A stretch of 64,000 nt of DNA from Chitinophagaceae bacterium (GTDB lineage: Bacteria; Bacteroidota; Bacteroidia; Chitinophagales; Chitinophagaceae): positions 248,001-312,000 of the forward strand of contig JAHBTJ010000001.1 of NCBI GenBank assembly GCA_019638595.1, written 5' to 3'. This document shows positions 1 to 64,000 of the stretch, piece by piece. A program made the translations under genes and the position numbers. A model generated the notes under the pieces. It did no database searches and was not told where the DNA came from. It saw nothing but the letters and a program-made list of their open reading frames with translations. Each line of letters opens with the position of its first letter. The stretch's first letter is position 1.

Positions 1-1071
1 GCGTTGCGTCAAACCGGGGGAAATATTTTGCAGGAGATCTCCCCGGGGGATTTTCCCGTGTCGAAATACGGTAAGGCGACCCGGCTGTTTAATTTTCATA
101 GCTGGCGGCCTTATTATGAGCAGCCGGACTGGAGCTTTACCCTGTATGGACAGAATGTGCTTAATACTTTTCAATCGCGGCTGTATTACAGCTTCAACGA
201 AAATGAGCGGAGTCATACAGCCGGCGCCGGCGCTACCCTGGCAACCTGGTTCCCCTGGGTAACCGGTGGTATTTCGTATACGTTTGACCGTAAGGTGAGC
301 GATTCCGCACGCACTATTCACTGGAATGAGCTGAATGCCAATATAGGGCTAAGCCTGCCTCTCAACTTTACCCGGGGCCGGTGGTATAAAAACCTTACGC
401 TGGCATCTTCTTTCAATGTGGAACAACTGGCTATTACCGGAAAATACAAGGATAGTGTAGCCAGTCCATTGTTTAACTATTTGCAGTTTTCGCTTAACTG
501 GAGCAGCCAGGTACAGCGGGCGGTACAGCATATCAATCCGCGGTTTGCACAAACATTGCTGTTCCGTTACAGAACGGTTGTGAATGAGCATACCGCCAGG
601 CAGTTGCTTGCCAGCGGATCTTTATATTTCCCGGGATTGGGCGTGAATCACAGTCTTGTATTGTCTGCGGCGTTCCAGCAGCGGGATACTGCCAATCAAT
701 ATCGCTTTTCGAATAACTTTCCTTTTGCAAGAGGATACGATGGTATTGATGCACCCCGTATGTGGAAATGGGCGGCGAATTATCATTTCCCTGTGGTATA
801 TCCCGATTGGGGATTTGGGCAGATACTGTATTTCCTGCGCGTGAGGGGAAATATTTTTTTCGATTATGCCCAGGCGCAGAGCTTACGCACGCTGGACATA
901 TTTTCTTTTAGAAGCGCAGGTGCTGAAATTTATTTTGATACCAAATGGTGGAACCAGCAACCGGTTACATTTGGATTACGTTACAGTCGCCTGCTGGATG
1001 ATAACATTGCAGGAGTGAACAGTCCTGGCCGGTGGGAGTTTATTTTGCCGGTAGATTTGTTCAGCAGGTAG
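1..1071 (+). CDS. C-terminal part of an outer-membrane beta-barrel protein (5' end outside window)
   Basis: The frame is open to the left edge, so only the last ~356 residues are visible. They show alternating aromatic/polar strand patterns, many Tyr/Trp/Phe residues, and repeated short stretches such as LTLASSFNVEQ and VTFGLRYSRLL, typical of bacterial surface-antigen (BamA/D15-like) or TolB-propeller-plus-barrel proteins of Bacteroidota. The protein ends in ILPVDLFSR, without a clear terminal Phe. A barrel in the outer membrane is inferred; the exact family cannot be fixed without the N-terminal half. It is followed by a repeat-rich spacer and an exported protein gene on the same strand. 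Confidence 0.6.
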   Translation, partial: ALRQTGGNILQEISPGDFPVSKYGKATRLFNFHSWRPYYEQPDWSFTLYGQNVLNTFQSRLYYSFNENERSHTAGAGATLATWFPWVTGGISYTFDRKVSDSARTIHWNELNANIGLSLPLNFTRGRWYKNLTLASSFNVEQLAITGKYKDSVASPLFNYLQFSLNWSSQVQRAVQHINPRFAQTLLFRYRTVVNEHTARQLLASGSLYFPGLGVNHSLVLSAAFQQRDTANQYRFSNNFPFARGYDGIDAPRMWKWAANYHFPVVYPDWGFGQILYFLRVRGNIFFDYAQAQSLRTLDIFSFRSAGAEIYFDTKWWNQQPVTFGLRYSRLLDDNIAGVNSPGRWEFILPVDLFSR

Positions 1072-1086
1072 GGGAGGGAGATGGTG

Positions 1087-1205
1087 GATTTGAAATTTGA
1101 TGGCTGTTGCCGGTTACAGGTTTCGGGTTTATAGTTTGAAGTTTGTGGTTTCTTAACAACTATAAACAGCAACCATTATAAATCACAAACTATAAACCAT
1201 AAATG
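1087..1205. repeat. Intergenic word-like AT-rich repeat, copy 1
   Basis: The spacer between two plus-strand genes consists of short phrases that recur in other gaps of the window: GGTTACAGGTTTCGGGTTTATAG, then AACTATAAACAGCAACC and CACAAACTATAAACC. The last phrases are roughly the reverse complement of the first (TTTATAGTTTG against CAAACTATAAA), so the copy has dyad symmetry. It does not look coding. Its role is unknown. Confidence 0.6.
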
Positions 1206-1210
1206 ATATC

Positions 1211-2107
1211 ATGCAGATCAAACTATTTATTACTATTTGTTGTTTGGGGATGATGCGTGCGTATGCGCAGAATGGCGTGCTGGTTTTTCAATCGGATTTT
1301 GGATTGAAAGACGGAGCTGTTTCGGCTATGAAAGGGGTTGCTAATGGCGTATCAATTAACTTAAAGCTATACGATATCACGCATGAAATTCCGGCGTATA
1401 ATATATGGGAGGCTGCTTATAGGCTTGAACAAACGGTTCGTTACTGGCCTGCTGGCACCGTGTTTGTATCGGTGGTAGATCCCGGGGTGGGAACGGAAAG
1501 AAAGTCGGTTGTGCTGAAGACGAGATCCGGTCATTTTATAGTAACACCCGATAATGGTACCCTTACCCTGGTAGCGGCATCACTGGGCGTGCAAGAGCTG
1601 CGCGAAATAGATGAAGCTGTGAACCGGAGAAAAAATTCAGAAGCATCCTACACCTTTCATGGGCGGGATGTATACGCGTATACGGGCGCACGGCTGGCAG
1701 CAAAGGTCATCAGCTTTGAAGAGGTTGGCGAGTCCTTGCTTCCAACGGTAGTAACCATTCCTTACCAGGCTGCAATCATAGAAAATAATATATTAAAAGG
1801 AAGCATACCCATACTGGATGTACAGTACGGTAACGTATGGACGAATATACCGGCAACGATGGTACAACAGTTGAATATTACTCCCGGGCAAAAGCTGCAG
1901 GTAAAAATATTTCATGGTAATAAGCAGGTATACATAGGTATATTGCAATATGCTGAAACATTCGGGGCTGTGAGTAAAGGGGAATGCCTGGCTTATCTGA
2001 ACAGTTTGCTCCGGTTGTCGTTTGCCATTAACCAGGGGAATTTTGCCGAACAGTTCCGTATAGCCGGCGGTGCAGACTGGAGGGTGGAGGTGAGAAAAGC
2101 ACCGTGA
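1211..2107 (+). CDS. SAM hydroxide adenosyltransferase / DUF62 family protein with signal peptide
   Basis: The family hydrolyses S-adenosylmethionine with hydroxide to adenosine and methionine, and is related to fluorinase and chlorinase. Family motifs are seen in order: FQSDFGLKDGAVSAMKG (about residue 27-43), VDPGVGTERKSVV (about 89-101), TPDNG (about 112) and FHGRDVYA (about 148-155), followed by a C-terminal beta domain. The Asp (VDPG), Arg (ER) and His (FHGRD) match the conserved Asp-Arg-His set of the family. The length, 298 aa, is normal after removing the leader. Residues 1-20 form a clear signal peptide ending in RAYAQ. That is odd because the usual substrate is cytoplasmic. Upstream is the barrel gene, downstream a membrane protein gene. 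Confidence 0.85.
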   Translation: MQIKLFITICCLGMMRAYAQNGVLVFQSDFGLKDGAVSAMKGVANGVSINLKLYDITHEIPAYNIWEAAYRLEQTVRYWPAGTVFVSVVDPGVGTERKSVVLKTRSGHFIVTPDNGTLTLVAASLGVQELREIDEAVNRRKNSEASYTFHGRDVYAYTGARLAAKVISFEEVGESLLPTVVTIPYQAAIIENNILKGSIPILDVQYGNVWTNIPATMVQQLNITPGQKLQVKIFHGNKQVYIGILQYAETFGAVSKGECLAYLNSLLRLSFAINQGNFAEQFRIAGGADWRVEVRKAP

Positions 2108-2174
2108 GCGGATACTATTAAATGTGCTGATATTAAGTAATTGAACAGTATAACAGAAAAAAACTAATGCAGAA

Positions 2175-3473
2175 ATGACCCGGACCTACCGTATATTCAT
2201 TGGAATTGTTGTGGTAGGTGCATTAATATGGACAATAATACGTGATTGGCATCTTATAAAATTAATGCCGGGAGATATACGTAACAGGGTTGTAGGAGCC
2301 AGGCTGCAAAAGGACAATCAATCGCCTTATTTTTATAAATGGAAAGCCGGAGATGGTATCAGGTATTATGATCCTGGAAATTTTTATTCTTATTCGGCCT
2401 CACCATCTACCGCAAGCCCCTTTTTCCATATTTTACTTTATCCTCTTGCAGACCTGGAGCAGCAGGCTTTTAACAAAATATGGCTTGCTTTACAGTATCT
2501 GCTATTAACGGTTTCTGTTTTTTTATGCCTTAGACTGGCAGAAACTAATGCTCAAAAAACAGCGGTGATACTGGCAGGCGCCGGGATCTTGTTTACAGAC
2601 GGTTGGATTCACTCGATCGTATTAGGGCAACTTTACCTTATTCCCCCTTTTTTGGCTATTACATTCGTTTATTATTTCCAGCATAATAAGCCTCCGCTAT
2701 ACGCTGTTATTTCCGGTATTGTTTTTATTATAGCGTTATTGGTACGTCCAACCCTTTTGCTTTTTTTCCTTCCTTTTATTTTTTTAGCGAAGCAGTATAC
2801 GAAAAAATATAAAGTGCTTTTTTTTCTTCCATCTCTACTGTTATTGGTGTGGCTCCTTAGCAGCAGTACGCAAAGGAATTTATGGATGGACTACAGGAAA
2901 AATATAGATGAACAGGTGAAGATCCATTACACCGGAAATGCAACGCTGCAAGCCAGTGACCCGGACCCCAAATACACAGTATGGGAGGGGTTAGACTATA
3001 AGGAGATGGAGAAAGAATCAAAAAGAGGATGGTTTGTCAATACCTCTCAGCATGTAAATGTTTCCTTCCTGGTATTTGATATATTTCATACAAAAATATC
3101 CCTGCAGCTTCTTATTACTTTATTTTTTATAACGGGCGCGGCTATGCTTATTGTTTTTATGTATTTTAATATGCCCGGCAGAACGGTGTATAATTTTTCA
3201 CTATTGGGATATGCTTTATATATGTTATGTGATTTTTTTTCTCCTATTGTCCGTCATCAATATTATGCGGTGCAGTGGGTTTTTCCATTGCTGATTGCCG
3301 CTGTGCTTTTTACTTCCCAGTATTGGAAGCTGTATATATTAATGGGGATTTGTTTACTGCTGAATATTGCGGAGGTACCCTTTATAAAAATGGAACACAC
3401 TATCGGAGAATACCTGTGGTTAGTTTGTTTTTTTTATTTAGCTGTATTTTATAAGCAGCAAAAAATAAGCTGA
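2175..3473 (+). CDS. Polytopic membrane protein, GT87/DUF2029-like glycosyltransferase
   Basis: This is a 432-aa protein with about ten hydrophobic segments, beginning with one N-terminal helix (residues 7-22). After it come a periplasmic-type loop carrying DIRNRVVGARL and YYDPGNFYSYSASPSTASP, and then clustered helices to the C-terminus. The pattern (N-terminal helix, acidic-Arg motif, Pro/Ser-rich loop, many helices) resembles GT87 mannosyltransferase-like (GT-C fold) enzymes that use polyprenyl-phosphate sugars. The family call is by pattern only, and substrate and role are unknown. The gene lies 67 bases after the preceding gene on the same strand and may be co-transcribed with it. It is richer in A+T than its neighbours. 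Confidence 0.6.
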   Translation: MTRTYRIFIGIVVVGALIWTIIRDWHLIKLMPGDIRNRVVGARLQKDNQSPYFYKWKAGDGIRYYDPGNFYSYSASPSTASPFFHILLYPLADLEQQAFNKIWLALQYLLLTVSVFLCLRLAETNAQKTAVILAGAGILFTDGWIHSIVLGQLYLIPPFLAITFVYYFQHNKPPLYAVISGIVFIIALLVRPTLLLFFLPFIFLAKQYTKKYKVLFFLPSLLLLVWLLSSSTQRNLWMDYRKNIDEQVKIHYTGNATLQASDPDPKYTVWEGLDYKEMEKESKRGWFVNTSQHVNVSFLVFDIFHTKISLQLLITLFFITGAAMLIVFMYFNMPGRTVYNFSLLGYALYMLCDFFSPIVRHQYYAVQWVFPLLIAAVLFTSQYWKLYILMGICLLLNIAEVPFIKMEHTIGEYLWLVCFFYLAVFYKQQKIS

Positions 3474-3500
3474 TCAGTTCTTGCCGGCTTATATTACAGT

Positions 3501-3662
3501 TTACCGGTTACCTGTTCCTTTGATTATTTTATCCAACACCGTTGGTTTCAGACCTTCAGGGTCAATGGGTGTGTTTCCGCCTTTTGCGCTTGCAGGGTAA
3601 ATGCCAGGTTTGATCGTATGTGTATGGCGTATTCCCGATGAAGGCCATTGCACGGCTTGCAT
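3501..3662 (-). pseudogene. Short unidentified minus-strand ORF, possibly a gene remnant
   Basis: A 53-codon minus-strand frame begins MQAVQWPSSGIRH and ends LDKIIKGTGNR before a TAA at 3501-3503. Its composition (Pro/Gly/Lys, PTNGGKA-type turns when read in frame) looks more protein-like than a random frame, and reading stays open a few codons upstream of the ATG. I do not recognise a family. It may be the 3' tail of a decayed gene. It lies just downstream of the acetyltransferase gene on the same strand. Confidence 0.2.
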
Positions 3663-3697
3663 CGGGTGTCCGGATCAAAGTGGCTGGGCAAATTGCT

Positions 3698-4216
3698 TTA
3701 TACTTCCTGGTTGTATGTTAGGTCTAGTGTGTACAGCCAATATCTTTTTCCAAGCCGTTGATCAATTTCCCTTAAAATTTTAAATCCCAAACTTTCATAG
3801 ATGTGCCTGGCTTTGTCCATCAGCTCAGAAGTATGAAGGGAAATGACTTTTTCATTATTTCTTCTTGCTACGTCAATACAGGTTGCGGTTAGCTTTTTCC
3901 CAACTCCCTGTCCTGAAAAGTCGGGATCAACAGTAACAAGGCGGATATGGCACCAGTCCTTGTCATAAATTTCAGTTGGATTTCCATTCCCAACGAGAAA
4001 TGCCATTCCGATGATCTCATTCCTGTCTGTTGTACAAACTATAGAATACGATTTGCTTATTAATTCAGTATATGTTTTCTCATCTGTCAGGCTGTTATGC
4101 AGTCTGTTCCAATTTTCATCTGTTAAATATGGTTTGAATTGTATCCAGGATTTAACAGCCAGCTTTTTTAGTTCGGCCAAATCGCTAAGCGTTCCTTGTC
4201 TGTAAGTTAAGTTCAT
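3698..4216 (-). CDS. GNAT family N-acetyltransferase
   Basis: GNAT enzymes transfer an acetyl group from acetyl-CoA to an amine. The 172-aa protein has the full fold: an N-terminal LTYRQGTLSDLAELKKLA start (beta1-alpha1), a central IIGMAFLV strand, then IRLVTVDPDFSGQGVGKKL with the Q-x-x-G-x-G/A acetyl-CoA pyrophosphate loop (GQGVGKK, about residue 103), and KARHIYESLGFKILRE (motif B, about residue 132-147). Length is typical. It is a single minus-strand gene convergent with the upstream plus-strand membrane protein gene. The substrate cannot be predicted. Confidence 0.9.
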   Translation of the reverse strand: MNLTYRQGTLSDLAELKKLAVKSWIQFKPYLTDENWNRLHNSLTDEKTYTELISKSYSIVCTTDRNEIIGMAFLVGNGNPTEIYDKDWCHIRLVTVDPDFSGQGVGKKLTATCIDVARRNNEKVISLHTSELMDKARHIYESLGFKILREIDQRLGKRYWLYTLDLTYNQEV

Positions 4217-4684
4217 TCGTTTCTAATTTGTAAGAGCCGCGTCATTGCTTGCAGCTGACGAGCAGGTTTTTTACACAGGTTGGAGATTAGCATTCCATCT
4301 GTGTGCTACCGCTGCTGATTGAAAATATGTTGATGAAGTTAAATACAAAAACTGAATTGTTCTGTGCCTGCCCGGACCCGATCGTCAACTGTTAATTCAC
4401 TGTCAGGAACAGAGCCGGTTGTTTAAGCATATATATTTTTTAACCTGCGAAAAATAGAACGTTTCTCACCAAATACAAATGTGCGTTATATATTCAGTAA
4501 CCATCGTACAACAATACAGCGGCTTTATCGTTGTACATATCCCCTCCGGGAGATTTTTTTATTATTGGATTTATATGGGAATAATTTTATCTTGCCACAT
4601 ACGGTTTCCATTTAGGAAACGATCAACATTGCTTGCAGGTTAGCCAAACACCAAAATATTCCAATCCACTAACTTTGAATAGCA
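4217..4684. other. Gene-free stretch between divergent genes
   Basis: About 470 bases between the minus-strand acetyltransferase and the plus-strand gene at 4685. I see no convincing ORF, RNA gene or repeat. Near its right end, TAACTTTG (4670-4677) matches the Bacteroidota -7 box TAnnTTTG, only 8 bases before the next start codon, which would give a very short leader. No TTTG -33 box is visible, so the promoter call is weak. Confidence 0.4.
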
Positions 4685-6136
4685 ATGAGCATTGTTCACA
4701 ACAAAGATATCGGGACCAAGCAAAAAGCGCTGGCTATTAATCTCGACCCGCAGATATATGGTTCTTTTGCCGAAATAGGCGCCGGGCAGGATGTAGCCGC
4801 CAATTTTTTTAAGGCAGGCGCTTCGTCGGGCACCATCGCCAAAACCATGTCGGCTTACGACATGACTTTTTCTGATGCTATTTACGGAGTACAGCAAAAA
4901 AAGCGGTATGTAAGCGAGGAGCGGCTCATGTCAATGCTTGATCATGAATACCAGCTTTTAATAGAACGCCTTGCCGCGTTAAAAGGTGATACCACTACTT
5001 TTTTCGCTTTTTCCGATACAGTGGCGGCACTCAACTACAATAAAACGAACGAAGGGCATGGCTGGATGGGTGTTCGTTTTCAGCAGGAGCCCGGCGGTAT
5101 ACCCAACGATGTGGTGCTGCACGTAAAGCTGCACGACAATAACAATATCCGCCAGCAGCAGGCCGTTGGCGTGCTGGGCGTTAATCTTATATATGCCTGC
5201 TTTTATTACCGCGAAATACCGCTCGTTTTCCTGCAGTCTTTAATGGATAATATTGAGAAAGACCGTATACAGATTGATATGATCCGTTTTGAAGGACCTG
5301 CTTTTACAAAAGTGGATAACCGCCTGATGAGCCTGCACCTGGTGAGATATGGCTTTACGGACGTGGCTTTATTTGGCCCGGATGGAAAAAACAGGCAACC
5401 TTCTGAAGTGCTGTATAAAAAACACATCGTAGTGCTTAGAGGGCGTTACCGCCCGGTAATTAATGTGCATATGGACATGCTGCACACGGGAGTAAAACAG
5501 TTCATGGAAGAGCCTGACGTAGATAAGGAGAACGTGGTGGTGATTAATGAGCTTACCCTCCAGGGACTGAAAGAAAGGGATGCGGACGAAAAAGCTGAAA
5601 TAGACGAGAAGGATTTTCTTGACCGCGTAGACGTTCTTTGCTCGCTCGGGCAAACGGTGATGATCTCCAATTTTCAACGGTATTATAAGCTGGTAGCTTA
5701 CCTGTCTACCATCACCAAATTAAAGATGGGCGTGGTGCTGGGGTATCCCAATCTTGAATATATTTTTTCCGAGGAACATTATCTTGATTTGCCCGGCGGT
5801 ATCCTGGAATCTTTTGCCACCCTGTTCAGCCGAAAAGTAAAGCTCTTCATCTATCCTACTTTAAGGGATGGTGTTATATATAATTGCGCCAGCTTTTCGC
5901 TTCCTCCGAAATTGATTGATCTGTTCCGCTACCTGATCGCCAATGATAAAATTGAAGACATCATCCATTATGATGAAAGCAACCTGCACGTGCAGACAGA
6001 TGCGGTGCTGCAGCAGATAAAGCAGGGCTTTGCCGGCTGGGAAGAGCACGTGCCACGCGAGGTTGCTTCCATGATAAAGTACCGGTATCTTTTCGGCTAT
6101 ACGCCTTCACCCGCTCCTGCAAAACAACCGGAATAA
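4685..6136 (+). CDS. Conserved protein of unknown function, sometimes labelled nucleotide adenylyltransferase
   Basis: This is a 483-aa soluble protein beginning MSIVHNKDIGTKQKALAINL, with the conserved early block FAEIGAGQDVAANFF and GTIAKTMSAYDMTFSDAIYG. I recognise this start from a widespread Bacteroidota/Chlorobi/Cyanobacteria family that automated annotation calls nicotinamide-nucleotide adenylyltransferase or, wrongly, TonB-dependent receptor. No (H/T)xGH nucleotidyltransferase motif, signal peptide or membrane helix is visible. I therefore leave the function open; a cytoplasmic location is inferred. It is monocistronic, convergent with the YiaAB gene, and the two share a hairpin terminator. 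Confidence 0.75.
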   Translation: MSIVHNKDIGTKQKALAINLDPQIYGSFAEIGAGQDVAANFFKAGASSGTIAKTMSAYDMTFSDAIYGVQQKKRYVSEERLMSMLDHEYQLLIERLAALKGDTTTFFAFSDTVAALNYNKTNEGHGWMGVRFQQEPGGIPNDVVLHVKLHDNNNIRQQQAVGVLGVNLIYACFYYREIPLVFLQSLMDNIEKDRIQIDMIRFEGPAFTKVDNRLMSLHLVRYGFTDVALFGPDGKNRQPSEVLYKKHIVVLRGRYRPVINVHMDMLHTGVKQFMEEPDVDKENVVVINELTLQGLKERDADEKAEIDEKDFLDRVDVLCSLGQTVMISNFQRYYKLVAYLSTITKLKMGVVLGYPNLEYIFSEEHYLDLPGGILESFATLFSRKVKLFIYPTLRDGVIYNCASFSLPPKLIDLFRYLIANDKIEDIIHYDESNLHVQTDAVLQQIKQGFAGWEEHVPREVASMIKYRYLFGYTPSPAPAKQPE

Positions 6137-6169
6137 ATGATAGCAGGAATGTTTGCTGATTCATAAGAA

Positions 6170-6203
6170 ATACCCGGTTCGTTGTAAAGCGGGAACCGGG
6201 TAT
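6170..6203. terminator. Bidirectional hairpin terminator between convergent genes
   Basis: Perfect 11-base arms ATACCCGGTTC (6170-6180) and GAACCGGGTAT (6193-6203) surround a 12-base loop. They sit between the stop of the plus-strand gene (6136) and the stop of the minus-strand gene (6210). The minus-strand side runs into a short T-rich tract; the plus side has few T residues. Confidence 0.65.
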
Positions 6204-6209
6204 GCGTGT

Positions 6210-6677
6210 TTACACCTGCTTATGCACATACGTGGATGTGATCTCTGTTGTATTCTGATCCTTTGCTTCTTCTTTTTGAGCGGCTTTGGCGTCGCGCGTG
6301 TTTTTTTGAACGGCAATAGCGGCAAAAACACTGAGAGTAAACGACATGGCGTAAAAGCCCTTTTCACTTTTGGTGAGCGTGGCGTTCCATAAGCCCACAG
6401 TAAGTAAAACAATGCATAAAATGGTAGCGAACCAGGAAATGCCATAGTACAGGTTGGTTACGGGAATACCTTCCATCTGGTCGCGCACCGCTTTTTGCAC
6501 CGATATGGCGGAAAACAGTCCGAACATCAATACCGTAAAGTAATAGCCCTTTTCGTTCAACTCCATTTCTGCGTTCCATAATCCTGTATTAAAGGCAACG
6601 ATTCCTGCTAGCAAAGCGAACCACGAAGCGCCTGTAAAAGCCGCCGAGGGTTGGTTGGGTTTTTGTTTCATGATCAA
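6210..6677 (-). CDS. YiaA/YiaB two-helix domain inner membrane protein
   Basis: The 155-aa protein contains two copies of the YiaAB two-helix unit. The first has [21 protein letters not shown] and [23 protein letters not shown] (about residues 17-66). The second has [21 protein letters not shown] and [23 protein letters not shown] (about 82-129). The shared GLWNA and QK-x-x-RD landmarks are clear, and a polar lysine/glutamate-rich tail follows. It is an inner-membrane protein; the family is stress-associated in enterobacteria but has no biochemical function. A second ATG two codons later (MKQ) is an equally possible start. A promoter-like box and an FNR-like palindrome lie immediately upstream. 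Confidence 0.85.
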
Positions 6678-6689
6678 TTTTTATGAAAA

Positions 6690-6697
6690 CAAATCTA
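6690..6697 (-). promoter_or_regulatory. Putative -7 promoter box for the YiaAB gene
   Basis: On the minus strand this reads TAGATTTG, an exact fit to the Bacteroidota TAnnTTTG -7 consensus, 13 bases upstream of the ATG at 6677. A TTTG at the expected -33 spacing is not evident. Confidence 0.4.
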
Positions 6698-6717
6698 TAA
6701 CGGCGCTGCTATGCTGG

Positions 6718-6735
6718 TTTTGACAATAGTCAAAA
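6718..6735. promoter_or_regulatory. FNR/Crp-type palindromic operator candidate
   Basis: TTTTGAC, four bases AATA, then GTCAAAA form a perfect 7+4+7 dyad containing TTGAC-N4-GTCAA. This is one base per half-site from the classical FNR box TTGAT-N4-ATCAA. It lies 41-58 bases upstream of the YiaAB start and in the gap after the Crp/Fnr gene. The neighbouring regulator carries the E-x-x-S-R recognition-helix residues of FNR. The stem is too AT-rich for a convincing terminator. Confidence 0.5.
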
Positions 6736-6752
6736 AATAACAGGAGCATTTG

Positions 6753-7325
6753 TTAAAGGCGGCCGCGCACCCGGCTCAACGTTTCCTGGCTGATGCCAAG
6801 ATAGGAGGATATAAAGCCTAATGGCACACGTTCTACAATATGCGGGGTGTGCAACAGCAGGCTTTCGTATCGCTCGCCCGCGGTTTTGAAATGGGCATTT
6901 ACATATCTTTCTTCCAGGCGGATATAATATTTTTCGTAAGCGATCCTTACCAGTCGTTCTATTTCGTGGTAGCGGTTAAACAAGCCTGTTAGTGTGTCTT
7001 TGGATATCGCCCAAAGTATGCAGCCTTCCATCAGTTGGATATTCTCCACCGAAGGTTGTTGTGTGGTGAAGCTGTGAAAGGAAGTTACAAAATCGTTTTC
7101 AAAACCGAACCAATGCGTAATTTCCTTTCCGTCCAGGTTGTAAAAGCCTCTTAACGCGCCCTGCTGTAAAAAATAAAGATGCCTGCATACTTTACCTTCC
7201 TTTACCAGGAATTCATTTTTAGCCAGGATGATCTCTTCAAAGCAGTCTTTAAGCACCAGCTCTGCTTCGGCGCTGAGCTGGTAAAATGTTTTAAGATGCG
7301 CTAACAATTGTTGCATACCATGCAA
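6753..7325 (-). CDS. Crp/Fnr family transcriptional regulator
   Basis: The 190-aa protein has an N-terminal cyclic-nucleotide-binding-like beta roll (FLVKEGKVCRHLYFLQQGALRGFYNLDGKEITHWFGFENDF, described here in pieces: FLVKEGKVC at about residue 38 and GKEITHWF at about 66). A long dimerisation helix follows, then a compact C-terminal HTH ending LGISQETLSRVRGRL. It stops just after the recognition helix, as many Bacteroidota members of ~190 aa do. ETLSR matches the FNR residues (Glu, Ser, Arg) that read TTGA. There is no Cys cluster for an iron-sulfur centre and no obvious cAMP-binding Arg/Ser set, so the signal is unknown. It likely acts on the adjacent palindrome at 6718-6735. Confidence 0.88.
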   Translation of the reverse strand: MHGMQQLLAHLKTFYQLSAEAELVLKDCFEEIILAKNEFLVKEGKVCRHLYFLQQGALRGFYNLDGKEITHWFGFENDFVTSFHSFTTQQPSVENIQLMEGCILWAISKDTLTGLFNRYHEIERLVRIAYEKYYIRLEERYVNAHFKTAGERYESLLLHTPHIVERVPLGFISSYLGISQETLSRVRGRL

Positions 7326-7433
7326 AGTAAGAAAGAATAGGATATGAAAACCGGGAGCCCACCTGAACTGCCTGGCGGTAAAGGATTGCAGATACCCTGG
7401 ATTTTTGCGTTGCAGATGTAAGCCGGGGGCAGG

Positions 7434-8825
7434 TTATGGTTTTATGGCGATATTGCTGCTTTCTCCGCTGACTATTTTGAGATGGCTTTTTTCGCCGCCT
7501 GGTTTTGTTTCTTTAACGGGAGTTCCCCAGGTATATACCGATTGCAGGCTTTTCATATTCGAAAGATCTGCCAGGCAGGCTTCGGTTATTTTGGTATAAC
7601 ACAGGTTAATGCTTTCAAGCGATGAAAGGTCTGCCAGTCTCCTGATCCCTGCGTCGGTAACGGGGGTTTTATCAAGGCGTAAACGCTGCAGGTTGGAAAA
7701 TGTATTGATAATTGCCAGTTGATCATCGGTAACCTTGTTTCCTGACACATTCAGCCATAGTATGTTGCTCTTAACGGGCTCCAGTAATTTTATTTTATCA
7801 GCGTTCGAAATGCCTTCGGTGGATGGAAGCGTTATGTCCAGCAGGTCGGGATCGTAGCTGATCTGCTTAATTACAAAGCCTTCATTATTTAATTGCGCCA
7901 GAACATCGTCTGTAACAGGCGGCGCGCTAATGCTTGTTGCTGCGTTTTCAGTAGTGCTGCTGCTGGCCGCGGTTCCGGCGCCTAAATAGTGGAGTATATA
8001 TTCTTTGATATTGGAAGGAGGAGAAGCAAGAGCCAGCTTTTTATCTTCACCGGACATCTGGCTTTCAATCCACCATTGTATAATGGCCGTCTCTTCGCCG
8101 GTTAAAGGAGGCTTGCCATCGGTAGGCATAAATTTTTCATCTGCAGGATCCAGCAATACCCTTTTGATCAGTTCGCTTTCCAGCGGTTTTCCTTCTGTTA
8201 TTACCGCTCCGTGCTTTCCTCCTTTCTTCAGCGATGCCAGCGTTTCCATGGAAAGCCTGCCTTTCTTTTTATTGTTATTATGGCAATTGCCGCATTTGTT
8301 CTGCAGGATGGGATATACGATATCTTCAAATACAAGCGCTTCTTCGGCGTTGGTTATTTGTTTTTTTTCTTTTGGTTTTTCAAAAACAATATCGGTGGAA
8401 ATATAACCGCTTCCGTGTGTTAAAGTTCCGCCGTAATGACCGGCGGCAGTAATAAGAACAAGCATCGCTAACGCGAAAACGTTCAGGCTTTTAAGGTGCA
8501 TCGCTTTGAAAGAAATGGTGTGAATGCTGATCAGCCAGGCAATAAAAGATACGATCGCGGTAAATATGCCCAGCCACATATGCACGCTGAGTGTTTCGGG
8601 ATTATAGTCGCCATCCAGCGATAATAAATACCCGGTAATACATGCCATGATAGCGCTTGCACAACCTGTTAGCAACGACAGGGGAACGGCGGAGCGTATG
8701 GATCTATAGCGGGGTATACAGCCGGTTAGCTGTAATATAACCGCCAGTAGCAAAAAACCAACAGGCAGGTGTACGATCAAAGGGTGAAACCTGCCTAAAA
8801 ACAACTGTACGCTCAATAATACCAT
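7434..8825 (-). CDS. DUF2231 membrane / cytochrome c (PSC1-like) / leucine-rich-repeat protein
   Basis: A 463-aa modular protein. Residues 1-140 hold four membrane helices beginning LGRFHPLIVHLPVGFLLLAV, the DUF2231 signature. Residues ~165-262 form a Planctomycete-type cytochrome c domain with one heme site CGNCH (about 178-182) and later KFMPTDGKPPLTGEE. A Ser/Thr-rich linker follows, then a C-terminal block of leucine-rich-repeat-like units (ILWLNVSGNKVTDDQL, LQRLRLDKTPVTDAGI, LESINLCYTKITEACL). It is anchored in the inner membrane with heme and LRR in the periplasm (inferred). It is the last gene of the 14.8-7.4 kb minus-strand operon, with its start 2 bases after the NHL gene stop. A role in electron transfer for the operon's enzymes is inference. 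Confidence 0.85.
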   Translation of the reverse strand: MVLLSVQLFLGRFHPLIVHLPVGFLLLAVILQLTGCIPRYRSIRSAVPLSLLTGCASAIMACITGYLLSLDGDYNPETLSVHMWLGIFTAIVSFIAWLISIHTISFKAMHLKSLNVFALAMLVLITAAGHYGGTLTHGSGYISTDIVFEKPKEKKQITNAEEALVFEDIVYPILQNKCGNCHNNNKKKGRLSMETLASLKKGGKHGAVITEGKPLESELIKRVLLDPADEKFMPTDGKPPLTGEETAIIQWWIESQMSGEDKKLALASPPSNIKEYILHYLGAGTAASSSTTENAATSISAPPVTDDVLAQLNNEGFVIKQISYDPDLLDITLPSTEGISNADKIKLLEPVKSNILWLNVSGNKVTDDQLAIINTFSNLQRLRLDKTPVTDAGIRRLADLSSLESINLCYTKITEACLADLSNMKSLQSVYTWGTPVKETKPGGEKSHLKIVSGESSNIAIKP

Positions 8826-8827
8826 TA

Positions 8828-9931
8828 CTATATTCTTTCCAGTTTAACGGGTGCGGTTTGACTGGCATTCCATTGACATACATACAGGTTCTTGTCGTTA
8901 TCTACACATACGTCGTGACCGTGGTTGAATATTTTTTCGGGCGACTGGAACATCGGTTGCAGCTTGCCGTTAGTATATTGGGGCTCTGTTCCTCCGGGAT
9001 TGGATACTACCTTATTGCTGCCATCCATAATGGTTACAAATCCCGTATCCTTTACATACTGCTTCCCGTCTTTGGTAGTAGACCAGCATACCCCGGCGTA
9101 TACATTGCTGCCGTCTATTACCGCGCGGCATACAAACAATCCGGGCATTTCAATGGTTTTGATATACTTCCCGTCGAGCGTAAAAATCTTAAAGCATTGT
9201 TCCGCCCTTGAGGTACAGATCAAAACAGGATTGTTCTTATCCCTTGTATCTACTGTTACGCCATGCGCGTTCTTAAGGTTGTGGGCAGAGTTGCTGTTGT
9301 TATGTCCTCCAAAGTGCCGGATGTATTTTCCCCGGCGATCGTATTGAATAATATAATCCGATCCATACCCGTCTGCAACATAAATATCGCCGTTAGGCGC
9401 CACGGCGGTTTCGGTAGGCATAAATTTTTCATCGGCTTTGTAAATACCAATGGCGTGAGGATGCCCGAAGTTAAAAACCAGCTTGCCGTTAATGGTAGTT
9501 TTAAAAACCTGCCCTGCCTGTGCCTGCCAACTGCCGTTTTTATCCAGGAAATAACCGCAATCGGTTATAATTAAAAAATCCTCGCCTCCTTCTTTACTTA
9601 TGGTAAGTCCGTGCCCGCCGGGGTATTGCGTTCCCCAGAAGTCAAGCAGCTTGCCCGACTTATCGAATACGAGGATATTGTTGCTGGTATGATCGCCCAG
9701 CATGATCAGCCGCCCCTTGCTATCCATTACCATTTCGTGGCAATTGAGCAGCGGATTGTAGGTGGGGCTGATCTTAGCCCAGTTTTTATTTACTTTATAA
9801 CGAAAGTTGCCATGACCTATAACAGGATCTTCTTGTTTTTTGTTACTCATACTATTAAATGCAAATGAAGGTTTTGCCATTAAACCGGCAGCAATGACAG
9901 AAGTGGTTTTTAAAAAAGTTCTTTTTTTCAT
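8828..9931 (-). CDS. NHL-repeat six-bladed beta-propeller protein, exported
   Basis: A 367-aa protein with a Tat-like/Sec leader (MKKRTFLKTTSVIAAGLMAKP) followed by propeller blades of NHL type: GHGLTISKEGGEDFLIITD, AVAPNGDIYVADGYGSDYIIQYDRRGKYIRHFGG (in pieces: APNGDIYVADGYGSD), AHGVTVDTRDKNNPVLI and HDVCVDNDKNLYVCQW. The DGYGSDYIIQYD and GHDVCVD motifs are similar to peptidylglycine-lyase/6-bladed propeller proteins. It is predicted periplasmic; substrate unknown. It lies third in the operon after the DUF1501 gene, separated by a 168-base repeat-rich gap, and is almost directly followed by the DUF2231 gene. Confidence 0.88.
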   Translation of the reverse strand: MKKRTFLKTTSVIAAGLMAKPSFAFNSMSNKKQEDPVIGHGNFRYKVNKNWAKISPTYNPLLNCHEMVMDSKGRLIMLGDHTSNNILVFDKSGKLLDFWGTQYPGGHGLTISKEGGEDFLIITDCGYFLDKNGSWQAQAGQVFKTTINGKLVFNFGHPHAIGIYKADEKFMPTETAVAPNGDIYVADGYGSDYIIQYDRRGKYIRHFGGHNNSNSAHNLKNAHGVTVDTRDKNNPVLICTSRAEQCFKIFTLDGKYIKTIEMPGLFVCRAVIDGSNVYAGVCWSTTKDGKQYVKDTGFVTIMDGSNKVVSNPGGTEPQYTNGKLQPMFQSPEKIFNHGHDVCVDNDKNLYVCQWNASQTAPVKLERI

Positions 9932-10095
9932 TTGTTTCGGGTTTCAGGTTGCAAGTTACAGGACAAGTTACTGGTTTCGGGTTTGTTGTTTTTGGTTTAT
10001 AGTTTTTGACACCATTGCCTGATAGACTGACGGCTGATAGCTCATAGCTGAAAGCTGATCACTCATCTCAAATCTTAAATTTCAAATCTGTAACC
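9932..10095. repeat. Intergenic word-like repeat, copy inside the minus-strand operon
   Basis: Phrases shared with the other gaps are visible: GGTTTCAGGTTGCAAG, GGTTTATAGTTTTTG, GGCTGATAGCTCATAGCTG, AAAGCTGATCAC, CATCTCAAATCTTAAATTTC and GTAACCTG. It fills the space between the stop of the DUF1501 gene and the start of the NHL gene, so it should be transcribed if the four genes form one operon. No ORF is seen. Confidence 0.6.
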
Positions 10096-10099
10096 TGTT

Positions 10100-11605
10100 T
10101 TACGTCAAAATATCTTTCACTACATGCCCGCTAACGTCTGTGAGCCTGAACCTTCTTCCCTGGTACCTGTATACCAGCTTTTCGTGATCTATGCCGAACA
10201 GGTGCAGTAACGTAGCATGAAAGTCATGCACATGCACAGGATCTTTTACTATGTTGTATCCAAAATCATCCGTTTCCCCGTATGTAAAGCCGGGTTTTAC
10301 GCCGGCGCCAGCCATCCACATGGTAAAACAACGGGGGTGATGATCGCGCCCGTAATTATCTGCCGATAGTTTTCCCTGCGAATACACGGTGCGCCCGAAC
10401 TCACCGCCCCATACTACCAGGGTGTCTTCCAGCAATCCGCGTTGCTTCAGGTCTTTTACCAGGGCTGCGCTTGCCTGGTCGGTTTTGCGGCATTGTTCTT
10501 TTATACCGCCGGGTAAGCCTCCGTGATGATCCCATCCCTGGTGATACAACTGAACGAACTTAACGTCTTTTTCGAGCAGCCTGCGTGCCAGTAAGCAGTT
10601 GGCTGCAAAAGTGCCGGGATCGCGGCTGTCGGCACCATACATATCGTATACCCAGTCAGGCTCATTGCTCATATCTGTTACTTCGGGCACCGAAGTTTGC
10701 ATACGGTATGCCATTTCATATTGTGAAATGCGCGTGTTGATCTCGGGGTCGCCATAAGTATCGGCTTGCAACTGGTTCAGGTTTTTCAGGTAATCCAGCA
10801 TTTGCCGGCGGTCCTTTCCATCGTATCCTTCCGGGTTGCCAAGGTACAATACAGGATCTTTTCCCGAGCGAAATTCAACGCCCTGGTGGCGCGAGGGCAG
10901 GAAACCGTTGCTCCACAGCCTTGCCATCAGCGGTTGCCCGCTGCCGTTTTTAGATACCAGCACAATAAAGGTAGGCAGATTCTCATTGTCCGATCCCAGT
11001 CCGTAGCTCAGCCATGCGCCTATGGAAGGCCGCCCTGCGATCTGGTTACCACTCTGGAAAAACGTAGTAGCCGGATCATGATTGATCGCGTCTGTATTCA
11101 TGGATTTGACGAAGCACAGATCATCCACCACCTGCGCCGTATAAGGCATCAGTTCGCTTACCCACGCTTTGCATTCACCGTATTGCTGGAATTTGAATAT
11201 GGAAGAAGCGACAGGAAAAACAGATTGTTCCGCGCTCATGCCGGTAAGCCGCTGATTGCCGCGGATGGAAGCCGGGAGATCCTGCGCCTGGTATTTTTCC
11301 AGCCCCGGCTTATAATCGAACAGTTCCAGTTGCGAAGGTCCCCCGCTTTGAAAAAGGTATACGATCCGCTTTGCTTTAGGAAGGTAATTGGGAAATACCG
11401 TATTGGTCACCCCTTCTTCCAGCGGCGTTGCCGAAGCGTTGGTTTTGCCAAAAAGGGACGATCTGCCCAGTAATGTACCCAATGCCACCGCTCCCAGTCC
11501 CAGGGAGGTTTTGGTAAGAAAAGTCCGGCGGTCAAGCTGTTTTTTTACCTGCGCCAGGTCCCTGTTCATTGGATCAAATGGCGGTTCATGGTGATGATCG
11601 TGCAT
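10100..11605 (-). CDS. DUF1501 domain protein (sulfatase-like fold), Tat-exported
   Basis: A 501-aa protein with an N-terminal twin-arginine leader (DRRTFLTKTSLGLGAVALG, about residues 26-44). The DUF1501 hallmarks follow: AKRIVYLFQSGGPSQLELFDYKP, INHDPATTFFQSGNQIAGRPSIG, a long central domain, LYHQGWDHHGG, VVWGGEFGRTVYSQG and YGRDHHPRCFTMWMAG, ending with VHDFHATLLHLFGID. These His/Asp-rich motifs are typical metal-site motifs of alkaline-phosphatase-superfamily relatives. The biochemical function is unknown across the family. It is nearly always paired with PSD1 proteins, as here, with only 5 bases between the PSD1 stop and this start. Confidence 0.93.
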   Translation of the reverse strand: MHDHHHEPPFDPMNRDLAQVKKQLDRRTFLTKTSLGLGAVALGTLLGRSSLFGKTNASATPLEEGVTNTVFPNYLPKAKRIVYLFQSGGPSQLELFDYKPGLEKYQAQDLPASIRGNQRLTGMSAEQSVFPVASSIFKFQQYGECKAWVSELMPYTAQVVDDLCFVKSMNTDAINHDPATTFFQSGNQIAGRPSIGAWLSYGLGSDNENLPTFIVLVSKNGSGQPLMARLWSNGFLPSRHQGVEFRSGKDPVLYLGNPEGYDGKDRRQMLDYLKNLNQLQADTYGDPEINTRISQYEMAYRMQTSVPEVTDMSNEPDWVYDMYGADSRDPGTFAANCLLARRLLEKDVKFVQLYHQGWDHHGGLPGGIKEQCRKTDQASAALVKDLKQRGLLEDTLVVWGGEFGRTVYSQGKLSADNYGRDHHPRCFTMWMAGAGVKPGFTYGETDDFGYNIVKDPVHVHDFHATLLHLFGIDHEKLVYRYQGRRFRLTDVSGHVVKDILT

Positions 11606-11610
11606 AACAT

Positions 11611-14600
11611 TTATCTTTTTGTGATGCTTGCATCGGTATTAATAATGGTGCTTGCTACAACCGCGTTGGCGGCAATCTTCTCCTGCGGCAAGCTTTTATC
11701 TGCTATATACATACCTGTTTGCAACCAGCCTTTGATCCTGGCAGGATTGTTTTTAAACTTCACATATTCTTTTTCATATTGTTCCAGCAGTATATTCAAT
11801 TCTTTGTCTGTAGGTTTTCTGCCTGTCAGTTTTCTGAATGCCGTTATAATGGCCGATCTGTTGTCGGCGCTCCGTGTCATTTGCTCACCCATTACTTTGG
11901 CTGCCTCTACAAACGTGGGATCGTTGAGCGTTACCAGCGCCTGCAAAGGGGTGTTTGTTTTTTGCCTTCTTACAATACAACTGGTTCGTATACCCACGTC
12001 AAAGGTAGCCTGGGTGGGGTTGGGTACCGATCTTCTCCATACGGTATACATTCCTCTCCGGTAAATAAGATTGCCTGTATCCTGCCGGTATTTCGATCCG
12101 TTCATGCGCCACAGGTCTTCGGGTTGATAAGGATATACGCTTTTGCCGCCAATGGTCTCATTCAGCAGCCCGCTCGCGAACAAGGCATTATCGCGCAGCA
12201 TTTCCGCTGTAAGGCGTGATGGGGAAGCCCTTGCCAGTAATATATTTTCCGGGTCTTTTTCCACCAGGTGTTTGCTGGCCGCAGATTGTTGCCTGTAGGT
12301 GGTCGACATGACCATCATTTTGATCAGCGCTTTTACATCCCACCCGCTCTCCATGAATTGTACTGCCAGCCAGTCGAGCAATTCAGGATGTGAAGGCATT
12401 TCTCCCTGGTTGCCAAAATCTTCGGCGGTCTTCACCAATCCTTTTCCAAAAAATAACTGCCAGTAACGGTTTACTGCTACCCTTGCTGTAAGCGGATGAT
12501 CCCGATGGGTGAGCCATTGCGCCAGTCCCAGCCGGTTGCGGGGCAGGTTAGCCGGCATAGGCAAAATACTTTTAAAAACATCGGGCTGCACTTCTTCTTT
12601 GGGCATATCGTATACGCCCCGGTCCAGCAGGTAGGTGGATCTTTTTTCCGGCATTTCCTGCATGATCATTACTTCCTGTATTTTTTCTGTACTATCGTTA
12701 AAGGATAGCCGAACCTGCCGTAATGCTTCGCGCTGCTTTTTAAGCGGTACTGAAATACCGGAATAATAATAATCCTTCAGCGCTGTTTTTTCATCGGGGG
12801 TAAGTGTGGCGGGCTCTTTACCGCATACACGTTTAAAGGCTGTTCCATCGTATAACTGCCGTATTTCCAGTGGCGTCAGTGCCCTGTTAAATACGGTAAC
12901 ATCGTTTGCTTTGCCCCCGGTTAAACCTTTACCACGCTCCCAGGCGCCCAGTTGCAACGATTGGGGGCTTTCGTTCAGGATAATATCTTTATACAGGTTA
13001 TCCTGGTCTGTTACGGTTTCAAGCTCTTCTCCGTTTAAAAAGAGCTTATACCCCGCGGCTTTGGATGATCCGTCGTAAGTAACAGTGAGCTGTATCCATT
13101 TATTTTTAGGAACTTCTTTTTTAGAGAACTCAATGATGGCATTATAAGGTGCGGTGTGGGCCATCTTCAATTCGAAATGGTTGTTGGTCACTCCCAGGCT
13201 AAAGCCCCTGAAGTTATACAGTTGTGTTGAGAAGCACCGGTGAAAGATCACTCCGCTGGTCAACTCTTCGGGAATGTTCACCCATGTACCCACTGAAAAG
13301 GGCTGTGTCCGGTTATACATGGCCGTTTTATCAAGCGTTAACCAGATATCCCCGTCAAATAAAATAGACTGTCCTCTTTCGGTAGCTGTAAATACTGCTT
13401 TTTCAATGGATCCTCCCTCGCGTTTCATGATGCCGTTTTCCTTATTATTGATCCCGCTTTTTAAATTTCCCTGTAAGGGATACCAGGCCGCCAGGTCATC
13501 CGGGAAACGTTTGCCGGCTATGTTTTTGTATGCTCCTGATCGTATCCATTCATCCGCGGCATTGGTTTCCTGCTGCGTAATAAGCTCCAGTTCCTTTTCT
13601 TTTTGTGTTTCCTGCGTTTTTAAGGAAGCGATGATCTGGTCCTGCTCCGCTGAGGTCAGCAACATGGTAGGCACAGGCATGGCATTATCCCACGAAATTT
13701 GACCGGCTTCTTTTACATTGTTAAAAAAGCCGGACATCTCGTAGTATTCTTTTTGAGATACCGGGTCGAACTTATGATCGTGGCACCTGGCGCAACCCGC
13801 CGTAATTGCCATGAATGCTTCTGCTGTAGTATTGGTCCTGTCTGCCACATATTCCACACGGAACTCTTCTTCAACAATGCCTCCTTCCATATTCTGCTGG
13901 TGATTCCGGTTAAAGCCGGTAGCTATCAGTTGGTCGCGCGTTGGATGGGGGAGGAGGTCGCCTGCCAGTTGCCAGGTGATAAAATCATTATAGGGAAGGT
14001 TTTGATTGAAAGCCCTGATCACCCAATCGCGCCAGGGCGACATATCCCGCAGCCTGTCTACAGTATAGCCATGCGAATCCGCGAAACGTGCAACATCCAG
14101 CCAGTCTGTAGCGATCCTTTCGCCATAGTGTGGGGAAGCCATCAGCCTGTCTACCTGCTTTTCGTATGCATTGGGAGAAGTATCGTTCAGGAAGGCATCT
14201 GTTTCTTCGGGCGTAGCCGGTAAGCCGGTGAGGTCGAGACTTACCCTGCGCAGCAATATCTCCCTGTCGGCTTCGGGCGATAAAGCCAGGTTTTCTTTTT
14301 CAAGGCGGTGTATTACAAAATGATCAATCGCGTTTGCCGCCTTTGCAGCGCTTTTTATTTCGGGCACCGCCGGTTTATCGGGTTTAATAAATGCCCAGTG
14401 CGGTTTGTAGCCCGCCCCCTCTTTTATCCATTTTACCAGCACGGCCTTTTCGTAAGTTGTAAGGCTTAAATGCGAGGATGGCTCGGGCATCATATATTCA
14501 GGATCATTAGACAGTATCCTTTTTAAAAGCTCGCTTTTACCGGGATTCCCCGGAACAATGGCTTTTTTACCCGGGTTCTCGGGAAGTTCGGCGTAGGCTG

Positions 14601-14817
14601 CTTCCTCCAGGTCCAGCCGTAGTCCCGCTTTCAGGCTTGCTTTGTCCGGCCCGTGACACGCAAAACATTTATCGGATAATATAGGCTTTACATGTTTATT
14701 AAAGTCAATACCGGCAGGCAGCGTGTTATATACAGCTTCCACCTCTTCAGGCACGGAAGTAGAGCACGAAGAAAAAATGAGCAATAATGTAAATGATAAT
14801 AATATCCGGAACTTCAT
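11611..14817 (-). CDS. PSD1-type cytochrome c lipoprotein with DUF1549, LamG and DUF1553 domains
   Basis: A 1068-aa protein. A lipobox ends at Cys18 (LIFSSC). A PSC1 cytochrome domain follows with heme site CFACH (51-55). DUF1549 (about 160-365) has a second CARCH site at 342-346 within AGCARCHDHKFDP. A LamG/concanavalin-like insertion occupies about 430-650, and DUF1553 (about 745-1010) ends with LVTLNDPTFVEAAKVMGEQ. It is predicted as an outer- or inner-membrane-anchored periplasmic protein that binds heme c. The function is unknown; the family is expanded in Planctomycetes and Verrucomicrobia and linked there by context to polysaccharide use. It is the first gene of the four-gene operon and divergent from an AraC regulator 145 bases away. 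Confidence 0.92.
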   Translation of the reverse strand: MKFRILLSFTLLLIFSSCSTSVPEEVEAVYNTLPAGIDFNKHVKPILSDKCFACHGPDKASLKAGLRLDLEEAAYAELPENPGKKAIVPGNPGKSELLKRILSNDPEYMMPEPSSHLSLTTYEKAVLVKWIKEGAGYKPHWAFIKPDKPAVPEIKSAAKAANAIDHFVIHRLEKENLALSPEADREILLRRVSLDLTGLPATPEETDAFLNDTSPNAYEKQVDRLMASPHYGERIATDWLDVARFADSHGYTVDRLRDMSPWRDWVIRAFNQNLPYNDFITWQLAGDLLPHPTRDQLIATGFNRNHQQNMEGGIVEEEFRVEYVADRTNTTAEAFMAITAGCARCHDHKFDPVSQKEYYEMSGFFNNVKEAGQISWDNAMPVPTMLLTSAEQDQIIASLKTQETQKEKELELITQQETNAADEWIRSGAYKNIAGKRFPDDLAAWYPLQGNLKSGINNKENGIMKREGGSIEKAVFTATERGQSILFDGDIWLTLDKTAMYNRTQPFSVGTWVNIPEELTSGVIFHRCFSTQLYNFRGFSLGVTNNHFELKMAHTAPYNAIIEFSKKEVPKNKWIQLTVTYDGSSKAAGYKLFLNGEELETVTDQDNLYKDIILNESPQSLQLGAWERGKGLTGGKANDVTVFNRALTPLEIRQLYDGTAFKRVCGKEPATLTPDEKTALKDYYYSGISVPLKKQREALRQVRLSFNDSTEKIQEVMIMQEMPEKRSTYLLDRGVYDMPKEEVQPDVFKSILPMPANLPRNRLGLAQWLTHRDHPLTARVAVNRYWQLFFGKGLVKTAEDFGNQGEMPSHPELLDWLAVQFMESGWDVKALIKMMVMSTTYRQQSAASKHLVEKDPENILLARASPSRLTAEMLRDNALFASGLLNETIGGKSVYPYQPEDLWRMNGSKYRQDTGNLIYRRGMYTVWRRSVPNPTQATFDVGIRTSCIVRRQKTNTPLQALVTLNDPTFVEAAKVMGEQMTRSADNRSAIITAFRKLTGRKPTDKELNILLEQYEKEYVKFKNNPARIKGWLQTGMYIADKSLPQEKIAANAVVASTIINTDASITKR

Positions 14818-14962
14818 ACTGCAGCAATAAGGAGCTAAATTAGAAATATTTGGCCAATGATGTGTGGTATGAATGTGACTGTTTTTTGTACATTTCCGAC
14901 TATTTGCATCATTAAAAAGCTTAAAATGGCTTATTTTACTATCTTTTGATATTGTTTGGAAT

Positions 14963-15835
14963 ATGAACGAATCCTTACAAACCTTAAAAGTAAGCCTGCT
15001 GAATATTGGATACGCAAAGCTGGACAGGCAATGGGATTATGACAATGTGGTAAGCCCTTTTTCCAGGCTGTATCTTATTAAAAGCGGAACCGCGAAAGTG
15101 TATCATCACCGGCAGGTATTCGACCTGAAAAAGGATCACCTGTATCTCATTCCGTCTTACACGTACAGCAGGTATAAGTGCGATAGCCGGATGGAACAAT
15201 ATTACGTTCATTTCCTGGAAGAAACGGGCGTGGGGATGTCTGTGTATTCCCGCTACGATTTTAAATATGAGCGAAAGGCTTCCCCTCTTGAGCAATTGTT
15301 GTTTGAGCGCCTGCTTGCAGTAAACCCGCAACGCGCCCTGGTGAAAAGTGATCCGAAGATCTATCACGACAACAAGGTTATACCGGACTTTACGGGTATC
15401 AATAACCGCACACCTGCAAAATATATCGTAGAAACACAGGGCTTATTAAAAATATTGTTTGCAGGATTTATACAGGAGCATCGCCATCAAAATGCATACG
15501 CCGGAAACACCGGGAAAAAGATCATTGATATGGTGAAGTATATCAACGAGCATTTATCAGATGAGCTTACCGTGCAAAAGTTAGCAGCGCAATGTCATCT
15601 CGACCCTGATTATTTTTCACGCATATTCAAAAAGGAAACAGGCATTCGCCCGCTGGAATACCTGCATGCAAGGCGTATTGAAAGGGCGCAGTTGCTGTTG
15701 GCTACCACTGCCTATTCGTTGCAGGAAATAGCCGATATGGTAGGGATTCCCAACATTTCATACTTTAACCGCCTTTTTACAAGGCTATCGCAACGAACAC
15801 CGGCCGCTTACCGCAAAGCGAGCTGGAATGTTTGA
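14963..15835 (+). CDS. AraC family transcriptional regulator
   Basis: A 290-aa regulator. The N-terminal cupin-like sensor (FSRLYLIKSGTAKVYHHRQVFDLKKDHLYLIP, in pieces SRLYLIKSGTAKVY and KKDHLYLIPSYTYSRY) precedes a C-terminal double HTH: DELTVQKLAAQCHLDPDYFSRIFKKETG and YSLQEIADMVGIPNISYFNRLFTRL, ending RTPAAYRKASWNV (all AraC hallmarks). It is divergent from the PSD1 gene with a 145-base shared upstream region, so regulation of the PSD1/DUF1501 operon is likely by position. The sugar ligand is unknown. Confidence 0.93.
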   Translation: MNESLQTLKVSLLNIGYAKLDRQWDYDNVVSPFSRLYLIKSGTAKVYHHRQVFDLKKDHLYLIPSYTYSRYKCDSRMEQYYVHFLEETGVGMSVYSRYDFKYERKASPLEQLLFERLLAVNPQRALVKSDPKIYHDNKVIPDFTGINNRTPAKYIVETQGLLKILFAGFIQEHRHQNAYAGNTGKKIIDMVKYINEHLSDELTVQKLAAQCHLDPDYFSRIFKKETGIRPLEYLHARRIERAQLLLATTAYSLQEIADMVGIPNISYFNRLFTRLSQRTPAAYRKASWNV

Positions 15836-15897
15836 TGATTTCCCGCATTATAGTGCATCAATTCGTACGCTAATGGATTTTTCAAAATAAATTAAGT

Positions 15898-16791
15898 TTA
15901 TGCAGGCATCAGTTTCCTGTCCAGCGTAAGCACATGTTTCCTGTATTCCCTCGGAGTTTGATTTGTTATTTGTTTAAAAAAAGCAAAGAAATTTACCGGG
16001 TTATTATAGCCACATTCATAGCAAATGTCCTTAATAGTGTAATTACTGCTTTGCAAAAGTTTTTTTGCATGCCCAATGCGTATTTCGTTGAGGAAATAAG
16101 TAAAAGTTTTTTGTGTCTTTTGCTTAAAGAACCTGCAAAAAGAGTTGGGTGTCATATTGCAGACGCGTGCAACTTCTTCCAGCATAATGTCGCGGCTAAA
16201 ATTTTTAAGTAAAAATTGATATACTTCATTAAAGCGCTCCATATCATTACTGTTCGATGACTTCTTATAGCCAACGCTGGCGAGGTATTCAAACTCTTTA
16301 GAATAAGATAAGATGTCAATTACCTGTAAAAATATACCCAGTTGTAACAATCCATTGCTATGTATGAGCTCCCTGAGCTTGCCGATAACCTTCATTTTGG
16401 TATTACCGTAAAAGCGCATTCCCCTTTCGGCTTTGCACATCAGTTCTCCATATATGCTGGTAGCGGTAGTGTCGTCGGAAATACTATGGATAAGCTCCTG
16501 CGGAAAATACAGGCCGATCGCTTTTGTATAAAGATGGCTGTTCTTTCTGTAGTAAACAGCGTCACATTTCCATAAGTGCGGCAGTTCCGGGCTCGCCAGT
16601 ATCAGCTCGTTTTCAGAAAAATTGCCTACATAGTCGCCGATTATAAGTTTGCCATGGCTTTTTTCTACCCATGTTAATTCACACAGCTTGTGAAAATGGA
16701 AAGGGTGATCGAAGTGCGGTTTATTAATTTTTTTCACCCAAATTTTTTTCTCTCCTAAAATGGGCGCATCAACAATCAGCTCTGGTTTCAT
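15898..16791 (-). CDS. AraC family transcriptional regulator divergent from SusC
   Basis: A 297-aa AraC regulator. It has an N-terminal cupin (FDHPFHFHKLCELTWVEKSHG with a His-rich pocket at about residues 27-34, and SENELILASPELPHLWKC). The C-terminal HTH pair is RDIMLEEVARVCNMTPNSFCRFFKQKT and YTIKDICYECGYNNPVNFFAFFKQITNQTPREYRKHV (in pieces). It lies 260 bases from and divergent to the SusC gene at 17052. By context it is the likely local regulator of the SusC/SusD pair and perhaps of the catabolic operon downstream. It is convergent with the other AraC gene. Confidence 0.93.
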   Translation of the reverse strand: MKPELIVDAPILGEKKIWVKKINKPHFDHPFHFHKLCELTWVEKSHGKLIIGDYVGNFSENELILASPELPHLWKCDAVYYRKNSHLYTKAIGLYFPQELIHSISDDTTATSIYGELMCKAERGMRFYGNTKMKVIGKLRELIHSNGLLQLGIFLQVIDILSYSKEFEYLASVGYKKSSNSNDMERFNEVYQFLLKNFSRDIMLEEVARVCNMTPNSFCRFFKQKTQKTFTYFLNEIRIGHAKKLLQSSNYTIKDICYECGYNNPVNFFAFFKQITNQTPREYRKHVLTLDRKLMPA

Positions 16792-17000
16792 AATAAGTTA
16801 ATTAAAGCGATAATTAAAAAAATAGCTTGTAATGCAAAATGGATAAAGGTTTTGACAATAATTGCTGAAGTGTTGCTTGTTTTTATTCTCAATATCAGGT
16901 AATGAAGATAATGAAAGCTGAAGGAAGGTGGAAATTTAATTATGGTAAAAAACTTTATTCTTTTAATAAAATGGGTAACACCGCCAGGCATTGACATTGT

Positions 17001-17008
17001 TATGTTTG
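17001..17008 (+). promoter_or_regulatory. Putative -7 box for the SusC gene
   Basis: TATGTTTG matches the Bacteroidota TAnnTTTG consensus and lies 43 bases before the SusC start. An ATTGACATTG stretch just upstream does not have the spacing expected for a -33 box. Confidence 0.45.
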
Positions 17009-17051
17009 CTGCGTTATTCTAATAATATCTCATCACTAAAACAATTCACGA

Positions 17052-20000
17052 ATGCTTCCAACCAAAACGTATGCTATGGGTATGCTTCGGCATATTCGGT
17101 TGCACAATTCCGTTAGACGCCTGGCGCTGCTGCCATTTTTCCTGCTGTTGGTGTCGCTTCCAATGATGTCCGTTGCAGGACATAACAAAACGGTTGATCT
17201 CAAAAACATTTCCGGTATTGTAAAAGACACAAAAGGCGATCCCGTACCCGGCGCCTCTGTAAAAGTAAAAAGAAAGCCCGGAGGCGTTCAAACGGATGCG
17301 AACGGGCGGTTTACATTAGATGCACAGGAGAATGACGTGCTCGAAATAACCGCGGTAGGATTTAAAGCTGTAGAAATAACAGTAGGTGCACAAACCAGCT
17401 ATGATATTACCATGGAACAGGATTTTTCTGAAATGGAACAGGTGGTGGTAGTAGGTTATGGCACGCAGAAAAAAGTAAACCTTACCGGTGCGGTAGCTTA
17501 TATAGGAGGTGACGAACTGGCAAAGCGTCCTGCTCCTAACGTTCAAAATTTGCTGCAGGGAAAAGTTACCGGCTTGCAGGTAACGCAGAGTTCCGGCAAA
17601 CCGGGCGATGATAATGCCCAGATGAGGATACGGGGTGTTGGCACCTTTAGTAGTGCGGGAAGTGATCCGCTGATATTGATTGACGGTGTACGCGGAGATA
17701 TGAGCGCTTTGAACCCCGACGATATAGAATCCGTGTCTGTTTTAAAAGATGCTGCTTCTGCTGCCATATATGGGGCACGGGCTGCCAATGGTGTAATACT
17801 GGTTACCACCAAACGTGGTAAAGCCCGGGATCTTACCATTCAATACCATGGCAATGTTCAGGCACAAAAGGCTACCCGTTTGCCTGATCTTGTAACCAAC
17901 TCTGCGGATTATATGCAGTACTGGAATGAGGCAAATACGAGAAGCGGCTTGCCCACCTATTTCAGTCAGGCAACTATTGATGCATACAGAAACTCCAATG
18001 ATCCTGTAAAGTATCCTAACTTCAATTGGGTAGATCACGTATTCAATACCGCTTATGCACAGGATCATCATCTTGGTATTAGTGGAGGCAATGAAAAAAC
18101 TACTTTTAATCTTGGGCTTGGCTATTTCGGACAAGGAGGAGTTATCAGTATCTATGATCTTAAAAAGTATAACCTGCTGCTTTCGGTAGATACCAAGGTT
18201 AGGGATTGGATCAGTATAGGAGGAAATGTACAACTTACTAAAAGAGATGTTCAACAGGATAATTTTGGCGACAATGATTATGTAATGAGCGCCTATTCAG
18301 GGCCCAATTATACGCCCACTATGACCTTGCCTGATGGTACTACCGGCTATGTGGCCAGGTATAGCAGCAGTATTGGAGAATGGACAGTGAGGAACCCTGA
18401 TGCGCTGATAGCCAGCGGGTTCAGGAAAATTAATACGAACAATGTGCGTGCACAGGTGTATGCAGACATAAAATTGGCAAAAGATTTAACATGGTACACG
18501 AAAGGCGCTGTAGGTTCTACAGACTATTTTAACAAGCGCTTTGAGCATGCGGTGGACAATTATTTTTTTGAAGACGGCAGCTATGCGCACAACAATGCGG
18601 TTTGGCAGGAAGGCGTGCGTGAGACGATGTCGCAGAATTTTGAAACAACCCTGTATTCCACTTTAAATTATAAGAAAACGATTGCCGAAGTACACAACCT
18701 GAATGCATTGCTGGGTTATAACCAGGAATCTAATTACTACAGGGATATGAGCGGTTCAAAAATCACTTTTCCTACCAATAGTATTTCGGAGCTAAATGCC
18801 GGTGCGGCGCTTGGTCAAAGCACGGGCGGCACTGCCAATGAATGGGCGATCCAGTCGTTCTTTGGCCGCCTGAATTATGATTTTAAGGGTAAATACCTTT
18901 TCGAAGCGAATGCAAGATATGATGGCACGTCAAGGATCGCTCCCGAAACCAGGTGGGGATTCTTTCCTTCGTTGTCAGCAGGTTGGAGAATTTCTGAAGA
19001 ATCTTTCCTGCGGGATGCGAACTGGACGGATAACCTGAAGCTTCGTGCCTCATGGGGACAATTGGGCAACCAGAATGTTGGTTTGTATCCTTATCAGAAT
19101 GTGCTGTCCAATACGTCTTATCCCTTTTCATCACTGGAGCCCGGTGTACAGTTAACCCGGTTGGTGGATCGTACTTTAAAATGGGAAACTACTACAGTTA
19201 CCGACTTTGGCATTGATTACAGCCTGAAAAACGGGTTGATCTCTTTTACGGCAGACTGGTTTGATAAAATTACTGATGGTATTCTTTACCAGATACCGGT
19301 GCCTGCAAGTATTGGATTGTCTGCACCTACTGTTAATTATGGCAAAATGAAGAATACGGGCTGGGAGTTTGAGGTAGGTCATCGTAACAGGATTGGCGAA
19401 TTGGACTATAACGTAAACTTTAACTTCTCTACTTTTAAGAATAAAGTACTGAGTGTAAAAAGTCCTTCATATAGTAACAGGGTAATTAAGGAAGGATTAC
19501 CCTTCAACTCTTTTTATCTTATAGAGATGGATGGAATATTTCAGGATCAGGAAGAAATTGACAAAGCACCCGCACATCCTTTCAATCCTAAACCGGGTGA
19601 TCTCCGTTTCAAGGATGCAAATGGAGACGGTGTAATAGATGCAAAGGACAGGGTAGTGGTAGATGGCGCTTATGCTAAGTTTTATTATGGCGGTAGCTTG
19701 AACCTGTCGTGGAAGAACTTTGATTTTACTGCTTTTTTGCAGGGTGTTGAAGGAACTAAGGTATATGTAGGTGGGGTGCATATGGCATGGGGGTACGCTC
19801 CTTTTGCGCAGGGCTCTTCACCAACAAAGGATTTTGTAAAAAACAGGTGGACACCGGAGAATCACTCTAATACTACACCCGCTATGTTTGAGCAAACGTA
19901 CAAGCCGATCAATGGCACACCCAGTACCTATTGGTTGTTGGACGCTTCATACCTGAGGTTAAAAAATATTGCATTGAGCTATGGATTTCCTGGTTCGGTT

Positions 20001-20168
20001 GCCCGTAAAATAGGGCTTAAATCCTTGCGTGCATACGTATCGGGAGATAATGTAATTACCATTACAAAATATCCCGGTGCTGATCCTGAGCGCTCGTGCG
20101 ATGGTTGCAGGTTCAGTATATACCCTCAGATAACGACCTATACCGTAGGTGTGAAAGCTTCTCTTTAA
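17052..20168 (+). CDS. SusC/RagA-type TonB-dependent outer membrane receptor
   Basis: A 1038-aa receptor for energy-dependent import of glycan fragments. After a hydrophobic signal (about residues 19-42) comes a carboxypeptidase-regulatory-like domain (ISGIVKDTKGDPVPGASVKV, about 54-130). Then come the SusC hallmark VVVVGYGTQKKVNLTGAV (about 133-150), a plug domain with IRGVGTFSSAGSDPLILIDGV and VLKDAASAAIYGARAANGVI (about 225-250), and a long beta-barrel ending TTYTVGVKASL. Length is normal. Two further in-frame ATGs (codons 9 and 11) precede the signal peptide, so the exact start is uncertain. It is paired with the SusD gene 136 bases downstream and divergent from an AraC regulator. Confidence 0.96.
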   Translation: MLPTKTYAMGMLRHIRLHNSVRRLALLPFFLLLVSLPMMSVAGHNKTVDLKNISGIVKDTKGDPVPGASVKVKRKPGGVQTDANGRFTLDAQENDVLEITAVGFKAVEITVGAQTSYDITMEQDFSEMEQVVVVGYGTQKKVNLTGAVAYIGGDELAKRPAPNVQNLLQGKVTGLQVTQSSGKPGDDNAQMRIRGVGTFSSAGSDPLILIDGVRGDMSALNPDDIESVSVLKDAASAAIYGARAANGVILVTTKRGKARDLTIQYHGNVQAQKATRLPDLVTNSADYMQYWNEANTRSGLPTYFSQATIDAYRNSNDPVKYPNFNWVDHVFNTAYAQDHHLGISGGNEKTTFNLGLGYFGQGGVISIYDLKKYNLLLSVDTKVRDWISIGGNVQLTKRDVQQDNFGDNDYVMSAYSGPNYTPTMTLPDGTTGYVARYSSSIGEWTVRNPDALIASGFRKINTNNVRAQVYADIKLAKDLTWYTKGAVGSTDYFNKRFEHAVDNYFFEDGSYAHNNAVWQEGVRETMSQNFETTLYSTLNYKKTIAEVHNLNALLGYNQESNYYRDMSGSKITFPTNSISELNAGAALGQSTGGTANEWAIQSFFGRLNYDFKGKYLFEANARYDGTSRIAPETRWGFFPSLSAGWRISEESFLRDANWTDNLKLRASWGQLGNQNVGLYPYQNVLSNTSYPFSSLEPGVQLTRLVDRTLKWETTTVTDFGIDYSLKNGLISFTADWFDKITDGILYQIPVPASIGLSAPTVNYGKMKNTGWEFEVGHRNRIGELDYNVNFNFSTFKNKVLSVKSPSYSNRVIKEGLPFNSFYLIEMDGIFQDQEEIDKAPAHPFNPKPGDLRFKDANGDGVIDAKDRVVVDGAYAKFYYGGSLNLSWKNFDFTAFLQGVEGTKVYVGGVHMAWGYAPFAQGSSPTKDFVKNRWTPENHSNTTPAMFEQTYKPINGTPSTYWLLDASYLRLKNIALSYGFPGSVARKIGLKSLRAYVSGDNVITITKYPGADPERSCDGCRFSIYPQITTYTVGVKASL

Positions 20169-20304
20169 CCAGGCCCATAACATATTATGAAATGAGCATA
20201 AAAAAACAGGTATGTGTATATTAAAATTGATCAATATTTTTTATGTGAATTCCATCCACGCTATTGGCGGACAAGTTGGGGCTAAAATCAATAAAAACAA
20301 ACAC

Positions 20305-21801
20305 ATGAAAAAGCTATTCAAAATAGGTGTAATTGCTGCATTGGCGATACAAACAATTTCCTGCTCGAAATTTCTTGATAAAAATCCTCTTGATCAAATT
20401 TCAAGTGAAACATTCTGGAACAATCAGAAAGAGGTAGATATGGCGCTGGCCGGTGTATATGCCAGGATACTGACCGGAACTTTTGACCACAATACCATGT
20501 TCTGGGATGTATTGGGAGGAGATATCTGCGCCAACCAGGGTGCAGATGTGGTGGCTTTGGGTCAGGGTCTTATCGAGGCTACATCGGGAGGTATTGTATC
20601 AAACATATACTCACAGTGTTACCAGGGAATAAGCTCCTGTAACTTCTTTCTTGAGAACGTTGACCGTGCGCCTGTTTCAGATGAGATTAAAACACGTTAT
20701 AAAGGGGAAGTGCTGTTTTTGCGCGCTATGTTTTATTTTACCTTAACGGAGTTCTATGGAGGCGTTCCGGTATATACCAAGCTGGTTACCATAGATGAAG
20801 CTAAAGTTAAACAAAGCTCCAAATCTGAGGTAGTGGCGCAGATACTGGCTGACCTGGATGTTGCTATTAACAGTTTGCCTAATACAGCTTATAATGGACA
20901 TGCGGTAAAAGGATCTGCCCTGGCATTGAAGGCAAAAGTGCTGTTGCACAACGAGCAATGGGGCCCTGCCGCCGCCGCTGCCCAGCAGGTAATAACGGAT
21001 GGTAAATTCAGCCTGTTCAACAATTACCGTACGTTGTTTCTGGCTATTGGTCAAGGTGGTAATCCCGAGATCATGATGTCCGCACAATATCTCAATCCCG
21101 ACAGGTCAGCTACCGGTCCCGATATTCAGTTTGCCTGGCATGGTACGATCAACCCGCGCGGAGAACTGGTAAATGACTATGAATGTACCGACGGGCAGCC
21201 TATCACAACATCTCCCTTGTATAATTCATCCAACTGGCGCCTCAATCGCGATCCAAGATTGCTGATGACCATTAAAGCGTTTGAAGATAAAGTGATCAAT
21301 TCATCAGGTGTTGAAATGGGATTCAACTACAATGCCCAGTCAGGAACAGGATATGAGCCGGTAAAAGGGTTGAACTGGGATGCGCTCCCTGTTGATTACA
21401 GTACCCGGAGCGAACAGGATTGGGTGCTGATGCGTTATGCCGAGCTTTTGCTGATTTATGCAGAAGCTAAAAATGAAGAAAGCGGGCCGGATCAAAGCAT
21501 ATACGATGCCATTAACCAAATTCGGGCCAGGCCGGGTGTTAATATGCCTCCTATATCTACCGGGTTATCAAAAGAACAAATGCGTGAACGTATAAGGCAT
21601 GAAAGAAGAATAGAGCTGGCATTGGAAGGCAAAAGATACTGGGACATTAAGCGATGGAAAACTGCCCAGACTTATATTCCAACATTGGTAGATCCCGGCG
21701 GAGCCCAACGTAAGTTTGATGCGTCCAAGCATTATCTATTTCCTTTCCCGCAAAGTGAAATAGATACGAACCCGAGCCTTGAACAAAATCCCAATTACTA
21801 A
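20305..21801 (+). CDS. SusD/RagB-type glycan-binding surface lipoprotein
   Basis: The partner lid of the upstream SusC. I chose the ATG at 20305 because it begins the lipoprotein signal MKKLFKIGVIAALAIQTISC (lipobox Cys20); the frame is open further upstream but codes no plausible leader. SusD features include KFLDKNPLDQISSETFWNN, the helical TPR-like core (VLFLRAMFYFTLTEFYGGVPVYT) and the C-terminal ELLLIYAEAKNE, INQIRARPGVNMP, RIRHERRIELALEGKRYWDIKRWK and LFPFPQSEIDTNPSLEQNPNY. The length, 498 aa, is typical. A strong terminator follows, which partly separates the pair from the catabolic operon. Confidence 0.96.
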   Translation: MKKLFKIGVIAALAIQTISCSKFLDKNPLDQISSETFWNNQKEVDMALAGVYARILTGTFDHNTMFWDVLGGDICANQGADVVALGQGLIEATSGGIVSNIYSQCYQGISSCNFFLENVDRAPVSDEIKTRYKGEVLFLRAMFYFTLTEFYGGVPVYTKLVTIDEAKVKQSSKSEVVAQILADLDVAINSLPNTAYNGHAVKGSALALKAKVLLHNEQWGPAAAAAQQVITDGKFSLFNNYRTLFLAIGQGGNPEIMMSAQYLNPDRSATGPDIQFAWHGTINPRGELVNDYECTDGQPITTSPLYNSSNWRLNRDPRLLMTIKAFEDKVINSSGVEMGFNYNAQSGTGYEPVKGLNWDALPVDYSTRSEQDWVLMRYAELLLIYAEAKNEESGPDQSIYDAINQIRARPGVNMPPISTGLSKEQMRERIRHERRIELALEGKRYWDIKRWKTAQTYIPTLVDPGGAQRKFDASKHYLFPFPQSEIDTNPSLEQNPNY

Positions 21802-21833
21802 AACAAGCGTTCAGATAGCAGTTGATTTTGGAT

Positions 21834-21874
21834 GGCGGCTTTTATAGCTCCATAGCTAAAAAGCCGCCTTTTTT
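21834..21874 (+). terminator. Intrinsic terminator after SusD
   Basis: The arms are GGCGGCTTTT (21834-21843) and AAAAGCCGCC (21859-21868). An inner TAGCT/AGCTA pairing and a run of six T (21869-21874) follow. It has the classical form of an intrinsic terminator. Confidence 0.8.
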
Positions 21875-21937
21875 ACAACATTCGTTATCGTTTACCGAAG
21901 TGTCTCTGCCTAACGGGTAGCCCATAAAATAATACGC

Positions 21938-24412
21938 ATGAAAGAAAAGTTATCATTCGTGGTCTTCTGTTTATGTTTACTTGCCTGTGACCAACAGAAA
22001 GATGTTTCTTTTTCATCGTATGAACAGGCAAAAAAACACACCCTGCGCTATGATAAGCCTGCGGTTGATTTTTTTGAAGGCGCTTTGCTGGGCAATGGTG
22101 GTATGGGTGTGGTTGTAACAACAAGACCGGACGGTATTATGCTGTACTTCGGCCACAACAATGTATGGGATATACGTATTGCTGAAAAGCACAGGGAGGA
22201 GATCGGCACCTTTGATTATGTATTTGACAAAGTGAGCAAAATACCCGATACGCTCAAACTGTTGACCGATGATCCCTGGTACAAAAAATACAGTACCATG
22301 GCCCAGGAAAATTATCGCCAGCCCTATCCAAGGCCGTTCCCCTGCGGTTCCGTCCTGTTGGGATTTGACAGGCGAGATGCAGAACTGTTGGGGCATTCCC
22401 TCGATATCTCTAACGGGTTGTGTGAAGTATATATGCTGGATAAGAAAAAAAACAGGATAAAGCTCCAGGTGTTTACAGATATGGAGAAAGACCGGCTATG
22501 GATGCAGTTGGTGGATGACCAGGGGAACAAGGTTCCCAATATTTTTAAAAGGCTGAAGGTGATGCCCGACCCTTCTACTCCCCCGGAATTTCCCGCTTAT
22601 ACCAGTGATGAAATATTGCAGGAAGGTACGCTGTCGTTCAGGCAAACGCTGCCCTCCCGCGAGCCTGGTGAATACGATAAGGAAAAAAGATATCCGAAAG
22701 ACAAGGCTTTCCGTTTAACGGCAAGCAGCAACCTGGATCTGAAAAAAACAGACAGGATAAACTGGGATGGCAATAATGAAAAAATGCAAACGCTGGAAGC
22801 CGCTTTTGAAGACGGGGGAAAAGAACTGGTTGTGAGCGTTCAACTGGAAGAAGGGATAGATTCTTTAGTATCCGGCCAGGTAAAGGTACAACGCCCTGGT
22901 TTTGATGCTTATCTTGCATCCAGGTCTGCTTCAGAAGAATCCTGGAAAAATTACTGGTCAAAATCCGGTGTTCAGTTGAGCGATCATTTCCTGGAAGAAA
23001 TATGGTACAGGAATTTGTATTTTTTTAATTGTGCAGCTAAAGACGGCGCCACTACTCCGGGGTTGTTTGCCAATTGGAGCTTTAACAAAATCGGTACTGC
23101 CTGGCATGGCGATTACCATATGAACTATAACACACAACAACCTTTCTGGATGACTTTTTCCAGTAATCACCTGGAAAAAAACCTCCCCTATGTTAATCTC
23201 ATCGAATTACTGATGCCTGTAAGCCGCACATGGGCGCAGGAGTATTATAAATTGCCCGGTGCTTATTTCCCGCATTCGGCATACCCCGTTGAAATGACAA
23301 TGAACCCCTATCCTGTGCCGCATTGGGGTTGGGAAATATGTGAAACACCCTGGTCTGTACAGGGGTTATGGTGGCATTACCTGTATTCTGCAGATACGGT
23401 TTATCTTAAAACCAGGGCCTATACACCTATAAAGGAAGCAGTAGAATTTCTTGTAGCGTATATGAAGCGCCCGGAAGCCAGGGGTGGCTCCAGGTGGAAC
23501 GATGATAAGTATCATATTTTCCCCACTATACCCCCGGAGCTGTATGCGCTGCGCCCGGGCTTTAAATACAATTATGACTGTAATGTAGACCTTACACTTA
23601 CAAAATTTGTATTCAATGCATTTATCAACATGGTGGATATACTGGGAACCCATGAACCTGACCAGGAACTGGTAGCGGATGTAAAAGATATTTTAGGCAA
23701 TTATCCCGATTACCCGACTGCCCGGTCAGAAAAATACGGGGAGGTATTGGTTTCTGTGCCCGGGGAGCACGACCAGGTAGTATATAATGTTCCTTCTCCT
23801 TTAATGAATGTTTTTCCGGGTGAAGACCACGGATTGCATTCCGGCGATTCTATCATGCAAATATTGAAAAATACTTATTATAACCAGCAAAACGAAGGCG
23901 GGAACGACCTGGTGTTTATCAACCTGCAGGCTGCAAGGCTTGGACTGCTGGATATAGAAAGCTTTAAAAGGCATGTGCGCTATTCACTATTGCCAAACGG
24001 AACCGCAACAGATAAAGTAATGCAGGTACACGGGCGGTATAGAGATCATACGAAATATGACTATATGGCCGCTATGGGTATCTGGTTTGAAAACTTTGCC
24101 CTGCCGGTAGTAATTAATGAATGCTTCATTCAAAGCTATAATGGTATAATCAGGCTTTTCCCTAATTGGGATATTACGAAGGATGCGGCATTTTTTAACC
24201 TGCGGGCTGTAGGAGCTTTTCTTGTAAGCGGTTCGGTTAAAAATGAGAGGATGCATATATCCATATTCAGTGAAAAGGGCGGTAAGCTGAAAGTGTATGC
24301 CCCCTGGGGGAAAAGCGGTACAATAAAGCAGGGAAACAAAAAAAGCAATATAACCAATGAGCTGATCGTAATTGATACCGTTGCAGGAGAAACTATAGAG
24401 CTGGAAAAGTAA
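21938..24412 (+). CDS. GH95-like (alpha/alpha)6 glycosidase-fold lipoprotein
   Basis: An 824-aa lipoprotein (lipobox LLAC, Cys17). After an N-terminal beta-sandwich region (GALLGNGGMGVVVTTRPDGIMLYFGHNNVWD), a (alpha/alpha)6 domain carries GTAWHGDYHMNYNTQQPFW, in which the N-Y-N pair fits the Asn-x-Asn water-activating pair of GH95 fucosidases. FPTIPPELYALRPG supplies a candidate general-acid Glu. The GH95 Asp motif (QIDGNFG) is replaced by ENFALPVVIN, so the catalytic base is unclear. Probably an alpha-L-fucoside- or galactoside-type hydrolase or a divergent relative; substrate not predictable. It is the first gene after the SusD terminator and heads the operon. Confidence 0.7.
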   Translation: MKEKLSFVVFCLCLLACDQQKDVSFSSYEQAKKHTLRYDKPAVDFFEGALLGNGGMGVVVTTRPDGIMLYFGHNNVWDIRIAEKHREEIGTFDYVFDKVSKIPDTLKLLTDDPWYKKYSTMAQENYRQPYPRPFPCGSVLLGFDRRDAELLGHSLDISNGLCEVYMLDKKKNRIKLQVFTDMEKDRLWMQLVDDQGNKVPNIFKRLKVMPDPSTPPEFPAYTSDEILQEGTLSFRQTLPSREPGEYDKEKRYPKDKAFRLTASSNLDLKKTDRINWDGNNEKMQTLEAAFEDGGKELVVSVQLEEGIDSLVSGQVKVQRPGFDAYLASRSASEESWKNYWSKSGVQLSDHFLEEIWYRNLYFFNCAAKDGATTPGLFANWSFNKIGTAWHGDYHMNYNTQQPFWMTFSSNHLEKNLPYVNLIELLMPVSRTWAQEYYKLPGAYFPHSAYPVEMTMNPYPVPHWGWEICETPWSVQGLWWHYLYSADTVYLKTRAYTPIKEAVEFLVAYMKRPEARGGSRWNDDKYHIFPTIPPELYALRPGFKYNYDCNVDLTLTKFVFNAFINMVDILGTHEPDQELVADVKDILGNYPDYPTARSEKYGEVLVSVPGEHDQVVYNVPSPLMNVFPGEDHGLHSGDSIMQILKNTYYNQQNEGGNDLVFINLQAARLGLLDIESFKRHVRYSLLPNGTATDKVMQVHGRYRDHTKYDYMAAMGIWFENFALPVVINECFIQSYNGIIRLFPNWDITKDAAFFNLRAVGAFLVSGSVKNERMHISIFSEKGGKLKVYAPWGKSGTIKQGNKKSNITNELIVIDTVAGETIELEK

Positions 24413-24473
24413 ATAAAGTAAGTAATATTGTTTCGGCCCTTAGCTTAAGGCGTGGAATTTGAAATTAACTATT

Positions 24474-25613
24474 ATGCAGTTGCCCTTGGCAGATATTATT
24501 GTGTTGGAGTTTTGCCAGTATTTGTCTGGCCCTTGCGCGGGGTTAAGGCTGGCTGATCTGGGCGCCCGCGTCATAAAGATTGAACATCCGCTTACGGGAG
24601 AAGGAGGCAGGAAGCTTGCCATTAAAAATATGTGGGTGGATGATGATAATTCACTTTTGTTTAATACCATCAACAGGAATAAAGAAAGCTTTGCAATAGA
24701 CATGGGCAACGCCGGCGATATGGTATGGCTTAAAAAGCTGATCGGTAAAGCACATGTGCTTGTTCATAATTTCCGGCCGGGTGCAATGGAAAGGAAGTTG
24801 TTAGGGTATGAAGATGTGGTGAAGTTAAATCCTTCGATCGTGTACGCACAAATATCAGGTTATGGAGAAGCAGGTCCCTTGCATAAAAAGCCCGGGCAGG
24901 ATCTTTTGGTACAAAGCCTGTCGGGGCTGACTTATACTACCGGAAGTGCTTCTGATATTCCTACAGCCTTAGGTTTAGGCATTGGTGATTACCTGTGTGG
25001 CAACCAGGCGGTTCAATTTATTATTGCCGCATTAATAAAATCAAAAAAAACAGGAAAAGGAACTTTGTTGCAGCTCAGCTTGCTGGAATCCCTCATAGAT
25101 TTTCAATTCGAATTTTTTACCACTTATTTTCAGAGCCATAAAATGCCGCAAAGAGCAGGCTTTAATAATGCACATGCGCTGCTGAGCGCGCCGTATGGCA
25201 TCTATAAAACATCCGATGGATATATTGCTATCGCCATGGTACCCATCCGGCAACTGAATAAAATCCTGCAGAGCAAGGCGCTGGAGCAATACGATGAGCA
25301 GGATTGTTTCCGGAAAAGGGATGAAATAAAAAAGCGGATCGCAGAAAAGATCGCTACCAATACCAGTCAGTACTGGTTGCAGAAAAGCAAAGAGCTGGAC
25401 CTTTGGGTGATGCCCGTATTAAACTGGAAGGAAATGAGCGCAACCGCAGGGTATAAGGTACTGGACATGGAACAAACCATTAAACTGCCGGGGAACAAAG
25501 CTTTCATCACAACAAGATGCCCGGTCCGCATAAATGGCAGGATTTTAAAATCTGGTAAAGCTGCACCGCAGGTGGGCGAAAATAATGCAGGGATTAAAGC
25601 ATCATTGAGCTGA
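24474..25613 (+). CDS. Class III CoA-transferase (CaiB/BaiF family), copy A
   Basis: The family moves CoA between carboxylic acids through an aspartyl-anhydride intermediate. The 379-aa protein starts at ATG 24474 (MQLPLADIIVLEFCQYLSGP). Family motifs include GPCAGLRLADLGARVIKIEHP, NRNKESFAIDM, HNFRPGAMERKLLGY and YAQISGYGEAGP. GLGIGDYLCG places an Asp at the catalytic Asp position (about residue 170). It is followed by FQFEFFTTYFQ and RCPVRINGRILKSGKAAPQVGENN. The signal-less protein should be cytoplasmic. It lies 61 bases after the GH95-like gene and 4 bases before its paralogue. The substrate acid is unknown. Confidence 0.93.
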   Translation: MQLPLADIIVLEFCQYLSGPCAGLRLADLGARVIKIEHPLTGEGGRKLAIKNMWVDDDNSLLFNTINRNKESFAIDMGNAGDMVWLKKLIGKAHVLVHNFRPGAMERKLLGYEDVVKLNPSIVYAQISGYGEAGPLHKKPGQDLLVQSLSGLTYTTGSASDIPTALGLGIGDYLCGNQAVQFIIAALIKSKKTGKGTLLQLSLLESLIDFQFEFFTTYFQSHKMPQRAGFNNAHALLSAPYGIYKTSDGYIAIAMVPIRQLNKILQSKALEQYDEQDCFRKRDEIKKRIAEKIATNTSQYWLQKSKELDLWVMPVLNWKEMSATAGYKVLDMEQTIKLPGNKAFITTRCPVRINGRILKSGKAAPQVGENNAGIKASLS

Positions 25614-25617
25614 TTTT

Positions 25618-26763
25618 ATGGATAAACTGTTAGACAACATACTGGTGGTAGATTTCAGTCAGTTTTTATCGGGGCCAAGCACGAGTTTACGTTTAGCAGA
25701 TATGGGGGCACGGGTGATAAAGGTTGAAAAGCCTGTAACGGGAGATATTTGCAGAACACTGTATGTTTCAGACGTTATGCTTGAAGGAGGAGAGTCTACT
25801 ATCTTTCACGCGATCAACCGCAATAAAGAAAGTTTTGTAGCCGATTTAAAAGAAACCGCATCGCTGGAATCTGTAAAGAAGCTGCTGAATCATGCAGATG
25901 TTATTGTACACAATTTCAGACCCGGGGTTATGGAGCGGCTGGGACTGGACTATGAAAAGGTAAAAGTAATGAATCCCGGTATCGTGTACGGAGAGATCAG
26001 CGGGTATGGCCAGGAGGGTGAATGGAAGGATCTTCCCGGGCAGGATCTCCTGGCACAGGCTGTTTCGGGTATTACTTATTTAACAGGTAGCGGGGAAGAG
26101 GCTCCTGTTCCTATGGGAGTGGCAGTAGCGGATATTATTGCCGGTACGCATCTTACCCAGGGAATATTAGCAGCGCTGTTTCAAAGAATGCGCTCGGGAG
26201 AAGGCAGCCTGATCCAGGTAAGCATGCTGGAAAGCTTACTTGATTTTCAATTCGAAGTATTGACCTGCTTTCTGAATGATGGGAATGATTTACCGGTTCG
26301 CAGCAAGGTTAACGGCGCCCACGCATATATAGCAGCGCCTTATGGAATTTACCAGACTGCCGATGGCTATCTTGCCATAGCAATGGCGCCTGTTACAAAG
26401 CTGGCTGATTTGTTACAGGTGAATGCATTATGCGGTTATACAAATCCCCAGGACTGGTTTAACAAAAGAGATGAAATAAAAGCCATTCTTGCAAAAGCCC
26501 TCTCAACAAAAAGTACGGCACACTGGCTTGCCATACTGGAGCCGGAAGATATATGGTGTGCGGATGTGTATGATTACGACCGGCTGATAGTAAGCGAAGC
26601 CTATAAATTATTAAAGATGGAGCAGTGGGTAACCTCCAACGGCTTAAAGGTAAAAACAACGCGCTGCCCGGTAAGAGTAAACGGAAAATCGTTAACAAGT
26701 CCTAAAGGAGCCCCTTCCCTGGGTGAAAACAGCAGGGAAATTGAAGATGAATTTGATCTCTGA
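25618..26763 (+). CDS. Class III CoA-transferase (CaiB/BaiF family), copy B
   Basis: A 381-aa paralogue of the gene just upstream, sharing the same order of motifs: FSQFLSGPSTSLRLADMGARVIKVEKP, NRNKESFVADL, HNFRPGVMERLGLDYEKVK, GEISGYGQEGEWKDLPGQDLLAQ, then MGVAVADIIAGTHL with the catalytic Asp retained. Both copies keep Asp, so either two activities or an A/B heteromer is possible. The gene lies 4 bases after copy A, indicating co-translation. It is soluble with no leader. The family includes formyl-CoA:oxalate, carnitine, citramalate and benzylsuccinate CoA-transferases, so the acid cannot be named. Confidence 0.93.
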   Translation: MDKLLDNILVVDFSQFLSGPSTSLRLADMGARVIKVEKPVTGDICRTLYVSDVMLEGGESTIFHAINRNKESFVADLKETASLESVKKLLNHADVIVHNFRPGVMERLGLDYEKVKVMNPGIVYGEISGYGQEGEWKDLPGQDLLAQAVSGITYLTGSGEEAPVPMGVAVADIIAGTHLTQGILAALFQRMRSGEGSLIQVSMLESLLDFQFEVLTCFLNDGNDLPVRSKVNGAHAYIAAPYGIYQTADGYLAIAMAPVTKLADLLQVNALCGYTNPQDWFNKRDEIKAILAKALSTKSTAHWLAILEPEDIWCADVYDYDRLIVSEAYKLLKMEQWVTSNGLKVKTTRCPVRVNGKSLTSPKGAPSLGENSREIEDEFDL

Positions 26764-26789
26764 TAACTAAATATAAATAGTGTACAAAT

Positions 26790-29024
26790 ATGAGAAAAAG
26801 ACGTTGGATATTGCTGCTGCTGGCAGGTTGCGGAATTGGCCATGTTTATGCCCAGCAGGTTTCAGACTTCGATCTTACATTTACCGGTAGGGGCACAGAC
26901 TCCTGGAGCTCTCTTCCGCTTGGGAACGGGGAGCTTTCTGCGCAGGCCTGGACAAATAATAAAGGTGAGATACAATTTTACCTTGCTACCACCGATAGCC
27001 GGGATGGAATGGATAATCCTATCAAAATAGGAAAAATTACCATAAGCTTTGAGCCTGGTATCCTGGTAAACGGTACAGGTTACAGTGAGCGGCTCTTGCT
27101 TGACCAGGGCATCCTGAAAATAAAAAACAACCTGGCTGATATTGAGCTGAGAGTGGATGCCAGCCACCCGGAGATCATTGTATCAGGCTCATCAAAAGTA
27201 CCGGTAAAAATATCTGTTACCAATAATATATGGCGCAACGAAACCAGGCCCTGGAATAAGAAAGAATACGTGGAAGAATATGGTGATAACCAGATACCGT
27301 TTGCTCCTTTTATGGAAGCCGACAAAACGATGATTGCGGGAGAGGGCATCCTGTGGTTTCACCGGAATGAAAATGGGGTATTCTGGAATGAATTGATGAA
27401 AGTGAATGACATGCTGGATGAAGGAATGATCAACCCGCTCAAAAACCGCACATCAGGCGCCCTGGTGCAGGGAGCCGGTTTAAAACCGTTGAATGATTCC
27501 ATGCTTGTATCACGTTCTCCGCAACAAAACATTTTTATCAAAACAACTGTATTGGTAAAGCAAACAGATGCTGCAAATGACTATATAAATGAGCTGGAAA
27601 AACTAACAACGGGTTTGGACAAAAAAAAGGAGCGTGCTGCCCTGGCGGCGCACAAGCGATGGTGGAATGATTACTGGAGCCGGAGCTATGTATATTTCAA
27701 TGCTGATGATAAGGCGGTAAACGATACGCTGCAACTGTTAAACAGGGGATATATATTACAACGCTATGTAAATGCTATCGGCGCCAGGGGTAAGCTTCCT
27801 GTAAAGTTTAATGGGTCTACGTTGGTATTGGATACGTACAGGCAGGCGATCGGGCGGGTATCCGGAAAGTCGGCGGATGTTCGCTTATGGGGAGGCGCGT
27901 ACTGGTGGCAAAATACCCGGTTGATTTATTATCCTATGCTGGCATCGGGCGACTTTGACCAGTTGCAGACATTTATCCGTTTTTATGCAGACGAACTCCT
28001 GCCTGTTATGAAAAAAATGACCAAAAAATTCTACGGGATCAATGGTGCACGCTTTATGGAAACAACTCATTTCTGGGGCGCCTGGCGGGGGGGAGATATT
28101 AGCTGGAACAGGACCAACCTGCAGCCGGGTATGTCTAATAATCCTTACATAAAGGACCTGATCATAACGGGGCTGGAAATGGGATATTTCCTGCTTGATT
28201 ACTACAGCTACACAGGCGATGAAAAAATGCTGCATGAAAAAGCATTGCCATTTATAAAAGAAATACTACTGTTTTATGACCAGTTTTATCCCCGGGATGC
28301 CTACGGTAAATTACTGATTGCCCCGGCACAGTCGCTGGAAACCTATATTGAGGGCGTTAATCCCACTCCGGATATAGCCGGGTTAAAGGTTGTTATACCT
28401 CGTGTAATGCAATTGGCACAAGATACAGCCTTGCTGAGCCTGTGCAGGAAAATGGAAGCGGAGATACCGGATATACCAACCAAAGAAAAAAATGGTAAAA
28501 AACTGATATCGCCGGTACTTGCCTATAAAAAAATCATCAATGTAGAGTATCCTGAATTGTATCCTGTATTTCCTTTCCGGATATTTGGTGTAAACAAAGC
28601 AGACCTGGAAGTTGCTGTTAATACTTTTAAAGAAAAATCAAGAACCTACTTTGGTTGGCAACAAACCGGTATACAGGCGGCATTGCTTGGATTAACGGAC
28701 AGTGCGGCGAAAGTGATGAAAATAAATGGTCTGGCATTTGACAAACGTTTCCGTTTTCCGGGCTTTTGGGGGCCTAACTATGATTATACTCCCGATCAGT
28801 GCCATGCAGGCAACTATATAAATACCATTCAAACCATGCTGCTGCAGGCGGAAGGTAATAAGGTCTTCCTTCTGCCGGCATGGCCTAAAGAATGGAATGT
28901 AAAATTTAAGCTGCATGCACCGGGAAACAGCCAGGTAGAAGCGGAATGGAAAAACGGGAAAATGATCTCCGTAAAAAAGCATCCGGCCGGGAACGATGCT
29001 GAGGTTATCATTGGATTCAGGTAG
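26790..29024 (+). CDS. DUF5703 / GH95-like (alpha/alpha)6-barrel exported protein
   Basis: A 744-aa protein with signal peptide (MRKRRWILLLLAGCGIGHVYAQ). It has an N-terminal beta domain with SWSSLPLGNGELSAQAW (the LPxGNG motif shared with GH95) and a (alpha/alpha)6 domain with RLWGGAYWWQNTRLIYYPML and LLIAPAQSLETYIEG carrying a candidate Glu. A C-terminal beta region has VFLLPAWPKEWNVKFKL. The GH95 Asn-x-Asn pair and QIDGNFG motif are not conserved (here WWQNTR and QCHAGNYI). It is probably a divergent glycoside hydrolase of the DUF5703 group, in the periplasm. It follows the CoA-transferases by 26 bases; its insertion between cytoplasmic enzymes suggests a shared substrate. Confidence 0.75.
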   Translation: MRKRRWILLLLAGCGIGHVYAQQVSDFDLTFTGRGTDSWSSLPLGNGELSAQAWTNNKGEIQFYLATTDSRDGMDNPIKIGKITISFEPGILVNGTGYSERLLLDQGILKIKNNLADIELRVDASHPEIIVSGSSKVPVKISVTNNIWRNETRPWNKKEYVEEYGDNQIPFAPFMEADKTMIAGEGILWFHRNENGVFWNELMKVNDMLDEGMINPLKNRTSGALVQGAGLKPLNDSMLVSRSPQQNIFIKTTVLVKQTDAANDYINELEKLTTGLDKKKERAALAAHKRWWNDYWSRSYVYFNADDKAVNDTLQLLNRGYILQRYVNAIGARGKLPVKFNGSTLVLDTYRQAIGRVSGKSADVRLWGGAYWWQNTRLIYYPMLASGDFDQLQTFIRFYADELLPVMKKMTKKFYGINGARFMETTHFWGAWRGGDISWNRTNLQPGMSNNPYIKDLIITGLEMGYFLLDYYSYTGDEKMLHEKALPFIKEILLFYDQFYPRDAYGKLLIAPAQSLETYIEGVNPTPDIAGLKVVIPRVMQLAQDTALLSLCRKMEAEIPDIPTKEKNGKKLISPVLAYKKIINVEYPELYPVFPFRIFGVNKADLEVAVNTFKEKSRTYFGWQQTGIQAALLGLTDSAAKVMKINGLAFDKRFRFPGFWGPNYDYTPDQCHAGNYINTIQTMLLQAEGNKVFLLPAWPKEWNVKFKLHAPGNSQVEAEWKNGKMISVKKHPAGNDAEVIIGFR

Positions 29025-29140
29025 AATAATTTGAAAATGAGGAAATTTGAAAATTTGAAAATGAGATTACTGGGGAAAGGCTGCTTCTTGTCCTTATCTC
29101 CCGTTAGTCCCCGGAAATAATACACAACAGATAATAATAT

Positions 29141-29665
29141 ATGAACCCCAATAACGATGCCTCAAAACACAAAGACATACCCATCTGGAATGCTGAAGAC
29201 TGGTATTATGAAGATATTGAAATAGGTAAACGGATCCGGTCTATACGCAGAACGATCAGCGAAGGAGAAAGCATGCAGTTCAATAACCTGGTGCTGGATA
29301 TGCATCCTTACGTGGCAGACGAGATATTCGCCAGGGAAAAGGGAATTTTCGGAAAGAGGCTGGTGGCTGGCGCTTTTGTGTTCAGCGCAGGATTGGGACT
29401 GGTGGCTACCAACTGTGTTAACGCATTTAGCTATGGCTACGATAAGCTGAGATTCATAAAGCCGGTATTTATTAACGACACTATCTATACCATAAAGACA
29501 GATCTGGATAAACAACCTAAATATAAAGATATGGGGCTGTACAGGGCCAGCTATGAAATTTTTAAGAACGAGGGGGAACTGGTACTATATTGCGAACATT
29601 TGCAAACAGTGAAATACCGTGATCCTGCACAATTTCAAACCCGCCTGCCGGACGGGCAGGCGTGA
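29141..29665 (+). CDS. MaoC-like hot-dog-fold protein lacking the catalytic His
   Basis: A 174-aa MaoC/(R)-hydratase-type hot-dog protein ([59 protein letters not shown]). In the family the catalytic block is GD-x-N-P-x-H-x-D. Here it reads [12 protein letters not shown], so the Asp is present but the His position is occupied by Val. It is therefore likely a structural or inactive subunit. The neighbour downstream is an intact MaoC, which makes an active/inactive pair. The N-terminal extension of ~20 residues is polar. Upstream is a 116-base gap with AAATTTGAAAATT repeats. Confidence 0.85.
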
Positions 29666-29687
29666 AATCTCAAATCTCAAATTTTCC

Positions 29688-30131
29688 ATGTTTACCAAAA
29701 TATATTTTGAAGATTATGCCGAAGGCGATACTCGTGAAACGATCGGGCGCACCATAACCGAAACCGATATTGTAATGCACGCCGGGCAAACCGGCGACTT
29801 TTTTCCGCATCATATGGATGCGGAATGGTGCAAAACGCAGCCCTTTAAAGAACGTATTGCCCATGGTACGCTCATCTTCAGCGTGGCGGTTGGTATGACG
29901 GCCTCCCTGATCAACGAGGTGGCTTTCAGTTACGGGTACGACCGCCTGCGATTTATAAAACCTGTTTTTATAGGAGATACCATCAAAGTAAAAATTACCA
30001 TCAAAGAAAAAAAGCCGTATAAAAAACCGGGTATGGGCCTGGTTACCGAGCTGGTGGAAGTATTCAATCAAAAGCAGGAATGTGTAATGGTTTGTGAACA
30101 TATTTTGCTGGCACAACTAAAGATCACGTAA
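29688..30131 (+). CDS. MaoC-like (R)-specific enoyl-CoA hydratase
   Basis: I chose ATG 29688 ([20 protein letters not shown]), which aligns with the family start; upstream codons contain repeat sequence. The protein is 147 aa with the hot-dog fold and the full catalytic block [12 protein letters not shown] (Asp and His both present), [16 protein letters not shown] and [21 protein letters not shown]. It hydrates or dehydrates acyl-CoA thioesters. The [11 protein letters not shown] region is nearly the same as in the upstream MaoC, so the two are paralogues. It is followed after one base by the binding-protein homologue. Confidence 0.93.
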
Positions 30132-30132
30132 A

Positions 30133-31290
30133 ATGTTGGAGAAGATTGAGCTGAAAGGTATTACCTGGGGGCACAGCCGCGGCTACACGCCATTGGTTGC
30201 CTGCGCCCAGCGTTATTCTGAGCTGCACCCGCAGATCAATATTACCTGGAAAAAAAGAACCCTCCAGGAGTTTGCTGATTTTCCTATAGAGCAACTGGTG
30301 CATGACTATGACCTGCTGATCATTGATCATCCCTGGGTGGGTTGTGCCGCAGCTACAAAATGTGTGCTGCCGCTGGATCAGTATGTTTCTGCAGCATTCC
30401 TGGAAGATCAATTGAAGCATACAGTCGGTTTTTCACACCAGAGCTACCAGTACGGCGGGCATCAGTGGGCTTTAGCTATTGATGCTGCCACCCCCGTTGC
30501 CAGCTATAGAAAAGACCTGCTGGAAAAAAATAATACAAGACTGCCGGCACGCTGGGACGAAGTGATCGCACTGGCGGAAAAAGGAAAAATAGCCGTACCG
30601 GGTATTCCTATAGACCTGCTGATGAATTTTTATATGTTTTGTGTGGCATTGGGAATAGAACCTTTTAGCAGCAGGGAAGAAGTCGTTGACAATGCCACCG
30701 GAAAGGAAGTGTTGCAAATGATGAAAGCGCTCTGGGGCAGGGTGGACGGCAGGATGTTTTCCAGCAACCCCATTGCAGTGGCGGAAATAATGAGCAGTAC
30801 AGATGATTACTGGTATTGCCCCTTCGCATACGGATACTCCAACTATTCCCGGAAAGGATATGCATCGCACCTGCTGCATTATGCAGACCTGGTAAGTATG
30901 GAAGAACACAAACTCTGCAGCACGCTGGGCGGAACAGGTATCGCTGTATCTGCCACTTCTTCTCACCCCGCAGAAGCAGTGCAATTTGCGGCCTGGATAG
31001 CATCTCCCGGGATACAGGCAACATTGTATGCAGAAACCGGGGGGCAACCGGGGCACAGGCTTGCCTGGGAAGATGAGCAGGTGAACCATTATACCAATGG
31101 GTACTTTATAAATACATTGCCTGCCTTGGACAGGGCGTATGTCCGCCCCCGTTATAACGGGTACCTGCATTTCCAGGATCGGGCCGGGGCGCCGATTCAA
31201 CAATACCTGCAATATGGCGGCGATGCTCAATCCGTACTTAACGATATGAACCTGCTGTACAGAAGTTCACTGAAGCAGGCGCTTGTATAA
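30133..31290 (+). CDS. Cytoplasmic homologue of ABC sugar-binding proteins (family 1 solute-binding fold)
   Basis: A 385-aa protein with the two-lobe solute-binding pattern: ITWGHSRGYTPLVACAQRYSELHPQINITW at the start, HDYDLLIIDHPWVG, QWALAIDAATPVASYRKDLLEKNNTRLPARWDEVIALA and GGTGIAVSATSSHPAEAVQFAAWIAS. Uniquely, it begins directly at lobe 1 with no signal peptide. Its ATG is one base after the MaoC stop, leaving no room for a missed leader. No ABC permease or ATPase is in the cluster. It may sense or hold a small acid or sugar in the cytosol, or work with the CoA enzymes. Function unknown. Confidence 0.8.
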   Translation: MLEKIELKGITWGHSRGYTPLVACAQRYSELHPQINITWKKRTLQEFADFPIEQLVHDYDLLIIDHPWVGCAAATKCVLPLDQYVSAAFLEDQLKHTVGFSHQSYQYGGHQWALAIDAATPVASYRKDLLEKNNTRLPARWDEVIALAEKGKIAVPGIPIDLLMNFYMFCVALGIEPFSSREEVVDNATGKEVLQMMKALWGRVDGRMFSSNPIAVAEIMSSTDDYWYCPFAYGYSNYSRKGYASHLLHYADLVSMEEHKLCSTLGGTGIAVSATSSHPAEAVQFAAWIASPGIQATLYAETGGQPGHRLAWEDEQVNHYTNGYFINTLPALDRAYVRPRYNGYLHFQDRAGAPIQQYLQYGGDAQSVLNDMNLLYRSSLKQALV

Positions 31291-31310
31291 AATATTTTAA
31301 AACAACAGGC

Positions 31311-32165
31311 ATGAAAAAAAGTATCATAGACACGCATATTCATACCTGGAACCTGGAAAAGGCCAGATATGAATGGCTGGATGGAGATACCAGCATTTTA
31401 AACCGTACGTACCTGCTGGATGAATTGCTGCCGGAAATGGCTGCTACTCCTGTTGCTGCCGGAGTATTGGTGCAGGCTGCCAATAACCTGGAAGATACGG
31501 AGCTGATGCTTGAGGCGGCGCATAGCAATCATGAAATTACAGGAGTAGTAGGCTGGCTGCCGTTGACCGATCCCCCAACAGTGCAGCGCCTGCTGGAAGA
31601 AAAATACCTGAAAACGGCTTATTTTAAAGGTGTCAGGCACCTGATACATAACGAACCCGACCCCGGGTGGCTGCTACAGGAGAGTGTGCTTGATAGCCTG
31701 GACATACTGGCATCATATCACATCCCTTACGACATCGTGGGTATTAATAACGATCATCTCAGCACTGCTATCAGGGTTTCGGAAAAAATACCTTCGCTGC
31801 GGATCGTGCTGGATCATTTGAACCAGCCGCCCATAAAAGCGGGTCACCGCTTTGGAAAATGGGGAGAGTTGATAAAAGAGATAGCTGCTAACGGCAATGT
31901 ATATGCTAAAATATCGGGTTTGGGAACAGCCTCCGGAGATCCTGTTGCATGGACGGCCGATGATATCTCGCCTTATATCGGTTATGCATTGGAGACATTT
32001 GGTACAGACCGTTGCTTTTTGGGGGGAGACTGGCCGGTGTCCAGGCTTGCCGGCAGCTATGCTATGCACTGGGAAAGATATACCGGGATCATAGATACCT
32101 TGCTGAATAACGGAGATGCAGAAAAAGTATATCACAAAAATGCTTCCCTTTTTTACAATCTTTAA
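31311..32165 (+). CDS. Amidohydrolase family 2, L-fuconolactonase-like
   Basis: A 284-aa COG3618-type metal-dependent hydrolase. Features: IIDTHIHTWNLEKARYEWLD at the start (metal His-x-His and the W/Y lactonase motif), ITGVVGWLPLTDP, GVRHLIHNEPDPGWLL, RIVLDHLNQPPI and KISGLGT, then FGTDRCFLGGDWPVSRLAG with the catalytic Asp in GGDWPVS. This family opens L-fucono-1,5-lactone or L-rhamnono-1,4-lactone to the acid. The position in an operon with an SDR, a Gfo/Idh and an L-fuconate dehydratase supports the lactonase call. The exact sugar is open. Confidence 0.88.
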   Translation: MKKSIIDTHIHTWNLEKARYEWLDGDTSILNRTYLLDELLPEMAATPVAAGVLVQAANNLEDTELMLEAAHSNHEITGVVGWLPLTDPPTVQRLLEEKYLKTAYFKGVRHLIHNEPDPGWLLQESVLDSLDILASYHIPYDIVGINNDHLSTAIRVSEKIPSLRIVLDHLNQPPIKAGHRFGKWGELIKEIAANGNVYAKISGLGTASGDPVAWTADDISPYIGYALETFGTDRCFLGGDWPVSRLAGSYAMHWERYTGIIDTLLNNGDAEKVYHKNASLFYNL

Positions 32166-32196
32166 TACCGGCCGATAAGCCTTTAGAATCATTATC

Positions 32197-33249
32197 ATGA
32201 ACCTTATAGCAGGAATCGTTCTACATTTTACCGGCGCGTTTGCGGCATCGGTATGCTATACCCCACAGAAAAAAACAAAAGGCTGGTCGTGGCAAACATA
32301 CTGGCTGCTGCAGGCAATGGTTTGCTGGGTAGTGCTGCCGGTAGCAGTAGCTTTTTTAACCATTCCGCACCTGCGGCAGGTGCTGGCAGAAGCGCCCTCA
32401 TCCGCAATGCGAAGCTCCTTTTTCCTGGGAATGTTATATGGCATTGGCGGCACTGCTTTTGGCGTTGCTATACGTTATGTTGGCTTTTCGCTTACCTATG
32501 CCATTTCAGTGGGCATTTCCTGTGTACTTGGTACACTGCTGCCGCCGTTGTACGAAGGAAGGCTTGCATCTGTGCTGAGTGGCAATGGTGGCAATATGAT
32601 CTTAACGGGTATTACCATGGGAGCGGCGGGTATTGCCTTGTGCGGGTTTGCCGGCAGGTTAAAAGAAAAAGATTATGAAAGCCGGCGCATAGAGAAAGAT
32701 AATTATTCGTTTTCCATAGGTATTACACTTTGTATTCTCGCAGGAGTGCTGTCTGCATTGTATGGCTTTTCACTTTTCCGTGGGCAACCCATTGCAGATG
32801 TAGCGGCAAAATATGGTGCCGGGAACTTCCAGGGAAATGTGATCTATATCTTCTCCAATACAGGCGCTTTTGTTACTACTGCTTTGTATTGTATCTACCT
32901 TCATTATAAGCATAAAACATGGTATGAATACAAAGTTTCCATGGTTGAAAATGAAAGTAGCGCCCGGTGGTTACGGCTGAATTATATATTAGCTGCACTG
33001 ACAGGAATACTATGGTACACACAGTTTTTCTTCTACGGGCTGGGACACAACCGCATGGGAGCATATAAATTTACAAGCTGGGCCATCCACATGATCATGC
33101 TGGTGCTGATCAGCGCTCTTATCGGTATTGTGATGAAAGAATGGGCAGGGGTAAAAAAGTATACTACCAGGGTGCTGATGCTGGCATTGATCGTACTGAT
33201 AGTGGCAGTACTGATCATTACTTATGGAAATTACCTGGGAGGAAACTAA
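32197..33249 (+). CDS. rhaT: RhaT family L-rhamnose/L-fucose-type sugar transporter
   Basis: A 350-aa inner-membrane protein with about ten helices. It starts AGIVLHFTGAFAASVCYTPQKKTKGWSWQTYWL, the RhaT (DMT superfamily) signature, and has FFLGMLYGIGGTAFGVAIRYVG and TYAISVGISCVLGTLLPP, then a cytoplasmic charged loop and a C-terminal helix bundle. Length is normal (about 344 in E. coli). The family imports L-rhamnose with H+; a related 6-deoxy sugar such as L-fucose is possible here. The stop overlaps the next start (TAATG), implying coupled translation. Confidence 0.88.
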   Translation: MNLIAGIVLHFTGAFAASVCYTPQKKTKGWSWQTYWLLQAMVCWVVLPVAVAFLTIPHLRQVLAEAPSSAMRSSFFLGMLYGIGGTAFGVAIRYVGFSLTYAISVGISCVLGTLLPPLYEGRLASVLSGNGGNMILTGITMGAAGIALCGFAGRLKEKDYESRRIEKDNYSFSIGITLCILAGVLSALYGFSLFRGQPIADVAAKYGAGNFQGNVIYIFSNTGAFVTTALYCIYLHYKHKTWYEYKVSMVENESSARWLRLNYILAALTGILWYTQFFFYGLGHNRMGAYKFTSWAIHMIMLVLISALIGIVMKEWAGVKKYTTRVLMLALIVLIVAVLIITYGNYLGGN

Positions 33250-34325
33250 TGCATATGGGCAGCCTGGAACATATTCGTTTTGATATACCGGTGATCGGAC
33301 AAATATGCCCGGTGCTGATCATTGGTGCAGGCGGCATTGTGGAAGGAGCGCATTTGCCTGCTTACAGGCTGGCAGGCATACCCGTTGCGGGGATATTTGA
33401 TATAGATATATCCAAAGCCCGGAGATTGTCCACCGTATTTGCTATTCCCTGTGTGTATGATAGTATTCAGCAAATGGTTGCGGAAAATGGTTGTAACTGT
33501 ATTTACGACATAGCGGTACCAGGCAGCAGGATCGCGGAGGTGATCAGGCAGCTTCCCGGTAACAGCTATGCATTGATACAGAAGCCGATGGGCGAAAATG
33601 AGGAGCAAGCTGCTCAGATATTGCAGTTGTGCAGGCAAAAAAACATTGCGGCAGGAGTGAATTTCCAGTTGAGGTATGCACCGTACATACTGATGGCAAA
33701 GCAGATGCTGTCGGAAGGGCTGCTGGGTGATATCTGTGATCTTGAAGTATATGTGAACGTTTATACACCATGGCACCTTTGGCGTTTTTTGTATGGAGCT
33801 CCGAGAGTGGAAATCCTGTATCATAGCATTCACTATATTGACCTGGTGAGGAATATATTGGGTGAGCCTGCCGGCATTTTTGCCCAAACAACCCGGCATC
33901 CATTAATGATGCAGCTTGCAGCGGTAAGGTCGAATATTATTATGGATTATGGCGATTTTGTGAGGGTGAATATTTCTACTAACCACACGCACGATTTTGG
34001 TATGCACAACCAGGATGCTTATATAAAGATTGAAGGAACAAAAGGGGCTGTTAAAATAAAGCTGGGGTTGCTAATGAACTATCCTGACGGAGTTGAAGAC
34101 AGCTTTGAATATATTGTATCCGGTGGACATCCGTATGAATGGAAAAAGCTACCCATAAATGGTTCCTGGTTCCCACACGCTTTTATCGGTTCCATGTACG
34201 AAATCATAAAAGCCCGCCAGGGCATTATTGCACGTCCGGATAATTCCGTGGAGGATTGTATGAATACCATGCGGCTGGTGGAGCTGGCGTATAATGCTTC
34301 TTTTAATTTTAGCAAGCCGCTCTGA
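33249..34325 (+). CDS. Gfo/Idh/MocA-family NAD(P)-dependent oxidoreductase
   Basis: A 358-aa enzyme. I placed the start at the ATG overlapping the RhaT stop (33249); another ATG two codons later is also possible. It has a Rossmann domain (CPVLIIGAGGIVEGAHLPAY, IFDIDISKA), the EKP-like YALIQKPMGENEEQA motif, and a C-terminal domain with VNFQLRYAPYILMAKQML, WRFLYGAPRVEILYHSIHYIDLVRN and IKIEGTKGAVKIKLGLLM. It is predicted to oxidise or reduce a sugar or sugar acid at a hydroxyl. It is placed between RhaT and an SDR, so a sugar-dehydrogenase step such as fucose-to-lactone is plausible but not shown. Confidence 0.9.
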   Translation: MHMGSLEHIRFDIPVIGQICPVLIIGAGGIVEGAHLPAYRLAGIPVAGIFDIDISKARRLSTVFAIPCVYDSIQQMVAENGCNCIYDIAVPGSRIAEVIRQLPGNSYALIQKPMGENEEQAAQILQLCRQKNIAAGVNFQLRYAPYILMAKQMLSEGLLGDICDLEVYVNVYTPWHLWRFLYGAPRVEILYHSIHYIDLVRNILGEPAGIFAQTTRHPLMMQLAAVRSNIIMDYGDFVRVNISTNHTHDFGMHNQDAYIKIEGTKGAVKIKLGLLMNYPDGVEDSFEYIVSGGHPYEWKKLPINGSWFPHAFIGSMYEIIKARQGIIARPDNSVEDCMNTMRLVELAYNASFNFSKPL

Positions 34326-34377
34326 TCAAAATACTGATGATTCGGTATACATTCGTAAACGATTAAGTACATTTTAC

Positions 34378-35139
34378 ATGCTGAAAGCTAAAATAGTTTT
34401 TTTAACAGGCGGCGCTGATGGTATAGGATGGGAATGTGCAAAAGCATATAATAAAAGCGGCGCTGTGGTTTGTATAGCGGACAAAAATCCTGTTACAGCT
34501 CAAAAGCAATCCGAATTAAAGGGGGAGCATGTATGTATGCTTTGTGATGTTACCAATGAGCAAAAAATAAAAGAAGCCATCGAAACAGTCATATATACAT
34601 TCGGTCGCCTGGACGCCATTCATAACAATGCGGGTATCGCACATCCTTCAAAGCCTTTGCACGATACCCGCGATGATGAGTGGAACCTGTTGCTGAACAT
34701 AAATTTAAAAAGCATATTGTACACTACCCGGCATGGAATTGAACATTTAAAAAAGTCGAAGGGTACCATACTAAATACCAGTTCAATGGTGGGGAGCATT
34801 GGCCAGGAGAACCATGCCGCTTATGTTGCCACCAAAGGAGCCGTGAATGCGCTTACCAAAGCAATGGCGCTCGACTATGCACCGGATGGTATCCGGGTGA
34901 ATGCGATCAGTCCCGCTGCTATAAAAACCGGCACATTAAAAGCATGGAGCGATGAGCAACCGGGTAAAGAGTTGATTGAAAAATACCTGGACAACCTGCA
35001 GCCGCTGGGCAAATTACCGGAAGGAGATGTAATAGCGGATGCGGCAGTATTCTTACTGAGTGATGCGGCCCGTTTTATTACAGGCTGCATTTTACCGGTA
35101 AGCGGCGGCGCTGAACTGGGATACAGGACTATACTATAA
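34378..35139 (+). CDS. Short-chain dehydrogenase/reductase (2-keto-3-deoxy-fuconate-type)
   Basis: A 253-aa SDR starting at ATG 34378 (MLKAKIVFLTGGADGIG). It has the Rossmann TGGADGIG, the NNAGIAHPS motif, a catalytic Ser in NTSSMVGSIG, the Tyr-x-x-x-Lys YVATKGAVNALT, and RVNAISPAAIKTGTLKAW. It also has FLLSDAARFITGCILPVSGGAELG. Length is typical. In the oxidative L-fucose or L-rhamnose pathways an SDR oxidises 2-keto-3-deoxy-L-fuconate at C4 or the free sugar. Here it lies 21 bases before the dehydratase gene, so one of those two steps fits by context. Confidence 0.88.
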   Translation: MLKAKIVFLTGGADGIGWECAKAYNKSGAVVCIADKNPVTAQKQSELKGEHVCMLCDVTNEQKIKEAIETVIYTFGRLDAIHNNAGIAHPSKPLHDTRDDEWNLLLNINLKSILYTTRHGIEHLKKSKGTILNTSSMVGSIGQENHAAYVATKGAVNALTKAMALDYAPDGIRVNAISPAAIKTGTLKAWSDEQPGKELIEKYLDNLQPLGKLPEGDVIADAAVFLLSDAARFITGCILPVSGGAELGYRTIL

Positions 35140-35160
35140 TTAAAGTCAAACGCTACATAA

Positions 35161-36387
35161 GTGATCACTACTATTAATATCAGTGATAGAAGATTTAAGC
35201 TTACTGCCGGTGCAGGCAGCGATGCTATACATAAAGATCCTCAATATTCATACGCTGTAACACAGTTGGCGGACGGAAACGGTACTATTGCCAACGGGCT
35301 GGCTTTTACGGTTGGTGCAGGAAATGAACTGGTATGCCAGGCCGCTGAATTCTATGCGGAAAAGCTGATCGGATATGATATTGAGGAATTAATGTCGGGT
35401 TTCGGCAATTGGTTCAGGAATGTATCTAATGAACAACAGTTCAGGTGGCTGGGTCCTCACAAAGGCGTTGTACACCTGGGGCTGGCGAGTGTAACCAATG
35501 CCTGCTTCGATCTTTGGGCGAAGAAGAAAGGAGTGCCATTATGGAAATTATTAACAGACCTTACACCTGAGCAGATCGCGGATACGCTGGATCTGTCTTA
35601 CCTGGAAGACGTGCTTACAAGAGAAGAGGTGATTGATATGCTGAAGCAACAGCAGGAAGGAAGAGCGGAAAGGGAAAAGATCATTGAAAAGGGATACCCC
35701 GGGTACGATACTTCCGTAGGATGGTTTAATTATGGTGATGAAAAAATACGCGAAAATTGCAGGAAGGCCATTGATAACGGGTTTACAGCGCTAAAGCTGA
35801 AAGTGGGTTCTGCGGATGCACAACGCGACATCCGGCGTGCGGCTATTGTACGGGAGGTGGCAGGCGATGATATTAAAGTAATGGTAGATGCCAATCAGCA
35901 ATGGACATTACCACAGGCTATTGCCGTTTGCACCGAGTTAAAAAAAATGAACCCTTACTGGATTGAAGAACCTACCCATCCCGATGATGTGTTAGGTCAT
36001 CAAACACTGGCTAAAGCCATTGCGCCGTTAAAGCTTGCTGTGGGTGAACATATTCCCAACCGCATTTTATTCAAGAACTATTTACTGGCAGGCTGCGCTT
36101 CTTTTATACAGGTAGACGCGGTACGCGTAGGAGGAGTAAGCGAGTTTATAACCGTGAGCCTGCTGGCCAAAAAATTTGGTATACCCGTAGTGCCGCATGT
36201 AGGAGATATGGGGCAGTTGCACCAGCATCTTGTTTTATTCAATCACATAGCCATTGGTCACGAGGTGTTGTTCCTTGAACATATCCCGCACCTGAAAACG
36301 CATTTTGTACATCCGGTTACAATACAGAACGGAGTATATATAACACCCCGGGAAGCCGGCAGCAGTTGTGATTTGGTGGAAGAATAA
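35161..36387 (+). CDS. Enolase-superfamily sugar-acid dehydratase, L-fuconate dehydratase (FucD/ENOSF1) type
   Basis: A 408-aa enzyme with a GTG start at 35161. It contains the mandelate-racemase/fuconate-dehydratase arrangement: RWLGPHKGVVHLGLASVTNACFDLWAKKKGVPLW (cap, in pieces GPHKGVVHLGLASV), FTALKLKVGS (catalytic Lys, about 220), VMVDANQQW (metal Asp), YWIEEPTHPDD (metal Glu), VGEH (metal Glu) and VVPHVGDMGQLHQHL (catalytic His). These match the FucD group, which dehydrates L-fuconate to 2-keto-3-deoxy-L-fuconate. The cap is shorter than in some members (about 440 aa), so related acids such as L-rhamnonate or D-arabinonate are not excluded. It is followed 20 bases later by the symporter. 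Confidence 0.88.
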   Translation: MITTINISDRRFKLTAGAGSDAIHKDPQYSYAVTQLADGNGTIANGLAFTVGAGNELVCQAAEFYAEKLIGYDIEELMSGFGNWFRNVSNEQQFRWLGPHKGVVHLGLASVTNACFDLWAKKKGVPLWKLLTDLTPEQIADTLDLSYLEDVLTREEVIDMLKQQQEGRAEREKIIEKGYPGYDTSVGWFNYGDEKIRENCRKAIDNGFTALKLKVGSADAQRDIRRAAIVREVAGDDIKVMVDANQQWTLPQAIAVCTELKKMNPYWIEEPTHPDDVLGHQTLAKAIAPLKLAVGEHIPNRILFKNYLLAGCASFIQVDAVRVGGVSEFITVSLLAKKFGIPVVPHVGDMGQLHQHLVLFNHIAIGHEVLFLEHIPHLKTHFVHPVTIQNGVYITPREAGSSCDLVEE

Positions 36388-36407
36388 TATATCAAAAGAA
36401 TGTGTAA

Positions 36408-38057
36408 ATGATCTCAGGTATTGATATTGCCATAAGTATTGTGTATGTTCTTTTTATTGTCAGCATCGGGCTTTGGACCGGCAGGAGGAAGAACAGGGGG
36501 AAATCCGCCACCGGCAAAGAATATTTCTTAGCCGGCAAAACCCTGCGCTGGCCTATGATCGGGCTGGCACTGTTTGCCACCAATATTTCCTGTCTTCATT
36601 TGGTTAGCCTGGCCCAGAGCGGATTCGACTCAGGGTTGCTGAACGGGAATTTCGAGTGGATGGCGGCATTTACGCTTATCCTGTTGGCCTTGTTTTTTGT
36701 GCCTTTTTACATACGATCCGGTATCTCAACACTCCCTGATTTTTTGGAAAGAAGATATAATAAGGCCTGTCGCGACTGGCTTGCCTTTGTTTCTATAGTA
36801 TCAGCAATGATCATCCATATCGCCTTTTCTTTTTTGGCAGGCGGTATTGTGCTGGAAACACTGTTCGGGATCAATATGTATATAAGTGTCATCATTATCG
36901 CGCTGCTTACAGGCTTGTATACCATTGTGGGAGGACTGAAAGCGGTAGTGGTAACAGAAGCCATCCAGAGTGTGGTTTTAATAGGCGGGGCAATCATCAT
37001 TACATACTTTTCTTGGGATAAGGCAGGCGGGTTCGGCAACATGACCAAAGTGCTTTCGCAGCATAACGAGCTTGATAAATTAAGCATGATCCGCCCATTG
37101 GGTGACAGCAGTGGTATGAGCTGGGCGGCGGTATTCCTGGGCTATCCTGTTTTGGGCATCTGGTACTGGTGTGCCGATCAAACCATCGTTCAAAGAACAT
37201 TAGGGGCTAAAGACGAAAACAATGCCAGGGTAGGCGCTTTATTCTGCGGGTTTATAAAAATTCTACCCGTTTTTATTTTTGTATTGCCCGGTTTATTCGC
37301 TTACACGTTGTATCATTCAAATGCGATGGACTTAAGCAGCCTCCAATATACAAGTGTCAATGGTGAAACTACACTCAACACAAAAGGGATCTACACGTTA
37401 ATGATCACTCAACTGGTGCCCAAAGGTTTGATTGGCATTCTTGTAGCAGCGCTGCTTTCAGGCTTAATGAGCCAGATAGCCGGCGCGCTAAATTCTATCG
37501 CCACATTGAGCAGCTATGATCTTTATAGAAGGTTTAAACCTGAAACAACAGAAAAAAAATTAGTACAAGTTGGAAAATGGTCTGCAGGTATTGCTTTGGC
37601 TTTATCCATTGGACTGTTGCCTTTGCTCAATCAATATCAAAGTTTGTTTGAAGGCATCAATGATGTGATAGCGCATATTGCTCCTCCGATCACCTGTGTT
37701 TTCTTATTAGGCATCTTTTGGAAAAAAGCATCGGCCAGGTCGGCGCAATATACATTGTGGCTCGGCTCATTGTTAGGTGCAGCGGTTTATATCATCAATA
37801 AACTGAATCCTGAAACAGTGATTGGTAAGATACCTTTTATGATGATGGCCTGCTATCTTTTTTGTGCCTGCGTATTGATGCAGGTGATCTTTTCTTATTT
37901 ATATCCTGTACGGCATACACAACAAAGCGAAAAATTATATTGGAAATCTGTTTGGGAACCTTTGAGAGCCAGGGGATGGAACGGTATCGGTAACTATAAA
38001 ACTTTATCGGTGTTGTTGCTTTTGATCATGGGAGCGCTGTACTGGACGTTTCGATAA
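36408..38057 (+). CDS. SSS family sodium:solute (SGLT-like) symporter
   Basis: A 549-aa polytopic membrane protein with about 14 helices. The start contains AISIVYVLFIVSIGLWTGRRKNRGKSATGKEYFLAGKTLRWPMIGLALFATNIS (in pieces GKEYFLAGKTLRW and FATNISCLHLV), which is the SSS signature. Later blocks are LPDFLERRYNKACRD, GLYTIVGGLKAVVVTEAIQ and WYWCADQTIVQRTLGAKDENNARVGALFCGF (in pieces). It also has LAALLSGLMSQIAGALNS-like residues. Substrate is likely a sugar by the SGLT-like WYWCADQ-x-x-VQR motif. It gives the operon a second uptake system beside RhaT. Confidence 0.93.
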   Translation: MISGIDIAISIVYVLFIVSIGLWTGRRKNRGKSATGKEYFLAGKTLRWPMIGLALFATNISCLHLVSLAQSGFDSGLLNGNFEWMAAFTLILLALFFVPFYIRSGISTLPDFLERRYNKACRDWLAFVSIVSAMIIHIAFSFLAGGIVLETLFGINMYISVIIIALLTGLYTIVGGLKAVVVTEAIQSVVLIGGAIIITYFSWDKAGGFGNMTKVLSQHNELDKLSMIRPLGDSSGMSWAAVFLGYPVLGIWYWCADQTIVQRTLGAKDENNARVGALFCGFIKILPVFIFVLPGLFAYTLYHSNAMDLSSLQYTSVNGETTLNTKGIYTLMITQLVPKGLIGILVAALLSGLMSQIAGALNSIATLSSYDLYRRFKPETTEKKLVQVGKWSAGIALALSIGLLPLLNQYQSLFEGINDVIAHIAPPITCVFLLGIFWKKASARSAQYTLWLGSLLGAAVYIINKLNPETVIGKIPFMMMACYLFCACVLMQVIFSYLYPVRHTQQSEKLYWKSVWEPLRARGWNGIGNYKTLSVLLLLIMGALYWTFR

Positions 38058-38101
38058 AGTGTTGCATCAAGACACATGGCCATTGATAAAAAATATTGAT
38101 T

Positions 38102-40561
38102 ATGTACTTATTAACTCGGCTCAAAGCCAAAACAATCATAACAAAAGCAGCAGTTGGCACTATAGTTTGTATTGCATGGATAATCTCCGCGAACGCGCAG
38201 CCGGCTTATCAATCCAGGCTATGGTACGATGAACCTGCCGGCGCTTCGGTAAAGGATAATCCCAATGGTTGGGTAGACGATGCTGAATGGCTAAAGGCTT
38301 TGCCGGTAGGAAACGGTTTTATTGGCGCTATGGTGTTTGGCGATGTAAATAAAGAACGGCTGCAGCTCAACGAAAAAACGCTTTGGAGCGGCAGTCCTGA
38401 TGACAATAACAATCCCGAAGCTGCAAAATACATTCCGCAGATAAGAGAATTGCTGTATGCAGGTAAATACAAAGAAGCGACTGCGCTTACAAATAAAACA
38501 CAGGTATGCAAAGGCGCTGGTTCGGGCCACGGCAATGGGGCTAATGTGCCTTTTGGCTGCTTTCAAACGCTTGGTGACCTGTGGTTTGATTTTGGCAAAA
38601 AAACACCCTACAGTAATTACTACAGGGAACTGGATTTAATAAAAGGGATTGCGCTTACAAAATACCTGCAGGATGGAGTGAACTACACAAGAGAAGTTTT
38701 TGCGAGTTATCCCGACAATGCGCTGGTCATTCGTTTTACCGCCGATAAGCCTGCGGCTTTGTCATTTTCTTTATCGCTTGACCGTCCTGAAAAATTTGCT
38801 ACCACAACAGATGGAAAGAGATTGATCATGTCGGGTGTGTTGGCCAATGGTAAAGGCGGTGATGGAATGCGGTACAAAGTGTATGCTATCCCTATGCTCA
38901 CCGGCGGCAGGTTATCAGCTCATGGCAATCAATTAAAAATAACAGGGGCCAACGCCGTTACCATTCTTGTTACTGCCGCTACCAATCACCGTCTTCACTA
39001 TCCCGATTATACCGATGAAAATTTTGAGACAAGATTAAACGCTATTACAAAAAAGACGGTTTCAAAATCCTTTGCGCTGCTTCGTCAAAAGCATGTGCAG
39101 GATTTTTCTTCTTTTATGCTGCGTAACACCCTGCAATTGGGAGATGCTGATATCACTCAAATCCCTACTAATAAATTATTAGAGAAAAATCACAGCACTA
39201 AAAATGAGCAGGCGTTATATGCTTTGTATTATCAATATGGCCGGTATTTGCTGTTGTCTTCTTCAAGAAAAGGAAGCCTGCCTGCCAACCTGCAGGGTAT
39301 CTGGGCTAACAAAATACAAACGCCATGGAATGGGGATTATCATACCGATATCAATGTGCAGATGAATTATTGGCCTGCGGAAGTAACCAATCTTTCCGAT
39401 TGTCATTTGCAGTTGGCAGACCTGGTTCATTCACTTGTAAAACCCGGAACTAAAACAGCTAAAGTGCAATACAACATGAATGGCTGGTGCCTGCATCCCA
39501 TCACTAATGTATGGGGGTATACTTCCCCGGGTGAACGTGCGGGTTGGGGCATGCATGTGGGCGCCACCGCGTGGTTTTGCCAGCACTTGTGGGAACATTA
39601 TGCGTTCACCAGGGACAAAGCTTTTTTACAGCAGTCCTGGCCGGTGTTAAAAGAAGCCTGCCGTTTTTATTTTGACTGGCTGGTAAAAGATCCCGTATCG
39701 GGCAAATGGGTATCAGGCCCTGCGGTATCGCCGGAAAACTCGTTTATAGCTCCTGACGGTTCTACTGCACAAATAAGTATGGGACCTTCACATGATCAGC
39801 AGGTAGTTTATGATTTGTTTAGCAATACATTGAGAGCAGCTAAAATATTGGGATCAGGGGATAAAGCTTTTTTAGACAGCCTGCAGCAGGTTTCCTCTCA
39901 ACTGGCAAGACCATCCATTGGCTCCGATGGCCGACTGATGGAATGGATGCAGGAATTTAAAGAAACAGAACCCCGTCATCGCCATGTGTCACATCTGTTT
40001 GCTTTATTTCCCGGCAATGAAATATCGTTTTATAAAACGCCTGCATTGGCGGCAGCAGCTAAAAAATCATTAGAGGCAAGAGGCGATGGCGGTAATGGCT
40101 GGTCGCTGGCCTGGAAGATCGCTTTTTGGGCCAGACTGCACAATGGTGACAGTTCGCTCAAGCTGCTGAACAACCTGTTGCGCCCTACTACTATGATAGA
40201 AAAGGGACATGACAACCTGGGCGGCAGTTATTATAACTTATTTGATGCCTGTCCTCCATTCCAGATTGATGGCAATTTTGGAGCTACTGCGGGTATTGCT
40301 GAAATGCTGTTGCAAAGTCACGAAGATTTTATTGAGTTGTTACCAGCCCTGCCTGCCGCATGGAAAGAAGGTGAAGTAAAGGGCTTGTGTTCAAGAGGAG
40401 GTTTTATAATAGATATGAAATGGGAAAACAGCAGGATAGTGGCGGCGGCATTGACGTCGAAAAAAGGCGGCCCATGTGAAGTGAAATATGGCGAAAAACA
40501 AGCAAGACTGCAAACGAAAGCCGGTCAGCACTATGATTTGATGAAGCTGCTGGAATTATGA
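38102..40561 (+). CDS. GH95 family glycoside hydrolase (alpha-L-fucosidase/galactosidase type), copy A
   Basis: An 819-aa enzyme with an N-terminal signal peptide (ending IISANAQ), starting at ATG 38102. The N-terminal beta domain carries LPVGNGFIGAMVFGDVNKERLQLNEKTLWSG, described by the pieces LPVGNGFIGAMVFG and QLNEKTLWSG. The (alpha/alpha)6 domain has QTPWNGDYHTDINVQMNYW (about 407-425), GPAVSPENSF (candidate general-acid Glu, about 545) and PPFQIDGNFGATAGIAEML (Asp). In characterised AfcA the water-activating pair is Asn-x-Asn; here the first is Asp (DIN). Secreted to the periplasm or surface. It likely releases terminal L-sugars that feed the sugar-acid genes upstream. Confidence 0.93.
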   Translation: MYLLTRLKAKTIITKAAVGTIVCIAWIISANAQPAYQSRLWYDEPAGASVKDNPNGWVDDAEWLKALPVGNGFIGAMVFGDVNKERLQLNEKTLWSGSPDDNNNPEAAKYIPQIRELLYAGKYKEATALTNKTQVCKGAGSGHGNGANVPFGCFQTLGDLWFDFGKKTPYSNYYRELDLIKGIALTKYLQDGVNYTREVFASYPDNALVIRFTADKPAALSFSLSLDRPEKFATTTDGKRLIMSGVLANGKGGDGMRYKVYAIPMLTGGRLSAHGNQLKITGANAVTILVTAATNHRLHYPDYTDENFETRLNAITKKTVSKSFALLRQKHVQDFSSFMLRNTLQLGDADITQIPTNKLLEKNHSTKNEQALYALYYQYGRYLLLSSSRKGSLPANLQGIWANKIQTPWNGDYHTDINVQMNYWPAEVTNLSDCHLQLADLVHSLVKPGTKTAKVQYNMNGWCLHPITNVWGYTSPGERAGWGMHVGATAWFCQHLWEHYAFTRDKAFLQQSWPVLKEACRFYFDWLVKDPVSGKWVSGPAVSPENSFIAPDGSTAQISMGPSHDQQVVYDLFSNTLRAAKILGSGDKAFLDSLQQVSSQLARPSIGSDGRLMEWMQEFKETEPRHRHVSHLFALFPGNEISFYKTPALAAAAKKSLEARGDGGNGWSLAWKIAFWARLHNGDSSLKLLNNLLRPTTMIEKGHDNLGGSYYNLFDACPPFQIDGNFGATAGIAEMLLQSHEDFIELLPALPAAWKEGEVKGLCSRGGFIIDMKWENSRIVAAALTSKKGGPCEVKYGEKQARLQTKAGQHYDLMKLLEL

Positions 40562-40644
40562 CCTTATTGAATATTGGCAGCTGCCCTGCTTTTCAAGTAC
40601 CGTTAATTTGGCGTGCTGGAATTATGACCTTGTTGAATATTGGC
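40548..40644 (+). repeat. Pair of 31-base direct repeats at the 3' end of GH95 copy A
   Basis: A 31-base unit starting TGCTGGAATTATGACCTT and ending ATTGGC occurs at 40548-40578 and again at 40614-40644, differing at one position (A against G). The first copy spans the stop codon of the GH95 gene; the second lies in the intergenic gap, 66 bases later. It looks like a duplicated gene tail. Confidence 0.8.
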
Positions 40645-40744
40645 CCGATACAGGATGGAAGATTAAAAACTAATCGTATATCATTTATATTTGAATGCCT
40701 GTTGCTGCCTGTAAAACCGGATTGAACAAAATAAATTATGAATC

Positions 40745-43156
40745 ATGATCAAAAAAGTATTTTTCTTCCTGTCGTTACTTATACCGGTATTTGTCTCTGC
40801 ACAAAGCAACAGCCTTAAGCTCTGGTATAAGCAACCTGCCAATGCGACCGTTAAAGATGTGAGCGAAGGCTGGAAGAACGATCCCGAATGGCTGCGCGCC
40901 TTGCCGGTGGGCAATGGGTTTACGGGCGCCATGGTATTTGGCGACGTAAATAAGGAACGGTTACAGTTAAATGATAAAACCTTGTGGAGCGGCAGCGTGG
41001 CTGATAATGATAACCCTGATGCTTTTGCATCGCTCAATGAAATCAGGGAGCTGCTGTTTGCCGGGAAATATAAGGAGGCCACAGCGCTTACCTATAAAAC
41101 GCAGGTGTGCAAAGGCGCGGGATCGGGGCATGGCAACGGCAGCACTGTTCCTTTTGGCTGTTTTCAAACCCTGGGCGACCTGTGGATTGATTTCAATAAA
41201 ACGGCAGGATACAAAAACTATTACCGCGACCTGGACCTGGTGACCGGTATCGCGAGTGTACGCTACGAGCAGGAGGGCATTATTTATAAAAGAGAGATCT
41301 TTGCCAGCTATCCCGATAAAGTACTGGTCGTGCGCCTGTCCGCTTCCAAACCTGGCAGCATTTCGTTTACCATGGGTATGGATCGCCCCGAACGGTTTAC
41401 AACCGCTGCGCTTACAGACAGGTTAAGCATGAGTGGTGTAATGAACAATGGCGCCGGTGGCGATGGTATGCAGTATACGGTAGAGGCAGTACCTGTACTA
41501 AAGGGAGGAAAGCTCTCTGTGAAAGGCAATACGTTGCAGGTGAATAAGGCGAATGAGGTAACGCTGATCATCAGCTCTGCTACCAACTACCGCTTACATT
41601 ATCCCGATTACGTTAATCCCGGTTATAAAAGTGAGCTGGCAAATACGCTGGCTGCCGCTACCGGCAAGCCATATGCGCAATTGCGGAAAGATCATGTAGC
41701 TGATTTTTCTTCCTTCATGAGCAGGGTAACGCTGCGTTTGGGCGATCACGCGCAAGCCCAAACACCTACCGATGAATTGCTGGCGCTGAACAAACGATCG
41801 CAGAACGAACAATATTTGTATGCCCTGTATTTTCAGTATGGGCGCTATTTATTGCTCTCTTCTTCAAGAAAAGGAAGTTTACCGGCCAACCTACAGGGCA
41901 TGTGGGCTAATAAAATACAAACGCCCTGGAACTGCGACTATCATACTGATGTGAATGTGCAGATGAACTATTGGCCGGTAGAAGTGGGCAATTTATCGGA
42001 AAGCCATTTGCAATTGACAGACCTGATAGAATCGCTGAAAGCGCCCGGCGAAAAAACAGCGGCTACGCATTATCATGCAGGCGGGTGGGTAATGCATCCT
42101 ATCACCAATGTATGGGGATTTACGGCGCCGGGAGAGCATCCCAGTTGGGGGTTGCATGTGGGCGCCAGCGCGTGGCTGAGCCAGCATTTGTGGGAGCATT
42201 ACGCATTTACGTTAGATAAAGATTACCTGCGCCGCGTATTTCCTGTGCTGCAGGGAGCTGCTGCTTTTTACCTCGACTGGCTGGTAAAAGATCCTGCAAC
42301 GGGCAGGCTCATTTCGGGGCCCGCGGCGTCACCGGAAAATACTTTTGAAGCGCCGGATGGCAGCACCGGCAGCATCAGTATGGGGCCGGCGCATGATCAC
42401 CAGGTGATCTATAACCTGTTTACCAATACCCTGCTGGCGGCTCAAGCATTAGGTATACAAAATGAAAGCATAACCAAAATAGCGGAAGCTAAATCGCAAT
42501 TGCCTGAACCCTCTATAGGCGGTGATGGCAGGCTGATGGAATGGGCGCATGAATTCCCTGAAAAAGAACCACAGCACAGGCACGTGTCGCACCTGTTCGC
42601 GCTATACCCCGGCAGCCAGGTATCGTATTATCAAACGCCTGCATTGGCGGCCGCGGCGCGCAAATCGCTTGAGGTACGGGGTGATGGTGGAACGGGATGG
42701 TCGCTGGCAATGAAAATAAGCTTTTGGGCCAGGCTGCACGATGGGGATCATGCATTGAAGCTGTTAAACAGGCTGCTGAATCCTGTTCAGTCGAGCGATG
42801 TGGAAATGACCAATAGCGGCGGCACTTACGACAACCTGTTTTGCGCGCATCCGCCCTTCCAGATAGATGGGAATTTTGGCGGAACTGCCGGCATAGCGGA
42901 AATGTTATTGCAGAGTCATGAAGCGTTTATTGAATTATTACCCGCATTACCTGCCCTATGGAAAGAAGGAGAAGTAAAAGGGCTTTGTGCAAGGGGAGGC
43001 TTTGAGCTTGACATAAAATGGAAAGAAGGGAAATTACACAGCGCCTCGCTGCATTCCAAAAAAGGCGGTACCTGTAAGCTGCGGTACGGGCAAAAGGAAA
43101 TGACCATTGCAACAGAGTCCGGTAAAACCTATATGCTGGGCGAATTGCTGAAATAA
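40745..43156 (+). CDS. GH95 family glycoside hydrolase, tandem copy B
   Basis: An 803-aa signal-peptide protein (IPVFVSAQS cleavage region). It is a close paralogue of copy A over its whole length, with the same block order: LPVGNGFTGAMVFGDVNKE, QLNDKTLWSG, GSGHGNGSTVPFGCFQTLGDLW, TPWNCDYHTDVNVQMNYW, SGPAASPENTFEAPDGS and FQIDGNFGGTAGIAEML. The same Asn-to-Asp change (DVN) is present, so it predates the duplication or is shared by the subfamily. Signal peptide and catalytic Glu are conserved. It ends the long operon and is followed by a terminator. Confidence 0.93.
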   Translation: MIKKVFFFLSLLIPVFVSAQSNSLKLWYKQPANATVKDVSEGWKNDPEWLRALPVGNGFTGAMVFGDVNKERLQLNDKTLWSGSVADNDNPDAFASLNEIRELLFAGKYKEATALTYKTQVCKGAGSGHGNGSTVPFGCFQTLGDLWIDFNKTAGYKNYYRDLDLVTGIASVRYEQEGIIYKREIFASYPDKVLVVRLSASKPGSISFTMGMDRPERFTTAALTDRLSMSGVMNNGAGGDGMQYTVEAVPVLKGGKLSVKGNTLQVNKANEVTLIISSATNYRLHYPDYVNPGYKSELANTLAAATGKPYAQLRKDHVADFSSFMSRVTLRLGDHAQAQTPTDELLALNKRSQNEQYLYALYFQYGRYLLLSSSRKGSLPANLQGMWANKIQTPWNCDYHTDVNVQMNYWPVEVGNLSESHLQLTDLIESLKAPGEKTAATHYHAGGWVMHPITNVWGFTAPGEHPSWGLHVGASAWLSQHLWEHYAFTLDKDYLRRVFPVLQGAAAFYLDWLVKDPATGRLISGPAASPENTFEAPDGSTGSISMGPAHDHQVIYNLFTNTLLAAQALGIQNESITKIAEAKSQLPEPSIGGDGRLMEWAHEFPEKEPQHRHVSHLFALYPGSQVSYYQTPALAAAARKSLEVRGDGGTGWSLAMKISFWARLHDGDHALKLLNRLLNPVQSSDVEMTNSGGTYDNLFCAHPPFQIDGNFGGTAGIAEMLLQSHEAFIELLPALPALWKEGEVKGLCARGGFELDIKWKEGKLHSASLHSKKGGTCKLRYGQKEMTIATESGKTYMLGELLK

Positions 43157-43179
43157 GCAGGGCATACATTAGTTTTGAG

Positions 43180-43200
43180 GCAACCCTCCCGGTTGCTTTT
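43180..43200 (+). terminator. Intrinsic terminator at the end of the GH95 operon
   Basis: GCAACC (43180-43185), a five-base loop CTCCC, and GGTTGC (43191-43196) are followed by a T run. It lies 23 bases after the GH95 copy B stop. Confidence 0.75.
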
Positions 43201-43313
43201 TGTGAAAATCGTTTATTATTTACCAGGGAGGCAGGTTGTAAAAAAATCATTATGATATATAGCGGGGCAGGCTGGCAAAACAGGTTGCTCCTTAGTTTTG
43301 TAAAGGTGGATGT

Positions 43314-43721
43314 ATGGAGCGTCTAAGTACTACAATCAGGTTGCTGTTATGGGTTGCCCTTATACTATTTTTAGTATTGGTGGCGGGAGCAATATATTTT
43401 GTAAGAAAACCGGCGGCTACATTTCCAAAATATTCAATTGTACAGGGGGATCCTGCTTTTGAATATGGAGAAAGAATTTTCATTTCGGACTGCTCGGTGT
43501 GTCATGTTACCAAAAAACGGTTGCACAATCATCTCAAGGGGGTGGTAGACAGGGTAGGGGAAGACTATTTGAAGTTATATATAACAAAGCAGGATTCATT
43601 GGTTCAGTCTGGGGATACCTACGCATTACAATTGAAAGAAGTGTGGAGTAATATGGGCAACAGCCATAATTTTAATTATACAGCTAATGAACTGGCGGCA
43701 TTAATTGAATACCTCAGATAA
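43314..43721 (+). CDS. Membrane-anchored monoheme class I cytochrome c
   Basis: A 135-aa protein with one N-terminal helix (about residues 9-29) followed by a cytochrome c domain: YGERIFISDCSVCHVTKKR with a single CSVCH heme site (about 60-64), then LHNHLKGVVDRVG, and an axial-Met candidate in VWSNMGNSHNFN. The end TANELAALIEYLR is typical of small c-type domains. Anchored in the inner membrane facing the periplasm. Its oxidase partner is not in the window. It is preceded by a 157-base gap after the GH95 operon, and the neighbours give no job. Confidence 0.88.
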   Translation: MERLSTTIRLLLWVALILFLVLVAGAIYFVRKPAATFPKYSIVQGDPAFEYGERIFISDCSVCHVTKKRLHNHLKGVVDRVGEDYLKLYITKQDSLVQSGDTYALQLKEVWSNMGNSHNFNYTANELAALIEYLR

Positions 43722-43736
43722 AGTAATATACTCAAA

Positions 43737-43833
43737 AAGAAACGATATATGAGCTTGCTGGCAGTGATGGCAACAGTTGCTGTTGTAAATTGCTGCAGGT
43801 TTATTGCCGGGAGCGGGAAAATTTTTAAATAGC
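43737..43833 (+). pseudogene. Frameshifted remnant of the SanA/YdcF-type gene found intact at 45862-46500
   Basis: This stretch aligns with the 5' part of the intact gene: an identical AAGAAACGATATAT (43737-43750 against 45871-45884), then a shared GCAACAGTTGCTGTT, and GGTTT followed by GGGAAAATTTTTAAATA. A 71-base internal deletion changes the reading frame. What remains encodes only a 27-codon ORF ending at 43832. It flanks the beta-helix gene on the other side from the intact copy, so the region looks duplicated and then decayed. Confidence 0.8.
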
Positions 43834-43834
43834 C

Positions 43835-45850
43835 ATGAAAATTAAGTATATCATAATCGCAATAATATCCCTTCCATTCCTTACCGTTTCATCGTACGGT
43901 CAACGAAATGCGGTGGCATTTTTCGTATCGCCCGACGGAGACGACCTTAACCCGGGGACTAAATCCGCTCCTTTTCAAAGTCTCGAAAAAGCAAAAACAG
44001 CGGTAAGATTGCAGTTGCAGAGAACGCCCGGAAGATCAATTTCCGTTAATATAAAAGGCGGTATTTATTATTTAGATGCGCCGGTTATTTTTACTTCTGA
44101 AGATTCAGGGAAGGAAAATCATCCGGTGGTGTATAAGGCGGTTGATGGTGAGAAACCGGTTTTTACCGGTAGCCGCGAATTGAAAAACTGGCAGTTGCTT
44201 GATAATCCTGGAAAACTGGAAATGCTGTCTCCCGGGTTAAAAGGAAAGATTTATGTGTGTGATGTAAAAGCTGCCGGTATCAGTAATTTCGGAGATCCTA
44301 CGGAAATAGGAAAGCGGCCCGAATTGTTTTGCAACGGAGCGTTGCAAACGCTGGCGCGTTGGCCCAATACGGGGTTTGTAAATGCCGGGTTGGCAAAAGG
44401 AGAAACGGAATTGCCTGCAACCTATATCAAAAAGCACGGAACGGTGGAGGGAGTATTTGAGTATACAGATCAATTGCAGGATCGCTGGGCAGCAGAAAAG
44501 GACGTACGGCTGGGCGGCTACTGGTACTGGGATTGGAGTGACCAGTTCCAGAAAGTAGAAAAAATGGATACCCGGTTGAGGTTAATATATCTCGGTAAGC
44601 CGTATCATCATTACGGTTATAAAGACAGCCTCCGGTATTTTGGTGTGAACCTGTTCCGGGAAATAGATGTTCCCGGCGAATGGTATCTGGATCGTACAGA
44701 TGGGTTACTGTATTGGTTTCCACCCGAAGGAATTGCGCCGGGCAACGCAAAGGTTACGCTTTCTGTGTTTGACGCGCCTTTTATGGTTGAAATGAAAAAT
44801 TGCTCGAACCTTATTGTAGACGGGCTTGGTTTTGAGGAAGGAAGGGGAAGCGCCATTTCTGTTACCGAAGGAAGCAATTGCCTTGTTTCCAATTGCAGGA
44901 TAGAACGTTTTGGCAAAGATGGCATACATATTACGGGCGGCAGAGCGCATGGCATTTCAGGCAGCCTGCTTCGCACATTTGGTTGTGGCGGCATTAAAAT
45001 AAAAGGGGGCGATAGAAGAACGTTAGCGCCTGCCAATCATGTTATAGAAAATACCGTTGTCGAGCATTTCTCATTATTCAAACGAACCTATGAACCGGCC
45101 GTTCATATGGAAGGCTGTGGCATCAGCGTCAGGAACAATCGTTTCCGCTATTCTTCATCATCGGCTATGCGGTTTGAAGGGAATGATTTTATGGTGGAGT
45201 ATAATGAAGTCAGCCATGTGGTGAATGAATCCGACGACCAGGGAGCGGTAGATGCACATTACAATCCATCTTATCGGGGTAATGTGTTCCGCTATAACCG
45301 TTGGTCTGATATAAAGGGTGGCACGCTCCACGGCGCCGCAGGAATACGGCTTGACGATATGATTTCAGGTGTCACTATTTTCGGAAATGTTTTTGAACGA
45401 TGCGGAGCCGTGCATTTTGGCGGCGTACAAATACATGGGGGTAAAGATAACCTCGTTAGCAACAATCTCTTTTTCGATTGTCTTGCCGCATTCAGCTTCT
45501 CTCCCTGGGGCGAAAAACGCTGGATAGAACAATTGGAGTCTCCTGCTATTCAAAAGAAAATATACGAAGAGGTGGATATCCGTTCTGACCTCTATCAAAA
45601 CAAATACCCTGAACTGAAAAACATCCGGGAGAATGCAGATGTAAATACGGTTAAAGACAACCTTATCGTGGATTGTGAAAAGGATTTTATAAGAGATCAT
45701 GAAAAGCTGGAGAAAGAAAACAATATTTCTGTTCGGTCCGAAGGCAAAAGCATTGAATATTTCTGTTCGGATGAAGTGTTGAAAAAATACGGTTTAAAGC
45801 CCATCCCGCTTCAGAAAATCGGACCACACCATAATAAGTGGATAAAATAA
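43835..45850 (+). CDS. GH141-like right-handed beta-helix protein, exported
   Basis: A 671-aa protein with signal peptide (LTVSSYGQ). The start FFVSPDGDDLNPGTKSAPFQSLEKAKTAVR is characteristic of the parallel beta-helix enzymes related to GH141 (a family that includes an alpha-L-fucosidase of rhamnogalacturonan-II). A middle beta-sandwich (YWYWDWSDQFQKVEKMD, WYLDRTDGLLYWFPPEG) is followed by repeated helix turns: SNLIVDGLGFEEGRGSAISV, NCLVSNCRIERFGKDGIHITGG, HVIENTVVEHF, FGGVQIHGGKDNLVSNNLFFDC. Catalytic residues are not identified. A fucoside substrate is possible given the GH95 neighbours, but it is separated from that operon by a terminator. Confidence 0.75.
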   Translation: MKIKYIIIAIISLPFLTVSSYGQRNAVAFFVSPDGDDLNPGTKSAPFQSLEKAKTAVRLQLQRTPGRSISVNIKGGIYYLDAPVIFTSEDSGKENHPVVYKAVDGEKPVFTGSRELKNWQLLDNPGKLEMLSPGLKGKIYVCDVKAAGISNFGDPTEIGKRPELFCNGALQTLARWPNTGFVNAGLAKGETELPATYIKKHGTVEGVFEYTDQLQDRWAAEKDVRLGGYWYWDWSDQFQKVEKMDTRLRLIYLGKPYHHYGYKDSLRYFGVNLFREIDVPGEWYLDRTDGLLYWFPPEGIAPGNAKVTLSVFDAPFMVEMKNCSNLIVDGLGFEEGRGSAISVTEGSNCLVSNCRIERFGKDGIHITGGRAHGISGSLLRTFGCGGIKIKGGDRRTLAPANHVIENTVVEHFSLFKRTYEPAVHMEGCGISVRNNRFRYSSSSAMRFEGNDFMVEYNEVSHVVNESDDQGAVDAHYNPSYRGNVFRYNRWSDIKGGTLHGAAGIRLDDMISGVTIFGNVFERCGAVHFGGVQIHGGKDNLVSNNLFFDCLAAFSFSPWGEKRWIEQLESPAIQKKIYEEVDIRSDLYQNKYPELKNIRENADVNTVKDNLIVDCEKDFIRDHEKLEKENNISVRSEGKSIEYFCSDEVLKKYGLKPIPLQKIGPHHNKWIK

Positions 45851-45861
45851 GTGTCAATAAA

Positions 45862-46500
45862 ATGAGTGTCAAGAAACGATATATCATCCTGCTGGTAATA
45901 GCGGCAACAGTTGCTGTTATATATTTCTGTAATAAAAGAATAAACGATGCCGCTGAAGGGAAACTGTATTCCGATACCAGTGCGATCCCTTACAATAAAA
46001 CCGGTTTGTTGCTGGGAACGGGAAAATTTTTAAATAATGGGAGCGTAAATCCATACTATCGTTTCCGGATAGAGGCGGCAAGAGATCTTTTACGGTCAGG
46101 TAAAATAAAATTCCTCATTATCAGTGGCGATAACAGCCGGAAAGAATACGACGAGCCTTCTCTTATGCGCAGTGACCTGATAGATGCGGGTATAGACTCC
46201 ACCGTTATATTCCTCGATTATGCCGGGTTCAGGACTTTTGATTCTGTTATAAGAGCACGGGAAATTTTCGGACAGCAAACCTTAACCATTATATCGCAGC
46301 CCTTTCACAATCAAAGAGCCATTTTTATTGCCGCTAAAGAAGGTATGGAAGCGATAGGTTTCAATGCGGCAGATGTAAGCCGCTCTAAAGGACTTAAAGT
46401 GCAGTTGCGTGAAAAGCTGGCAAGGGTAAAAGTATTTGTAGATTACCTGTTGGGGCAAAAGCCGAAGTTCCTTGGACCGGAAGTAGACATTCCGGAGTAA
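45862..46500 (+). CDS. SanA/YdcF (DUF218) family inner-membrane protein
   Basis: A protein of 212 aa from ATG 45862 (MSVKKRYIILLVIAATVAVIY; an earlier ATG at 45838 overlaps the previous gene). One N-terminal membrane helix is followed by the DUF218 domain: GLLLGTGKFLNNGSVNPYYRFRIEAA, IKFLIISGDNSRKEYDEPSLMRSDLIDAGI, DYAGFRTFDSVIRAREIFG, and LTIISQPFHNQRAIFIAAKEGM. In E. coli the SanA relative is a vancomycin-sensitivity / envelope barrier protein. A 71-base-deleted copy of the 5' end lies 2.1 kb upstream. Confidence 0.9.
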   Translation: MSVKKRYIILLVIAATVAVIYFCNKRINDAAEGKLYSDTSAIPYNKTGLLLGTGKFLNNGSVNPYYRFRIEAARDLLRSGKIKFLIISGDNSRKEYDEPSLMRSDLIDAGIDSTVIFLDYAGFRTFDSVIRAREIFGQQTLTIISQPFHNQRAIFIAAKEGMEAIGFNAADVSRSKGLKVQLREKLARVKVFVDYLLGQKPKFLGPEVDIPE

Positions 46501-46688
46501 GTTTTTCGTCCGCTTTATCGAAAAGATCTCTCCTTTTTTAGTAATGAGGTCGCAGTATTTTGGTATGATCGTCCTTTCGACTGAGGCAATACGAATACTG
46601 TGGTTTAATCACTTTTATGCGAAGGAGAACTATTCTCACCGAAGGTAAATCTGCTGATTACCTGTACTGCAGTTCAAGACATATTGCT

Positions 46689-46935
46689 GTGCGAGGCGTC
46701 GTCGCCTCGCACGATTTTGTTGTCGCCTCCTGGCGACATGAAGATGGCCTCTCTCGCCATTATATTTGTTTTGAGCCGAAGCAAAGACCGCGGCGGTATC
46801 GCCAGGACGTGCATGGGGCGATGATCTTGTAGCATGTTTATGATGCAGGTTACCATTTGCACGAGTTCAGGTCTTTGCGGTCCCGCCAACAAACAGTATT
46901 GAATTAAACGCATATTGGGGTGGAACTCGTGCAAA
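46689..46935. repeat. REP-like hairpin cluster / small non-coding mobile-element candidate
   Basis: Three back-to-back perfect hairpins are seen. First, GTGCGAGGCG, loop TCGT, CGCCTCGCAC (46689-46712). Second, TGTCGCC, loop TCCT, GGCGACA (46721-46738). Third, ATGGC, 7-base loop, GCCAT (46744-46760). Then GCAAAGAC (46781) pairs with GTCTTTGC (46871), and a 13-base inverted repeat TTTGCACGAGTTC (46856-46868) / GAACTCGTGCAAA (46923-46935) closes the segment. GC content is higher than the flanks. The form resembles REP sequences or a MITE; no RAYT transposase is nearby. It may also be a structured RNA. Confidence 0.5.
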
Positions 46936-46998
46936 GGGGATCCCTTATTATATTATAAAACTATCTCCCGGGTAACAAAAACTTAATCTTAATAACAT

Positions 46999-47141
46999 AT
47001 AGTGTTAATAAACAAGGTTTAATATTGCTAAACAATTCGTTTTTAAGTCCATTCAAGCAAAAAAACAAATTTGTGGATAACTTTTTGCGACCAAAAGGTA
47101 TTAGTAATAGTAAACTTTGTTTATTATTACTAAATAATTCG
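46999..47141 (+). promoter_or_regulatory. Two related dyads upstream of the shortened SusC gene
   Basis: The right element has arms TTAGTAATAGTAAAC (47101-47115) and GTTTATTATTACTAA (47119-47133) around TTT, 14 of 15 pairs, the mismatch being a G-T. It is followed by TTACTAAATAATTCG (47127-47141). About 102 bases upstream, TTGCTAAACAATTCG (47025-47039) follows a degraded dyad of the same kind. The duplicated block suggests operators or a leader-RNA structure. The sequence is AT-rich, so chance pairing is partly possible. Confidence 0.45.
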
Positions 47142-47241
47142 GGATATCATAAAACGTTTATTAACGGTAAGGAGATGGTTCCCGAACAAGCTGATACTGA
47201 GAAACGCCACTAAGATTAAAGTAAACCAAGAAACAACAATT

Positions 47242-49653
47242 ATGAGATTATTACCTAAACCTGCTGGGAGAGCTTTGTTTTTTCTGCTCGTGTCTTTGGG
47301 CATCACGATGGGTTTATGGGCGCAGGATTCTTTGAGGGTGGACAGCATGATCTTATCCAACCGGGGCGGGCTTGAGAACATCTTACAGGGAAGCGTAGCC
47401 GGGTTAAGGGTAAAAAGCTGGTCGGGCACGGCTGGCGCTCAATCCACACTTAATCTTCGCGGGCTAAGCCTCGATCCTACCGATCAATCCACCATGCCTC
47501 TTATCCTCATCAACGGGGTTCCCATTATTGCCAGTCCTTCAAACGTAACAGGTATTAATCCGCTTAGTTATTATTCGCCAGAACAGGTAGAGCGCATTGA
47601 AGTGATCAAAGACATTGACCGCCTGGCGGCTTATGGAGTGCAGGCGCCTAACGGAGCGCTCAATATTATTATGAAGGAGGGGGAAGCCGGCTCGATCCAT
47701 GTGCGCGGCAGCGCTTTTGCAGGGGTCAATTTCCTGCAGAATATGGACTACCATAAAGATGCTTTCTACAATTTTAATACGCGTGCCCGCAGGGAAGTAT
47801 ATGGCAGCGGGTCTATGGTTCATGAACAAAATTTGCTGGTGGATGGCGCGGGCACTTACGGTTCTTACCTGTTTGGATTAACCAATCACCAGGATAAAGG
47901 TATCATACAAAATACGGGGTTTGGACGCCAGTCCTTGTTCCTGAACGCGAAATATAATATTACAGAAAAATTTTCAGCGCATTTCTACAATAACCTGGCG
48001 TTGGTAAACCGTAACGGGCGTTATGCCGGTGAATACAGCCGGGATATTACCCTGCCTGTTGTTGCCGACGAAACCTTTTTTATGGACAAGAACCGGAACA
48101 TCGGTATCATTTCATCCATGGGGCTTACCTACCAGTTCAGTCCCGGTTTCAAGGTAAGCTCTGTTGCCGGCTTGTCGTATGAAGGCGCCAGCCGCGATGC
48201 ATATATTCCTTCAAACGTGCTCGAGGGAAGTATTTATGCATCCAGTGTGGCTTATAAACGGCAACTGATCACATTGAATACCTCTTTAAATTATTTGCAC
48301 GATTTTTCGGACGCGCTGAAGCTGGATATGACGATTGGCAACGAGATCAGGAGCACGGATGACAGGCTGACCTCGGTGAACGGGGCACGCAGCATGGAAG
48401 ATGGCGGATCGAATTATGTAAAGGTGGTGACAGGATATAATGCCAACCAGGTGAATGCACTGTCGGATCATGAACGGGAAAAGCTGCTGTCCTTTTACGG
48501 CACCTGGAAATGGAAGTATAAAAAAGACCTTGGTGTGAACATGGTGCTTCGTGCCGACGGAAGCTCACTGTACGAAAATAAGTGGGCGTTATATCCTGCA
48601 TTGGGCATCCATTACGACCTGGAAAATGCGCTGAAGCTACCGGTAAAAGTAAATGCGTCCATCGGGAAAACAGGCGTGTTGAGCAGACCGGAAGTTTACC
48701 GGGGAGCGCTGGATGCTTATGGAGATTATTATGGAGGAAATTACCTGGGGGTGGGGCAGCTTTATCCTGCCTTTGGCGCTGCGAAGAGCGTTGGGGTTAC
48801 CCAGGTAGATCTGGGATTGTCTGTAGCTATACTTCCCTCGCTCCATCTTTCTGTTGATTATTTTAATAAAACCTACCGCAATTTCACCTACCAGAGATTC
48901 CTGCCCAATATCAGCGGCATTAACTATGAATACGAAACCGGCGGAGCCCTGGGTTTGTCCGGGTTTGAATTTGCGCTGGACGCAAAATGGATACAAACCA
49001 ACCGTTTTAGCTGGACGAGTAACCTGAACATCGCGTTCCACCGCAATAAAGTAAAAGAGCTGCCCGGCGATATTGAAAATACCAGCCTCGCGTACCTGGG
49101 GGCGCTTTCAAAGGGAGCTGCTGTAACCTCCCTGATCGCGTATGAAGGTAAGCAGCCAAAAGTTATAGGGAACAGTGAGCCCAATGCTTTTGGAGGTTTC
49201 AGTAATACATTCAGGTACGGGAATATATCCGCCACCATGGTGTGGACCTATGCCTGGGGATCGAACATTATAGCGGAATCTTTCAGCAGCAGGTATTATG
49301 CAGACAGGGTAGGAAACGAATTCCCGTTGAAGAACGCGGAAACGCCCTATTACCTGGCAGGAACGGATGCGGACGGCCGCACGATTTACCAGGGTATCAG
49401 GACCGTTGAAGACGGAAGCTTTGTAAGGCTGAGCAGGGCCGCTGTTTCCTGGCATTTGAGCTCGGCATCTAAAAAGCTGGCACAGTTGAGCGACCTGGAA
49501 GTATTTGTGCGGGGCGATAACCTGCTTATCCTTTCCAGGTACAGCGGCATTAACGCAGAGGAAAATATTACCGGTTCCCGCAGGTATGATCTGAGTTATA
49601 CAGGAACACCCCTGCCATCTTCCGTTGCGCTTGGGGTAAAACTGGTTTTTTAA
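47242..49653 (+). CDS. Shortened SusC-like TonB-dependent receptor without N-terminal extension
   Basis: An 803-aa SusC relative with signal peptide (FLLVSLGITMGLWAQ). It enters the plug almost directly: NILQGSVAGLRVKSWSGTAG, TMPLILINGVPIIA and EVIKDIDRLAAYGVQAPNGAL, which match the SusC plug motifs. It lacks the carboxypeptidase-regulatory-like domain and the VVVGYG/TonB-box region found in full-length SusC (about 1020-1040 aa here). The barrel ends SSVALGVKLVF with terminal Phe. With no visible TonB box, energy coupling is doubtful; it may depend on another receptor or act as a passive channel. It is paired with the short SusD 3 bases downstream. Confidence 0.85.
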   Translation: MRLLPKPAGRALFFLLVSLGITMGLWAQDSLRVDSMILSNRGGLENILQGSVAGLRVKSWSGTAGAQSTLNLRGLSLDPTDQSTMPLILINGVPIIASPSNVTGINPLSYYSPEQVERIEVIKDIDRLAAYGVQAPNGALNIIMKEGEAGSIHVRGSAFAGVNFLQNMDYHKDAFYNFNTRARREVYGSGSMVHEQNLLVDGAGTYGSYLFGLTNHQDKGIIQNTGFGRQSLFLNAKYNITEKFSAHFYNNLALVNRNGRYAGEYSRDITLPVVADETFFMDKNRNIGIISSMGLTYQFSPGFKVSSVAGLSYEGASRDAYIPSNVLEGSIYASSVAYKRQLITLNTSLNYLHDFSDALKLDMTIGNEIRSTDDRLTSVNGARSMEDGGSNYVKVVTGYNANQVNALSDHEREKLLSFYGTWKWKYKKDLGVNMVLRADGSSLYENKWALYPALGIHYDLENALKLPVKVNASIGKTGVLSRPEVYRGALDAYGDYYGGNYLGVGQLYPAFGAAKSVGVTQVDLGLSVAILPSLHLSVDYFNKTYRNFTYQRFLPNISGINYEYETGGALGLSGFEFALDAKWIQTNRFSWTSNLNIAFHRNKVKELPGDIENTSLAYLGALSKGAAVTSLIAYEGKQPKVIGNSEPNAFGGFSNTFRYGNISATMVWTYAWGSNIIAESFSSRYYADRVGNEFPLKNAETPYYLAGTDADGRTIYQGIRTVEDGSFVRLSRAAVSWHLSSASKKLAQLSDLEVFVRGDNLLILSRYSGINAEENITGSRRYDLSYTGTPLPSSVALGVKLVF

Positions 49654-49656
49654 GAA

Positions 49657-50970
49657 ATGATGATGAAAAAAATGAACAATATGAAATGTTGGAAGTTCAT
49701 ACCAATCGCATCAGTGATCCTTCTTTTTTCGTGCAGCAAGTCACTCACGGTTGACCAGGAAAACAGAACGGTTGAGGAAGGATATTACAATTCGGCTCAG
49801 CGCATCCAGCAGGCGGTTATTGGAGGATATGCGGACCTGAGGAGGGCGTTGCTGGCCAATTATGCCTGGATGATGTATGGTGAAGCACGGGCGGGAGATC
49901 TGAGCGTTACTGTTCCTTACCAGGAAATGGTGCTGAACCAGGAACTGACCGCGGACAACCGTTATGTAACGCAGCTTACCGACTGGGGATATTTTTATGA
50001 TGTTATTAAAGATGCCAACGATGTGCTGGATATTATAGCTGCGGCGGATGAAGAAGCGTTAAGTGCCTATCAGCGTAATTTATTCAAAGGCGAAGCGCTG
50101 GCGCTCAAGTCAATTACCTATTTCTATTTGGCCCGTATATGGGGCGCCGTTCCGTCTGCCGAAAAAAATAATTTTGGGAACCGCCTGAGCAGCGAAGAAG
50201 CGATCACCCAGGCGGCAGCGTGGGCAGCCGAGGCCAAAGCGCTGCTGCCCTGGATACTGCTCAACGACGATGGTATTGAAAGCGCCGCTTTAACGGCGGT
50301 AAGGTTTAACAAAACAGCCGTTACCTTACTCCTTGCCCAGGAACAATTGTGGTTGGATAAGGGGCAAAATGCCTACGACCTGCTGGGCAATTCGTTTACA
50401 GCCGCTACCGCCGACAGCCTGTCCGGCTTTGGTTTGTCTAATGGAAAAGACAGGCGTACCGATATTCCCGAAACTCCGCTGAACGGCAGCGTTGTGCGTA
50501 TGCCTTTAGACAGGTTGAATGCCATTTATCCAACAGGCGATGCACGCCGTGGAACCATGTTTAATATTTCAGCAAGCGAAAACATGGCCACGCTGATCGT
50601 AAAAGATGCCACTGTATTAGAACTGTTACCGCAGCGCGAGATCAACCTGCTTTTTGCAGAGGCTGCCTGGCGGTCGGGACATCTTGATGCAGCCAAAGAA
50701 TATTTGACCGGTGCTGCTGCAGGCGCAACGGAAGATTACAGCACATTAACGGAAGAAACATTCGGAGCAGCCCTCCTGCTTGAACGGCAACGCCTTTTGG
50801 TGGGAACGGGGCAGCGTTTTTTTGACCTGATAAGATTTGATGAAGTGAGCTCATATATTCCCGCTTTTACTGAAGCTGATGTAGAAAAGGGCGCCGCCTA
50901 TTGGCCGCTTTCGGCAAACAGCATAAAGGGGAATTCATGGAGCCAGAACGATTTTTGGTCGCATCCTTAA
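49657..50970 (+). CDS. SusD/RagB-like lipoprotein, short form
   Basis: A 437-aa lipoprotein (lipobox VILLFSC) with the SusD helical core: SKSLTVDQENRTVEEGYYNSAQRIQQAVIGGY (in pieces), FKGEALALKSITYFYLARIWGAVPSAE, ELLPQREINLLFAEAAW and LLERQRLLVGTGQRFFDLIRFDEV. It is shorter than typical SusD (about 500 aa); the expected terminal LYPIP-N-x-N-P block is altered to YWPLSANSIKGNSW. It starts 3 bases after the shortened SusC. It is a glycan-binding lid on the cell surface by family. Confidence 0.9.
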   Translation: MMMKKMNNMKCWKFIPIASVILLFSCSKSLTVDQENRTVEEGYYNSAQRIQQAVIGGYADLRRALLANYAWMMYGEARAGDLSVTVPYQEMVLNQELTADNRYVTQLTDWGYFYDVIKDANDVLDIIAAADEEALSAYQRNLFKGEALALKSITYFYLARIWGAVPSAEKNNFGNRLSSEEAITQAAAWAAEAKALLPWILLNDDGIESAALTAVRFNKTAVTLLLAQEQLWLDKGQNAYDLLGNSFTAATADSLSGFGLSNGKDRRTDIPETPLNGSVVRMPLDRLNAIYPTGDARRGTMFNISASENMATLIVKDATVLELLPQREINLLFAEAAWRSGHLDAAKEYLTGAAAGATEDYSTLTEETFGAALLLERQRLLVGTGQRFFDLIRFDEVSSYIPAFTEADVEKGAAYWPLSANSIKGNSWSQNDFWSHP

Positions 50971-51008
50971 TGGGTTTATAAAAAGTTGAATCGAAAAAAA
51001 CAAATTGA

Positions 51009-54000
51009 ATGAAGGCATTAATGAAAGGAGTTTGTTTCCTTTTCGCAGTACTGATGATTTCCGTATCGGGGAATGCTCAATCGGTAATGACCGGTAAAGT
51101 AAACGATCTTAATGGCAGACCGGTGGTTGGAGCCTCGGTGGCGATAAAGGGAAAAAATACGGGCACAACCACAGATGCCGGAGGAGTTTTCCGGTTGCGG
51201 CTCAGTGCGGGAGATACGCTGCTTTGCAGCTCTGTGGGTTTCGAGCCCCGCCAGGTTGTGTTCAGGAAAGCTTCCGATCTTACGATCAGGCTTAGTGACG
51301 ACAATAAAACCCTGAGTGATGTAGTGGTTACCGGGTATAAAAGTCAGATCAAACAGGAAATTACCGGCTCTGTTTCCACCCTTAAAATGGACAAGATAAC
51401 AGAAGGTCAGGCGGCGGAATCTTTCGGTTCCTTATTGCAGGGTAAAATAGCGGGCGTGAATATCCAGTTGAATTCCGGAGAGCCCGGAGCTACTCCTGTT
51501 ATTATTATAAGAGGACTGGCAGCAGTTACCCGTGGCGATGCTTCCGCCATTTCGGAGCCGTTGTATGTGATTGACGGAGTGCCTATCATTTCAAAGATGA
51601 GCAGTGATTTTGCTATTACCAGCACCAACGTGCTGGCAGACCTTAATCCAAGCGATATTGAAGACCTCGTGGTATTAAAAGACGCATCAGCGGCAGCCAT
51701 TTACGGTTCCAGGGCCGCGAACGGGGTGATCCTGATCACTACAAAAAAAGGAAAAAGAGGTAAGCCCCAGATCAATCTCAATATTCGCACAGGGGTCAAT
51801 TTTGTTCCGCAATTGCAGGATGTTGCGGGAGGTGCCAAAGAGCGGGAGCAGGTAAAACGCCTGTACGATCTGTACGCTCCCTACGGAGTATCTATGCCTG
51901 CCATGTATACCGATGTAACCAATCCATTTTATAACAATTCATCCGACTGGCAGGGTTACATGTACAGAACATCGCTTACGCAGGATTACAACGGTTCCAT
52001 CCGGGGGGCGGGCGATTTTGGGCAGTACAGTATCAGCATGGGGTATATGGATAGTAAAGGGATCCTGTTCAATACGGGATTTAAACGGTACAGCATTATG
52101 GCCAATACCAGCTTTAACGCCCTGAAAAATGCCCTGATCATCAATAACACCCTGGCTATTTCCCGTACAGACCAAAACAGGAATCCAGGTGCGCTTTCCA
52201 CCAATAATTCTACTTTGCTGCCCCTGCCCAATAATCCGCTCGTAAAAGGCGCGGAGGTTTACCAGCCGGGTAATTATTCTGCCCTCAATGACCGGATACG
52301 CTTCAGCTCTGAGGCTACATTGAATATTGTAAAGAACCTGAGTTATAAAGCCAGCTTAAGCCTTGAGTACCTGCGGAGCATGGCAGATTCTTTGGTTGAA
52401 TCAAGGAGAACCCTTAGAGCGTATAACAAAAGCGCTATCGGTGAAAATCAAAACGTACTTTTCCAGAACACCCTCACCTATACGCCAAAGTTTGGAGACG
52501 GGCACAGCTTGAGTGTGTTATTAGGGCAAAGCATGGAGAGAACAGAAGCGAAAATAACCACGGTGAACAGTGTTAGCGCTGCGCCCACCCTGTCGCAAAC
52601 GGTTAACTGGCCAAAGGGCAACAGCATTGGCTCCAGCAACTATACCGCCAGTAGCATGATGTCTTATTTCAGCAGGATAGATTATTCCTTCCAGCAAAAA
52701 TACCTGTTGGGCGCTTCCATCCGTACCGACGGATCCTCCAAGTTCGGAAAAGCGAACCGCTGGGGTGTATTCCCCTCTGTTTCGGCTGGCTGGAACTTCC
52801 ATAAGGAAGACCTTTTTTCTAATGCAGACTGGTTAACGAGCGGCAAGATACGTGGCAGTTACGGAATGTCCGGAACCACCTGGGATAATAACTATCTCGC
52901 CCTCGGTGTAATGGATGGGGGAAGCCTGGACCAGTATAGTTCCTTACTCCAGATTTCTTATGGCGGAGTATCCGGTTTTACACCTACCTGGTTTAACGGC
53001 TTTAAGAACGATAACCTTACTTGGGTAAAAACAACCATGGGCAATATAGGCTTAGACCTGAGCTTATTTGGAGGGAAAGTAGAAGTAATTGTAGACGCGT
53101 ATGAAAAATTAACGAAGGGCTTGCTGTTATCCACTTCGCTCCCCACTACTTCGGGGTATAACGAAGTGTACCGCAACGCGGCGGATGTGCTTAACCGCGG
53201 GTTGGAATTTACGGTGAGCACCAACCTGAGATTTGGTAGTAATTTTTCCTGGAACACCAACCTGAACTTTGCCTATAATAAAAACAGGGTGATCAGGCTG
53301 CCTGACGGCAATGCCGATATTGTTAAAATAGGCGTCTCCGGACAGGATTTTGGATCTATTGTACGTACAGGGGCTCCGCTGAACGGCTTTTTCTTCTATG
53401 AATCGCAGGGTATTTACCAGGCGGAAAACCAGATACCGGTAGATCCCAAAACGGGGAAAAAGCTGGTTGGGCTGCAAAACAAAACCCTGCAGGTGGGAGA
53501 CCGTAATTTCAAGGATCAGAATGGTGATTACAAAATAGATGTTGCAGACCGTATTTATGCGGGAGATCCTAATTCAAAATGGACGGGAGGATGGACGAAC
53601 GATTTCATCTATAAAGGATTTAGCCTGAACCTGGTGTCAACTTTTGTTATAGGCAGGAGCATTGTGAATACTGTACTGCTTGAACGACTCAAGTTGGGTA
53701 AGGATTTTGCAGGTGGTTCCTCCTTACCAAACTTCGATAATTATTCCATCTGGGAAAAGAGCGGGGATAACGCCAGGTACCCTACGTTGAACCCCTGGGG
53801 CGATGCTTCGCAAATTGTTAAGTATGATTCCGAGTATATAGAGGACGGTTCTTATTTCAAGATCAAATCCCTGACTTTGTCTTACAACTTTACTAAGAAG
53901 GAAATACCGCGTCTTCCTTTTGAAAGGATGCGGGTGTATTGCACGGCGGATAACCTGGTTACTTTCCAGAAATATAGCGGGCCGGATGCAGAGCTGGTTA

Positions 54001-54077
54001 CTATTGACGGGTTTGACCTTTCTGAGGGATACCCGATGCGAAGGATGCTGTTGTTTGGAGTTTCCCTGGCATTATGA
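51009..54077 (+). CDS. SusC/RagA-type TonB-dependent outer membrane receptor
   Basis: A full-length 1022-aa SusC with signal peptide (VLMISVSGNAQ). It has a carboxypeptidase-regulatory-like domain (MTGKVNDLNGRPVVGASVAI, about 27-100), the SDVVVTGYKSQIKQEITGSV block, a plug with IIRGLAAVTRG, EPLYVIDGVPIISKM and VVLKDASAAAIYGSRAANGVILITTKKG (in pieces), and a barrel ending MRRMLLFGVSLAL. Length is normal. It begins 38 bases after the short SusD stop, so two receptor/lid pairs are stacked in one operon. Its SusD is the following gene. Confidence 0.96.
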   Translation: MKALMKGVCFLFAVLMISVSGNAQSVMTGKVNDLNGRPVVGASVAIKGKNTGTTTDAGGVFRLRLSAGDTLLCSSVGFEPRQVVFRKASDLTIRLSDDNKTLSDVVVTGYKSQIKQEITGSVSTLKMDKITEGQAAESFGSLLQGKIAGVNIQLNSGEPGATPVIIIRGLAAVTRGDASAISEPLYVIDGVPIISKMSSDFAITSTNVLADLNPSDIEDLVVLKDASAAAIYGSRAANGVILITTKKGKRGKPQINLNIRTGVNFVPQLQDVAGGAKEREQVKRLYDLYAPYGVSMPAMYTDVTNPFYNNSSDWQGYMYRTSLTQDYNGSIRGAGDFGQYSISMGYMDSKGILFNTGFKRYSIMANTSFNALKNALIINNTLAISRTDQNRNPGALSTNNSTLLPLPNNPLVKGAEVYQPGNYSALNDRIRFSSEATLNIVKNLSYKASLSLEYLRSMADSLVESRRTLRAYNKSAIGENQNVLFQNTLTYTPKFGDGHSLSVLLGQSMERTEAKITTVNSVSAAPTLSQTVNWPKGNSIGSSNYTASSMMSYFSRIDYSFQQKYLLGASIRTDGSSKFGKANRWGVFPSVSAGWNFHKEDLFSNADWLTSGKIRGSYGMSGTTWDNNYLALGVMDGGSLDQYSSLLQISYGGVSGFTPTWFNGFKNDNLTWVKTTMGNIGLDLSLFGGKVEVIVDAYEKLTKGLLLSTSLPTTSGYNEVYRNAADVLNRGLEFTVSTNLRFGSNFSWNTNLNFAYNKNRVIRLPDGNADIVKIGVSGQDFGSIVRTGAPLNGFFFYESQGIYQAENQIPVDPKTGKKLVGLQNKTLQVGDRNFKDQNGDYKIDVADRIYAGDPNSKWTGGWTNDFIYKGFSLNLVSTFVIGRSIVNTVLLERLKLGKDFAGGSSLPNFDNYSIWEKSGDNARYPTLNPWGDASQIVKYDSEYIEDGSYFKIKSLTLSYNFTKKEIPRLPFERMRVYCTADNLVTFQKYSGPDAELVTIDGFDLSEGYPMRRMLLFGVSLAL

Positions 54078-54108
54078 TCCGGAAAAATAAAATATAAAGT
54101 GATTGAAC

Positions 54109-55632
54109 ATGAAAAATAAAATAATCATTGCAGTGCTGGTCATAGCCCTTACCGGGGAATCGTGTAAGAAGTGGCTGGATGAGCTGCCCATCAATACGGT
54201 AACAGAAGACCAGGCCTGGCAGAAGGGAAGCGATGCTGAAGGCGCGGTAGCGGCGGCTTTTGCTATTTTCCGCCGGGCGCTGTCGGGATTGACCAAAGAT
54301 GATACTCCCTCTACCACTCGTTACGGATCCTGGGGCGACTATTATTTTTGGGGCGATTCACGTTCCGGAGACTGGATCACTCCCAATAATGACGGGGACT
54401 GGAACGCCGGTTTTCAAAACCATTTGATACAGCGGACAGAGCTGGAGCCAATGACCAACTGGCGGCTTTTTTACAGGACTATTGAGCAATGTAACCTGGT
54501 GCTGGAAAAAGTGCCGGAGATCACCGACGGGTTTACGGAGGAAAGAAAAAAGCAGTTGCTGGCAGATGCCCGCTTTCTCAGGGCGATGGCGCACTTCTAT
54601 GCCGCGCGGATATGGGGTGATGTTCCCATTAACCTTAGCGCGCGCAATGTTGAGCCACTGGGCAGGGAGCCGCTCAACAAGGTAATGCAGATGGTGATTG
54701 AGGAAGTAAGCATAGCCATACCCGACCTGCCCTGGGAATACGGGGGAACAAAAAAAGCGTCTATGTCGAGAGGTACCAAAGGCGCGGCCCTGGCGCTGAA
54801 AGCCCATGCGTATATGTGGGTGAAGGATTATGAGGGAGCCTCCAACGCTATTAAAGAGATCATCGCTTCCAACGTTTTCAGGCTGGTGCCGATAGACGGA
54901 TTCCGGAACCTGTTTGACCAGGGAGAGTCTGACGAAATAATATTCGAAATGTATTATGACCTGAAAAAAGGCGAGTATTCAGATTACTATGGTCATATAA
55001 TGACCTATTATCTTACCAATCCTTATACATCAAGAGGAGAACTGTCGCTGGCAGTACCCAAATCGAAAATACTGGAGATCTATCCTGATTATGCAAGAGA
55101 TCAATCCGATAAAAGAGTGCCTGCATTTTTTGAAAGCATAGATTTTTCCGTAAGCAACAGTGAGCTGAGACCCGTATTGCCGGACCCTCTGCAGAACGGG
55201 GAAAGAGCCATTATGTTCGCCAAGTTCAGGAAGGTAAAAGACCGTACCTACAACCTGATGGAGGCGCCGGTCCCCATTTTCAGGTACGCGGATGTATTGC
55301 TGTTAAAGGCCGAAGCCGATGCAAGGCTGGGCCGGGTGAACGACGCGTTGGAAAACCTGAACGCAATTCGTACCCGTGCAGGTATCCCGCTTTTTACAAG
55401 AGACGACCAGCCGACAGTGATTGAAGAAGTGCTGGAAGAAAGGCGGCGGGAACTGATCGGTGAGTTTCACCGTGTGTACGACCTGGTTCGCCTGGGGCGG
55501 CTTCACGAATTTAATGAGTACATCACGGAGCAGGGCGAAAAGGATGGCGCGGGATTTTTTCCTGTAAGCGAAGAAGCTTTTGCGAACAATCCTAATATGG
55601 AGCAGACTTATTACTGGCAGTTTAACCAATAA
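54109..55632 (+). CDS. SusD/RagB-type glycan-binding surface lipoprotein
   Basis: A 507-aa lipoprotein. I chose ATG 54109 (MKNKIIIAVLVIALTGESC, lipobox Cys19). Features: KKWLDELPINTVTEDQAWQKGSDAEGAVAAAF, WRLFYRTIEQCNLVLEKVPEI, LADARFLRAMAHFYAARIWGDVPINL, VPIFRYADVLLLKAEADARLG, NAIRTRAGIPLFTR and EVLEERRRELIGEFHRVYDLVRLGRL. It also ends with a FFPVSEEAFANNPNMEQTYY block. Length is typical. It follows its SusC partner by 31 bases, and a FAS1 lipoprotein gene comes 11 bases later. Confidence 0.96.
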   Translation: MKNKIIIAVLVIALTGESCKKWLDELPINTVTEDQAWQKGSDAEGAVAAAFAIFRRALSGLTKDDTPSTTRYGSWGDYYFWGDSRSGDWITPNNDGDWNAGFQNHLIQRTELEPMTNWRLFYRTIEQCNLVLEKVPEITDGFTEERKKQLLADARFLRAMAHFYAARIWGDVPINLSARNVEPLGREPLNKVMQMVIEEVSIAIPDLPWEYGGTKKASMSRGTKGAALALKAHAYMWVKDYEGASNAIKEIIASNVFRLVPIDGFRNLFDQGESDEIIFEMYYDLKKGEYSDYYGHIMTYYLTNPYTSRGELSLAVPKSKILEIYPDYARDQSDKRVPAFFESIDFSVSNSELRPVLPDPLQNGERAIMFAKFRKVKDRTYNLMEAPVPIFRYADVLLLKAEADARLGRVNDALENLNAIRTRAGIPLFTRDDQPTVIEEVLEERRRELIGEFHRVYDLVRLGRLHEFNEYITEQGEKDGAGFFPVSEEAFANNPNMEQTYYWQFNQ

Positions 55633-55643
55633 AAGTTATACGA

Positions 55644-56279
55644 ATGAACTCAATTAAAATCATATTGCTGGTTGCTGTTCTTGTTACTTCGGGGTGCAGT
55701 CGCGATTATTTTGCCGACGGTGGCACTTTGAATATTGATGAAACAACCACCCTGGGGGTATCAACCATGGATTACCTGAAAAGCCATGGTGAGCTGTTTG
55801 ACACGCTCACCGCGCTGATCACATTAACCGGGCTGGAACCGGCGGTGAATGCAAAGGGTTCAACCTTCCTGGCCCCGAAAAACTATTCCATACGTAACTA
55901 TTTTAACCTGGTATTCCCGGATCCGGAAAAAAGACCGGCAACATTCAACGATATTCCCGACGAAGAGGTGGACAGGATCACAGAGATAATTAAAAATTAC
56001 ATTATTCCCGACGAAGAGATCGTTCGCGGCAAATTAGCTACTACATATAGCTATGCCACTACCTACGGAGATGCAAAGGCGCGCTTTAACCTGGTGCAGG
56101 ACGATTACCTGGGGAACATAAACATGGGGGCTAAGTTTGTCATCTTTTCCCTTAACATGAGCCCCCCGGGCCAGAGGGAAAGGTACCAGTCTGTACAGGT
56201 AGAAACCGCAGACCTGCGGTCTACCAACGGAGTGCTCCATGTGCTGAATGCGAACACACATATTTTTGGATTTAATTAG
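55644..56279 (+). CDS. Fasciclin (FAS1) domain lipoprotein
   Basis: A 211-aa lipoprotein (lipobox VTSGC, Cys18). FAS1-type blocks are visible: FDTLTALITLTGLEPAVNAKGSTFLAPKNYSIRNYF (in pieces) and IIKNYIIPDEEIVRG. It also has STNGVLHVLNANTHIFGF, the conserved end of FAS1. FAS1 domains mediate adhesion or carbohydrate/protein contacts on the surface. A single domain fills the protein. It sits in a run of secreted genes after the SusC/SusD pairs, which suggests a surface accessory of the glycan-capture complex. Confidence 0.85.
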   Translation: MNSIKIILLVAVLVTSGCSRDYFADGGTLNIDETTTLGVSTMDYLKSHGELFDTLTALITLTGLEPAVNAKGSTFLAPKNYSIRNYFNLVFPDPEKRPATFNDIPDEEVDRITEIIKNYIIPDEEIVRGKLATTYSYATTYGDAKARFNLVQDDYLGNINMGAKFVIFSLNMSPPGQRERYQSVQVETADLRSTNGVLHVLNANTHIFGFN

Positions 56280-56282
56280 GCA

Positions 56283-57137
56283 ATGAAGATGAAACACAAC
56301 AGGAAAATTTTCTGGTCTTTTACGGCAGTCTTTGCAAGCGCTACATTGCTGATGGGCGCCTGTACCAAGATACCGCAGGAGGGTAGCATAGCTCCGGATA
56401 TTAACTATAAAAACAGGAAGCAGTATGCTGTATCCGGGCTGCAGTTGAATATCGGCGATTTTAACCCGTCCACATCCACGCTGCCCCTGAAGTTCGAAAT
56501 TATTGATATCCGGGAGCTTAAGGGCAGTGCCGTAAGCGCTCTAACCAATGAGCTGCCTGTTGTACGCTATAAAGAAGCGATCGTAGGCAATGAAAGCCCC
56601 GAAGAGCTTCTCCTGAAATCGGATACGGTGATGGTTCCGGCAGTGCGCATCAATGAGTATACCGGCAAGCTGGAGATACAGGAGGGAAATCTCATTCCCG
56701 CGGGAGAATATCATTTTGACATACAGGTATCGAACCAGTCGGGAAGCAGGGTATTGACGGATGCCCTTGTGGTGGAATTTAAAGAGTTTGATGTAACAGC
56801 CTGGTCGTCGGGAATGGCCAAACAACCGGAAATAGAGCGTGTGGGCGATACTCCCCACCAAATCCGTTTTGTGGGATACGCGGATGGCCAGCCGCTTTCC
56901 GGCGACTATATTGATTTTACGAAAGACCGTTCCGCCGGGTTCAAAGGCACATTTGTGAACGATACGGAGGATGGGGAAATATGGAGTGTTAAGTTTCCCG
57001 TAAAGGAATCGGATACCTATTGTACCTGGAAAACAGTAAATATTGTGAACGGGGTAGAAGAGGTGAGCTACGATTCGTACAATTTCAAATTTGTATTAGG
57101 GATCCCGGGAAGTTATGTGGTTCGATTATATAAATAA
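56283..57137 (+). CDS. Secreted lipoprotein of unknown function (possibly DUF5007-like)
   Basis: A 284-aa lipoprotein (lipobox LLMGAC, Cys27). Beta-rich sequence with SIAPDINYKNRKQYAVSGLQLNIGDF, LKFEIIDIRELKG, GEYHFDIQVSNQSGSRVLTDALVVEF and IWSVKFPVKESDTYCTWKTVN. It resembles Bacteroidota surface lipoproteins found beside SusD genes and could belong to DUF5007; I am not sure. It is immediately after the FAS1 gene (3 bases). Confidence 0.6.
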   Translation: MKMKHNRKIFWSFTAVFASATLLMGACTKIPQEGSIAPDINYKNRKQYAVSGLQLNIGDFNPSTSTLPLKFEIIDIRELKGSAVSALTNELPVVRYKEAIVGNESPEELLLKSDTVMVPAVRINEYTGKLEIQEGNLIPAGEYHFDIQVSNQSGSRVLTDALVVEFKEFDVTAWSSGMAKQPEIERVGDTPHQIRFVGYADGQPLSGDYIDFTKDRSAGFKGTFVNDTEDGEIWSVKFPVKESDTYCTWKTVNIVNGVEEVSYDSYNFKFVLGIPGSYVVRLYK

Positions 57138-57148
57138 AAAATGCATAG

Positions 57149-58786
57149 ATGAAATACTTTATTAAGAGTCTCTGCCTGATCCTGGCTGTGTTGCTGATGC
57201 TGAGCCAGGCTTCTTATGCACAAACCGCTAAAAGCAAAAAGATACTGGTCATTGGAATAGACGGCATTATTAACAGCGCTATTGATTACGCGGCTACACC
57301 GGGTATCGGCAGGCTTAAAGCAAATGGTTCCTATAGCATGAATGGCTATGGCGGCATTCCCGCTTATTCAAGCTCGGGGTGGGCTACCATGCTCACCGGC
57401 GTATCGGCAGATAAGCATGGCGTAACGGTAAATAAATCTTTTGCAGGGAACGAATTTGCACAATACCCATCCGTTGTCAGCCGCATTAAGTCCGCTATCC
57501 CGGCTATGGTGGTGGCGTCCGTTGTGCGCACCCCGGAATTAAATACACTGTTAAACCAGTCGGCCGATCAAAAGTTTCAATATGCATCCGATGAGCAGGT
57601 ATATAGTAAATCTGAAGAGCTCCTGAGGCAGGCCGACCTGGGTGCGCTGTTCGTGCAATTCAGCAGTCCCGCGGAAACAGGAGAGGAGGTTGGTTTCCAG
57701 CTTCGCCAGGCCAGGTATGTGCTGGCTATCCAGCAAATTGATGAATATGTTACAGGGTTACAGGCGGCTATACAGTCACGCGTGGGCTTTGCCGAAGAAG
57801 ACTGGAATATTTTCCTGGCTTCCACGCATGGAGGAACAGAGTCTGGCATACCGCAGAGCACTACCGTGGAAGAGATCAATGTGCCCATTATTTTTTCGGG
57901 CGCCGAAATGGATAAAAAAGAGCTGATCGGCACTTCGCTGGCCCCCAGGGAGAATGCGGATAATATTTTAACGATCAATAAAGCGGCTTCGGGCGATGCA
58001 ACGTATGTGCGGGTGCCGATCAAAGGAACCGCCCTGGACGGAATGAATAAATTTACCATTGAATTTTGGTTGAAAGCCGGAGCGAACAGCAGCGACCCCT
58101 CCATTATGGGAGATAAGGACTGGGATTCGGGTGGCAATCCCGGCTTTGTGATCTGCAGGAGCGGCTCAACATGGAAGATCAATTTTGCCAATGATAAACG
58201 CACCCGTTACGATATCGGCTCAACCAAGCCGCTGGAAGATGGCAACTGGCATCACCTGGCTATTACGTTCGATAAAACAAAGCTGTGCGAAATTTACCAG
58301 GATGGAGAAAAAGTAAACGAATCGCCGCTCACGTATAAAGATGCGGACAATATGATCTCTAACTTAAATTACCTCTGCCTGGCGCAGGAGGGAACGCAGA
58401 GATATAGTGGCGGTGCACCTAACTGGGCCGGTTCCTTTAATGAAGTGAGGATATGGACAGATGTGCTTTCCGCGCAAACCATCCGCGACTATATGTATCT
58501 CCGAAACGTTGAAACCAGCAATCACCCTAACAAGGCTTCGCTGAACCTTTACCTGAAAATGGATGATGTCAGGGGAACTGTGGTAAAAGACCACAGCGGT
58601 AAAGGAAATAACGGCGAACTGGTTGGTCCCGCCAGCGAACGTCATCCTTACTACCCGATAGGTCTTACAGATGTTGCTGTGAATGTGCTGAGCCATTTTG
58701 GAATACGTGCGGATGGAAGCTGGGGACTGGAAGGAAGTGTGTTGAAGTCGAACGTTCCGTTCCGTTTGTTTAAAGTACCCAACTAA
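57149..58786 (+). CDS. Type I phosphodiesterase-fold plus LamG (DUF4983-like) exported protein, likely inactive enzyme
   Basis: A 545-aa signal-peptide protein. The first 250 residues resemble alkaline-phosphatase-superfamily phosphodiesterases: ILVIGIDGIINSAIDYAATPGIGRL, then YSSSGWATMLTGVSADKHGV (nucleophile region). The later metal motifs are changed. Where the family has D-D-x-x-H-x-x-G (DDVDHAGH), this has FVQFSSPAETGEEVG, and SDHGG is replaced by STHGG. A LamG/concanavalin-like domain follows (about 290-480): FTIEFWLKAGANSSDPSIMG, DWDSGGNPGFVICR and NWHHLAITFDKTK. The phosphatase part probably works as a binding module. Secreted. Confidence 0.8.
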   Translation: MKYFIKSLCLILAVLLMLSQASYAQTAKSKKILVIGIDGIINSAIDYAATPGIGRLKANGSYSMNGYGGIPAYSSSGWATMLTGVSADKHGVTVNKSFAGNEFAQYPSVVSRIKSAIPAMVVASVVRTPELNTLLNQSADQKFQYASDEQVYSKSEELLRQADLGALFVQFSSPAETGEEVGFQLRQARYVLAIQQIDEYVTGLQAAIQSRVGFAEEDWNIFLASTHGGTESGIPQSTTVEEINVPIIFSGAEMDKKELIGTSLAPRENADNILTINKAASGDATYVRVPIKGTALDGMNKFTIEFWLKAGANSSDPSIMGDKDWDSGGNPGFVICRSGSTWKINFANDKRTRYDIGSTKPLEDGNWHHLAITFDKTKLCEIYQDGEKVNESPLTYKDADNMISNLNYLCLAQEGTQRYSGGAPNWAGSFNEVRIWTDVLSAQTIRDYMYLRNVETSNHPNKASLNLYLKMDDVRGTVVKDHSGKGNNGELVGPASERHPYYPIGLTDVAVNVLSHFGIRADGSWGLEGSVLKSNVPFRLFKVPN

Positions 58787-58797
58787 CATAAAATGAC

Positions 58798-59283
58798 ATG
58801 GTAATGAAACTGAATGTAAAGTTTTTTTTAGTGCTGCTGGTTGCAGGTATTACAGGACTGGCCTCCTGTAGAAAGAATGTGTTGCCACCGCATGAAGTTC
58901 CCGGTGAGGAACAGCTTGTATCAGGCCGGCTATCCGGTACATGGGCATCACCCAGCAATATTATTACGCCCGAAAATGTGCCGGCGGAAGTATTTGGCAC
59001 CATGCGTTTGGTATTCACTACAGACGGATCCGGTAATCCGTCTAAATTCCTGGCACAGGAATGCCCGATCATATTTGGTAATGCCGGCGCCGGTACCTGG
59101 GCAATTGCCGGAGGAACGCAGGACAGCGCGAAAGTGACCCTGACAGGTGTAGAGCCTGTGGATGAATTCAATGTCAGTATTACATCAGGTACGCTTACTA
59201 TCTCCTTTTACATGGGATGGGAGAACACCGATACCAAAGCAACAGGAAAAGGAAACTTCCGGGTAACCCTCACCCGTCAATAA
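58798..59283 (+). CDS. Small secreted lipoprotein of unknown function
   Basis: A 161-aa lipoprotein (lipobox GLASC, Cys24). It is beta-rich: SGRLSGTWASPSNIITPEN, GTMRLVFTTDGSGNP, AGTWAIAGGTQDSAKVTLTG and LTISFYMGWENTDTKATGKG with FRVTLTRQ at the end, which suggests a small beta-barrel or lipocalin-like fold. I do not recognise a family. It is 12 bases after the phosphodiesterase-like gene and 20 bases before the Ig/LamG gene, so it is part of the same operon. Confidence 0.75.
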   Translation: MVMKLNVKFFLVLLVAGITGLASCRKNVLPPHEVPGEEQLVSGRLSGTWASPSNIITPENVPAEVFGTMRLVFTTDGSGNPSKFLAQECPIIFGNAGAGTWAIAGGTQDSAKVTLTGVEPVDEFNVSITSGTLTISFYMGWENTDTKATGKGNFRVTLTRQ

Positions 59284-59302
59284 AAAATCAAAAAATACAG
59301 GG

Positions 59303-60838
59303 ATGAAAAAAAATAACAATAAGCTATTCTCCTGGCCGGTTTCAATGCTTATGCTGGGCATAGTAATGTTCATGTCGTGCAAAGAAAAATTCGACCATAC
59401 GATTGATACGGGAAACCCGGTTATTGTAAGTTATAACCCGGCTTTGGCGGTAGAAGGTATTGCGGTGAACAGCGACCTGGTATTGACCTTTGACAAGCAT
59501 ATCAAAAAAGGAAGCGGTATTGTGGTGATTGCCGGTAAAACGGATACACTGCGTATAGACATAAACTCGGATGCCGCGACGATCGCTGACGACAAGCGGG
59601 TGCTGACTATCAATCCGCCTGTTGATCTGAAGGCTGACGAACCTTATAACGTTACCCTGGAAAGAGGGATCGTTACCGACCTGCTGGGGAACCAGTATAT
59701 GGGAATGCCGGACGGATCTTCATGGGCTTTTAAAACAGTTGGAACAAGCGGACTGGCTGTTACTTCCATCAATCCGCTTCCGGGCAGCACCGATGCGTCT
59801 TTGTTTAAGCTGGAGCTGATTTTTGCAGCGGACGTGCAAAAAGGGAATGGAAATATTTCGGTATTTGAGAGCGCCGGCGATGTGAAGGTGGCTGAAATAC
59901 CTGTTTCCGGCCAGGCCGTAACCGTTGATGGTAAAACGGTAACGGTTATACTGGGAACACCCCTTAAATTCGCTACGGGCTATTATGTGCTTGCAGACGC
60001 GGGATCTGTTGTGGATGCGAACGGTAAGGCCTTCGAAGGCTTTTTAACGCCTGCTTCCTGGAGCTTTACCACTACGAGCGGCAGCGGCAACAACCTGCTT
60101 GTTTACCTGCCTATGGACAATGACCTGTACGATGTGAGCGGCAACAGGTTTGACGCGGCGCAGGGCGAGCATGCTACCGCGAAAGTGACTTTTGTAACAG
60201 ACCCGGTAAGAGGGCGGGTAGCATCCTTTACTTCAGGCTCGTATGCGGTACTGCCAAAGCATGATCTGCTGAGACCGGGACTAACACAGGGCTTCAGCTT
60301 CAGCTTCTGGACAAAGCTGGCAGCGATCGGGTCCGATCCTGTACTGTTCGGTAATTCCGACTGGGACAGTGGCGGTAACCCCGGATTTATACTGGCTACT
60401 GATGGCGCTCTTTCATATACAGGACCGGGATCGGAGGGCAGAGGCTGGCTGCTTAAGATAACCGGCGACGCCGGGGGAGTAAGCAACCGTATGGACTGGC
60501 GGGCAAATGAAATGACGCCACAGGCTCCCGCGTTGGCGGATGACCAGTGGCACATGGTAACGGTTGCCCTTGATCAAACAGCGAAGAAGCTGCATGTGTA
60601 TATTGACGGAAAAGAATTTGTGAAAGTGCCTCCTATGGATCTCAACATTTTGCAGGGACCGTTATGGGACAGCGCTAACGACTATCCCTTCACTATTTGG
60701 GAAGATGGTACCGGGAAGTACAATGCGGGAAGTGATACAAGAAAAGCGCTTAGCGGGCTGGTGGATGATGTGAGAGTTTACACCAAGGCCCTGAGTGCAG
60801 AAGAAGTAAACGGCATTTATATAGCCGACCAAAAGTAA
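59303..60838 (+). CDS. Ig-like (SbsA-type) and LamG domain surface lipoprotein
   Basis: A 511-aa lipoprotein (lipobox VMFMSC). Two SbsA-type Ig-like repeats at about residues 35-150 and 153-252 (VIVSYNPALAVEGIAVNSDLVLTFDKHIKKGSG and AVTSINPLPGSTDASLFKLELIFAADVQKG, in pieces) end in WAFKT/WSFTT. A LamG domain follows (about 265-505): LLVYLPMDNDLYDVSG, GFSFSFWTKLAAIGSDPVLFG, SDWDSGGNPGFILA and QWHMVTVALDQTAKKLHVYIDG. The LamG is related to that of the phosphodiesterase-like gene (DWDSGGNPGF shared). It is likely a surface glycan-binding protein. It ends the operon and is followed by a strong terminator. Confidence 0.85.
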   Translation: MKKNNNKLFSWPVSMLMLGIVMFMSCKEKFDHTIDTGNPVIVSYNPALAVEGIAVNSDLVLTFDKHIKKGSGIVVIAGKTDTLRIDINSDAATIADDKRVLTINPPVDLKADEPYNVTLERGIVTDLLGNQYMGMPDGSSWAFKTVGTSGLAVTSINPLPGSTDASLFKLELIFAADVQKGNGNISVFESAGDVKVAEIPVSGQAVTVDGKTVTVILGTPLKFATGYYVLADAGSVVDANGKAFEGFLTPASWSFTTTSGSGNNLLVYLPMDNDLYDVSGNRFDAAQGEHATAKVTFVTDPVRGRVASFTSGSYAVLPKHDLLRPGLTQGFSFSFWTKLAAIGSDPVLFGNSDWDSGGNPGFILATDGALSYTGPGSEGRGWLLKITGDAGGVSNRMDWRANEMTPQAPALADDQWHMVTVALDQTAKKLHVYIDGKEFVKVPPMDLNILQGPLWDSANDYPFTIWEDGTGKYNAGSDTRKALSGLVDDVRVYTKALSAEEVNGIYIADQK

Positions 60839-60889
60839 TATCAGGCTTTGCGTATATAGCTGAACAATATTTGTTTTGACAGCACAATG

Positions 60890-60924
60890 AAAGTTTATCG
60901 GAATGATTCCGGTAAACTTTTTTT
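60890..60924 (+). terminator. Intrinsic terminator after the surface-lipoprotein operon
   Basis: Arms AAAGTTTATCGGAA (60890-60903) and TTCCGGTAAACTTT (60907-60920) pair over 14 positions with one G-T, loop TGA, followed by T residues to 60924. Confidence 0.8.
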
Positions 60925-60944
60925 GTTGCGGGTTGAAATGATCT

Positions 60945-61195
60945 ATGGCTATGAGCTATGAGCAGTCTGCCACCGGCAATTTATAGTTTGTGGTTTTTTG
61001 TTTATGGTTGAGCTGTGAGCTATCGGCTTTGGGCAGTGGGTATCAGCTGTCAACATTTATAGTTTGTGGTTTTTTGTTTATGGTTGCACAAACCCGAAAC
61101 TATAAACTACAAACCTGAAACCTGAAACTTGCAACCTGTAACCTGCAACAGCCATCAAATCTCAAATTTTAAATCCCCCATTCAATTTATTTTTT
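60945..61195. repeat. Intergenic word-like repeats, largest copy
   Basis: A 32-base block (starting ATTTATAGTTTGTGG, ending TTTATGGTTG) is present exactly twice, at 60979-61010 and 61054-61085. Around it are GCTATGAGCTATGAGC, ACCTGAAACCTGAAACTTG, CAACCTGTAACCTGCAAC and CAAATCTCAAATTTT, plus the reverse-complement phrase AAACTATAAACTACAAACC. The gap is about 370 bases with no gene. Confidence 0.75.
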
Positions 61196-61207
61196 CAACT
61201 TTACGGC

Positions 61208-62200
61208 ATGATGGATCAATCTATGAAGGCCGTTATATATACTAAATACGGCGGTCCGGAAGTGCTGCGATATGCAGATGTTCCCAAACCTGTTGCCGGA
61301 AAAGAGGAGGTTCTTGTAAAAGTTCATGCTGCTTCCGTTAATTCCTGGGACTGGGATATGCTACGGGGCAAGCCCTGGTTGTACCGTTTGCTTTTTGGTT
61401 TGTTTAAACCCAGGCATACTATAGCAGGATGTGATATAGCAGGACGCGTGGAAGCTACAGGCAGCAATGTAACCCGGTTTAAGCCGGGCGATGAGGTGAT
61501 GGGAGATATAAGCGAAACCTGGGGCGGCTATGCGGAATATGTATGTGTAAAGGAAAAGCAATTATCGAAGAAGCCCGCTTCCCTTTCGTTTGATGTGGCA
61601 GCCTGCATACCACAGGCCGGCGTACTGGCTTTGCAGGCGGTATACGACAAAAAGATATTACGGAAAGGAGACAGGGTATTGATCAACGGAGCCGGCGGCG
61701 GGGTAGGCACTTTTGCTTTGCAACTGGCTAAATTATTAGGAGCGGAAGTAACCTGCGTAGACAGCGCGGATAAGTTGGATATGTTGCTGTTGCTGGGGGC
61801 GGATGAAGTGATAGACTATAACCGGGAGGATTTTACGAAGAGAGGTAAAAAGTATGATCTTGTTATTGATGTGGTGGCCTCGCGTTCTGTTTTTTCTTAC
61901 AGGCGTTGCCTGAAGCTGCATGGTATGTTTGTAATGATCGGCGGCTCGGTATCTTCACTTTTGCAAGCCGCTATCCTGGGACCATTGCTCTCTAAAAAAG
62001 GAGGCAAAACGCTGAGCATCCTGGTTCATACACCTAATAAAAATGTGCCGCTGATCAACTCACTGGTTGAATCAGGGCAACTGAAGCCCGTTATAGACAA
62101 GGTTTTTGATTTACAACAATTACCCGGAGCCATGAAATATTTTGGCAGCGGAAAAACAAAAGGAAAAATTGTGATCAGGGTAGAGGATTCTGTGAAATAG
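61208..62200 (+). CDS. Medium-chain NAD(P)-dependent alcohol dehydrogenase / quinone oxidoreductase-like
   Basis: A 330-aa MDR-superfamily enzyme. Blocks: MKAVIYTKYGGPEVLRYADVPKP, VLVKVHAASVNSWDWDMLRGK, IAGCDIAGRVEATGSNVTRFKPGDEVMGD, GVLALQAVYD and VLINGAGGGVGTFALQLAKLLGAEV (NAD(P) binding). It lacks the Cys set of the structural zinc site, so it belongs to the zinc-independent group. Substrate unknown. It stands alone between two repeat-rich gaps. The start could also be the internal ATG before KAVIYTK. Confidence 0.9.
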   Translation: MMDQSMKAVIYTKYGGPEVLRYADVPKPVAGKEEVLVKVHAASVNSWDWDMLRGKPWLYRLLFGLFKPRHTIAGCDIAGRVEATGSNVTRFKPGDEVMGDISETWGGYAEYVCVKEKQLSKKPASLSFDVAACIPQAGVLALQAVYDKKILRKGDRVLINGAGGGVGTFALQLAKLLGAEVTCVDSADKLDMLLLLGADEVIDYNREDFTKRGKKYDLVIDVVASRSVFSYRRCLKLHGMFVMIGGSVSSLLQAAILGPLLSKKGGKTLSILVHTPNKNVPLINSLVESGQLKPVIDKVFDLQQLPGAMKYFGSGKTKGKIVIRVEDSVK

Positions 62201-62204
62201 CAGT

Positions 62205-62443
62205 GGGCTTTCAGCTATCAGCTATCAGCAATCTGGATACAATCTCTAAATCAGTAATCAACAAATCAGCAATCAGTTTATAATTTATGGTTTTTTGTTT
62301 GTAGTTAAGAAGCCACAAATCCGAAACGATAAACTATAAACGACAAACCTGTAACCTGCAACCTGTATAGCTGTTGGCTATCAGCTTTCAGCGATCAGCT
62401 ATCTGTGGATACAATCTCTAAATCAGCAATCTCTAAATCAGCA
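62205..62443. repeat. Intergenic word-like repeats, copy after the dehydrogenase gene
   Basis: GGATACAATCTCTAAATCAG occurs at about 62234 and again at about 62407, each followed by further AATCAGCAATC units. Other phrases are CAGCTATCAGCTATCAGC, AACGATAAACTATAAACG, CCTGTAACCTGCAACC and GGTTTTTTGTTTGTAG. It flanks the dehydrogenase gene opposite the 60945-61195 copy. No gene is seen. Confidence 0.7.
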
Positions 62444-62444
62444 A

Positions 62445-63872
62445 TCAAAACTCCCGGTAGTCGCCGGCTAAATACTGGTTCGCTTTCTCTTCTTTAAATT
62501 TCGCGGTTGCTGCATCCCAGTGCAAAGTCTCCCCGGGAAAGCGTCCGGCAATGGTTCCCAATAAAATGGTTTCGGTCAGTTTTGCGGCATAATCAAAAGG
62601 GGCTGTAGTGGCGCCCTTCCCCAAACAGGCATCCACAAACTGATGGTAGTGCTTTGGTCCCTCGCTGTCATAATCCCGGATAGGCTCACCCAGGTTATGT
62701 TCTTTTGAAACCCTGGCGATTTCTTTGGAAATGTCCACATATTTGCCATTACTGATTTTCTTTGGGAGCTGCATAAAGTGAGGCAACAATAATCTGCCTT
62801 TTTCCCCGACAAACATGGCGCCCTGCTCCGGCAATTCATTTTCACCCGCTACTCCTGCATCCAATGAAATTTTGTCCTTAGCACTTGCATCTTTCTGATC
62901 CTTTTTATCCTTTTTCATTTCCATACCGGGTAACACCAGGTCTTCGGACATGGCGGGAGCGCCCTTGCCATCGTACCAAATCCATTTTAAGGACTTATCC
63001 GTGTATTTGGTACCCGGAAATTCATAAGTAACAGTGTTGTGTTCAGGGAAACCAAATCCATTAGATGGCCTGCACTCCGTAGTGATTGTTCGAGGCACAT
63101 CCAGTTCCAGTGCATTATACGGGGTGTCGAAAATATGAACCCCCATATCGCCCAGGGTGCCACAGCCATAGTCCATGAGCTTTCTCCAGTTACCGGGATG
63201 GTACATATCTTTTTTATAAGGTCGCTTTTTTGACGTGCCCAGCCAGAGGTTCCAATCAAGCTGTTCCGGAACGGGATCTTCTCCCTCGGGCAACGGGCCA
63301 TCGTATCCCCAATTTTTGGGCGACCATGCATGTACGGTATGCACTTTCCCGATAATACCGGCCTGAATCAAAAGTGTAGCCAGTTTGTAATCGTAAAAAG
63401 AGTGTACCTGAATACCCATTTGTGTGACCAGTCCTTTTTCGGCGGCCAATCTTTTCATTTCCCTGGATTCGGACACGTAGTGCGTCAACGGTTTTTGACA
63501 GTACACGGGCTTATTCATATTCATGGCCATCAGGGAAGCCGGTGCATGGGTATGGTCGGGTGTGGAAACAATAACGGCATCAATTCCATTGCCCATTTCC
63601 TCCAGCATTCTCCGGTAATCAAAAAATATCCTTGCTTTCGGATGCATTTTACGAGCCACGGAAAGGTTGATGGCATCCACATCACAGAGTGCAACCACTT
63701 CCACCGCAGAGTGGGACGAAATGGCTTTCAGATCCGCCATTCCCATGTTGCCTACGCCAATATGGGCAGTTCTCAGTTTTTCTTTTAGATTTGCCCCTTT
63801 TAAAAAGGAGGGCATAAACATCATTCCCAGTGCCCCCGCAACGCTGTTTTTGATAAATTCTCTTTTGTTCAT
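62445..63872 (-). CDS. Gfo/Idh/MocA family oxidoreductase with Tat leader
   Basis: A 475-aa exported oxidoreductase. Leader MNKREFIKNSVAGALGMMF is followed by the Rossmann domain LRTAHIGVGNMGMADLKAI, AVEVVALCDVDAINL, VIVSTPDHTHAPASLMAMN and PVYCQKPLTHYVSESREM. The C-terminal part has WNLWLGTSKKRPY, HPGNWRKLMDYGCGTLGDMGVHIFD and HYHQFVDACLGKGATTAPFDYAAKLTETILLG. A Lys-rich insert (KMKKDKKDQKD type) is at about 330. It is periplasmic by the leader, typical for the sugar-oxidoreductase subgroup of Bacteroidota. It is paired with the DUF1080 gene upstream on the same strand (10-base gap). Confidence 0.92.
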   Translation of the reverse strand: MNKREFIKNSVAGALGMMFMPSFLKGANLKEKLRTAHIGVGNMGMADLKAISSHSAVEVVALCDVDAINLSVARKMHPKARIFFDYRRMLEEMGNGIDAVIVSTPDHTHAPASLMAMNMNKPVYCQKPLTHYVSESREMKRLAAEKGLVTQMGIQVHSFYDYKLATLLIQAGIIGKVHTVHAWSPKNWGYDGPLPEGEDPVPEQLDWNLWLGTSKKRPYKKDMYHPGNWRKLMDYGCGTLGDMGVHIFDTPYNALELDVPRTITTECRPSNGFGFPEHNTVTYEFPGTKYTDKSLKWIWYDGKGAPAMSEDLVLPGMEMKKDKKDQKDASAKDKISLDAGVAGENELPEQGAMFVGEKGRLLLPHFMQLPKKISNGKYVDISKEIARVSKEHNLGEPIRDYDSEGPKHYHQFVDACLGKGATTAPFDYAAKLTETILLGTIAGRFPGETLHWDAATAKFKEEKANQYLAGDYREF

Positions 63873-63882
63873 GAGCTGAAGC

Positions 63883-64000
63883 TTATCGTTTTTTTATTTT
63901 TATGTTTCTGAACCAGATAGGGCTCGCATGATCCTGCAATGCAATATAGCCCTTCCTGAATTTTCCATAATCGGGACTGCTTTTCCACTTGTCGGAATTT
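63883..64000 (-). CDS. C-terminal end of a DUF1080 (3-keto-disaccharide hydrolase) protein, cut by window end
   Basis: The minus-strand frame running off the right edge ends ...YIALQDHASPIWFRNIKIKKR then TAA at 63883-63885. YIALQDH followed by WFRNIKIK is the conserved end of the DUF1080/concanavalin-like family, whose characterised members hydrolyse 3-keto-glycosides. Only 39 residues are visible. With the oxidoreductase immediately downstream, the pair suggests 3-keto-sugar metabolism. Confidence 0.75.
   Translation of the reverse strand, partial: NSDKWKSSPDYGKFRKGYIALQDHASPIWFRNIKIKKR

Follow-up and report, generated by a model that had tools for sequence, protein, structure and literature searches.

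A candidate CoA-dependent route for 6-deoxyhexose acids joined to L-fucose genes in a Chitinophagaceae operon

The operon described here, from a Chitinophagaceae bacterium, is a junction of two units. The first, module A, is a candidate oxidative route for 6-deoxyhexoses of the L-rhamnose/L-fucose type, in which the sugar acid would be dehydrated as its CoA thioester; we put the probability of this reading at slightly under one half. Module A contains two class III CoA-transferases (CoT1 and CoT2), a MaoC pair, a solute-binding-protein homologue (SBP) lacking a signal peptide, a lactonase, RhaT, and a Gfo/Idh dehydrogenase. The second unit, module B, consists of an SDR dehydrogenase, an L-fuconate dehydratase, an SSS symporter, and two GH95 glycosidases, and looks like ordinary L-fucose catabolism.

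The window, i.e., the whole 64,000-nucleotide stretch analyzed (G000:C1:248001-312000), belongs to a 7.06 Mb genome of 52 contigs with a completeness of 99.99%. Positions 21938-43156 carry 15 genes, all on the + strand and flanked by terminator hairpins, confirming the co-directional block between two terminators that the first-pass annotation had described. Based on sequence and folding, the + strand hairpin between susD and the operon (21834..21868) is strong and that after the last gene (43177..43199, also +) is weaker; pattern scans picked up neither of them. As susC, susD, and an AraC-like gene (named by eye) are located immediately upstream, the operon resembles a glycan-utilisation locus.

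The first gene encodes a GH95-like glycosidase (21938..24412; PF22124, 104 bits), which is also a neighbour in L036-L038 and other loci. It is followed by CoT1 (24459..25613; PF02515, 286 bits) and CoT2 (25618..26763; PF02515, 310 bits), both over the cut-off, a DUF5703/GH95-like glycosidase (26790..29024; PF18961, 167 bits), and the hot-dog proteins MaoC1 (29141..29665; PF01575, 49 bits) and MaoC2 (29688..30131, given from the start of the conserved part, the listed ORF beginning at 29619; PF01575, 88.5 bits, over the cut-off; closest PDB entry 4ffu). Next come the SBP (30133..31290; PF01547, 54 bits), the fuconolactonase-like sugar lactonase AmdH (31311..32165; NF052480, 144 bits against a cut-off of 400; PDB 4dlf), and a RhaT-type sugar/proton symporter (32197..33249; PF06379, 192 bits). 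Module A ends with a Gfo/Idh/MocA dehydrogenase (33249..34325, listed ORF from 33141) that closes the cassette in L035-L038 and others as well. Module B starts with the SDR (34378..35139, listed ORF from 34294) and continues with the L-fuconate dehydratase of the enolase superfamily (35161..36387; E 4e-107 to 2hne), the SSS-family sugar symporter (36408..38057; PF00474, 243 bits), and GH95 glycosidases a (38096..40561; PF22124, 564 bits) and b (40745..43156; PF22124, 570 bits).

The two modules recur separately. The order GH95-like, CoT1, CoT2, DUF5703, MaoC1, MaoC2, SBP, AmdH, RhaT, Gfo is kept in the close named relatives L036-L038, where the genes after Gfo differ from module B of the window; in L035, a mutarotase stands at the front in place of the GH95-like gene. 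The SDR, L-fuconate dehydratase, and SSS genes were found together apart from the cassette in L236, L237, and L127, the latter in the genome of L059. Among 195 genomes taken as Chitinophagaceae from named relatives, the SBP was present in 34, a dehydratase homologue (E 1e-90) in 21, and both in eight; at an identity of at least 68%, L-fuconate dehydratase was present in 20, the own genome included. SBP and dehydratase share a contig in the own genome only, and we therefore conclude that the operon joins two units. The expectation that relatives would keep the CoA genes beside the dehydratase was not borne out, as none of the seven other family genomes with both had them on one contig.

The cassette of module A occurs in several phyla. 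A scan of GTDB contigs yielded 71 loci, mostly of Bacteroidota, the others being from Paenibacillus, Cohnella, Enterococcus, Ammoniphilus, and MAGs labelled Roseiflexaceae, Singulisphaera, and Methylacidimicrobium. Plasmid records of proteobacteria (Sinorhizobium, Pararhizobium, Rhizobium, Shinella, Roseibium, Ponticoccus, Variovorax, Roseateles, Microvirga, Jannaschia, and Pseudosulfitobacter) and of Streptomyces were also positive, some with a second cassette type or with the SBP alone. Binning errors may underlie the MAG labels of L089 and L097; a second SBP homologue in L097, u2, is 93% identical to the u2 of Roseiflexaceae L096. When the SBP was searched at E 1e-30 in 299 genomes of the Ammoniphilus phylum, it was found in the Ammoniphilus genome only, thus the set is patchy there.

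Altogether 95 loci were tabulated (71 GTDB, 5 family, 18 plasmid stretches, and the window), a count that contains near-duplicates (L179/L186 and several rhizobia) as well as loci truncated at a contig end. The SBP is present in 93 of them, with a CoT on its strand in 88, at most 300 bp away in 77. A hydratase accompanies 85 of these 88 SBP+CoT loci (77 MaoC, six crotonase, two both), and three have neither. RhaA was also tried as a discriminator and proved uninformative (PF06134 in 6/26 cassette genomes and 1/195 family genomes). Among the literature matches listed, none described the combination of CoA-transferase, hydratase, and SBP, the matches concerning other subjects or canonical enzymes. 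S. meliloti locus tags used as a query returned one unrelated paper; the portion of PMC3454389 available covers other fucose/rhamnose transporters of S. meliloti.

The conserved Asp of class III CoA-transferases is catalytic; it could be aligned for CoT1 (10uh, 9br6) and was seen by eye in CoT2. The hallmark of MaoC-type enoyl-CoA hydratases is an Asp/His motif, which is intact in MaoC2 of the window (GDFFPHH). The MaoC2 motif with both residues was found in 63 of 71 loci, the pattern being unmatched in the other eight. MaoC1 (LDMHPYVAD) keeps the active-site Asp and has a Val at the His position. In the second cassette type, an SBP of ~40% identity or less and a CoT are joined by a crotonase-type hydratase, so the hydratase fold varies between loci while SBP and CoT are constant. 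MaoC and crotonase folds are unrelated, and both act on acyl-CoA. Their alternation beside the same two partners therefore suggests that the cassette chemistry is the addition of water to, or its removal from, an acyl-CoA. The second-type loci of Streptomyces, Pseudosulfitobacter, and Variovorax also encode, close to SDR and aldose 1-epimerase genes, a long protein with an FAH-family annotation. The Streptomyces protein reached 25.9 bits with PF01557 (cut-off 23.9), and no NCBIfam model matched any of the three. The second-type loci with SDR, CoT, SBP, crotonase, and FAH-family genes had no annotated dehydratase in the 19-21 kb shown.

From the genes, their company, conservation, motifs, and fold, we infer the following reactions for the CoA set and a role for the SBP. 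The glycosidases would release the sugar and RhaT would take it in, after which Gfo/Idh would oxidize C1 to give the lactone and AmdH would convert this to the aldonate, as families and gene company indicate. The cytosolic SBP would capture the aldonate (rhamnonate or fuconate) for the CoT pair, which would load CoA onto it. At MaoC2, which in the window probably pairs with the His-less MaoC1, the C3 hydroxyl would leave as water to yield 2-keto-3-deoxyaldonyl-CoA, and handing the CoA on to the next aldonate would free the 2-keto-3-deoxy acid. The free acid would proceed to the 4-dehydrogenase and FAH hydrolase or, in some other bacteria, to a pyruvate aldolase. As it would thus enter the normal route, the set would stand in for the aldonate dehydratase and not for FAH. 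Since module B brings a conventional L-fuconate dehydratase, the putative task of the CoA set in the window is probably to serve the partner sugar acid, L-rhamnonate, or to work in parallel.

If the set replaces an aldonate dehydratase, loci with such a gap are of interest. Six kinds of dehydratase (L-fuconate dehydratase, two further enolase-superfamily kinds, UxaA, UxuA, and IlvD) were sought in the loci, each represented by one or a few tblastn queries (E 1e-10, >55% of query length); distant members can escape this screen. UxaA and UxuA were sought within loci, while the genome-wide screens covered the enolase superfamily and IlvD. The locus screen was negative for 74 of the 88 SBP+CoT loci, while the remaining 14, window included, hold an enolase-superfamily, UxaA, or UxuA dehydratase, which in seven is L-fuconate dehydratase. 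In L234 of family genome G080, a one-strand row of SDR, FAH, FucP, mutarotase-like, fuconolactonase, and L-fucose dehydrogenase (407 bits, cut-off 300) genes continues directly into MaoC2, SBP, CoT1, CoT2, AmdH, RhaT, and Gfo. No dehydratase was found in its 20 kb by tblastn at E 1e-5 with queries of the six kinds, and G080 is not among the family genomes carrying L-fuconate dehydratase. The dehydratase is the one step of the L-fucose route that this locus lacks, and the CoA set lies directly behind the route genes. G080 does contain a talarate/galactarate-dehydratase-like gene ~66 kb off L234, plus epimerase-like ones.

Similar observations were made in further genomes. G106 (one contig, 99% complete) carries FAH along with the cassette. 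Its matches to the enolase superfamily amount to an epimerase-like protein and a trace (E 2.5e-7), and its single IlvD lies between ilvE- and ilvB-like genes (named by eye). In Enterococcus L098, lactaldehyde reductase, mutarotase-like, AmdH, Gfo, RhaT-like, and DapA-type aldolase genes adjoin SBP-CoT-CoT-MaoC2; genome-wide, the enolase superfamily is represented by a single weak match (E 4e-6) and IlvD by one gene. The genomes of Marinoscillum (L040) and L092 have two enolase-superfamily matches each, of which the best, the one inspected, is MenC-like; both genomes have a single IlvD. In these last three genomes, IlvD is next to an acetolactate-synthase-like gene (by eye). A second IlvD-family gene in G126 speaks against the gap, as does the talarate/galactarate-dehydratase-like gene of G080. 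Of the 27 family genomes that have the cassette but no close L-fuconate dehydratase, most contain other enolase-superfamily matches, 2 to 10 each, so the dehydratase gap is clean only in some.

The set also coexists with L-fuconate dehydratase in six cases (Roseibium, Pararhizobium, Shinella, S. meliloti, Roseateles, and L089), four of which have FAH in the same stretch; here the CoA set must have an additional job, perhaps with an L-rhamnose-type acid or a substituted sugar. The fucose operon of S. meliloti contains MaoC2 as well as L-fuconate dehydratase, and CoT and SBP are ~18 kb away. This coexistence and the split of MaoC2 hold our confidence in the dehydration reading near one half. That Roseibium, Pararhizobium, S. 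meliloti, and L089 have L-fuconate dehydratase and FAH beside the set would be accounted for if the CoA set stripped an ether or ester group off a substituted 6-deoxy sugar acid and so fed the ordinary fucose pathway, for example by β-elimination of methanol from a 3-O-methyl aldonyl-CoA. We regard this as a minor possibility, because the 20 Pfam-scanned neighbour proteins included no family that we know for methyl-group removal, and because a side branch would not explain the few genomes that have the set and in which no sugar-acid dehydratase of two enzyme families was detected.

The further proposal that the CoA set acts on an acyl-type substituent of the glycan found no evidence. Fatty-acid or acyl-substituent metabolism was considered as a candidate and rejected, since the same 20 neighbours included no such enzyme except one abhydrolase/esterase-like protein and one pectinesterase (Paenibacillus). 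Isolated cases do occur: an acyl-CoA ligase and a crotonase are present in L094, thiolase and AMP-binding genes lie on the opposite strand in Roseibium L177, and thiolase- and acyl-CoA-dehydrogenase-like ORFs (by eye) lie near the SBP of L159.

The substrate is suggested by the neighbours. RhaT, mutarotase homologues, GH78-/GH106-type rhamnosidases, GH95, GH28, and lactaldehyde reductase lie near various cassette copies, favouring L-rhamnose or L-fucose derived from pectin-like glycans as the substrate. Module A could instead serve another sugar, such as pectin-derived aceric acid or an apiose-type acid, with hydration as the CoA chemistry: a RuBisCO-like protein, a DUF1537-type kinase, and an Asp/Glu racemase recur in six Paenibacillus loci and Anditalea (L080), and GH28 and pectinesterase are neighbours in L044 and L085. 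This is unlikely, however, as RhaT, the L-rhamnose mutarotase homologues, fuconolactonase-like enzymes, lactaldehyde reductase, and the L-fucose genes indicate 6-deoxyhexoses. A literature search on D-apionate found nothing.

The structure model and fold comparison agree with a solute-binding-protein fold for the SBP, and ABC-type binding proteins or MBP fusions account for most of the closest solved structures among the matches listed. VIA-align served as a second look at the Foldseek matches, and absences in it carry no claim. The window SBP, which starts with MLEKIELKGITW, has no signal peptide. In 71 of the 89 homologues measured, the first conserved motif is preceded by <25 in-frame residues, and an upstream hydrophobic stretch was seen in five of the 89. 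The polar or charged residues R16, D60, D65, D117, Q295, Q305, and R338 are invariant in 93/93 sequences of both types, as might be expected if the SBP were itself a lactonase, epimerase, or dehydratase with a periplasmic-binding fold and the CoA-transferase and hydratase acted later. Such an enzyme would also fit u2, which takes the place of the lactonase AmdH in other loci and never occurs with it (17 loci). It would likewise fit the SBPs without CoT in L159, adjoining a rhamnonate-dehydratase-like gene, and in L184, adjoining two UxuA-like genes, which show that the SBP is not strictly tied to CoA chemistry. The structural matches, which neither demonstrate nor exclude catalysis, and the lactonases and dehydratases that adjoin the SBP in many loci make an enzymatic SBP improbable.

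The end of the fucose pathway was found elsewhere in the genome. The first-pass annotation had correctly stated that the operon lacks an FAH-type hydrolase, and none is among its 15 genes; the own genome has four FAH-family matches. Contig C50 carries a row of FAH (best model NF053535, 2,4-didehydro-3-deoxy-L-rhamnonate hydrolase type, 379.7 bits, below the strict cut-off of 500), fuconolactonase-like (NF052480, 255.6 bits, below the cut-off of 400), L-fucose dehydrogenase (NF052481, 408.8 bits, cut-off 300), and FucP (338 bits, cut-off 280) genes. Because a different contig supplies FAH within an L-fucose operon, the final steps of the pathway do not have to be taken over by the CoA genes. 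In the family, FAH is present in 30 of the 32 genomes with the main-type cassette and 81 of the 163 others (Fisher p ~1e-6, with genome size and kinship as confounders), and L-fuconate dehydratase in 5/32 and 15/163 (p 0.33). That the CoA set takes the place of FAH or an aldolase at the end of the L-fucose route, as the missing FAH among the 15 genes had suggested, is therefore very improbable and was rejected, given that this genome has FAH beside L-fucose genes, that FAH is frequent in cassette genomes, and that CoA set and FAH share loci (L089, L175, L177, L178, L182, and L234). What stands of the earlier interpretation is the tie of the CoA genes to an oxidative 6-deoxy-sugar pathway, with L-fuconate dehydratase in the same locus in 7 of the 93 SBP loci (the window, L089, and the proteobacterial plasmid stretches L175-L178 and L188).

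Published route 3 runs FucA-FucB-FucC-FucF-FucG, according to the portion of PMC11199699 available. Four of these steps are encoded in the own genome: FucA, FucB, and FucG on C50 and FucC in the window. The window SDR may be FucF, the L-KDF 4-dehydrogenase; its nearest solved structures are of human HSD17B14, a protein that the accessible part of PMC11293516 reports as an L-fucose dehydrogenase.

More broadly, and more tentatively, we propose that the cassette represents a further, CoA-dependent mode of aldonate dehydration beside the enolase-superfamily, IlvD/EDD, and UxaA/UxuA enzymes, built from a CoT, an exchangeable MaoC or crotonase, and an SBP recruited to the cytosol, and used across phyla in rhamnose/fucose and probably other sugar-acid operons. 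If true, sugar catabolism would gain a CoA-activated dehydration branch that pathway annotation overlooks, since the components are labelled ‘CoA transferase’, ‘MaoC’, and ‘extracellular solute-binding protein’. It would also account for rhamnose/fucose oxidation in genomes without a known aldonate dehydratase and give a widespread cytosolic solute-binding protein family a function.

Known systems resemble the proposed route in parts. CaiB and CaiD dehydrate carnitine by CoA cycling. By analogy, a class III CoA-transferase and an enoyl-CoA-hydratase-type enzyme might here dehydrate a hydroxy acid with the CoA recycled, although the substrate would be an aldonate, the main-type hydratase is MaoC-type, and the solute-binding protein is extra. 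To our knowledge, no sugar genes belong to the mesaconate system of Haloarcula, and the window CoA-transferases score 168.7 and 174.8 bits with the mesaconate CoA-transferase model, far below its cut-off of 700. The part of PMC5592240 drawn on describes, likewise, a CoA-transferase (succinyl-CoA:mesaconate) with a hydratase (mesaconyl-CoA). Unlike the sugar-binding SBPs of ABC transporters (6dtq, 1eu8, SmoF), the cassette SBP lacks a signal peptide, and no ABC permease adjoins it in the Bacteroidota and Paenibacillus loci read. With the non-phosphorylative L-fucose/L-rhamnose route 3 (FucA, FucB, FucC, FucF, FucG; LRA5/LRA6), as far as set out in the sections of PMC11199699 and PMC6336799 available, this genome shares the dehydrogenase, lactonase, dehydratase, and FAH, whereas in most cassette loci FucC goes undetected and a CoA-transferase, a hydratase, and a cytosolic SBP are found in its place.

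MaoC1 (window 29141-29665, + strand), a hot-dog protein keeping the Asp of the active-site motif, is 70-91% identical between phyla despite loss of the catalytic His (window and loci L089, L094 and L177). It is likely a structural partner of MaoC2 and was likely dispersed by transfer. The position held by the lactonase gene AmdH in other cassette copies is occupied by a second homologue of the solute-binding protein SBP in L083:12769-14073, L096:16931-18163, L161:13445-14680 and L173:17679-18806, with no signal peptide in the copies read, possibly a non-homologous displacement.

Following the dehydrogenase gene Gfo, a protein of 880-950 aa (cluster u0; L055:18184-20832) is conserved in 26 loci. 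Its only match, to GH67-N, was below the cut-off; it could represent an undescribed glycosidase family.

The cassette is adjoined by genes for a RuBisCO-like protein, a DUF1537-type kinase and an Asp/Glu racemase in both Paenibacillus (L085:2253-5670) and one Bacteroidota genome (L080:16682-20006). In the window, four genes (7434-14817, - strand) resemble, by eye, genes for planctomycete-type cytochrome c/DUF1501 proteins and an NHL-repeat protein, unusual company for a Bacteroidota glycan locus.

Rows of CoA-transferase, SBP, crotonase and long FAH-family genes (L180:7802-12087; L181:8814-13030; L183:7784-12126) lie near an SDR and an aldose 1-epimerase, with no aldonate dehydratase annotated there; they may constitute a sister pathway for another sugar. 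In an Enterococcus genome (L098:82-9714) the set is accompanied by a lactaldehyde reductase and a DapA-type aldolase, a variant resembling route 1.
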